From IMG/VR virus record IMGVR_UViG_3300025652_000386, positions 1 through 28,406 of that record: a DNA stretch of 28,406 bases; one strand, 5' to 3'. Below, piece by piece: positions 1 through 28,406 of this stretch (its first letter is position 1; each line of letters begins with the position of its first letter). Both the position numbers and the translations under genes were made by a program. A model generated the notes under the pieces. The model searched no databases. It saw only the letters and a program-made list of their open reading frames with translations, and was not told the DNA's origin. The stretch comes from a virus.

Positions 1-6
1 CAGGAG

Positions 7-162
7 GAGGGATCGAAGTAACCCAAGGGAGGGATCGAAGTGATCAGAAAGAGGGATCGACGTAACCCTAAAGAGGGATCGAAGTGATCAGGAGGAGGGA
101 TCGACGCGCTGTCGAACAAGTGATCAAGAGGAGGGATCGAAGTGATCTAGAGGAGGGATCGA
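7..162. repeat. Array of seven 22-bp direct repeats (iterons)
   Basis: The core GAGGGATCGA recurs at 7, 29, 51, 73, 95, 131 and 153. The step is exactly 22 bp except for one 36-bp step between copies five and six, where 14 extra bases sit. Most units continue AGTGATC or CGTAACCC. The array and its right flank hold about 12 GATC sites in 185 bp. A 22-bp step is about two helical turns, so bound proteins would line up on one face, as at iteron origins or multi-site operators. It lies past the 3' end of terS, so a packaging site is another possibility. There is no gene in 1-257. Confidence 0.85.
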
Positions 163-165
163 ACA

Positions 166-178
166 ACTAATAATTAGT
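166..178. promoter_or_regulatory. 13-bp palindromic site, copy 1
   Basis: Perfect ACTAATAATTAGT, directly after the last iteron. No plus-strand gene starts just downstream, which sets this copy apart from most of the others. Confidence 0.7.
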
Positions 179-257
179 CGGATCGGGTACAGAATCTCGT
201 AGAAATGGCTTCGGACGGGGCCTTGCGCTAGTTCTCCCCTACTACCCCTTACCTATA

Positions 258-689
258 TCAAGCCTCTGCGAACAATCCCGACAGCCTATCCCTAAGCTCC
301 TGTTCGATCTCATCGGGCTTCCTGTGTTCTACCACTACCTTTGAGGACTCATCGAATACGCCCTCACTCTTTCCTAGTAGTTCGAGTGCCCGTACCCGTG
401 TGGATGGTGGGTTGCTGTCGTCCATAGCCTCTGTCTTCAATCGCTGAAGAATCCACTTGGCGTTGAGCTTTTCGTGTGCTCGCTTCGCATCCTTCTTGTC
501 AGCCTTCAGGTCTTCGATGGCAATCCGAACGTGGTCCTTCTTCGCTAGTCGTGACGCGAGGACGTTGACGGTCGAGTCCTTGCCCTTGGTATCGTACGCC
601 TTGCGGTAGGCATCGGAGTACGACAGCCCGGAAGCAACGAACCCGGCGAATGCGCTCTGCTTAGGTGTAAGCTCTCTAGGTATAGACAT
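258..689 (-). CDS. terS: Terminase small subunit
   Basis: 143-residue protein of the Terminase_2/XtmA type. It is expected to bind phage DNA at the packaging start site and hand it to the large subunit. The N-terminal helix-turn-helix reads LTPKQSAFAGFVASG with SYSDAYRKAY after it (about residues 6-33), followed by a helical middle and an acidic, Arg-rich C terminus ending in FAEA, all usual for the family. I chose the ATG at 689 because the longer reading to 824 runs back through plus-strand promoter DNA and has no family-like sequence. The Shine-Dalgarno is poor (TTGGGG). A possible promoter lies at 695-722, which would make the message nearly leaderless. The large subunit is not visible and may lie to the left of the window. 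The iteron array follows the gene. Confidence 0.8.
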   Translation of the reverse strand: MSIPRELTPKQSAFAGFVASGLSYSDAYRKAYDTKGKDSTVNVLASRLAKKDHVRIAIEDLKADKKDAKRAHEKLNAKWILQRLKTEAMDDSNPPSTRVRALELLGKSEGVFDESSKVVVEHRKPDEIEQELRDRLSGLFAEA

Positions 690-694
690 ACCCC

Positions 695-722
695 AAGATA
701 AGCACCAAGCCCGTACCGTCAA
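695..722 (-). promoter_or_regulatory. Possible promoter for terS
   Basis: On the minus strand TTGACG (717-722) and TATCTT (695-700) are 16 bp apart. Transcription would start at or within a base or two of the terS ATG. A G-run lies a little upstream, as at the plus-strand promoters. Confidence 0.4.
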
Positions 723-758
723 CACATTGACCCCCCGCTTGATACCCCTTGGGGGGGG

Positions 759-799
759 TTGACATATGTATTGACATTGATTAGATTTACTGGTAGGAT
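759..799 (+). promoter_or_regulatory. Tandem overlapping sigma70-type promoters, copy 1
   Basis: Two TTGACA boxes start at 759 and 771. The first is 17 bp from TAGATT (782-787), the second 17 bp from TAGGAT (794-799). An eight-G run precedes the first box. About 42 bp of this block are repeated almost exactly at 1441-1483. Confidence 0.75.
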
Positions 800-808
800 A
801 GGAGTGCA

Positions 809-836
809 GGCCGAAGCGGCCCAACTAATAATTAGT
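809..836 (+). promoter_or_regulatory. Leader hairpin plus palindromic site, copy 2
   Basis: A GGCCG/CGGCC hairpin with an AAG loop (809-821) is followed at once by ACTAATAATTAGT (824-836). The site is roughly 20-30 bp past the predicted transcription start and 20 bp before the next ATG, so it could be an operator. Confidence 0.7.
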
Positions 837-856
837 CCAAAAGGGAGGCAACTGAG

Positions 857-1156
857 ATGAGGATCAAGAGCGAGGCCGAGAGACGCTACAACGCGCTGGT
901 GACGCGGTTGGAAGAAATTGAGGCCGAGGTCGCCGCCGAGCGCGGTATGCTCGTGACCGATGTGTATCTCACCGACCCTGAGATTGATTACGAAAACACT
1001 GCCGACAGCCACGATTGGCGCACGGGCGAGCCGCTGGTCGAGGGCACGGACGCATGGTGGGACATGATGTACGGGCAAGGTGCATCAGCCGCTGGGGGCC
1101 GGGGCGAGGAGCTAGGCATCGACATCAATTCGTACTTCCCGAAGCCGATTTACTAG
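857..1156 (+). CDS. Small hypothetical protein (99 aa)
   Basis: First gene after the early promoter at 759-799. The start is an ATG with GGGAGG upstream. The N-terminal third is charged and likely helical (about residues 1-30, Arg/Glu-rich). The middle is acidic with two adjacent tryptophans (DAWWDMM, about 65-71). The end reads SYFPKPIY. It has no membrane segment, signal peptide or recognised motif. Its position makes it a likely immediate-early protein, the class that often modifies host functions. I do not recognise the family. Confidence 0.7.
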   Translation: MRIKSEAERRYNALVTRLEEIEAEVAAERGMLVTDVYLTDPEIDYENTADSHDWRTGEPLVEGTDAWWDMMYGQGASAAGGRGEELGIDINSYFPKPIY

Positions 1157-1168
1157 GAGAAAAAGAAG

Positions 1169-1420
1169 ATGATTACCAAGCGCACAACGGGACGGCTCCA
1201 GAGATTTATCGATGGCATATCCCTAACATACGCATCAGAGGTGACTGCACTGAGGGCGATAAACAAGCGAGTGCCCAATGCAGAGAGTCTTCCGGGCTGT
1301 TTCACGATCATGCCCCAGTCTGAAGGCGGTCGCTTCGCCATCGTGTACCTGTGCGACCAGAACGACCCATCTTGGATGGATGTATTCCATGGTGCAGGCC
1401 TTCCGGTCTTCGGTGTCTAG
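1169..1420 (+). CDS. Small hypothetical protein (83 aa)
   Basis: Starts 12 bp after the previous stop with AGGAGA upstream of the ATG, so it is probably in the same transcript. The N terminus is basic (KRTTGRLQRF). The rest is mixed alpha/beta in appearance, with two cysteines and a hydrophobic strand RFAIVYLC near residues 55-62. There is no membrane segment and I do not recognise the family. The duplicated promoter begins 21 bp after its stop. Confidence 0.65.
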   Translation: MITKRTTGRLQRFIDGISLTYASEVTALRAINKRVPNAESLPGCFTIMPQSEGGRFAIVYLCDQNDPSWMDVFHGAGLPVFGV

Positions 1421-1441
1421 GTGTAGGTGTATAGGGGGGAG

Positions 1442-1482
1442 TTGACATACATATTGACATTGATTAGATTTACTGGTAGGAT
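1442..1482 (+). promoter_or_regulatory. Tandem overlapping sigma70-type promoters, copy 2
   Basis: TTGACA boxes at 1442 and 1454, each 17 bp from a -10 box; the second pair ends in TAGGAT (1477-1482). Nearly identical to 759-799, including the 12-bp offset between the two -35 boxes and the upstream G-run. Confidence 0.75.
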
Positions 1483-1491
1483 GGGAACAGG

Positions 1492-1518
1492 GTCGGGAAA
1501 GCCCGACTAATAATTAGT
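1492..1518 (+). promoter_or_regulatory. Leader hairpin plus palindromic site, copy 3
   Basis: A GTCGGG/CCCGAC hairpin with an AAAG loop (1492-1507) overlaps the first two bases of ACTAATAATTAGT (1506-1518). The arrangement matches copy 2, although the hairpin sequence differs. The next ATG is 22 bp on. Confidence 0.7.
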
Positions 1519-1540
1519 TCACCGCCAAAAAGGAGGCCTC

Positions 1541-1795
1541 ATGGCTTGGCGACGGGATGTGGGACGATACGTCGATCTCTTCGGTGAGATCAAAAGAGAG
1601 AACCTGAGCATCTGGCTCAAGGCGAGAAAGGCTAACAGCGTCAACGCAGCCTACTGGTCACTCAAGCACGCACTGCCCGACGCCCGCATTCCGCGCCCCG
1701 ACACACGGTTGAAGGCGCATCAAGAGAAGTTCTTGAGCACCACGGGACAGTACACCCGTGGTTCTAGTGACCCGAGAAATCTTTCGTTCAACTAA
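1541..1795 (+). CDS. Small basic hypothetical protein (84 aa)
   Basis: The ATG follows AAAAAGGAGG at good spacing, directly behind the second early promoter. The protein is strongly basic throughout (MAWRRDVGRY, KARKAN, RLKAHQEK) and likely helical, with no membrane segment. Such proteins often bind nucleic acid, but no named fold is visible. Its 3' end encodes an 8-bp stem hairpin (1739-1762), and its stop codon lies inside the next palindromic site. I do not recognise the family. Confidence 0.65.
   Translation: MAWRRDVGRYVDLFGEIKRENLSIWLKARKANSVNAAYWSLKHALPDARIPRPDTRLKAHQEKFLSTTGQYTRGSSDPRNLSFN
1739..1762 (+). other. Strong hairpin at the 3' end of the upstream gene
   Basis: ACCACGGG (1739-1746) pairs perfectly with CCCGTGGT (1755-1762) across an 8-base loop. 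It sits about 30 bp before the palindrome at 1791, echoing the hairpin-then-palindrome order at copies 2 and 3. No U-run follows, so it is not a classic terminator. Confidence 0.55.
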
Positions 1796-1803
1796 TAATT
1801 AGT
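1791..1803. promoter_or_regulatory. 13-bp palindromic site, copy 4
   Basis: Perfect ACTAATAATTAGT. It contains the TAA stop of the upstream gene and ends 15 bp before the next ATG. Confidence 0.7.
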
Positions 1804-1818
1804 TCAAGGGGGAGCATC

Positions 1819-2100
1819 ATGAGGAAGAATTGCGAACGCACACTCAACGCTTGGTTTAGGGACGAGCCATTCGGCAAGCGCGGAGACTCCATCTGGACGG
1901 ACGGGAGCACCATCCACTCATACAACACATGGATCGTGGCAGTGCTTGCTGACTTCACCGGCATCCGGTTCCGGTTCAACAACACCAAGTACAGCAGGAC
2001 AACGACCACGCACCAAAACGCGATCCGCGAATACATGAAAGGCGACGGGTGGGCGCTGCGGTTTCACGAGGACGTGCCACGGGGCACCTATTCCTTGTAA
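1819..2100 (+). CDS. Conserved-looking phage protein, YS-TTTxHQ type (93 aa)
   Basis: The ATG follows AAGGGGGAG. The core holds SYNTWIVAVLAD and NTKYSRTTTTHQNAIREYM (about residues 34-75). This layout, a short Ser-Tyr strand and then TKYS-TTS-HQ, resembles small uncharacterised proteins seen in many phages and plasmids. No catalytic role is known to me, and I infer only that it is an established phage accessory family. It has no membrane segment or cysteine cluster. The gene follows palindromic site copy 4, and the next gene starts 12 bp after its stop. Confidence 0.7.
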   Translation: MRKNCERTLNAWFRDEPFGKRGDSIWTDGSTIHSYNTWIVAVLADFTGIRFRFNNTKYSRTTTTHQNAIREYMKGDGWALRFHEDVPRGTYSL

Positions 2101-2112
2101 AGGAGGAGTGAG

Positions 2113-2367
2113 ATGAGCACCAAGTTGAGGGATGATTTCGTGTCGATGTGCAGGGCACACTTTGCCAAGCACCCGGACGCCCCTGTCCCAATTCCCCCTT
2201 CGGGGTGTCAGTTGCGCCGGATCAATGCTGACGGGTCGATCACATATGTGTCCGAAAAGGTCAGGTGGACAGCTCAAGTCGGTGGCCGTATGTGCAACGT
2301 CTGGCGTGACTACTACGACCAGTACGGACGCAAGCACACGATACCCGAACCGGAGGGGGATGTATGA
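2113..2367 (+). CDS. Small hypothetical protein (84 aa)
   Basis: The ATG is preceded by AAAGGAGGAG. The N terminus looks helical (residues 3-18). Three cysteines are spread over the protein, with a likely beta-rich middle (QLRRINADGSITYVSEKVRW) and a C-terminal WRDYYDQYGRKHTIPEPEGDV. The family is unrecognised. It is probably co-transcribed with the gene upstream. A second frame (2132-2395) is open over the same stretch but has no ribosome binding site. Confidence 0.65.
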   Translation: MSTKLRDDFVSMCRAHFAKHPDAPVPIPPSGCQLRRINADGSITYVSEKVRWTAQVGGRMCNVWRDYYDQYGRKHTIPEPEGDV

Positions 2368-2445
2368 AGTGCGCAGTCGCAGGGCAGGAAGGTAGCACCA
2401 TGCCGAATCATTTGGAGATTGACCGCCGAGGAGGAGGGATCTGAG

Positions 2446-2700
2446 ATGGGGAACAAGTATGAGTCTGGACTAGAGTATATCCGGGCACACGGGATGCCGG
2501 ACGCCGAGACGTTTGATTGGGCTGTACCGTTAGAGCAATTCAAACGGGTATGCGATACCGCTGGGCAGAATGTGTCCGGGCGTGTTGTAACGGCATACGG
2601 TGATGGCGTGTTCGGTCGGATCGTCGGGCTGGACGACGAGGCTAGCGGGTGGGTTGCCCAGACGTTTGCTGTGGAATCTGCGGGTCATTCTAATAATTAG
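2446..2700 (+). CDS. Small acidic hypothetical protein (84 aa)
   Basis: I chose the ATG at 2446, which follows GAGGAGGAGGG, over an earlier in-frame TTG at 2419 that lacks a binding site. The protein is acidic, with a helical first third and a likely beta-rich second half (GRVVTAYGDGVFGRIVGLDDE). The stop codon TAG lies inside palindromic site copy 5, repeating what is seen at 1795. The family is unrecognised. Confidence 0.6.
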   Translation: MGNKYESGLEYIRAHGMPDAETFDWAVPLEQFKRVCDTAGQNVSGRVVTAYGDGVFGRIVGLDDEASGWVAQTFAVESAGHSNN

Positions 2701-2701
2701 T
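2689..2701. promoter_or_regulatory. 13-bp palindromic site, copy 5 (one mismatch)
   Basis: TCTAATAATTAGT, differing from the consensus only at the first base. The right flank TTCACCG matches that of copy 3. It is 38 bp before the next ATG, with a GGCAAA/TTTGCC inverted repeat (2707-2723) in between. Confidence 0.6.
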
Positions 2702-2739
2702 TCACCGGCAAAAAATATTTGCCACAACAAGGGGGAAGT

Positions 2740-3039
2740 ATGACCGATCCAAACTGGAACAGCAGAGCAGAGATGAGCTATATCATGGACTATCCGAATG
2801 AGGTGGACATGATAGCTTTCCATATCGACACAGAGATGGACAGGCTCGAAAGAGATATGGAGATGCTGCAATCATCACACGGCGAGTATCGTGAGATGAT
2901 AATCAGGGATGTGGCAACGACAAGGAATATCATCTCACATCATGTGAGCCAGATCATACGTCTCTGTGTCGAAGAGCCACAAGATACACTAGACCCGTGC
3001 CAGATTCATATGTTTCAGAAGGACGACGTCGGCCTATGA
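2740..3039 (+). CDS. Met/Glu-rich helical hypothetical protein (99 aa)
   Basis: The ATG at 2740 follows AAGGGGGAAG; an in-frame TTG at 2719 is less likely. Residues about 22-85 look like one long helical or coiled-coil region rich in Met, Glu, Asp and His (DTEMDRLERDMEMLQ, VATTRNIISHHVSQIIRL). It has no signal peptide. The stop overlaps the next start as ATGA, so translation of the lipoprotein transglycosylase may be coupled to this gene. The family is unrecognised. Confidence 0.65.
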   Translation: MTDPNWNSRAEMSYIMDYPNEVDMIAFHIDTEMDRLERDMEMLQSSHGEYREMIIRDVATTRNIISHHVSQIIRLCVEEPQDTLDPCQIHMFQKDDVGL

Positions 3040-3677
3040 ATAGACACAGCACCTTGCTCCGAAAAATTGTGAGACCATGGGATACAGGCTACACGTGTAG
3101 CCCGTCGCCCCCAGCTCATGTAAAAAATATTTTCATATTATTTTTTTTAATTGGGTGTCAGGGCGTCGATCAGGTGGAGGACAGTGCTCCGGTAGCATAT
3201 GGTCCGCCAAGTGTCTTAGAACGCAGCGTGGGGCCTGTGGAGGGGCATCTGACCAGTGTTCGGTGGCCATGTACGGGCAGCGGGTGCCTCGACGCATCCG
3301 ATCTAGCCCGACTAGCCGACCTCATACTGGAGCAATCCAGTAGGCTCGACCTAGAGGTGGCCATGATGGTTGGAATACTGATGGTGGAGAACCCTTGGCT
3401 CGACTCACTCGCAGTCTCTAGCGCGGGTGCGGTCGGCCTCTACCAAGTTATGCCGATGCACAGAGGTGCATGGCCTGAGTGTAGCGAAGCCATAGAAACC
3501 GTGGCCGGATCAGTCTGCCATGGGTCGGTAATCATCCATGACTTTCTACAGAGGAGAGGCAGCAGGAACATGGCCCTACTTGCATACAACGGATGCAGGA
3601 GTGGCCCGTGTGAGGTGTACCCAGAAAAAGTTTCTGGATATTCAGATCAATTTCTTAATGGGGAAGAACCACAGTGA
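3036..3677 (+). CDS. Lipoprotein lytic transglycosylase (SLT-like)
   Basis: 213-residue predicted peptidoglycan-cleaving enzyme. Residues 31-41 (NIFILFFLIGC) form a hydrophobic stretch ending in a lipobox, LIGC, with Cys41 followed by Gln, so an outer-membrane lipoprotein is plausible. The SLT fold follows: candidate catalytic Glu118 in MVEN, GAVGLYQVMP (131-140) and LLAYNG (181-186). The start at 3036 overlaps the previous stop (ATGA) and gives an unusually long 30-residue n-region. That region is largely encoded by dispersed hairpin element copy A (3058-3121). No other normal start codon lies between 3036 and the hydrophobic stretch. A lipidated phage transglycosylase outside the late block is unusual, and its role (lysis, entry or wall remodelling) is open. 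Confidence 0.75.
   Translation: MNRHSTLLRKIVRPWDTGYTCSPSPPAHVKNIFILFFLIGCQGVDQVEDSAPVAYGPPSVLERSVGPVEGHLTSVRWPCTGSGCLDASDLARLADLILEQSSRLDLEVAMMVGILMVENPWLDSLAVSSAGAVGLYQVMPMHRGAWPECSEAIETVAGSVCHGSVIIHDFLQRRGSRNMALLAYNGCRSGPCEVYPEKVSGYSDQFLNGEEPQ
3058..3121 (-). repeat. Dispersed hairpin element, copy A (inverted)
   Basis: On the minus strand this matches copy B from the ACATG start through the TTTTTCGGA end. The core dyad is at 3079-3110. Its inner 16 bases form a perfect palindrome, GGCTACAC plus GTGTAGCC, where copies B and C have G-C pairs (GGCGACAC type). Both arms have changed together. Confidence 0.8.
3621..3637. repeat. Short dyad of the GAAA-N3-TTTC type
   Basis: CCAGAAA and TTTCTGG, perfect 7-bp arms around AAG, within the 3' end of the transglycosylase gene. 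Confidence 0.55.
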
Positions 3678-3970
3678 AAGACATGGCAATGGCGACAGAC
3701 ATAGAAAGACTCCAACAAGTACACAAACAGAGGAGGGAGCAGATCGCTAATATTAAGCAAGCTAAATATTTTCTGCGTAAGGCGTCCAAAGACCTGACCA
3801 CTACAAGGACTAAGTGTAATTGTTGTGAGTTTAGCCTATGGGACGACGAGCCGGAAGCTAGGATGCACAGGGGTATAAAGTCAGCATTGAAACAGGCCGC
3901 CAAGGCGCAAGAGATGGCAGTAGATGACCTTGAAGACATCGAAGTGATGCAGAGGTTACAGGGCTATTGA
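3674..3970 (+). CDS. Coiled-coil hypothetical protein with a CxCC motif (98 aa)
   Basis: A GTG start overlaps the previous stop (GTGA); an ATG three codons on is an alternative. The protein is basic and helical at the N terminus (IERLQQVHKQRREQIANIKQAK), has KCNCCEF near residues 48-53, and continues helical and Ala/Glu-rich to the end. Three close cysteines could bind a metal, but this is not a recognised finger. It is the last gene before the promoter at 3987, so it probably ends the first plus-strand transcript. No obvious terminator follows. Confidence 0.6.
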   Translation: MKDMAMATDIERLQQVHKQRREQIANIKQAKYFLRKASKDLTTTRTKCNCCEFSLWDDEPEARMHRGIKSALKQAAKAQEMAVDDLEDIEVMQRLQGY

Positions 3971-3986
3971 ACAAGTAGGGTGGGGG

Positions 3987-4014
3987 TTGACATTAATATT
4001 TATTCCATTATTAT
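3987..4014 (+). promoter_or_regulatory. Sigma70-type promoter for the ATPase cassette
   Basis: TTGACA (3987-3992), 16 bp, TATTAT (4009-4014), preceded by a five-G run as at the other plus-strand promoters. The downstream DNA is very A/T-rich. Confidence 0.65.
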
Positions 4015-4055
4015 TATTGAGTATGTTGTTGGCTGCATCCAGTAGCACACACAGA

Positions 4056-4068
4056 ACTAATTATTAGT
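4056..4068. promoter_or_regulatory. 13-bp palindromic site, copy 6
   Basis: ACTAATTATTAGT: the centre base is T instead of A, so it is the same dyad read from the other strand. The right flank TTCAC is shared with copies 3 and 5. It ends 19 bp before the ATG. Confidence 0.7.
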
Positions 4069-4087
4069 TCACAAAAAAGGAGATGGT

Positions 4088-5257
4088 ATGAGCAAGATGT
4101 TCCCCGGTGCAACAATCACCCCACAACAGGCCGTTGAGGTGGTATCCGACTTGTCTTGGCCGATGCGGTCCAAGCTTCTGACCGTCATGCTTGGCTTTGT
4201 GGGTCAGGGCAAGACCGTAGCCGCAAGACTCGCCTCAGAAAAAATTTCTGAGGATCTGGGCCGCACCCTAGTGAACATGCGCGACCTGAGCCGCGCACCC
4301 AACGACGACGAGTTCGTTTATTGGGAGATCAACTGCTCCACATCTGATCGGAGTGACTTCCAGATCCCGTGGATTGAGGACGGATCCTACGATCTCGTAG
4401 TGCTTCATACGTTTCGGCTTCTGGCCGAGAACCCGAACGCACACGGGATGATCGTGCTCGACGAGATCGCTAAGAATCCCGAGTTGGCTCCAATTTTTGC
4501 GGAGATCGCAAGAGAGCGTCGGTTCGGCACGACGTTCAAGCTGCCTGACAACATCATGGTCGTAGGCACGGGCAACCGGGCCACTGACAACGCAAGCTCC
4601 TTCGAGTTGCCAGAGGATCTTCGCAATCGTGCGATGATTCTCGACGTTCAGTCCGATGAACAAAGCTTCCTCGACCATGAGAGGGATACGCTAGACCCTA
4701 CACTTGTGGCGGCGCTCAAATTCATGGGTGGGACATCAGAAAAACGGCTAGTCTTTGACTATGGCGACGCAGCCGTTCCGTCTGCGAACACACAGAAGTG
4801 TACGTTCCGCAGCGTGTCATGCTTCAACGATGTCATCAAGCTCGACTCTTGGGATTGGGATAAGTCGCACCATAGGCATGCGGGTGGGGGACTGATTGGG
4901 AGTGGGGCGTTTGGCACGATTGCAGCTAGTCAGGGCTTTGGTGAGCAGCTTGTCTTGATCAATCAGTATTTTGACGACCCGGAGGCCAACAAGGCGGAGA
5001 TCGAAAGCGTGTTTGTCCACAACAGCCTTAAGATGGAAGATATTTCTGCTTTCAAACACGCGCTTATGGTGTCCTTACTGAGCAAGATCAAGAAGGACGC
5101 AAGCAATTTCGAGACGGCTTGCAGGTACCTCGACATCATCAATTGCGCGGAAACGTACCGCTCGTTCCTTGTGTGCGCGAAACAGATGGACGAGTCATTC
5201 GCTAAGACGGCCCGGTATGCGAGCAGTCGTGCGTCAGATATCCGCATGTCGAATTAA
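4088..5257 (+). CDS. MoxR/CobS-like AAA+ ATPase
   Basis: 389-residue AAA+ ATPase, first gene of a three-gene cassette. Walker A is GFVGQGKT (36-43), Walker B MIVLDEI (121-127), sensor-1 region GTGNRATDN (160-168), and LPEDLRNRAMIL (174-185) supplies arginine-finger candidates. The order and the asparagine-rich sensor fit the MoxR/CobS branch. These ATPases act with VWA-domain partners as remodelling or metal-insertion chaperones, and a VWA protein is encoded two genes downstream. The start follows AAAAAAGGAG with good spacing. The C-terminal 180 residues show no motif I recognise. A 9-bp-arm dyad (4233-4253) lies in the early coding region. Its phage role is unknown; assignment to AAA+ is firm, to the MoxR/CobS branch likely. 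Confidence 0.85.
   Translation: MSKMFPGATITPQQAVEVVSDLSWPMRSKLLTVMLGFVGQGKTVAARLASEKISEDLGRTLVNMRDLSRAPNDDEFVYWEINCSTSDRSDFQIPWIEDGSYDLVVLHTFRLLAENPNAHGMIVLDEIAKNPELAPIFAEIARERRFGTTFKLPDNIMVVGTGNRATDNASSFELPEDLRNRAMILDVQSDEQSFLDHERDTLDPTLVAALKFMGGTSEKRLVFDYGDAAVPSANTQKCTFRSVSCFNDVIKLDSWDWDKSHHRHAGGGLIGSGAFGTIAASQGFGEQLVLINQYFDDPEANKAEIESVFVHNSLKMEDISAFKHALMVSLLSKIKKDASNFETACRYLDIINCAETYRSFLVCAKQMDESFAKTARYASSRASDIRMSN
4233..4253. repeat. Short dyad, 9-bp arms
   Basis: CCTCAGAAA and TTTCTGAGG around an AAA centre, inside the AAA+ ATPase gene. It is the longest member of the GAAA-N3-TTTC series. Confidence 0.6.
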
Positions 5258-5287
5258 GTCTCCCAAAAATCAGTAGGTTGTACACAC

Positions 5288-5315
5288 AAAAATATTTTTA
5301 GAGAAAAGATTTCTC
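5288..5315. repeat. Two adjacent A/T-rich dyads in the leader of the middle gene
   Basis: AAAAATATTTTT (5288-5299) is followed by GAGAAA-AGA-TTTCTC (5301-5315), just upstream of the ribosome binding site for the gene at 5336. The second belongs to the GAAA-N3-TTTC series. Confidence 0.55.
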
Positions 5316-5335
5316 ACATCAACAGGAGCCTCACA

Positions 5336-6340
5336 ATGAGGACAATTGAAGCAGAAGAGTATTTCGTGTGCAGTCTTGAGGTCGGCAAGTTTACCGGCAC
5401 CAAGGGCGACAAGGTGATGAAGAGTCAACTTGTGGAGCATGACAACAAGCGTGTGGGCGCAACGTTCCACCGCATCCCCACGAAGTACTACACAGCAATC
5501 GGCAAGGCCGAGCGCATGGGCAGGGACGCACTCTCTGATGGCAACTGGCTCTGGACATCCAAGCAACCGGGGGATTCTGGTAAGGCGTCATCTATGGACG
5601 GCTACCTTGTCCACCATGAGGACTTTCACGACTTGGATAAAAAAATGACCAAGGCCCGGAATGCTTTCTGGGCAGCCGCCGAAGAAAACATCATTCGGAT
5701 GTACGACTTCCACAGACGGCAGGGCCAGATCGCATACCGTCAGGCCACGGGTGAGAGCATGAGTGACGATCAGGTCCAACGGTTCTATCCCGATGTAACA
5801 GAGGTCCGCAAGGCGTTTGACTTCAGGTTCAAGCCCCTCCCTCTGTATGGGTCTCAGGGTGGAGATGGCTCGCGCATCTGGCACCCTTCATGGGGTGGCG
5901 AGAAGCGTGACTTGTTTGAGCGGGTGCAACAGGCGGCAATTGAGGACCAGAACCGCAGGGTCCAGAATGGCATGGAGGGTCTAGTTGGTCGTGTGCTGAA
6001 TGTCGCCAAACAGCAGGCAGAAAATATTTCCACTTATGAAAATTCTGGTGACGACAAGCCCAAAGGTCTGCCTTACGCAAACACATGGGCAATCATGGAA
6101 AACCTTGCTGACGAATTAGACAAGTGGGGTGGCAGGGTCACAAACGACAACGGCAAAATGCGCGGACTTGCAGTAGACATTCACCGCATGATTAATGGCA
6201 TCAACGATGCGACTGCGGGTAACGTCGGGGAGTTCCGTGGGATGATGTCGAACGAAGCACCAATCCGTGAACAGATCGGTTCACAACTCAAGAACATTGA
6301 AAGCTCTGCGTCTTCGGCCCTCGAAGACTTGCTTTCGTAA
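5336..6340 (+). CDS. Middle protein of the AAA+/VWA cassette, possibly DUF3150-like
   Basis: 334 residues, ATG after ACAGGAG. It is mostly helical and charged, with aromatic positions spaced as in RMYDFHRRQGQ and QRFYPDVTEVRKAFDFRFKPLPL (about 122-170). Two later helical stretches are FERVQQAAIEDQNRR and MENLADELDKWGG. It has no nucleotide or metal motif, signal peptide or membrane segment. In other phages a DUF3150 protein lies between a CobS-like ATPase and a CobT-like VWA protein, and this gene sits in that slot. Its YP-then-helical-core layout is compatible, but I cannot confirm homology by eye. It probably works with its two neighbours as substrate or adaptor. Confidence 0.65.
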   Translation: MRTIEAEEYFVCSLEVGKFTGTKGDKVMKSQLVEHDNKRVGATFHRIPTKYYTAIGKAERMGRDALSDGNWLWTSKQPGDSGKASSMDGYLVHHEDFHDLDKKMTKARNAFWAAAEENIIRMYDFHRRQGQIAYRQATGESMSDDQVQRFYPDVTEVRKAFDFRFKPLPLYGSQGGDGSRIWHPSWGGEKRDLFERVQQAAIEDQNRRVQNGMEGLVGRVLNVAKQQAENISTYENSGDDKPKGLPYANTWAIMENLADELDKWGGRVTNDNGKMRGLAVDIHRMINGINDATAGNVGEFRGMMSNEAPIREQIGSQLKNIESSASSALEDLLS

Positions 6341-6342
6341 AC

Positions 6343-6417
6343 AAGACCTAAAACATGGACCTAGGGGCGACGGGCGGCACGTGTCGCCTGTCGCCCATGG
6401 TCTCACATTTTTTCGGA
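6343..6417 (+). repeat. Dispersed hairpin element, copy B
   Basis: Starts two bases after the stop of the gene before it. The core dyad at 6365-6396 pairs 16 bases on each side with two G-T wobbles. It is followed by ATGGTCTCACA and a six-T run (6408-6413). In RNA this makes a long stem with a T-run ten bases later, so partial termination or mRNA protection is possible. Confidence 0.8.
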
Positions 6418-6436
6418 AAGAATGGAGGAGAACGAC

Positions 6437-7738
6437 ATGAGCTTAACCACCACTCAGGAGAAACAGGCACATCGCCTGTCCGTGGCCAAGTCCGAATGCT
6501 ACGGATTCTCCATCGCAAGTGCAGCAATCTTGGCACCCATCCCTATTAGTATTGACGACAGGCAGCCAACTGCATGCACTGATGGCAACAAAATTTATTT
6601 CAGTTCTGTTTTTGCCGAGACACTCAACCCACTGGAGCTTGCCGGAACAATTATCCACGAAGCCCTCCACATCCAACTCATGCACCCGTTGCGTATGCTC
6701 ATGCTCATGGAGCGTGGATTTACTGCCCATGAGATTAATGTTGCCGCTGACTATATCATCAATGGCAAGATAAAGAGGATGAAGGGGTATGGATCTTCGT
6801 TCTTGTTGCCCGAGGGTGCGCTGTTCCACGATGTCTTTTCCAATTCCGACGAGTACAGTCTGGAGTATGTGTGCGAGGAGCTACGCAAGAACCCGCCCCC
6901 GCCTCCTAGCGAGAGCGGTCAGGAGGGCGGCACAGGCCCTTCGGAGCCCCGAGAGGGACAGGGACAGGACCAAGAGGACGAGAACGCTCCTCCAGTCTCT
7001 GCCGGGACAGGCCCCGGTGACATTATTCCGATGCCAGACATTGATGCGACCGACCCAAAGCAGGTGCAGAAAGCTGTCAACGAAGTTCAGGACCGTATCG
7101 TTCGGGCACGGATCGCAGAGAAGGTTACTGGCTCAGGCAGTGTCAGTGGCATAACAACCGTAGACAACTCCGACTTGGTGTCAAAGACGGTACCGCTTCA
7201 GACCGTCAAGAAGTTCATTCGAGACCATGTGAAGTCTGGCCGGACATGGAAGCGTCCGAACCGCAGATTCATCGCCCAGAAAATTTATATGCCTGCACGC
7301 AACCGCGTGCCGAACAAGATGTATTGCTGCATGGATACAAGTGGGTCCGTGGGCATGCTTGAGACACAGCAGTTCAGGGACAACTTGGTATCGTGGTCGT
7401 CCATTGGTGGCATTGACAAGATTATGATGTCCTATGTGGATAGCAGGCTGCACAAGAATACCGCCACAGACACGCCGTGGTTTGAGATCGCAACTGCCGG
7501 TGGGCGCAACGCTAGGGACATGGTGCTTGAGCTTTACGGTGGGGGCGGGACAACATTCGACCCCATCTTTGAGCACATTGCAGAAAACAATGAGCAGGTT
7601 CCCGGCTTAATTTACTTCACAGACGGCTATGGCCGAGTCTCCGCACCGAAGCCCCCCTTCCCGGTGCTGTGGGTGACAACGCATGTAGCCCCAACGTTCG
7701 TTAACCAGAGGCAATGGGGGGAGGTGGTGTACATCTAA
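6437..7738 (+). CDS. CobT/VWA-like protein with zinc metallopeptidase-like N domain (DUF2201 type)
   Basis: 433-residue, two-domain protein. The N domain carries HEALH (74-78), a zincin-type zinc site, and INVAADYIING (100-110), the second conserved stretch of the DUF2201 N domain. A Pro/Glu/Gln-rich acidic linker spans about 152-200. The C-terminal VWA domain has the MIDAS motif DTSGS (300-304), GGGTTFDP (369-376) and FTDGYG (394-399), so divalent metal binding looks intact. I chose ATG 6437 because GGAGGAG lies just upstream; the ATG at 6422 overlaps that binding site. This is the usual partner of MoxR/CobS ATPases such as the one at 4088. Whether the peptidase site is active, and on what substrate, is not known. 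Confidence 0.85.
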   Translation: MSLTTTQEKQAHRLSVAKSECYGFSIASAAILAPIPISIDDRQPTACTDGNKIYFSSVFAETLNPLELAGTIIHEALHIQLMHPLRMLMLMERGFTAHEINVAADYIINGKIKRMKGYGSSFLLPEGALFHDVFSNSDEYSLEYVCEELRKNPPPPPSESGQEGGTGPSEPREGQGQDQEDENAPPVSAGTGPGDIIPMPDIDATDPKQVQKAVNEVQDRIVRARIAEKVTGSGSVSGITTVDNSDLVSKTVPLQTVKKFIRDHVKSGRTWKRPNRRFIAQKIYMPARNRVPNKMYCCMDTSGSVGMLETQQFRDNLVSWSSIGGIDKIMMSYVDSRLHKNTATDTPWFEIATAGGRNARDMVLELYGGGGTTFDPIFEHIAENNEQVPGLIYFTDGYGRVSAPKPPFPVLWVTTHVAPTFVNQRQWGEVVYI

Positions 7739-8052
7739 TGCGAATGATGACAATACGAAACGTGCTACAAGCTCTTGGTCAAGAGGTGGACACGATGGTC
7801 GAGTTCGGTACCGGAGAGGTGAGCTGGACCGACCTAGAAAAATTTTCTGGACAAGCAATTGATTCGGTTAACTTCTTGGACGAGGTGGTTCTAGACTTCA
7901 ATAAAACCATGATGGAACACTTTGATTTCTTTGTTGACCTACAAGCCTCAGACGCATGGGCACACATGGCCCCAGAAGAAAGGCGCAGGGCGATAGACTT
8001 GGTAGATGACATGCGCGATGTGTACGATTTCTTTTTCTACGGAGAAAAATAA
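7738..8052 (+). CDS. Acidic hypothetical protein (104 aa)
   Basis: The start overlaps the VWA gene's stop (TAATG), indicating coupling; an ATG two codons on is an alternative. The protein is acidic and helical, rich in Asp, Glu, Met and Phe, with DDMRDVYDFFFYGEK at the end. It has no motif, membrane segment or cysteines. It is probably in the same transcript as the ATPase cassette and could be an accessory to it. The family is unrecognised. A GAAA-N3-TTTC dyad lies at 7836-7848. Confidence 0.6.
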   Translation: MRMMTIRNVLQALGQEVDTMVEFGTGEVSWTDLEKFSGQAIDSVNFLDEVVLDFNKTMMEHFDFFVDLQASDAWAHMAPEERRRAIDLVDDMRDVYDFFFYGEK

Positions 8053-8327
8053 TGTACAGAGACAAGAGGATGGCGCAGTATCTTTGCGCTGCCGCAATAA
8101 CTTGCGTGATGGGCAACAAGTCTGCTGACCACATGAGAAAGCAATTGTTTGAGGATGAATCAAAAGATCTCTCTGATTTTTGGTACGACATGGCTGCTGC
8201 CGTACACCAAGCATTTAGGTTGACGTCTCGTGACGCTTCGCCGGTCACATCCTCGGCCATTGTCAGCGCATCCCCCCGGATCATCGGGACACCTTCCCCG
8301 GAGTCACACAATGGAAAGCCCGACTGA
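8052..8327 (+). CDS. Small hypothetical protein (91 aa)
   Basis: The ATG overlaps the previous stop (TAATG). The first 60 residues look helical (YLCAAAITCVMGNKSADHMRKQLFEDESKDLSDFWYDMAAAVHQAF), while the last 30 are Ser/Pro-rich and probably disordered. It has two cysteines but no clear metal site. The 3' end overlaps the next gene by 17 bp, so the chain of coupled genes continues. The family is unrecognised. Confidence 0.55.
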   Translation: MYRDKRMAQYLCAAAITCVMGNKSADHMRKQLFEDESKDLSDFWYDMAAAVHQAFRLTSRDASPVTSSAIVSASPRIIGTPSPESHNGKPD

Positions 8328-8517
8328 CAAAAAAGGTTTAATTGAAACCGAAGAAATAATATTAGATTCGATTCACGACATTCTCACTGTCGTTAAGGCT
8401 TGGTGTGAGGCCGATGCCCGAATGGACCCGTCCCATGAAGGCCGAGTCCATCTAGTAGATTTTTGCGTTAGACAGGTGGAGCGCCTACTGGTGCCGCCGC
8501 CTGAACACTTCGACTAA
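8311..8517 (+). CDS. Small acidic hypothetical protein (68 aa)
   Basis: I chose ATG 8311 (MESPTDKKG) because the longer frame from 8230 is low-complexity Arg/Pro/Ser sequence overlapping the upstream gene. The protein is likely a helical bundle (ETEEIILDSIHDILTVVKAW, then VHLVDFCVRQVERLL). It has two cysteines and no membrane segment. The family is unrecognised. The ribosome binding site is weak, so coupling to the upstream gene is likely. Confidence 0.5.
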   Translation: MESPTDKKGLIETEEIILDSIHDILTVVKAWCEADARMDPSHEGRVHLVDFCVRQVERLLVPPPEHFD

Positions 8518-8555
8518 GGGTGGTCCCACCTAGAGGATCACAAGGAGACAGGAAG

Positions 8556-8861
8556 ATGAGAGGTAGGAAGGCGAAGAAGACCCGCGACAACGCCCTAGAA
8601 ACAGCCAAGTTTTCGGGACACGACCCATTACTGCTAGTGCGCTCAGGCGCTATGGAGGTGTGGGTCTGCAAGAATTGTGACGACATCTTGGATGCTTGGG
8701 ACAGGCCCGCTGTTGTGAATGGGCGAATGCCCTACACCCGATGCTCTAAGGCGAACAGGGGGAGACTCCACAGTCTCTACTTGGGGACGTTACTAATAAT
8801 TAGTAACTGTTTCCGTAGGCTGCTCCGGCTCAAGTTTCAGGAGGGAGACAGTGCCTTATAA
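8556..8861 (+). CDS. Basic protein with partial zinc-ribbon motif (101 aa)
   Basis: ATG 8556 follows AAGGAGACAGG, better placed than the GTG-type start at 8520. The N terminus is very basic (MRGRKAKKTRDN). VWVCKNCDDIL (about residues 37-47) gives a CxxC pair and a third cysteine follows in YTRCSK (about 65-70), resembling a small zinc ribbon lacking one ligand. Near its end it runs through a hairpin (8761-8778) and the longest copy of the palindromic site, so the last 35 codons coincide with regulatory DNA. It may be a nucleic-acid-binding protein; no family is recognised. Confidence 0.55.
   Translation: MRGRKAKKTRDNALETAKFSGHDPLLLVRSGAMEVWVCKNCDDILDAWDRPAVVNGRMPYTRCSKANRGRLHSLYLGTLLIISNCFRRLLRLKFQEGDSAL
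8761..8807. promoter_or_regulatory. Hairpin plus extended palindromic site, copy 7
   Basis: GAGACT/AGTCTC with a 4-base loop (8762-8777) precedes a 19-bp perfect dyad, GTTACTAATAATTAGTAAC (8789-8807), the longest version of the site in the window. It lies inside the 3' part of the upstream gene. Confidence 0.7.
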
Positions 8862-8889
8862 GCGTGGAAGACCTAAAACATGGACCTAG
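8851..8889 (+). pseudogene. 12-codon ORF with AT-hook-like core, cut off by element copy C
   Basis: A GTG start behind AGGAGGGAG reads MPYKRGRPKTWT and then stops at the TAG inside the dispersed hairpin element. RGRP is the AT-hook core, and MP-KRGRP is a common opening of longer DNA-binding phage proteins. A good binding site on so short a frame suggests a gene truncated by arrival of the element. No continuation of the reading frame is evident downstream. It could also be a chance short ORF. Confidence 0.3.
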
Positions 8890-8925
8890 GGGTGACGGGT
8901 GACACGTGTCGCCTGTCGCCCTTGG
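8868..8925 (+). repeat. Dispersed hairpin element, copy C
   Basis: Shares AAGACCTAAAACATGGACCT and the dyad with copy B. The core at 8890-8921 pairs 16 bases per arm with three G-T wobbles. Differences from copy B are C-to-T or G-to-A changes that keep pairing. The T-run of copies A and B is absent, and a CCCCC-TT-GGGGG dyad follows. Confidence 0.8.
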
Positions 8926-8954
8926 TCGTCCCCCTTGGGGGAGGCAAACAACTA

Positions 8955-9137
8955 ATGACCACAGCAGAAAGGACTGGTTGGGGGCTGCGTGGCGTCCTGA
9001 CAATGGATGACCTGACTCCGACACACCCTACACACCCAAATACCAAAACTCTCTCCACGCATAGACATAGAAAAAGTTTGCCAAAACAGACGTGTACCCT
9101 GTGTCGCTACCGAAAAGGCTGGACCAATGAGCACTAA
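8955..9137 (+). CDS. Small basic protein with CxxC (60 aa)
   Basis: The ATG follows GGGGGAGG at good spacing, with a half-site ACTAAT in between. The sequence is Thr/His/Pro-rich and basic, ending TCTLCRYRKGWTNEH with one CxxC pair. It has no membrane segment and low complexity in the middle. It could be a real small protein or chance coding in a regulatory stretch; the binding site is the best argument for it. Confidence 0.35.
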   Translation: MTTAERTGWGLRGVLTMDDLTPTHPTHPNTKTLSTHRHRKSLPKQTCTLCRYRKGWTNEH

Positions 9138-9138
9138 C

Positions 9139-9481
9139 CCTGACACGGTGTCACGGCTGCATCCACCGAAACACTGCTGACCTCACACGAGGTGACATTG
9201 AGGTGGCGAGCAGGATCTGTATTGGGGTCATGGGGACCCCAAACAGAAACCCCGCCTCTAGGCACGACTTTGACGAGAAGAGCCTAAAGACGGGGACAAT
9301 TACAAGACCTCAAGGGGCCTTGTTCTTGCATTCTGTTGGGAGAAAAGTTCTCCAGATGATGCTTTCTTTTGAGGAAACCATTCTTTGTGCTGCAACAAGC
9401 GCCACCTGCCAAGCGACAGATGACGCTACCTGTGGTGCTGTACAGGAATCGCGACGGAGGAGAAAGGAGGGAAAACCTCCG
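9139..9481 (+). other. Hairpin-rich stretch without a convincing gene
   Basis: Visible stems are TTGGGGTC/GACCCCAA (9222-9242), CAAGG/CCTTG (9311-9322), GGAGAA/TTCTCC (9339-9353), GCGCCAC/GTGGTGC with inner AGCG/CGCT (9399-9438), and GGAGG/CCTCC (9466-9480). A GTG-started frame (9203-9493, 96 aa) is open, but its start has a poor binding site and its ATG at 9230 lies in the first hairpin loop. It may be a structured RNA, a regulatory region, or a decayed gene. Confidence 0.4.
9455..9481. terminator. Possible bidirectional stop signal between convergent genes
   Basis: CGGAGG and CCTCCG, with GGAGG-GAAAA-CCTCC nested inside, lie between plus-strand DNA and the end of the minus-strand primase-helicase gene. 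No good U-run follows on either strand, so this rests on position and stem only. The A/T-rich dyad TTAGTT/AACTAA follows at 9487-9503. Confidence 0.3.
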
Positions 9482-9524
9482 GCACTTAGTTAATTAAACT
9501 AATTACCCACCTTGGCGCAAGCGT

Positions 9525-11276
9525 TTAGAAATCCCAATCGTAATCATCTTGGTAGTCATAGTCTCGCCACCTGCCGGTAGCCTTCTCAAACGACAGGGGG
9601 CAACTACCATTCTTTCCCAGCCACGACCACCGAACCTTCCAGATGTGCGCCTCCGGTGGCTCTTCGTCTCTCTGGTGACGCCAAGCTGATAAACCAATGT
9701 CTGCCTTGGCGAACCAAGCAGCAGAGCCTGCAATGTCATGCCCGGTAACGATTGTTTTGCGCTCCGACCTTCGGTCGGGAGAGATCTTGGTGGGGTGGGC
9801 CACAAAGAAGACATGCGCGTCATGCTCCTTTGCCCATAGTTGCACCTGAGTCAGCATTTGGCTGATGGCGTCAGTCTCCCGAAGGTTGCCACCTACATCG
9901 ATGTAGTTGTACGGATCAATGACCAGAATGCGGCAACCCATTCTCATCACAGCAGCGCTCGCAACATCAAGGATGCCTTCGATGTTGGTTGGACCATCCC
10001 TGCGGTAGTCCATGAACAAGAAGTGCTCCTTGATCCATTGGAATGCAAAATCCCTTTCTTCTGTGTCCATCTTTTCCACCGACCCATCAAAAAATGGCTT
10101 CCCAATTATTTTTTGTGCCAACTGGGCCATGTGCAACTCAGGGGGTTTCTCGAATGAACAGTACACGGTCTTCCATTCGTTGCTCTTCGCGAGGTTCAAG
10201 CAGATCTGGTCAACTAAATCCGACTTACCTGAACTTGGAAAGCCTGTCACAACGGTCAACATGCCGGTGGGCACCTGTATCAGCTTGTCTAGGCTTGGTA
10301 TCCCCGTTGAGGCGCCACGCGCCTGCCCCTTCTCGTATAGGTCGGTGTACGACTGATCGTAAACCTGAGCGTTATGCAGGCCAACGGCGGGCAATGGCGC
10401 CGCATCCTCAAAGGCGGCTGTTAGGTAGTCCACACCCTCTGCCATCAAGGCCTCTGACGCATCCTTGTGCTTGCCAAGTGACACGGTCCAAACCTTTGAG
10501 CGACCAATGCGCCGAAGCAATTCTTCCTTCAGGGCATCACCGGGGCTGTCGAGGTCGGTGTTGATAATGATACGGCCCGCAGAGTCTAGCTTGTCCTTGG
10601 CTCGCCAGATGTATCGAAACTTGTTGTCGTCGGCGGGATCAATCCTTCCGTCTTTCACCTTCGGTGGCGCACCATTGGGGATGGACACGACCGTCACCCC
10701 AGAGGGAAGGTCTGCGCTCATCCACGACAGTGCGTCTACCTCGCCTTCACAAACCAAGAGGTCGTCGCCCTTCGTGTACTTCTCAATATTAAAAAAATCT
10801 TCACACACATTTTGTTGGCTAAACCGCTTAGTCTGATCAGCGCTACGCCACTTTATTGAAGTGACATCGCCGGACTTGTTTCGGTACGGAAAACCAACTG
10901 CAGGCAGGCGTGAACCCGCAAAGCTGTACTCATCAAGAATCGCATGAGACGTTAAGACATCCTCTGATATCCCCCTACCAATCATGTAACTCATGGCTGT
11001 CTTGTTGGGGGTCTTGCCGTTTGTTTTGTCCACCCTAATTCTCTCCCTTTTAATTGGATGTTGCGTGTATCGTGTCTCCTTGTGTGCCCAACCACCATTC
11101 TCACCGCAGTGGTGGCAGGTGTACTGAACCCCCACGCCGTCAACCTTTACGGACAGCGGTCTGTCCGAGTTGTTCTTGCGTCTGGTGCCTTGGCACATGG
11201 GGCACCGAAGTTTCTTTTGGCCTACTCCTAGGCTCGCGCAAATATCCCTAATCTGCTGTGGCGCAACTGCAATCAA
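9525..11276 (-). CDS. T7 gp4-like bifunctional primase-helicase
   Basis: 583-residue replication protein expected to unwind the fork and prime lagging-strand synthesis. The zinc-binding domain has Cys25, Cys28, Cys54 and Cys57. The Toprim primase core shows CEGEVDAL (176-183) and NTDLDSPGD (239-247). The RecA-type helicase has Walker A GFPSSGKSD (345-353), Walker B ILVIDPYN (450-457) and VAHP (492-495). The C terminus is an acidic aromatic tail, DYDYQDDYDWDF, comparable to the gp4 tail that contacts polymerase. I start it at TTG 11276, which follows AAAGGAGGAGTC and overlaps the RusA-like gene's stop (TTGA). The ATG 105 bp upstream would lie in that gene. Confidence 0.93.
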   Translation of the reverse strand: MIAVAPQQIRDICASLGVGQKKLRCPMCQGTRRKNNSDRPLSVKVDGVGVQYTCHHCGENGGWAHKETRYTQHPIKRERIRVDKTNGKTPNKTAMSYMIGRGISEDVLTSHAILDEYSFAGSRLPAVGFPYRNKSGDVTSIKWRSADQTKRFSQQNVCEDFFNIEKYTKGDDLLVCEGEVDALSWMSADLPSGVTVVSIPNGAPPKVKDGRIDPADDNKFRYIWRAKDKLDSAGRIIINTDLDSPGDALKEELLRRIGRSKVWTVSLGKHKDASEALMAEGVDYLTAAFEDAAPLPAVGLHNAQVYDQSYTDLYEKGQARGASTGIPSLDKLIQVPTGMLTVVTGFPSSGKSDLVDQICLNLAKSNEWKTVYCSFEKPPELHMAQLAQKIIGKPFFDGSVEKMDTEERDFAFQWIKEHFLFMDYRRDGPTNIEGILDVASAAVMRMGCRILVIDPYNYIDVGGNLRETDAISQMLTQVQLWAKEHDAHVFFVAHPTKISPDRRSERKTIVTGHDIAGSAAWFAKADIGLSAWRHQRDEEPPEAHIWKVRWSWLGKNGSCPLSFEKATGRWRDYDYQDDYDWDF

Positions 11277-11704
11277 GACTCCTCCTTTAGCACTTGGTGT
11301 AGGGTGTCCACCACTAACTCCCTTTGCTCCCGTGGACCGACAACGATTATAGCACGAGGATCCTCCTTGTCGAGACCCCACTCAATATGTTTCAGTTTTA
11401 CTTGTCTATCGTTCTTGTAGACTTTGTCTTCCAGTAGATCAAGTATTAGACTTTCATCCAAGTCTGGTCTTCTGCTTTTGTAGAAAATCTTTATAGCAAT
11501 ACAAACATCATAATCTATAAGTTCTTCTCTACAACCAACTTGAGTATTAAAATCAGAGGAATATCCTAATGCTTTTTTGCTTTTAATAAACCTAGGTTTA
11601 CCACCCATCATCACAAGCCTTCGTGAATTAGCTTTCGACGCTGGCTCGCCGCGAACGGTAATGATACACGGTGTTTCGTCAAGGGTGTTGCGTGTCTTAG
11701 TCAT
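11273..11704 (-). CDS. rusA: RusA-like Holliday junction resolvase
   Basis: 143-residue nuclease of the RusA type, which cuts branched DNA made in replication and recombination. The diagnostic stretch is RRPDLDESLILDLLEDKVYKNDRQV (about residues 81-105), carrying the paired acidic residues of RPDLD and the late Asp of KND. The N terminus PASKANSRR and the KKALGY segment also fit. Start is ATG 11704, or ATG 11722; neither has a good Shine-Dalgarno, so the message may have a short leader from the promoter at 11738-11766. It is first in a two-gene operon with the primase-helicase. Confidence 0.8.
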   Translation of the reverse strand: MTKTRNTLDETPCIITVRGEPASKANSRRLVMMGGKPRFIKSKKALGYSSDFNTQVGCREELIDYDVCIAIKIFYKSRRPDLDESLILDLLEDKVYKNDRQVKLKHIEWGLDKEDPRAIIVVGPREQRELVVDTLHQVLKEES

Positions 11705-11716
11705 TATGTTTATCGT

Positions 11717-11745
11717 TTGCATCCGCTTCGGCTCAGCAGTATAAG
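11717..11745 (+). promoter_or_regulatory. Plus-strand promoter, divergent pair
   Basis: TTGCAT (11717-11722), 17 bp, TATAAG (11740-11745), upstream of the GTG at 11781. Its -10 box overlaps that of the minus-strand promoter. Confidence 0.5.
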
Positions 11746-11766
11746 GCCGACTTGTCCAATCAACAA
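11738..11766 (-). promoter_or_regulatory. Minus-strand promoter for rusA and primase-helicase
   Basis: TTGTTG (11761-11766) and TATACT (11738-11743) on the minus strand, 17 bp apart. The two promoters share base pairs, so RNA polymerase probably cannot use both at once. Confidence 0.5.
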
Positions 11767-11780
11767 CAACAGGAGGATCT

Positions 11781-12041
11781 GTGTCAGAAGAGCCGCGATT
11801 TCGTGTGCTCCAGAACGTCGGGGCACCACCCCAAACCTCAGGGAGGAAGAAGAGGTGGGGACACCTACCACTCGAAGATATCGATGTTGGCGACATGATT
11901 GAGCTTCCAATGAGTGAAGAGCAGTCAAGCGAATTGATATCGGCATTGAGTAGTTATGTGTGGAGGTTGTCAAAGAAGTTGAACAAGAAGTTTTCCGTTA
12001 AGAAAAACCACATCGGCATTGGAATCTGGAGGGTTTCGTAA
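11781..12041 (+). CDS. Small protein, first of two tandem paralogues (86 aa)
   Basis: A GTG start sits behind AGGAGG. The second half reads IDVGDMIELP, then a helical SSYVWRLSKKLNKKF, then a strand-rich HIGIGIWRVS. The next gene has the same plan (LEVGDSFFV, SFVSRYHRRLRD, NYIGVWRVQ), so the two look like a duplicated pair. The V-GD then helix then IWRV layout matches small phage proteins of unknown function that resemble a compact nucleic-acid-binding fold. No membrane segment or catalytic motif is present. The stop overlaps the next start (TAATG). Confidence 0.7.
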   Translation: MSEEPRFRVLQNVGAPPQTSGRKKRWGHLPLEDIDVGDMIELPMSEEQSSELISALSSYVWRLSKKLNKKFSVKKNHIGIGIWRVS

Positions 12042-12295
12042 TGAATGTTGAAATTCGTAGTGATGTTCCTATCCCCAAGCGTGGGGCGGTGGCGTACCCA
12101 ATCCTAAAATTAGAAGTTGGGGATTCTTTTTTTGTAGACGCAGAGATCGGCACTGACGGCGGGCAGAAGGCGGCCAACACCCTGCGCTCATTTGTCTCTC
12201 GTTACCATAGGCGCCTGCGTGACTCAGGTGACCCGCGCCGCTTTCGCGTCTCTCGCTACGACGATAATTACATCGGGGTATGGCGCGTCCAGTGA
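12041..12295 (+). CDS. Small basic protein, second tandem paralogue (84 aa)
   Basis: Coupled to its paralogue through TAATG. It has PILKLEVGDSFFVDAEIG (about residues 20-37), a basic helix (NTLRSFVSRYHRRLRDSG) and FRVSRYDDNYIGVWRVQ at the end. It is more Arg-rich than its partner, so the two may have diverged in binding preference. Both precede the recombination genes. Function is unknown; duplication followed by divergence is my inference from the shared motif order. Confidence 0.7.
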   Translation: MNVEIRSDVPIPKRGAVAYPILKLEVGDSFFVDAEIGTDGGQKAANTLRSFVSRYHRRLRDSGDPRRFRVSRYDDNYIGVWRVQ

Positions 12296-13014
12296 ATGTC
12301 ACCAACCAGTACGGCGCACCCGAACAATTCGTTCGTGCCATTCAGAACGACGGTTACTCGAAAGGGGAGGCAGACTTTAGTGCCACCGGCCTACTTCGCC
12401 CCCCACAAATAAGCCGTCTTGAATCAGAGCATGAAGACAAGTTGTCTACGGATGTGGCAGACAGGCTGTTTGCGTTACTTGGCACGGGTGTCCATGCGGT
12501 CCTTGAGGGCCATGCACCAGATGACGCACTGGTTGAGCAACGATGGTTTGCTGAGATGAACGGCTATGTGGTATCAGGTGCAATAGACGTTTACCACGAA
12601 GGGCACGTTACCGACTACAAGGTGACGGGAACCTACGCAACGATGGTGGGGAAGCCTGAGTGGGAGCAGCAATTAAATGTTTATGCTTGGCTGTTGCGCC
12701 AGAACGACATGCCTATTGAGTCGTTGACAATCTGTGCAATCTGTAGAGATTGGTCAGCAACCAAAAGGAACAAGCACCCCAAGAAGTCTAACAGGATGTA
12801 CCCGGCCTCACCGATTGTCCCAATCGACATTCCGCTATGGCTCCCCGATGTTGCAGAGAGATTCGTACATGAGCGCATTGAGCTTCACTCAAGTGAGTCA
12901 GTGGTGCCCTGCAGTGACGAGGAGAGATGGAGGAGGGGTCCAAGCTACATTCGGTGCGAAACCTACTGTTCGGTCGCGGACTTCTGTCCGCAATACCAAG
13001 CAGAGAAGTTGTGA
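12280..13014 (+). CDS. Cas4/RecB-like PD-(D/E)XK nuclease
   Basis: 244-residue predicted DNA exonuclease. The core motifs are His72 in GTGVHAVLE, Asp103 in SGAIDVY, Asp112 and Lys114 in TDYKV, and Gln130/131 in EWEQQLNVYAW, in the RecB-family order. Cys211, Cys226, Cys230 and Cys236 (PCSD, IRCETYC, DFCPQ) suggest an iron-sulphur or zinc cluster as in Cas4/AddB-like proteins. The start at 12280 overlaps the previous gene by 16 bp; a GTG at 12292 overlapping the stop is an alternative. Placed before the annealing protein, it probably makes the single strands that protein uses. Confidence 0.8.
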   Translation: MARPVNVTNQYGAPEQFVRAIQNDGYSKGEADFSATGLLRPPQISRLESEHEDKLSTDVADRLFALLGTGVHAVLEGHAPDDALVEQRWFAEMNGYVVSGAIDVYHEGHVTDYKVTGTYATMVGKPEWEQQLNVYAWLLRQNDMPIESLTICAICRDWSATKRNKHPKKSNRMYPASPIVPIDIPLWLPDVAERFVHERIELHSSESVVPCSDEERWRRGPSYIRCETYCSVADFCPQYQAEKL

Positions 13015-13021
13015 AGAGTCC

Positions 13022-13034
13022 ACTAATTATTAGT
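13022..13034. promoter_or_regulatory. 13-bp palindromic site, copy 8
   Basis: ACTAATTATTAGT, eight bases after the nuclease stop and 16 bp before the GTG of the annealing protein. I see no -35/-10 pair immediately upstream, so the site may act on readthrough transcription or recruit polymerase itself. Confidence 0.7.
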
Positions 13035-13050
13035 AAAAGGAGGTGGTAGG

Positions 13051-13770
13051 GTGAGTAAGGAAGCGACAGCCGGAGAGATCTGGCAAACACTGTCCAAGCT
13101 TAACGTAGACGAGCACACAGAGGACCGTAACGGTTTGTCTTATCTGTCGTGGGCTTGGGCGTGGGGAATCATGATGGACAACTACCCCACGATGAAGGTC
13201 ACTTGGCACGGCGATGGTGACCACCTTGACCACATCGTGTACCCCGGCGGGACGGCGGCTGTGTCCTGTACTGTGTCCATTGGGGTTGTGGCACAGCATA
13301 TGTGGCTCCCGGTGATGGACTACCGGCACAAGGCCATTGCCAACCCGGATGCTAGGTCGATCAGCGACGCAAAGATGAGGTGCATGGTTAAATGCTTCGC
13401 ACTCTTTGGTCTTGGTCACTACATCTATGCGGGAGAAGACCTGCCGCCCGGAGAAAACAAAAAGGCAGGAAAAAATACTTCTACACCAGCGAAGACTGCT
13501 AAGCCCGCCCCAAAGCCTAAGGCAAAAGCCGAGGCGACACCCAAGGCGACGCAGGAGAACGGAGATCAGGTTTACGCCCAAGAGATGCTCAGCACTGTTA
13601 AGTCTCTCGCGAGCCGCCTGTCCAAGGCAGGGTGGGAGCCTGACCCTGCCTTTAAGGGGCGCGTCAAGACCGCAGTAAAGTCCGCTGACTTGGGTGAACT
13701 AAAGGCAGTATTGAGTGAGATGGAAGCAGTAGGAAATCCCGCACTTCAACTTTCAGGAGAGATCCAGTAA
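13051..13770 (+). CDS. DUF1071-type single-strand annealing protein
   Basis: 239 residues, GTG start behind AGGAGG at seven bases. The N-terminal domain has the family's opening pattern: IWQTLSKLNVDEH, then NGLSYLSWAWAWGIM (about residues 30-44), then ISDAKMRCMVKCFALFGLGHYIYAGED (about 105-131). DUF1071 proteins are phage proteins thought to be related to Rad52-type annealing proteins. A Lys/Ala/Pro-rich linker (about 140-172) leads to a helical C-terminal domain. The family name is fairly sure; the annealing role is inferred from family and neighbours, a nuclease before it and an SSB-like protein after it. Confidence 0.75.
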   Translation: MSKEATAGEIWQTLSKLNVDEHTEDRNGLSYLSWAWAWGIMMDNYPTMKVTWHGDGDHLDHIVYPGGTAAVSCTVSIGVVAQHMWLPVMDYRHKAIANPDARSISDAKMRCMVKCFALFGLGHYIYAGEDLPPGENKKAGKNTSTPAKTAKPAPKPKAKAEATPKATQENGDQVYAQEMLSTVKSLASRLSKAGWEPDPAFKGRVKTAVKSADLGELKAVLSEMEAVGNPALQLSGEIQ

Positions 13771-14093
13771 TGGCAGAGTACAAGACCGGACCAAGACAGG
13801 ATTTTGCGTTGTTCAAGAACAAGTACGCAAAGACTGATCGGCATCCGTCCGAGGTCGGCAACATTGAGATCGAACGCGAATTCCTTAAGGCCATGGTCGA
13901 ACAGGCAAAGACCGGCGTCATGCCGACGCTGAAGGCCGCTTCATGGAATCGTACATCGAAGAAGGGGGTCGCGTATCAGTTTGTGCGGCTCGAAGTCGCC
14001 ATGCCACAGGAGGACAGTCCCATCATCCCCAACGAAGCCGAAGAGTCAGGTGCGGCTGAGCAGGATGACGGCGACGACGACATGCCGTGGTAG
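13770..14093 (+). CDS. ssb: Candidate single-stranded DNA-binding protein with acidic tail
   Basis: 107 residues, coupled to the annealing protein by TAATG with CAGGAGAG upstream. The body is basic and strand-rich (FVRLEVAMP), and the last 20 residues are acidic, ending GDDDDMPW-like (DGDDDMPW). Bacterial SSBs end DDDIPF and T7 gp2.5 ends in an acidic tail with Phe; both tails recruit partners. The body is shorter than a usual OB-fold SSB and I see no clear OB signature. The assignment rests on the tail and the position. Confidence 0.55.
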   Translation: MAEYKTGPRQDFALFKNKYAKTDRHPSEVGNIEIEREFLKAMVEQAKTGVMPTLKAASWNRTSKKGVAYQFVRLEVAMPQEDSPIIPNEAEESGAAEQDDGDDDMPW

Positions 14094-14263
14094 AGAGAAA
14101 GAGCATCCTTGTTCGTCTGCCCCCTGCGATAAAGCAGGGGGTGGATGATCAGGCTAAAGAGTCAGGTGTAAGCCGGAATAAGATTATAGTGGAAGCGGTG
14201 ACCCTGTACTTGAAAGACCTCAAGAACGGCCCAAAACCCACCAGAGATACTTGGTGGAAATAA
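14087..14263 (+). CDS. Ribbon-helix-helix DNA-binding protein (58 aa)
   Basis: The GTG start overlaps the SSB-like stop by seven bases. The sequence VERKSILVRLPPAIKQGV gives the beta strand and first helix of an Arc/CopG/MetJ fold (about residues 2-19). GVSRNKIIVEAVTLYLKDL gives the second helix with its SRNKII-VEA pattern (about 27-45). The basic tail ends DTWWK. Such proteins bind short inverted repeats as dimers and usually repress. The window has a repeated 13-bp dyad and this is the best candidate binder, but that link is inference. The gene is short and easily missed. Confidence 0.7.
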   Translation: MVERKSILVRLPPAIKQGVDDQAKESGVSRNKIIVEAVTLYLKDLKNGPKPTRDTWWK

Positions 14264-14267
14264 AACG

Positions 14268-14291
14268 TATGAAAATATTTTTTACATACGC
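14268..14291 (+). other. A/T-rich inverted repeat after the RHH gene
   Basis: CGTATG and CATACG flank a run of A and T bases (AAAATATTTTTT). It could act as a weak terminator for the recombination operon, or it may simply separate that operon from the structured leader that follows. Confidence 0.4.
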
Positions 14292-14305
14292 AGCAGGAGG
14301 CCCCC

Positions 14306-14413
14306 ATGTTCCACGCAAAGCTGAAAGATCAGGGGACATGTGGTGGCCGTAGCCGCTTGCCGGCGGCTGCATGGGTGTCCCTGATAACCTTGAATCAGGG
14401 TTCCGTTTGGTAA
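14306..14413 (+). CDS. Possible 35-codon leader peptide
   Basis: The ATG follows CAGGAGG at suitable spacing and reads MFHAKLKDQGTCGG onward to SVW, then TAA. It resembles no family. It runs across three segments that can pair in two exclusive ways, so ribosome movement along it could choose the fold, as in attenuation. It may instead be a chance ORF over a structured RNA. Confidence 0.35.
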   Translation: MFHAKLKDQGTCGGRSRLPAAAWVSLITLNQGSVW

Positions 14414-14493
14414 TATGGTTGCTGCCATATAATCGGAAAGGGTCGCCCTCCCAGATGCGAGATCAAAGCCTCGTTTCTTGGTTGAGGGCACCC
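14321..14493 (+). ncRNA. Candidate structured leader or small RNA
   Basis: TGTCCCTGAT (14376-14385) can pair either with ATCAGGGGACA upstream (14329-14339, one bulge) or, through CCCTGAT, with ATCAGGG downstream (14394-14400). The first fold encloses a GTAGCCGC/GCGGCTGC stem. A TTCCG/CGGAA stem with inner ATATGG/CCATAT follows (14401-14438). A long stem then closes with GCCCTC/GAGGGC (14445-14489), with inner CGAG/CTCG. The next gene's binding site is at 14511. This is not a tRNA and I do not recognise an RNA family. Confidence 0.5.
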
Positions 14494-14521
14494 GCACCCA
14501 CATAACTAATCGGAGGTAGAC

Positions 14522-14887
14522 ATGAGAAAGGAGAAGGACATGGACACTGGACCCGCATGGCTCGTAGAGGCCCAGAACGACCCCTTTCAGACATCATTGT
14601 TTGAGGGAGAATCAGCTAGGGATAAGGCGGTTGCGAACCTAGACTTAGCATATGACGGCTGGATAGATTCGGTTATGAAAATAATTTCATCAATTCCAAA
14701 TTCTCAGTCTTTCACGACTGACTACTTGTGGGAGCAAGTCGAGTCTTCGCCCAATGAGCCACGCGCTATGGGTGCTGTTATGACTAGGGCGAGAAGGGAG
14801 GGTTTGGTGACCTCTACTGGTAACTACATTAAGAGCAGGCGTCCTGAGTGTCATGCCCGACCTGTTATGATATGGAGGCGTATCTAA
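14522..14887 (+). CDS. Phage protein with winged-helix-like C-terminal domain (121 aa)
   Basis: The ATG follows ATCGGAGG; a half-site ACTAAT (14505-14510) precedes it. Residues about 60-121 read FTTDYLWEQVESSPNEPRAMGAVMTRARREGLV followed by YIKSRRPECHARPVMIWRRI. The order helix, turn with PNEPRAMG, basic helix, then SRRPECHARPV-W is one I associate with small phage proteins near replication genes, probably DNA-binding. The N-terminal half is acidic. Function is inferred only. The gene is behind the structured leader, so its expression may be controlled there. Confidence 0.65.
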   Translation: MRKEKDMDTGPAWLVEAQNDPFQTSLFEGESARDKAVANLDLAYDGWIDSVMKIISSIPNSQSFTTDYLWEQVESSPNEPRAMGAVMTRARREGLVTSTGNYIKSRRPECHARPVMIWRRI

Positions 14888-15123
14888 TGAAAGAGTTAGG
14901 GGGCCTGAGCCTCACGCCGACGAGAAACGATCTGCGGTACATAAACGACCACGACGACCCCAAGGCGGTGCTCGCCGCATGGTACAATGAGATCCCAATG
15001 GGGGCGTTTACAAGCAATGATGCGGAAGCGTTTCGTGCTGCGGTCGAAGATGAGTTGCGGCACATAGACGACAACGCCTGTGACCCCGTCGATATGTCAC
15101 TGATTTCCATTGAGGAGGTTTAA
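14887..15123 (+). CDS. Small acidic hypothetical protein (78 aa)
   Basis: The ATG overlaps the previous stop (TAATG). The protein is acidic and helical (FTSNDAEAFRAAVEDELRHIDD), with one cysteine and no membrane segment. The end SLISIEEV is encoded by DNA that also holds the next gene's binding site, GAGGAGG. The family is unrecognised. Confidence 0.6.
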   Translation: MKELGGLSLTPTRNDLRYINDHDDPKAVLAAWYNEIPMGAFTSNDAEAFRAAVEDELRHIDDNACDPVDMSLISIEEV

Positions 15124-15124
15124 C

Positions 15125-15499
15125 ATGAAACGCGAAAAAACAAGGAAGACTCGACCAGTAATTGATTTACCGGACATTCCATTACTGCCGTCACCGGAAT
15201 CCTTTGAGGATGACCGGGAGGGACAGTCAGGGTACGCAGCGATGGTTGGCTGCATTCTGATGCACTTCCTTGCCCCGGTCGCGAGGGGGTTCGATGGAGA
15301 GGGGTTGCCCCCCTTGAGGGATGGATGGGGTGACTGGAAGGATCTTTATTACACAGAGTCAGAGAAGTCGGGCCTCACCGAAACTGAAGCATCTGATTTT
15401 CTGGCCCACACATGTGTAACCCTAGTGCTTCTGGGTGTAATCGACCCACCCCCCGATGAGGGGGTGCTACCGAAAGACACAGACACCGTAGTCCATTGA
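15125..15499 (+). CDS. Hypothetical protein (124 aa)
   Basis: ATG 15125 follows GAGGAGGTTT. It has a basic N terminus (MKREKTRKTR), a Pro/Leu/Asp stretch, and a hydrophobic segment GYAAMVGCILMHFLAPVA (about residues 35-52) that is probably a buried helix. Two acidic-aromatic stretches include WGDWKDLYYTESEKSG and a helical LTETEASDFLAHTCVTLVLLGVI. It has no recognised motif. Its TGA overlaps the next ATG (TGATG). Confidence 0.6.
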   Translation: MKREKTRKTRPVIDLPDIPLLPSPESFEDDREGQSGYAAMVGCILMHFLAPVARGFDGEGLPPLRDGWGDWKDLYYTESEKSGLTETEASDFLAHTCVTLVLLGVIDPPPDEGVLPKDTDTVVH

Positions 15500-15618
15500 T
15501 GGACTGGGTGTACGTCTTGTTCACATCATTCTTGCTTGGCTGCTTGTTTGGTTTTTTCTGGGGAGCCCTGTGCGGGTACGCCTTCGCACTCTATGACATG
15601 CTCCCCGATGGCGACTAA
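15499..15618 (+). CDS. Small single-span membrane protein (39 aa)
   Basis: Translationally coupled to the gene before it (TGATG). Residues 3-30 are almost wholly hydrophobic (WVYVLFTSFLLGCLFGFF, then WGALCGYAFAL), with a GxxxG-like spacing of glycines, and the tail is acidic (DMLPDGD). One membrane helix is likely. It could be a small holin-like or regulatory membrane peptide, but it lies on the plus strand away from the minus-strand lysis genes. Its stop shares CTAA with the stop of the convergent gene. Confidence 0.6.
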   Translation: MDWVYVLFTSFLLGCLFGFFWGALCGYAFALYDMLPDGD

Positions 15619-16229
15619 CGGATAAGGGATACCAAGAGGGCACCGGCCAGTAGGGCGGGAGTTTGATCCATGAGGCGCTTGGGGAGTGGAGGCATAGCCT
15701 TCGCCCTCCAAGCGTCTCTTTCGCCTTCTAGCGCCATCACAGAGCCCCTGAGAGCGTCATTGACCCCAGCCTGTACAGCAAGTAGGGAGTCTGACACTTC
15801 AATCCTGCGCCACAGTAGCTCCCGGTCGCGATTGATAGCCCCGATCTCAGCCTCCATGGCGAGCACGACCCTGTCGTGTGATTCAATGACTTGGCCAAGC
15901 CCTTGCGCTAGACCAAGGTCGATCACGGCCAAGCTGTCCTGTAGCGCACCGACACTCTCATCGAACCTAATGGACGCCCTTCTGGCGTCGATCCGTGAGG
16001 CCGCGACTACTCTAGATAGGCTGTCTTGCAATACGGATAGGCTGTCCACGGCACGGTCGTACTCAATCGATACTGAGTCGAGCCTAGCTTCGGCCTCCCC
16101 CCGCAAACTATCCGCTTCAGCAACGGCAATGACCGCTTCCTTCACGGCTGCGCTGGTACCCCAAAAAAAATTTGTTAGCGAAAAATAGATGACAAAAAAG
16201 CCCAGCACGCCCCAAAAAATATTTTTCAT
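15615..16229 (-). CDS. N-anchored coiled-coil protein, spanin-like
   Basis: 204 residues from ATG 16229. A membrane anchor spans about residues 4-22 (IFWGVLGFFVIYFSL). It is followed by about 150 residues of charged heptad-like sequence rich in Asp, Ser, Leu, Ala and Arg, then a short hydrophobic end (LLAGALLVSLIR). A membrane-anchored coiled coil fits an Rz-type inner spanin, though it is longer than most and no outer partner was found. It is the last minus-strand gene of the late block. The upstream DNA is A/T-rich with no Shine-Dalgarno, unlike the plus-strand genes. Confidence 0.5.
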   Translation of the reverse strand: MKNIFWGVLGFFVIYFSLTNFFWGTSAAVKEAVIAVAEADSLRGEAEARLDSVSIEYDRAVDSLSVLQDSLSRVVAASRIDARRASIRFDESVGALQDSLAVIDLGLAQGLGQVIESHDRVVLAMEAEIGAINRDRELLWRRIEVSDSLLAVQAGVNDALRGSVMALEGERDAWRAKAMPPLPKRLMDQTPALLAGALLVSLIR

Positions 16230-16245
16230 ATTTAATTTTAATTTT

Positions 16246-16503
16246 TTATGAGCTTGTGACGTATCTATATGCAGGGATTTTATTGACGACCCCAACCATG
16301 TTCCGTCTCCGCACCCACACAACCTCAACGTCCCCAGAGTTAACCATCGCTCTCACATGCTTCCTTGCGGCCTTGTCGGTCATGCCCAGTGCCTCACATA
16401 GCTCAGCCATCGACTTGACGTGCTCGTTGGGCGTGTCAGAGTCCCTTTCTCTTAGGGACTGCTTGATCTGGTCAATAATCTCAGCTTCGGTGATGTTGCT
16501 CAC
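16246..16503 (-). CDS. Winged helix-turn-helix protein (85 aa)
   Basis: A GTG start overlaps the previous stop (GTGA). Residues about 25-60 read HVKSMAELCEALGMTDKAARKHVRAMVNSGDVEVVWVRR, a typical helix, recognition helix and wing. It is probably a DNA-binding regulator or small replication accessory. It is the second candidate, after the ribbon-helix-helix protein, for binding the 13-bp dyad. It lies in the late block, so it could instead control late or lysis genes. Confidence 0.65.
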   Translation of the reverse strand: MSNITEAEIIDQIKQSLRERDSDTPNEHVKSMAELCEALGMTDKAARKHVRAMVNSGDVEVVWVRRRNMVGVVNKIPAYRYVTSS

Positions 16504-17363
16504 TTAACTACAACCTCCGTTGGTCTTTTGGGGCGGAATAGAATTGGTTCTATCGTGTAGTTTCCGTCGTTGACGACGGCGCACACTAGGCCGATGTCAG
16601 CCAAGCTTTCAGCGACACGGTGTACATACTCTGTGGCCAACTGCCAAGCAGGAAGTGCGACCGCCCGTGTCTTGATCTTGTGGATCTGCCCACTGTCAGC
16701 AAACTGATGGAAGTGGCTTCGCACCGCTAAGTCCGGGGGGACTTCTCCGTCCATGGCGTAATTAAAGAAGATGTCCTGAGCGTACCACCGCATGTACGGA
16801 CCCTTTGTGTGGGCTCGCCTACCCATGCGGCCATGGTGCTTGACATCAATTTTGACATCGCCAATCGTGAGCTTGCGCCAGTACGAAGACTTCTGGCCAG
16901 TGTCGGGATCCCCTACGACAGGCCACCCGGCGGCTGACAACGCCCTTGCAATGCCCTCTTCTACGTTGCCGGACTCTCCAACGTGTGCCGCAGTACCGCG
17001 AATGATGTGGATGGAGTCTGGCCCTAATGCGAGGGGCACCAACATTGATTCCATGAAGCATCTGACATGGATACCTGTCAGCCTGCTGGCGATCTGCGCC
17101 GTCTTGTGATGATCTCCGTCAACGGCATCTCCATTCATAACGATGTGAAGACTTGTCCCCGGAATACTTTTTTTAATTTTGGCTACGCGGTCCCATGCCT
17201 CCAGCCAGTTATCCCAGAGCCACTGCTGAGCCTTGTTGGGCTTGTACCAACCACCATCATCCAACTCAAGCCCCTCCTCCGGGCAGAGGCCCACTGTTGA
17301 TCCGCAGTGGGTGTCACCTAAAAATACTACTAAGTGCCTATCTTGTGTTTTACGGGCGTCCAT
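16500..17363 (-). CDS. Calcineurin-like metallophosphoesterase
   Basis: 287-residue predicted two-metal phosphoesterase. Motifs in order are GDTHCGS (16-22), NGDAVDGDHH (77-86), RGTAAHVGESG (122-132, in place of the usual GNHE), VKHHGR (174-179) and RSHFHQ (215-220), all with metal-ligand Asp or His. It is complete and looks active. Phage members of this superfamily may cleave nucleic acids or nucleotides; the substrate here is unknown. An AGAGGA lies upstream of its ATG, and it sits seven bases after the small zinc protein. Confidence 0.8.
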   Translation of the reverse strand: MDARKTQDRHLVVFLGDTHCGSTVGLCPEEGLELDDGGWYKPNKAQQWLWDNWLEAWDRVAKIKKSIPGTSLHIVMNGDAVDGDHHKTAQIASRLTGIHVRCFMESMLVPLALGPDSIHIIRGTAAHVGESGNVEEGIARALSAAGWPVVGDPDTGQKSSYWRKLTIGDVKIDVKHHGRMGRRAHTKGPYMRWYAQDIFFNYAMDGEVPPDLAVRSHFHQFADSGQIHKIKTRAVALPAWQLATEYVHRVAESLADIGLVCAVVNDGNYTIEPILFRPKRPTEVVVK

Positions 17364-17369
17364 CGGTGT

Positions 17370-17549
17370 TCAATCCTCTTTGGGGTCAACAGGCGCTACA
17401 CCACATGTAGCGGGGCACGATCCATCTTCTTTGATTGCTTCTCCGCAATCGGGGCACTCAAAGAATTGTTCAGTGCTATCCCACCGGCACATCCAACAAA
17501 ACCTTTCCCCGTCGAGGTCTGGTGTAGCACACCTCTGGCAACTAGTCAT
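17370..17549 (-). CDS. Small zinc-ribbon protein with four cysteine pairs (59 aa)
   Basis: The ATG follows GGAGGTGAT. The sequence contains CQRC, CWMC, CPDC and CPATC at about residues 4-7, 19-22, 33-36 and 44-48, enough for two zinc sites. The protein is otherwise acidic. Small double zinc ribbons of this kind are common in phages and usually mediate nucleic-acid or protein contacts. It overlaps the upstream gene's stop (ATGA) and is followed closely by the phosphoesterase gene. Confidence 0.7.
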   Translation of the reverse strand: MTSCQRCATPDLDGERFCWMCRWDSTEQFFECPDCGEAIKEDGSCPATCGVAPVDPKED

Positions 17550-17752
17550 CTCGTATCACCTCCACCCTTGGGGCAATGGCGCCCCGTAATGTCATCTTCA
17601 AGGTAGTCAAAAATATGATTAATAAAAATAGAGAAAGCCATTGATCCGGGAATGAACCAATGGCTTCCGTTACACTCACAAGCCTTGATAATACTATGTC
17701 GCTTAACGTCTGAATCTGTAGCGAGTGTTAGTCGTCTCGGTTGGGAGCCCAC
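17546..17752 (-). CDS. Small hypothetical protein (68 aa)
   Basis: A GTG start with AGGAAA upstream, overlapping the 3' end of the membrane-protein gene by 25 bp. The N-terminal third is basic (SQPRRLTLATDSDVKRHSIIK), the middle has CEC and the end RHCPKGGG, so a third metal-type cysteine set is possible. An aromatic hydrophobic stretch (WFIPGSMAFSIFINHIF) is too polar to be a sure membrane helix. The stop overlaps the next start (ATGA). The family is unrecognised. Confidence 0.5.
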   Translation of the reverse strand: MGSQPRRLTLATDSDVKRHSIIKACECNGSHWFIPGSMAFSIFINHIFDYLEDDITGRHCPKGGGDTR

Positions 17753-17961
17753 TTTCCTATACCACTAATAGAGAAACAGCCCAACGTGATAATCAAAAAA
17801 GAATTGTAAATAAATTCTTGAACCTCAAGCTCGACACCCCACACCCCGGTGATCACATCTACAATGGCCGTCACTACCATGATTGCAAAGGAAATTGCGC
17901 CGATAATAGTGATCTCGTTCCAGTCATTATTGTCCTTAAAAACACTTAAAAATCTACTCAT
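17728..17961 (-). CDS. Two-helix membrane protein, holin candidate (77 aa)
   Basis: From ATG 17961, a short charged N terminus (SRFLSVFKDNNDWNE) leads to a first membrane helix (ITIIGAISFAIMVVTAIVDVI, about 17-37). A short acidic loop (ELEVQE) and a second helix (FIYNSFLIITLGCFSISGIG, about 50-69) follow, then a charged end. Size, two helices and location between virion genes and a spanin-like gene fit a class II holin. Many small phage membrane proteins look similar, so this is a candidate only. Confidence 0.5.
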   Translation of the reverse strand: MSRFLSVFKDNNDWNEITIIGAISFAIMVVTAIVDVITGVWGVELEVQEFIYNSFLIITLGCFSISGIGKWAPNRDD

Positions 17962-17972
17962 CAGTTTTATTT

Positions 17973-18773
17973 CTATTCTGGATACGGTCTGTTCTGGATG
18001 TAAATAATATCCATCGCGGCAGAGATTGCGATGTTAGCGGTTGCGCTATCGCCGATTGCCCTGTATTCGAGGTCTGTTTTTTCTAAGAATTTCTGAGGAA
18101 CATCATAACCCTGATGGACAGAACCTTCAGACTTTACAAACCTGTCCTTAATATTGAATACCCCACCGGGTGAGCGAGCGACCAGTGAAGTAGTGGCGTA
18201 TTTGCTGCTCTGTGTGGTCGCGACAGTGACATCTGTCTGTAGCAGGTAGGCCGTATATCCACGAGGGACGGTCCACAGGGCCATAAGCGTCTGGTTGTCA
18301 CCTACTGCAACCGTAGCGTACTTATTTGTAGGGACGCCCGATGTCGGGGAGGATTCGGTCCCCACATAGAGGACGCCTGCGTTCTGCCCGCCGCTACCGG
18401 CTGTCTCAACAACAACCCTGAACACCCTGATCCAGTTGAAAGCATTTCCAAGCTGAACACCGTTCTGGCCGTCCATGTCTGCCGTGACGGAAATCTCGTC
18501 ATAGTTGGCATCTAGGCCGCTTACTGTAACTGTTCTTGCTCCAGTCCCTGCGGCATCATCTGCCGTAGACGAGCTTGAGATGTATAACGTGCTTGCGCTT
18601 GGCAGGTATGTGTACATGCCACCCTGAGCCCACACAGTCTCTAGGGCGTCATCAATGTCGGGGTTAAAACCAAATTTAAATACGGCTTTATGGTACCCGA
18701 TCTGACCTCTGACGACCTGCAAGTAAAAGGGCTCGGTTGTCCCTACCCTAGAAATGGATGATACTTCTGCCAT
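17973..18773 (-). CDS. Beta-rich virion structural protein (266 aa)
   Basis: Almost entirely Ser/Thr/Gly/Val-rich beta sequence with no membrane segment. The layout includes FYLQVVRGQIGYHKAVFKFG near residues 16-35, then VWAQGGMYTYLP, STLYISSSSTADDAAGTGARTV, a GLDANYDE turn, and repeated strand-rich segments to RPYPE. This matches a conserved virion protein seen in marine short-tailed phages, likely a tail, fibre or surface component. The exact role is not known to me. The gene starts four bases after the stop of the gene before it. Confidence 0.6.
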   Translation of the reverse strand: MAEVSSISRVGTTEPFYLQVVRGQIGYHKAVFKFGFNPDIDDALETVWAQGGMYTYLPSASTLYISSSSTADDAAGTGARTVTVSGLDANYDEISVTADMDGQNGVQLGNAFNWIRVFRVVVETAGSGGQNAGVLYVGTESSPTSGVPTNKYATVAVGDNQTLMALWTVPRGYTAYLLQTDVTVATTQSSKYATTSLVARSPGGVFNIKDRFVKSEGSVHQGYDVPQKFLEKTDLEYRAIGDSATANIAISAAMDIIYIQNRPYPE

Positions 18774-18777
18774 GACG

Positions 18778-19227
18778 CTACCCTGTCTCTGTTTTGTCTT
18801 TAATTAAAAGTAGAAAAGACTCTTCGTCCTTCACGATCTCCCAAAACTCGTTGAACGCCTTCTTGCTATTCCACACCGCAAGCCGTCCGTCTTCTGTCTC
18901 ACCCCTGTTCTTGCCGGGGGCTATGCAGCCTTCGAGTTCGGATGCGTAGTTGGCAGCATGGAAGAGAAGCCTGTCCCGACCTTCTACGATGATCTCAAAG
19001 GTTGGATAATCGCCACGATGATAGTAGTCCTTGACGCAAGGGTGAAGGCCTTCGGGTATTAATTTGTATGCGTTTTCGATAGTCCAAAAACTCGCACCGC
19101 TATCCCCGTTATACAGTCTACCCCAGACTGAGTCAGCCTTCTCTGCCTCCCTTCTTAGGTGCCAGACGGGAGAGCGCATGGCATGACTTTGCCCCACGAG
19201 ATCGCTAAAAATTTCGTCTACAGGCAT
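18778..19227 (-). CDS. DUF5675-like protein (149 aa)
   Basis: Residues about 32-125 follow the family plan: SVWGRLYNG, SFWTIENAYKLIPEGLHPC, a mixed region with YPTFEII, then LLFHAANYASELEGCIAPG and a C-terminal FNEFWEIVKDEESFLLLI. The H-x-A/G-N with a following G-C resembles the His and Cys placement of YkuD-type transpeptidases, so a role in peptidoglycan or lysis has been suspected for the family. That role is not established. The start overlaps the large internal protein gene's stop by one base. Confidence 0.65.
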   Translation of the reverse strand: MPVDEIFSDLVGQSHAMRSPVWHLRREAEKADSVWGRLYNGDSGASFWTIENAYKLIPEGLHPCVKDYYHRGDYPTFEIIVEGRDRLLFHAANYASELEGCIAPGKNRGETEDGRLAVWNSKKAFNEFWEIVKDEESFLLLIKDKTETG

Positions 19228-22200
19228 CAGTCTAAAATATTATCCATTAATATAAATGATCTTCTGCCTAGGATATTACCTTCTCTTGACTGACGATCCA
19301 AGATTCCCTGAAGTCGAGATGGTGGAATATTGTAATCACCGAGAACAGCGTTGCGCTCTTCTCTTAGCTTTTTCATCTGACTAAGCTCGCTCTTTGATCT
19401 TCGCGCAATAAGAAGCTCGTCTTTGTAGTCTTCTCTGTAGCTTTTCAACACACTGCTAGGGAGACCCGCCTTTGACATCCTATTGTATTCATCTAAGGTT
19501 TGCTTGGCTCTGTTGAGAATGTTATACGCTTGGTATTCAATGTTCCCAATATCGTATTGTTGTGTATTAAATCTGCTTAGGCCGGTGACCTTGTTAAATC
19601 TTTCTTGCGCCGACAATCTTGACGCAGGGGTGATTCCATCTGAGGCTGTGCCCGCCACATCCACCAAGTCCATCGACCTTCGTGCCACGGTCCCCCCAAG
19701 GCTCTGGAGGAGTGACTCAACCCTTAAGGGCGAAAGCACTCCCGTGACTTCGGCAATCTTGTTGGCTAGTACGGGCGTTGTGGCTGTTGTCTGTCTCTGG
19801 GTGGGCCTGCCTTGCAAGTACTCTGGAACAATGGGCTTCCACCGGAAAAGATCCCGGTTGATCGCTTGTTCGATGACAGGCTGAAGGGCTGCAGGTATCG
19901 GCAGGGTTCCGGTAACTGGGTTTGATACAAGCGAACGTATGGACGTTGCGACCTCACTGGCTAGATCGGATCCGGGAGGAGCGGCTGAATCAATAGCCCC
20001 CTTTGCAGCGGCACGATCAAGCACGCGCTCAGGCAAAGACGCAAAAACGTATCCAAGCTCAAACGGCTTTGGTATGCGGAAGAAACCACCCTCCGGCTTT
20101 GGTATAAGCCAAAACATGTTTCTTTCCCACAAAGGACGATCCCAGTATTCTGGATTGTCCTTGTTGGTGTACCATAGCCCAACGGTGGGTGCGGTCATTG
20201 CTGTAGCCATAGCAAGCATACTCTGCGGCGCCCCTATTGCCGCAGACTTAGCAGGATCCCCCCTGAACATCCTGCCAATCTTAGCCCACCCCTGAAGGGT
20301 AGCGTTAAAGAACGGCGTAATCTGAGAAAGGTACTGTATGGATTTCCAGCTTCCGCGCCGCGCAAATGGCAGGGTTACATCCTGAGCCGACCAGATTCCT
20401 TCTTGGGTCAATTCTCCCGGCAACCTCTTTGAGGCACCTGACCTCATGGCCCTGTACATTGCAAGCCGTGGCGCATTTTCTGCGACCAACCCAATAGTTT
20501 CTAGTATGCCTTTTGCTTTTCCTACACCAACACGAATACTGTTTCTGTCGTCCTTGCCAAGTAAGTGCTTAACAAGTTTTGCAGAATCTTTTGGTCCGTA
20601 AGACAGCCCTAGCGTCAGGCCACCCTCTGCAACAAACTCATTCCAATCTGTTGGATCTATTCCTAAGCTTTGGCCAAGGCCGGTAAGTGATTCAGCAGAA
20701 GCTCTTGAGCTATTTTGCAAGAACCTTTCAGTAGCTTCGTCTAGCTTTCCTCCTGCAATTGTCCTAGCTGCACTGCCAATTTCTAGTGCGGGTCTCGCAG
20801 TGAGGCCAAACCCCAGCCCGGCTAACCCAAAAGTAAGTGCTCGCTGTGCTTTTTCTTCTTGTGTTCCTTCGGTTGAAGCACCCACGCCCGCACCAATTGC
20901 GCCACCTAGCAATGACTCACTGGCCGCACTGGCGCCACGCTGCGTTGCTCTCTGGATAGCGTAGAGTGGCAAGTCTCGCAGTATGCTCATCACCGAAAAG
21001 TCGGGCAACAGGGTGATGGCCTGTCTCTTTACGTCTGCGATGCCCCTTAAAATTTTGTTAGCACGATCTGAAGCTTGAGGGCCTATGTTTTTAAGAGCGT
21101 CAAATAGATCGTCGTCTAGAACTTCAAAGTGAATAACGCCATCAGCAAAATTATCACTTGTACTATTAAAATTTCTATGAGACCACAGTTGATCAGCCGT
21201 TAAGCCACGCTTTTCAATTTCGTCGACGGACACACGCCTTACGATTCCGGGTACGTCCCCTACTTCATCGATAAGTTCAGCTAAGGTGTCGCCAACATTT
21301 TTAGTGTAAATGTCTTCATACAGTCCAATCGTATTTTGAGCAATGACTTCAAGTGGGTCTTGATACGTTGCGTCTCCTGACACCTTCTCACTAAGGGGGT
21401 CAACCCCTTTTCTGCCCTCAAATCTACTTGTCGGCACACGAGTTCTTGATCGTGCCTTTCTGGGCGTCGAGATGTCCTTCATCTCTATGTAGTAAGGGTC
21501 AAGGCCCGGAGCACTGCGAGATGCTACAATTCTTTCGTACTCACTCTCAGGCAATAACCCCCTTTCATACCTTATTCTTAGGGGTTCCATTTCAAACTCT
21601 GACAACTCGTTGGTCCTTTGAACCAAATTTTTGTCAGCCATCACCTTGCTATACAGCTCGTCGAGTTGTTCGTCGCTAATGTGCTTAAGGCGTGGGTCTT
21701 TGCCTTGTGCTCTTAAAATTTTTTCTCGCCTAATAAAAGCAGCCTCTCGGATGTCGGGGTACTCTTTTTGGTGCAGCCTACCCCACGGACCAAGGGCTTG
21801 ATCAAGCTTTAAAAATCCGTCTTTCCTCATCAAGGCTTGTTGACCTGCTGACTTCGCACCAAGCATTCGGGCAGTAGCTTCTTGGATTTTTCTTACCCCC
21901 TCTCTGCCCGCTGCCCTGCGAGCCACTTCTTCTATTGGTTTAAATTGGTCGGTTAACCCGCTCATAATTCTTTGGAGGGGTGTCAACAATCTTTCGGCTT
22001 CTTCCTCAATTAAGTCCGAGCTTGAACCAATATCTATGACGCCAAAGCGACCAGTCTGTACAGAGCCTCCCGGCATCTGTGCTTTTCCAGCGAAGGCGCC
22101 ACCCAAAGCAGAGCCCGCAAGTTCTATCCCAAGCTCTCTACCGAAGCCTGTCCCTTGCTCTTCGGACCAAGACGCCGCCCTAGCAACCGAAAGGGGTGAC

Positions 22201-22673
22201 TCCGCAACCGTGGCGGCCATAGCAGACTTTAACTTAGATCCCTGCGTAAAATTACGAACTGCTTTTAGGGCATCTGGAGCAAGCCTGAGCGAAGCGGCAC
22301 GACCTAAGCCAAGTGTTCCTATTGTTGTTCCAACCTCGCCGCCTAAGCGACCAATAAGCTCACCAGCCTTACCGGCGGTGCCCTCTGGAGTAAAATATTG
22401 TTCAGCTTCAGATTCTAAATCTTGAAATTTTTCGGTGATGTTGCCGCCAAGCTCATCGGCTCCCAGAAAATCAAGTATCTGGCCGGTGCCCTCACCGAGG
22501 CTTGTAACCGCCCTGCTTGCACCAAGACCTAGGCCTTCAGCAAACTCACCAAGCGCGTCAAGTTTGCCCTCTGGATTACCACCCCTGCGACGGCGCGGTC
22601 TAGATCGTTTCAATGCTTCCTCATGCGACAACCCTTGACGCCGAAGCATTCTGTACCTCTCCAAAGAAGACAT
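19227..22673 (-). CDS. Large internal virion (ejection) protein with LPD38-like domain (1148 aa)
   Basis: The largest product in the window. The N terminus is basic (RYRMLRRQGLSHEEALKRSRPRRRRGG), followed by a Gly/Ala-rich helical region. Helical stretches with two GAxxG-type hydrophobic segments lie near 580-640. Around residues 690-860 the sequence RLAMYRAM, SQDVTLPFARRG-like, SQITPFFNATLQGW, and PEYWDRPLWERNMFWLIP matches the LPD38 domain of phage polyvalent and ejection proteins. The end is charged and helical. Size and place suggest a T7 gp16-like protein injected with DNA. I see no transglycosylase motif in it. Confidence 0.75.
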   Translation of the reverse strand: MSSLERYRMLRRQGLSHEEALKRSRPRRRRGGNPEGKLDALGEFAEGLGLGASRAVTSLGEGTGQILDFLGADELGGNITEKFQDLESEAEQYFTPEGTAGKAGELIGRLGGEVGTTIGTLGLGRAASLRLAPDALKAVRNFTQGSKLKSAMAATVAESPLSVARAASWSEEQGTGFGRELGIELAGSALGGAFAGKAQMPGGSVQTGRFGVIDIGSSSDLIEEEAERLLTPLQRIMSGLTDQFKPIEEVARRAAGREGVRKIQEATARMLGAKSAGQQALMRKDGFLKLDQALGPWGRLHQKEYPDIREAAFIRREKILRAQGKDPRLKHISDEQLDELYSKVMADKNLVQRTNELSEFEMEPLRIRYERGLLPESEYERIVASRSAPGLDPYYIEMKDISTPRKARSRTRVPTSRFEGRKGVDPLSEKVSGDATYQDPLEVIAQNTIGLYEDIYTKNVGDTLAELIDEVGDVPGIVRRVSVDEIEKRGLTADQLWSHRNFNSTSDNFADGVIHFEVLDDDLFDALKNIGPQASDRANKILRGIADVKRQAITLLPDFSVMSILRDLPLYAIQRATQRGASAASESLLGGAIGAGVGASTEGTQEEKAQRALTFGLAGLGFGLTARPALEIGSAARTIAGGKLDEATERFLQNSSRASAESLTGLGQSLGIDPTDWNEFVAEGGLTLGLSYGPKDSAKLVKHLLGKDDRNSIRVGVGKAKGILETIGLVAENAPRLAMYRAMRSGASKRLPGELTQEGIWSAQDVTLPFARRGSWKSIQYLSQITPFFNATLQGWAKIGRMFRGDPAKSAAIGAPQSMLAMATAMTAPTVGLWYTNKDNPEYWDRPLWERNMFWLIPKPEGGFFRIPKPFELGYVFASLPERVLDRAAAKGAIDSAAPPGSDLASEVATSIRSLVSNPVTGTLPIPAALQPVIEQAINRDLFRWKPIVPEYLQGRPTQRQTTATTPVLANKIAEVTGVLSPLRVESLLQSLGGTVARRSMDLVDVAGTASDGITPASRLSAQERFNKVTGLSRFNTQQYDIGNIEYQAYNILNRAKQTLDEYNRMSKAGLPSSVLKSYREDYKDELLIARRSKSELSQMKKLREERNAVLGDYNIPPSRLQGILDRQSREGNILGRRSFILMDNILD

Positions 22674-22678
22674 TGCTG

Positions 22679-24544
22679 TTATGGCTGAGGAATCAAGCTA
22701 TCAAAACCACTGGTTACCATGCCGCCTTCGCTCCGGCCTTGTATGTCAGTACTGGTACCAGTAAGGGATAGGTTTGGAAACTTTTCTTGTATTAGTCGAA
22801 CCAAAACTTGAACATGAGCCCGTTGAGACGTCATGTCTCCGGGCAACTGGCCTAGAATTTGAGCAACCCCATTTTTAAACATTTCTTCTGGGGAAAGATC
22901 TTCGTTTTCAACTATATTTCTAAGCTTTTGCAAATTCTCTTCAAGAACTGAACCCGGATACTCTCTTCCCCTAGAAGCAGTCGCAGCCGCCCGTGTAGCC
23001 CGAGCAATATTTTCCTGAGCCCTTAATTGCTCAAGTTGTATGAGCGGCGCAATATTATCCAGCCTTTCCCCCTCTATATCAGCCTGTAACCTCAAACGCT
23101 CTAGCTGCATTTCAAAAATGCCTTCTTGTTCTGATATATCTCCGCTTGCCATCTCTCTGCGGATTTGATCCATTCTGTTTCGACTCTCCCTGATTTGCTC
23201 AAGGCCACTGGCAGTTAGATTGTCTAGGGAGTCCTCGATGCCCTGCGCTCGTTCCCGCTGACGCTCTCTGAGGCCAAGCATTTCAACACCTGCCTCGGAG
23301 AGACCGCCGCCGATGCCGCCTTCTTGGAATCTGCCTCGTGAAATAGCGCCGCCAACACGAGCGGCTAACAGTGCTAACCGATCTCGTTCATCTTGCTCGG
23401 GGTCAATCCGTCCTTCTATTCGTCCCCTTCGGGACTCAATCAAATCACGCATGAGTTGATCTTGTCCTTGCTCAAACTCTAGACGCTGTTGATCTATTGC
23501 TGTCAGCCTTCCACGGCTTTCGGTCAGCAAGTCTTCGCGCTGGTCTAGTTTATCGAAAACAGCCTGTTGTAATTCGGTCGGTGTACCTCTTTGGTCGAGC
23601 AAACTACGAATCTGAGCATCATAAGAACCGCCTGAGCCAAGGTCGCCACCACTAGGTAGATCACTACTAAGTAGATCACCCAGACCACCGTAATTTCCAA
23701 AGATGTTGCTTACGTTTAAGGGCTGGTTAGTGTATTCGTCCTCCCCGACATCCCCGTCGTCCCCGGCAAGAGCACCAAGAGCATCATCTGCCGCCGATAT
23801 CAGGGGCCACCCAGCTGATAGGTACGCACCTTGGCGCGCACTGACTGGTGACGCCCTCCGGCCCAACGCAAATGCTCTTCCGAAACGCCCTGACCTTGCC
23901 GCCTTGAGAGCCCTAAGAGCGGTGCGGAGATCTCCAGCCTTATTTCTCGTTGCGAGTCTATAAGCAGCGTCCGCAAGCCCCAGTCCTGCGATGCCTTGAA
24001 GATCTTCCGGCAGTCTCCCTAAGACGGGTATCCCTTGGAGGATGCCACCATCTTCGTCCTCACTTAGGTCTATCACTTCTACTTCGGGCGCTTCGGCAAA
24101 GCCTTGAGCTTGGCCACCTTCTTGGTATCCGGGAATCCTCCCCCCGCCTGAGTAACCAACAATGCCACCCTCCGCCATGGGGGCCATAGGTATCTGCATA
24201 GGCATGTTGCCCTGTGGGGGGATACCACCCTGCATCATTGGAGGGCCTTGCATCATTGATGGGCCTTGCTGTGCCATGGCCATAGCCGCAGGCATGGGTT
24301 GTGTTGGTAGCTGTTGTGGGATACCGCCAATACCTGACATGGGTATGCTAATAAGTCGTTCCACAACGGTGCCCAAGGGCTGTTGCTGTAGCTGGCTTTG
24401 TGTCGCCGCTTCGTTGTCTTGGCGCTTTTTTATTTCAGCCGCAACCAAATAGGGTGCGTAAAACGTAGGGTTCTCAACCTCTTGGACTAGCCTGTCGTAT
24501 GGGACGCTCTCTAGCTCCCTAGCCTCTTGAATAATGTTAGCCAT
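22679..24544 (-). CDS. Internal virion-type protein with GG motifs and long coiled coil (621 aa)
   Basis: I chose ATG 24544 (MANIIQEARELESVPYDRL) with GAGGGTG upstream; the longer frame begins in the upstream gene. An N-terminal helical segment is followed by a Met/Pro/Gln-rich stretch (about 55-125). Then come AEGGIVGYSGGGRIPGYQ and EGGQAQGF, a hydrophobic Gly/Ala region, and about 250 residues of charged coiled coil. Further FQEGGIGGG and RSEGGMVTSG motifs occur, the last near the C terminus. It overlaps the upstream gene by eight bases. Probably one of three stacked internal proteins. Confidence 0.65.
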   Translation of the reverse strand: MANIIQEARELESVPYDRLVQEVENPTFYAPYLVAAEIKKRQDNEAATQSQLQQQPLGTVVERLISIPMSGIGGIPQQLPTQPMPAAMAMAQQGPSMMQGPPMMQGGIPPQGNMPMQIPMAPMAEGGIVGYSGGGRIPGYQEGGQAQGFAEAPEVEVIDLSEDEDGGILQGIPVLGRLPEDLQGIAGLGLADAAYRLATRNKAGDLRTALRALKAARSGRFGRAFALGRRASPVSARQGAYLSAGWPLISAADDALGALAGDDGDVGEDEYTNQPLNVSNIFGNYGGLGDLLSSDLPSGGDLGSGGSYDAQIRSLLDQRGTPTELQQAVFDKLDQREDLLTESRGRLTAIDQQRLEFEQGQDQLMRDLIESRRGRIEGRIDPEQDERDRLALLAARVGGAISRGRFQEGGIGGGLSEAGVEMLGLRERQRERAQGIEDSLDNLTASGLEQIRESRNRMDQIRREMASGDISEQEGIFEMQLERLRLQADIEGERLDNIAPLIQLEQLRAQENIARATRAAATASRGREYPGSVLEENLQKLRNIVENEDLSPEEMFKNGVAQILGQLPGDMTSQRAHVQVLVRLIQEKFPNLSLTGTSTDIQGRSEGGMVTSGFDSLIPQP

Positions 24545-26018
24545 TGGACACCCTCTGGTACGCCATAGACAGAGGTGAGGGGCCTGTAGCGTTTGCCGAC
24601 ATCCCGATACCGGAGGGCGATCCGTGGGAGGGCAGGAACTGCGGGGGGTCAAAAGTCTGCTGATTCTGGAAGCTCGGAAGTGTAAAGCCGATTGCTGTGT
24701 CGGGCTTGTTGTTTTTGTTTTGGTCGTAAAGCCCCATGCCCGACACCGCCGTGCCGAGGTATCGCTGTCCCGCCGAAGGCCCAGCCTGTGCCGTATTTCT
24801 TTGCTGCACTGTCGTGCTCTGGTATGGAAGCTGTCCCATGGCGCCTAGCTGCCAGTTGATGTTTTGGCGCTGTTGGTTCATTCGGTTCTGGAAGTCTTGG
24901 TATCCAATATCAAGAGACTGCTGCTGCATCTGACGGGCTCTCTGTCCTGCGCCCATCATCTGGTTGTAGCGATCAAACTGCATGTTCTGCTGCTGCCCAC
25001 CAAGCGACCCGAATGCGCCACCAAGGCCCATCAGTCCCTGAGATGCCGCCATGCGCCGCGCCTGATCACTAGCGAACGCCTGCTGTGCATTCTGGAACGC
25101 CTGCTGTCGTCCTGCACCATAAACATCACCGATCTGCTGACTGGTGTTCATGCGAATCGCCTGCTCCCCAAGCCCATGGCGATAGCCACCAAGGGCGCCA
25201 GCCCTTCCGGCGTCACTCCTGAGGCGCTGCCCCTGCCTCTGTGACTCACGCCTGATTTCTCGCGCTTGGGGGTCAACTACACCCTGCATGTAGTTGGACA
25301 TATATGGTTGTAGGGCTCCGGGCTGGTTTTGGTAGCCGACGCCGCCATAGCCACCCATGGCACCCATCAACGACTGTTGCGCCATCTGCATTTCTGCGGG
25401 GCCACCACCCATGCCGTACTGGTACATACCACGCATGGCCTGTGTTTCTGGTGCAGTGAACCCAGCAAGACGCTGTCCCCCGTAGCCTTGGTATGGTCGC
25501 ATGCTCTCATTGACAATGCGATCCGTAAGCTGTGCGTATGCCGGAGCAACTTCAGGTGACACAAAACTTTCTGTTACTTGCTGTGTAGACTGATCGATTT
25601 CCCCGCCCTCTTGGTAGCCACGGATCATGCCACCGTCAGCGTAACCACGTTCAATACCGAACCTAATTATATCTTCTTCGGTAAGCAGTGGCGCTGTCTC
25701 CTCCGTGTACAAGGGTGGGCGCGGGCGCCGAACTGGGCGCAGCCTTTCCATGTTGCGAAGTGCCTCGTCGCGAGCCCTGCGCTCCTGCATGTCACGCAGC
25801 ACCTTCATGTCGCCTCGACTCATCTGGTCTCCAGATGACATAATCCTCGAAAGGATAGCCCTGAGGCCCTTCCTTGGTGGCGGCACAAACTTTGGCCCTT
25901 CAGGCCTGCTGGTGCGTCGGCCTTGGCGACTTTGCATGATGGCCTCTATAACACTGCGGCCCACATCTTCTGCTTGCGGCACCTGTAGGGGCGTGTCTGA
26001 TGAAGTGTCTCGTAGCAT
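24537..26018 (-). CDS. Gln/Gly/Met-rich internal virion-type protein (493 aa)
   Basis: Start ATG 26018, or an in-frame TTG at 26033 overlapping the previous gene; neither has a strong binding site. A basic N-terminal region (RRTSRPEGPK, MQERRARDEALRNMERLRPVRRPRPP) leads to GYADGGMIRGYQEGG (about 125-140). A long Gln/Gly/Met/Arg-rich helical part follows, with YMSNYMQGVVDPQAREIRRESQRQ and GRAGALGGYRHGLG. That stretch is shared with virion proteins of marine phages that I recognise by pattern only. It has no membrane segment. It lies between two other GG-motif proteins, so a joint role in the ejection core is likely. Confidence 0.65.
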   Translation of the reverse strand: MLRDTSSDTPLQVPQAEDVGRSVIEAIMQSRQGRRTSRPEGPKFVPPPRKGLRAILSRIMSSGDQMSRGDMKVLRDMQERRARDEALRNMERLRPVRRPRPPLYTEETAPLLTEEDIIRFGIERGYADGGMIRGYQEGGEIDQSTQQVTESFVSPEVAPAYAQLTDRIVNESMRPYQGYGGQRLAGFTAPETQAMRGMYQYGMGGGPAEMQMAQQSLMGAMGGYGGVGYQNQPGALQPYMSNYMQGVVDPQAREIRRESQRQGQRLRSDAGRAGALGGYRHGLGEQAIRMNTSQQIGDVYGAGRQQAFQNAQQAFASDQARRMAASQGLMGLGGAFGSLGGQQQNMQFDRYNQMMGAGQRARQMQQQSLDIGYQDFQNRMNQQRQNINWQLGAMGQLPYQSTTVQQRNTAQAGPSAGQRYLGTAVSGMGLYDQNKNNKPDTAIGFTLPSFQNQQTFDPPQFLPSHGSPSGIGMSANATGPSPLSMAYQRVSNG

Positions 26019-26019
26019 G

Positions 26020-28344
26020 TTAAGCAATCTCAATATTTAGGGGTCCGTCTTCCTTGGCTCCCGCGATGTCCACATCCCTTGCAAATCTTTTTAGGCGGCT
26101 GGCGCCCTCATCCACGCTCCCGCCACCAATATTCCTTACCTGTCTTGCGGTAAGGACGTACTCGTTGGGTGCGATGGCGGCACCAACTCGAACAGGCCCG
26201 CCCTCGGCTAAGTTTTGGCGAAACTCCATCTCCACAAGGCGGTCCATGTCGTCCTGCCCCTCTAGTGCGATGTCGCCTTCAGAAGTCCCAAGTTCTTCCG
26301 CAAGATCCATAATAAATTTTTCACCAAAAATATTTTTCGCCAGTGCGATCATTTCACGGGAAACTGCACTGTCAGGATTCCGAAGCGCCTGCTTTAGCGC
26401 ACTAAGCATATCCATACTCTCTGGCGACACCTCTGAAACCTCTGGCTTCATTACAGCAACACGATCATCGACAGCCCCACTGCTTTCCACGGTGCCGTCC
26501 TCAAAGGGCTCAATAAAGCCTTCAAATGGAATGTCTTCGGGAGTCATGCCGCCGTCTGCGCGGCCCCTCAGTTCTTCTGGTGGCATGTCGTCAAACACAG
26601 AGAATGGGTCTTGCCCTTGGAAGGATCCGGGCTCCCCGACCTCTAAGTCTTTTTCGGACATCAGCCCGGCACGATACCAGTCTGGGATATCTGTAATCTC
26701 GCTTGACGATGGCGTGAACTCCCTCGGCGGTGGCGCAACGGTGGATATTGTTGGGCGCTGGTAGGTGACGGGGTTGGCCATCAACTCTTCATGCCTTCGC
26801 TCCAACAACTCTGGGTTTTGGTATGCAACCACGGATGTTGGCGTTGGGTCTAAGGGGTTGTCTGGCTCAATCATTGTGCCATCGATACTAACTATGTCAG
26901 CTGAAGGGTTGCCTGACACAACGGCTCGTATGGTTTCCATCCGATCCGATTCATCCACGTCCCCAAACTCGTCTTGGGGTGCGAACCTTTCTGCCATTCT
27001 TTCTTGTTCTTCGGTCTGGCGGTCACCAAAGCGGTATCGGCCTTCTTCGTAAGAGACTTCTGTTGCCTCTGGCGTTTCGTTTTCTGTTGTGCGCTCACTC
27101 GCTCCAGTTAGATCGCCACCATCATCCCTAGGCCTTACTCTAGTGGAGCGCTCACTGCGGCCCTCACGGCGCTCCTGTGTCGTCGCAGGGCGCTCACCAC
27201 GAGAGATTGCGACAATGTCTTCAGTCGTTACAGGAAGCCTAGGTGCTTCTCTAGTTATCACAGGAAACCTAGGGGCTTCTCTGGTTACGACAGGAGCCCT
27301 AGGTGCTTCTCTGGTTATTGTGGGGGGGCCAAGGGTCTCTCTGGTTACGATAGGAGGCCTAGTATAGGCTTGCCGTGTTGCAAGTGGGTGTCGCGCCGCC
27401 CGCATTGGCTCTGGGCTGCGCCGTGCGGCTGTGCGTGGTAGAAGCGTAGGCATGCGCCCGTCTTCGGGTACACCCAGCATGCCACCCTCTCGCCTGCTAG
27501 GGATCTCAGCGTATCCTTGCGCTTCTCCGCTAGTGGCATAACTAGGCATAACACGCCGGATGGGCTCACCCGTTGTGCTCCTTGCTGGACCCATCCTGCC
27601 TAGACTGTTTCCGCCTGCGTCACCCAGAATTTCGCCCAGCAGTGGATAGCCAAGCGATAGCATCGCAGGGTGTGATGCAACATTCAAGATTTTGTCTAAG
27701 GTGCTAAGGGGTTTGGCACCCGACCCTTTTGAAATATCCGAGAGTAGGTCACCCGCGACATTGATGCGGGCTGTGAGCGCACCGAGGCCACCGCCCTTCG
27801 CGAAGCCTTCTACTTCAGCATATCCCTGCGCCTCCGACCCTAGCTCGTCTACACCTAAGCGATCCGTGGCATAGCTAGGCATAACACGCCTAGGGTAATC
27901 TGGACCAGTATTGACACTTTCAGACTGTGCCGCCCCACCCTCTGGCCCCTCATCGCCCCCACCTAGCATTCCACCCAAGGATTGACCAGTTTTGGCGCCT
28001 ACAAATCCTTGTATGCCACCCTTTAAGCCACCCCCCAGTCCACCCCCGTCCATTGCCCCACCTATTGCACCAGAACCTGCTGCTATGGGAACTGTAAATG
28101 CTTGGTGAGGACCGGGAATCATAGAGGCTACAGAAGCAACCTTACTTAGGCCGCGAAAAAATCCACCCAATCCATATCCGGGTACATACATTCCACCACC
28201 CGCCATGGGGATAGTGTAGATACCACCACCAGCCATCTGCGCGAGGTGTGGCATCGTGTAGATGCCGCCGCTGGCATAGCTGTTAGGGTACATGCCACCT
28301 CCGGCGTAACCCATTTGCTCAGGAAAGCTTGCTCGACTCATCAT
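26020..28344 (-). CDS. Large GG-motif virion protein with internal repeats (774 aa)
   Basis: From ATG 28344. The N terminus repeats AGGGMY/ASGGIY-type motifs five times in 60 residues. A Gly-rich region follows, then two copies of RRVMPSYAT with AQGYAE downstream (about 155-185 and 265-285). Residues about 325-375 hold a 10-residue repeat of the type PxVTREAPRx. An acidic, probably disordered region follows, and the C-terminal NEYVLTARQVRNIGGGSVDEGASRL motif closes it. The extreme low-complexity architecture fits a virion scaffold, tail-internal or assembly protein. It overlaps no neighbour, and the next gene upstream ends three bases before it. Confidence 0.65.
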   Translation of the reverse strand: MMSRASFPEQMGYAGGGMYPNSYASGGIYTMPHLAQMAGGGIYTIPMAGGGMYVPGYGLGGFFRGLSKVASVASMIPGPHQAFTVPIAAGSGAIGGAMDGGGLGGGLKGGIQGFVGAKTGQSLGGMLGGGDEGPEGGAAQSESVNTGPDYPRRVMPSYATDRLGVDELGSEAQGYAEVEGFAKGGGLGALTARINVAGDLLSDISKGSGAKPLSTLDKILNVASHPAMLSLGYPLLGEILGDAGGNSLGRMGPARSTTGEPIRRVMPSYATSGEAQGYAEIPSRREGGMLGVPEDGRMPTLLPRTAARRSPEPMRAARHPLATRQAYTRPPIVTRETLGPPTITREAPRAPVVTREAPRFPVITREAPRLPVTTEDIVAISRGERPATTQERREGRSERSTRVRPRDDGGDLTGASERTTENETPEATEVSYEEGRYRFGDRQTEEQERMAERFAPQDEFGDVDESDRMETIRAVVSGNPSADIVSIDGTMIEPDNPLDPTPTSVVAYQNPELLERRHEELMANPVTYQRPTISTVAPPPREFTPSSSEITDIPDWYRAGLMSEKDLEVGEPGSFQGQDPFSVFDDMPPEELRGRADGGMTPEDIPFEGFIEPFEDGTVESSGAVDDRVAVMKPEVSEVSPESMDMLSALKQALRNPDSAVSREMIALAKNIFGEKFIMDLAEELGTSEGDIALEGQDDMDRLVEMEFRQNLAEGGPVRVGAAIAPNEYVLTARQVRNIGGGSVDEGASRLKRFARDVDIAGAKEDGPLNIEIA
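27218..27357 (-). repeat. 30-bp tandem repeat encoding a 10-residue repeat
   Basis: Four full 30-bp units begin at 27238, 27268, 27298 and 27328 on the plus strand, with a partial unit at 27218-27237. They encode PP-IVTREAPR-type units inside the 774-residue virion protein. The units differ mainly at third positions and at one or two residues, so they have diverged under coding constraint. Confidence 0.75.
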
Positions 28345-28346
28345 AA

Positions 28347-28406
28347 TTATTCGCCGCGAATCATTCGTAGGATTTCACGCTCTGACATCATTGGGGCGCC
28401 TTGAAA
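28347..28406 (-). CDS. C-terminal fragment of an upstream virion-block gene
   Basis: The last 19 codons of a gene that runs off the window edge, ending FQGAPMMSEREILRMIRGE and TAA. Its frame is open to the edge. Close spacing to the 774-residue protein gene and the same strand put it in the same late transcript. A start inside the fragment (MMSERE) is possible, but the residues before it are also open. No function can be assigned. Confidence 0.5.
   Translation of the reverse strand, partial: FQGAPMMSEREILRMIRGE

Follow-up and report, generated by a model that had tools for sequence, protein, structure and literature searches.

The window analysed here is an IMG/VR contig of 28,406 nucleotides (28.4 kb) from an uncultured phage, probably marine judging from the most similar named phages. 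It raises the question of what a 13-bp perfect palindrome, ACTAATWATTAGT, does ahead of most early genes and what recognises it. We found seven exact copies and one with a single mismatch (Table 1), as the initial annotation had reported. Allowing up to two mismatches, the window holds 8 matches, against 0.22 +/- 0.52 expected from dinucleotide shuffles, none of which reached 8. The reversed pattern, searched as a control, gave 0 matches.

Six of the copies end 15-38 bp before a start, and all six starts are on the plus strand and have a Shine-Dalgarno sequence. The flanks described initially were recovered as well, with TTCA on the right of four copies and TTCACCG in two, and so was the lack of copies in the minus-strand late block (0 at 13035-28406). 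A promoter was looked for upstream of the copy at 1791 and none was found, which places this copy within an operon. No gene directly follows the copy at 166, which is next to the 22-bp direct repeats near terS. The frame that follows the copy at 8792 corresponds to the beginning of a gene that is intact in a relative (MPYK...), but in the window it runs for 12 codons before a stop. The half-sites at 8951 and 14505, once listed with the array, are at chance level: 8.2 ACTAAT hexamers are expected and 6 occur outside full sites.

Table 1. Features of the window associated with the 13-bp dyads; promoters are sequence predictions and operators are putative
Feature	Position	Strand	Remarks
Seven GAGGGATCGA direct repeats	7..162	+	First five 22 bp apart; contig breaks off within the repeats, short of the slot of the candidate regulator in relatives
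Putative operator, exact (ACTAATAATTAGT)	166..178	.	Between the 22-bp direct repeats and terS; synteny with G003 13945
Predicted sigma70-like promoter, TTGACA-N17-TAGATT	759..787	+
Putative operator, exact	824..836	.	About +30 of predicted promoter; 20 bp before ORF 857-1156
First early ORF, 99 aa	857..1156	+	Present only in relatives with the 13-mer
Predicted sigma70-like promoter, TTGACA-N17-TAGATT	1442..1470	+	53-bp near-copy of the one at 759
Putative operator, exact	1506..1518	.	About +29 of predicted promoter; 22 bp before ORF 1541-1795
Early ORF, 84 aa, fast-evolving	1541..1795	+	Own-lineage palindrome upstream in several lineages
Putative operator, exact	1791..1803	.	Overlaps the end of ORF 1541-1795; 15 bp before ORF 1819-2100
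Putative operator, one mismatch (TCTAATAATTAGT)	2689..2701	.	38 bp before ATG 2740
Predicted sigma70-like promoter, TTGACA-N16-TATTAT	3987..4014	+
Putative operator, exact	4056..4068	.	19 bp before ATPase gene 4088; other palindromes at the orthologous site in other lineages
AAA ATPase gene (PHROG 1297)	4088..5257	+	Putative operator upstream in four operator types
Putative operator, exact	8792..8804	.	46 bp before truncated frame (GTG 8851); counterpart is G003 26095
Putative operator, exact	13022..13034	.	16 bp before Sak/ERF-like annealing protein gene 13051; precisely absent in G011
Sak-like ssDNA annealing protein	13051..13770	+	

A scan for ACTAATWATTAGTTCACCG returned six contigs. The 13-mer occurs 17 times in G001 (11.6 kb), 21 times in G003 (32.9 kb), 18 times in G004 (25.8 kb), and 13 times in G006 (10.2 kb), counted over whole records that are fragments and include several near-duplicates. 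A near-identical record, G005, has 7 copies. G002 (30 kb) has a single exact 13-mer with no surrounding array and was treated as unrelated. In the close relatives (13-21 copies), nearly all copies lie right before plus-strand early genes and 0 are in the late block. For 17 of the 21 copies in G003, a plus-strand start with a Shine-Dalgarno sequence follows 10-40 bp after the end of the site, compared with 6.4% of positions. This genome holds counterparts of the window copies at 166, 824, 1506, 4056, 8792, and 13022. The 13-mer is kept before orthologues of the same genes, a conservation that the initial annotation had put forward as the check on its proposal.

A sigma70-like promoter lies at most 110 bp upstream of 10 of the 29 distinct sites, compared with 7.5% of random positions of the early span, for a promoter threshold set by hand and a control region that includes the promoters themselves. 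At most promoter-linked sites, the dyad would fall at about +4 to +40. The remaining distinct sites lie between genes and have no recognisable promoter. The centre base of the dyad is unbiased in gene orientation (A 14, T 15). One could think of the sites as promoter elements bound by a phage activator or an alternative sigma factor, which would switch genes on. They do closely precede genes, and two thirds of the distinct copies lack a recognisable sigma70 promoter upstream. However, where promoters are seen the dyad is downstream of the start and not upstream of the -35 box, a symmetric dyad with an unbiased centre is ill-suited to a directional promoter, and the distance from motif to start is often 13-25 bp, leaving little leader. 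We regard such a role as unlikely. The non-sigma70 promoter element suggested initially is also disfavoured, given the perfect dyad, its unbiased centre, and the sigma70-like promoter found upstream of about one third of the copies.

The tight spacing before the Shine-Dalgarno sequence could also point to an element acting in the mRNA, in translation initiation or processing, as in the start-associated sequences of mycobacteriophage cluster K. The GGGGAA palindromes found in other lineages (see below) could form a hairpin of -7.3 kcal/mol, but ACUAAUWAUUAGU has a folding energy of only -0.1 kcal/mol, and the element of G011 one of 0. There is no consistent stem-loop upstream of the genes (mean z of -0.44 versus -0.12 in the control), some copies are away from gene starts, beside terS, and the centre base shows no bias. 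A function in the mRNA is thus very improbable. The symmetry of the dyad, its unbiased centre, and the instability of its RNA form favour instead a dimer on double-stranded DNA. From sequence comparisons, we think it probable that a lineage-specific dimeric phage regulator uses the dyads as its operators on double-stranded DNA; it would block early genes and would have been swapped together with these operators.

The relatives of the window are informative on this last point. A search with the primase found 21 contigs. Among the 20 records in which sites were counted, 18 of which are primase relatives, the 13-mer is present only in two that the motif itself had brought in. A de novo count of palindromes revealed other elements in their place: GGGGAA-N3-TTCCCC in G015, G016, G017, G020, G024, and G025; GGGGAA-N5-TTCCCC in G021; and three types that rest on few copies, imperfect ones included, and are less certain, namely AAAAATTC-G-GAATTTTT in G011 (5 copies), CATTAA-N4-TTAATG in G023 (7 copies), and AAGTTAACNGTTAACTT in G019 (3 copies). 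Two kinds of palindrome are never found on one contig, so that the kinds partition the relatives. The orthologue of the ATPase gene at 4088 has the local palindrome directly upstream in G000, G003, G016, G017, G015, G020, G021, and G023; in G025 no local palindrome was found immediately upstream of it. Hence, the relation between site and gene is kept across operator types while the sequence changes.

Genomes with different palindromes can be closely related. The primase tree groups G011 with G000 and G003 without resolving their order, and G011 differs from each ACTAAT genome about as much as these differ from each other (75-77% nucleotide identity in the primase). The genomes with the GGGGAA-N5 and CATTAA elements fall among those with GGGGAA-N3. 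In G011, the copy before the annealing-protein (ERF) gene is cleanly absent, with the surrounding bases aligned. The same genome keeps one mismatched 13-mer copy (TCTAATCATTAGT) before another gene, whose counterpart in G010 is TCTAATTATTAGT. Four relatives also have a single GGGGAA-type palindrome within the primase gene, in its 5' portion (G016 18001, G017 8389, G015 12477, G020 3360), away from gene starts. Named phages recovered as relatives through TerL, namely the Pelagibacter phages HTVC027P and HTVC023P as well as 023Pt_psg01 and DSL-LC04, are distant, and their first 48 kb contain no array of this kind.

A slot between the late block and terS encodes a protein of 260-345 aa in each operator type whose contigs reach it. 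The window contig ends just before the slot, and its own slot lies beyond the left end. The relatives with the 13-mer (G001, G003, G004, G007, and G008) have a protein in the slot that we call R262, encoded at 12937-13725 in G003, and G011 has one of 271 aa. The slot proteins of the GGGGAA-N3 genomes are related to one another and have KNxxKGIR in common, and those of G021, G023, and G019 are different again. Similarity is clear within the ACTAAT group and within the GGGGAA-N3 group, and a profile comparison of R262 with the GGGGAA-N3 slot proteins found no similarity. The site consensus and the slot protein thus differ together between lineages. In three types the slot gene has a palindrome upstream (24 bp in G003, 26 bp in G019, about 150 bp in G011); none of the operators was found in the 230 bp upstream in the GGGGAA-N3 genomes G016, G017, G020, and G025, nor in G023.

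Position and co-variation with the operator type make R262 the most likely candidate for the regulator of the 13-mer, and the slot proteins in general candidate binders of their local sites. They fit no family of Pfam or PHROG, and a search among named phages gave none at E 0.01. The model of R262 is too poor for fold comparison (pLDDT of 46). That of a GGGGAA-N3 slot protein (G016, pLDDT of 78) has no significant match in PDB or BFVD, its best VIA-align Z being 5.8, among unrelated chains, and with a single model compared the slot proteins may still have a helix-turn-helix or stoperator-domain fold. Queries of GTDB genomes with the primase and the GGGGAA-N3 slot protein revealed neither a host nor a prophage.

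Other proteins fare less well. The initial annotation had proposed a phage regulon and named the products of 14087 (RHH) and 16246 (wHTH) as candidate binders. The regulon is supported, with a single type of site, which is conserved and lies downstream of promoters or inside operons. The named binders are not, as both proteins are present in relatives with other operators. The beta-strand of the RHH protein, KSILVRLP, is identical in G000 and G011 despite their different operators, and the recognition region of the wHTH protein is common to G004 and G011, though G011 lacks the 13-mer. The 84-aa early protein encoded at 1541 is a second candidate, but no counterpart of it was detected in G019 or G023, two genomes with palindromes of their own.

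The lack of a match to a DNA-binding fold in the usable model of a slot protein would fit sites that are operators of a host-encoded regulator, with the palindrome type mirroring the host of each lineage. However, the slot protein changes with the operator type and has a palindrome upstream of its gene in three types, and a regulon of 13-21 sites limited to the early genes of a phage is more typical of a phage regulator. We find a host protein highly doubtful in this role.

The sites are also places where genes are exchanged. G001 and G003 have most of the early region in common, with genes inserted or replaced, and 11 of 20 and 9 of 20 homology breakpoints between them are within 25 bp of a site centre, when about 2.4 and 2.0 are expected. 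The repeated unit of putative operator and Shine-Dalgarno sequence thus serves as an exchange boundary as well. Since the phage encodes a Sak-like annealing protein, the sites might even be mainly recombination linkers at cassette boundaries for this protein, with no regulator involved. This would leave unexplained the dyad symmetry, the position relative to promoters, and the replacement of palindromes at orthologous genes. Moreover, repeats for crossover need not be palindromic, there are none of the inversions that a symmetric recombinase site would allow, and exchange at boundaries would be expected as a side effect wherever an operator is repeated. A role restricted to recombination is accordingly quite unlikely.

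Under the regulator-operator reading, a dimeric phage protein would bind the dyads as double-stranded DNA. Its operators would lie just downstream of early sigma70-like promoters, and the promoterless ones just before the Shine-Dalgarno sequence of further early genes, where the bound protein would prevent transcription from being initiated or elongated, one gene at a time, as at mycobacteriophage stoperators. Related phages would have swapped regulator and operator together, such that early genes stay controlled while the recognised sequence changes. A protein bound at these sites would most naturally act as a repressor. Searches of 15 records, which include fragments, yielded neither a tyrosine or serine recombinase (integrase, resolvase) nor a ParA-type ATPase above the cut-off. 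This does not point to a lysogeny repressor, and makes early-gene shut-off or the superinfection exclusion of related phages a more likely purpose than lysogeny.

Repeated sequences between small genes are known where phages exchange modules, as in the PeSL mobile cassettes of T4-type phages (promoter and stem-loop) and the boundary sequences of lambdoid phages. The sites described here are similarly regulatory sequences repeated between small genes where modules swap, but unlike PeSL the repeated piece is a short dyad with a Shine-Dalgarno sequence, often without promoter or stem-loop. The start-associated sequence (SAS) of cluster K lies 3-8 bp from the start. It is a 13-bp element found just upstream of many starts and kept with orthologous genes, and it has an optional inverted-repeat companion (ESAS, 17 bp) with a consensus that varies by subcluster (PMC3203893, PMC12699233). 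The SAS is asymmetric (GGGATAGGAGCCC) and is thought to act with translation initiation (PMC3203893, PMC12699233). Our element is also repeated just upstream of many gene starts, but it is a palindrome located 13-46 bp upstream, with no separate asymmetric or second element.

The closest parallel in distribution is with the stoperators of cluster A mycobacteriophages, bound by the repressors of L5 and Bxb1: 20-30 short intergenic sites dispersed over the genome, a minority of them at promoters, whose sequence diverges together with the repressor between lineages to give different specificities (PMC6550527, PMC9283540). The sites studied here are likewise many, short, and dispersed (7-21 per genome), with 10 of 29 distinct sites linked to promoters, and their consensus changes between lineages together with the candidate regulator. 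Such a mixture of promoter-linked and promoterless intergenic sites is what operators combined with stoperators show (PMC6550527). Yet cluster A stoperators are asymmetric and bound by monomers, their orientation matters, and their repressors have a recognisable helix-turn-helix and belong to temperate phages (PMC6550527, PMC9283540). Here, the sites are perfect dyads, mostly right before the Shine-Dalgarno sequence of single early genes, the slot proteins match no known domain, and searches revealed no integrase.

Taken as a circuit, this looks like gene-by-gene control whose specificity keeps changing. With chances that we put a little short of even, the slot proteins, which belong to no described family, may form a new class of phage master regulators of unknown fold, encoded beside terS and controlling the majority of early genes, with one operator per gene, repeated replacement of the regulator and its operator set, and a unit of operator and Shine-Dalgarno sequence that lets new genes recombine in already controlled. 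It has long been asked, in work on phage immunity and network rewiring, how the specificity of a regulator can shift along with that of dozens of dispersed operators. The intermediate steps are open to study in close genomes (primase 85% identical) that have different candidate pairs, one of them keeping a decayed copy of the other type. Such a unit would also be a concrete route for phages to gain accessory early genes already wired into control.

Several other elements were noticed. The GAGGGATCGA direct repeats at the left end of the window are also found in G003 (13827-13941), between the regulator slot and terS, and other lineages have different repeats at the same place; they are possibly a packaging or origin site. 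A strong stem-loop unit with a 14-pair stem occurs in three copies in the window (3058-3121, 6343-6402, and 8868-8927), one of them inverted, with z of -6.5 and -5.7 for two copies; it is terminator-like, with a T-run after the copy at 6350-6420. Genome-wide scans also identified a tmRNA-like RNA of 82-83 nt (RF00023, 59.5-64.5 bits) in G003 (L012, 15746-15828), G006 (L016, 1311-1392), and on the minus strand of G001 (L011, 6510-6591). It adjoins a putative operator and has the tRNA-like ends of tmRNA, and pairing in its acceptor stem is preserved in spite of differences between G003 and G006. The middle is almost wholly missing, which leaves no room for a tag reading frame, and such a minimal tag-less tmRNA would be unusual in a phage. 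Finally, G016 carries a match to the Mu-gpT-DE RNA (Rfam RF03012) at 19278-19329 (L051), with 55.2 bits, above the gathering score.
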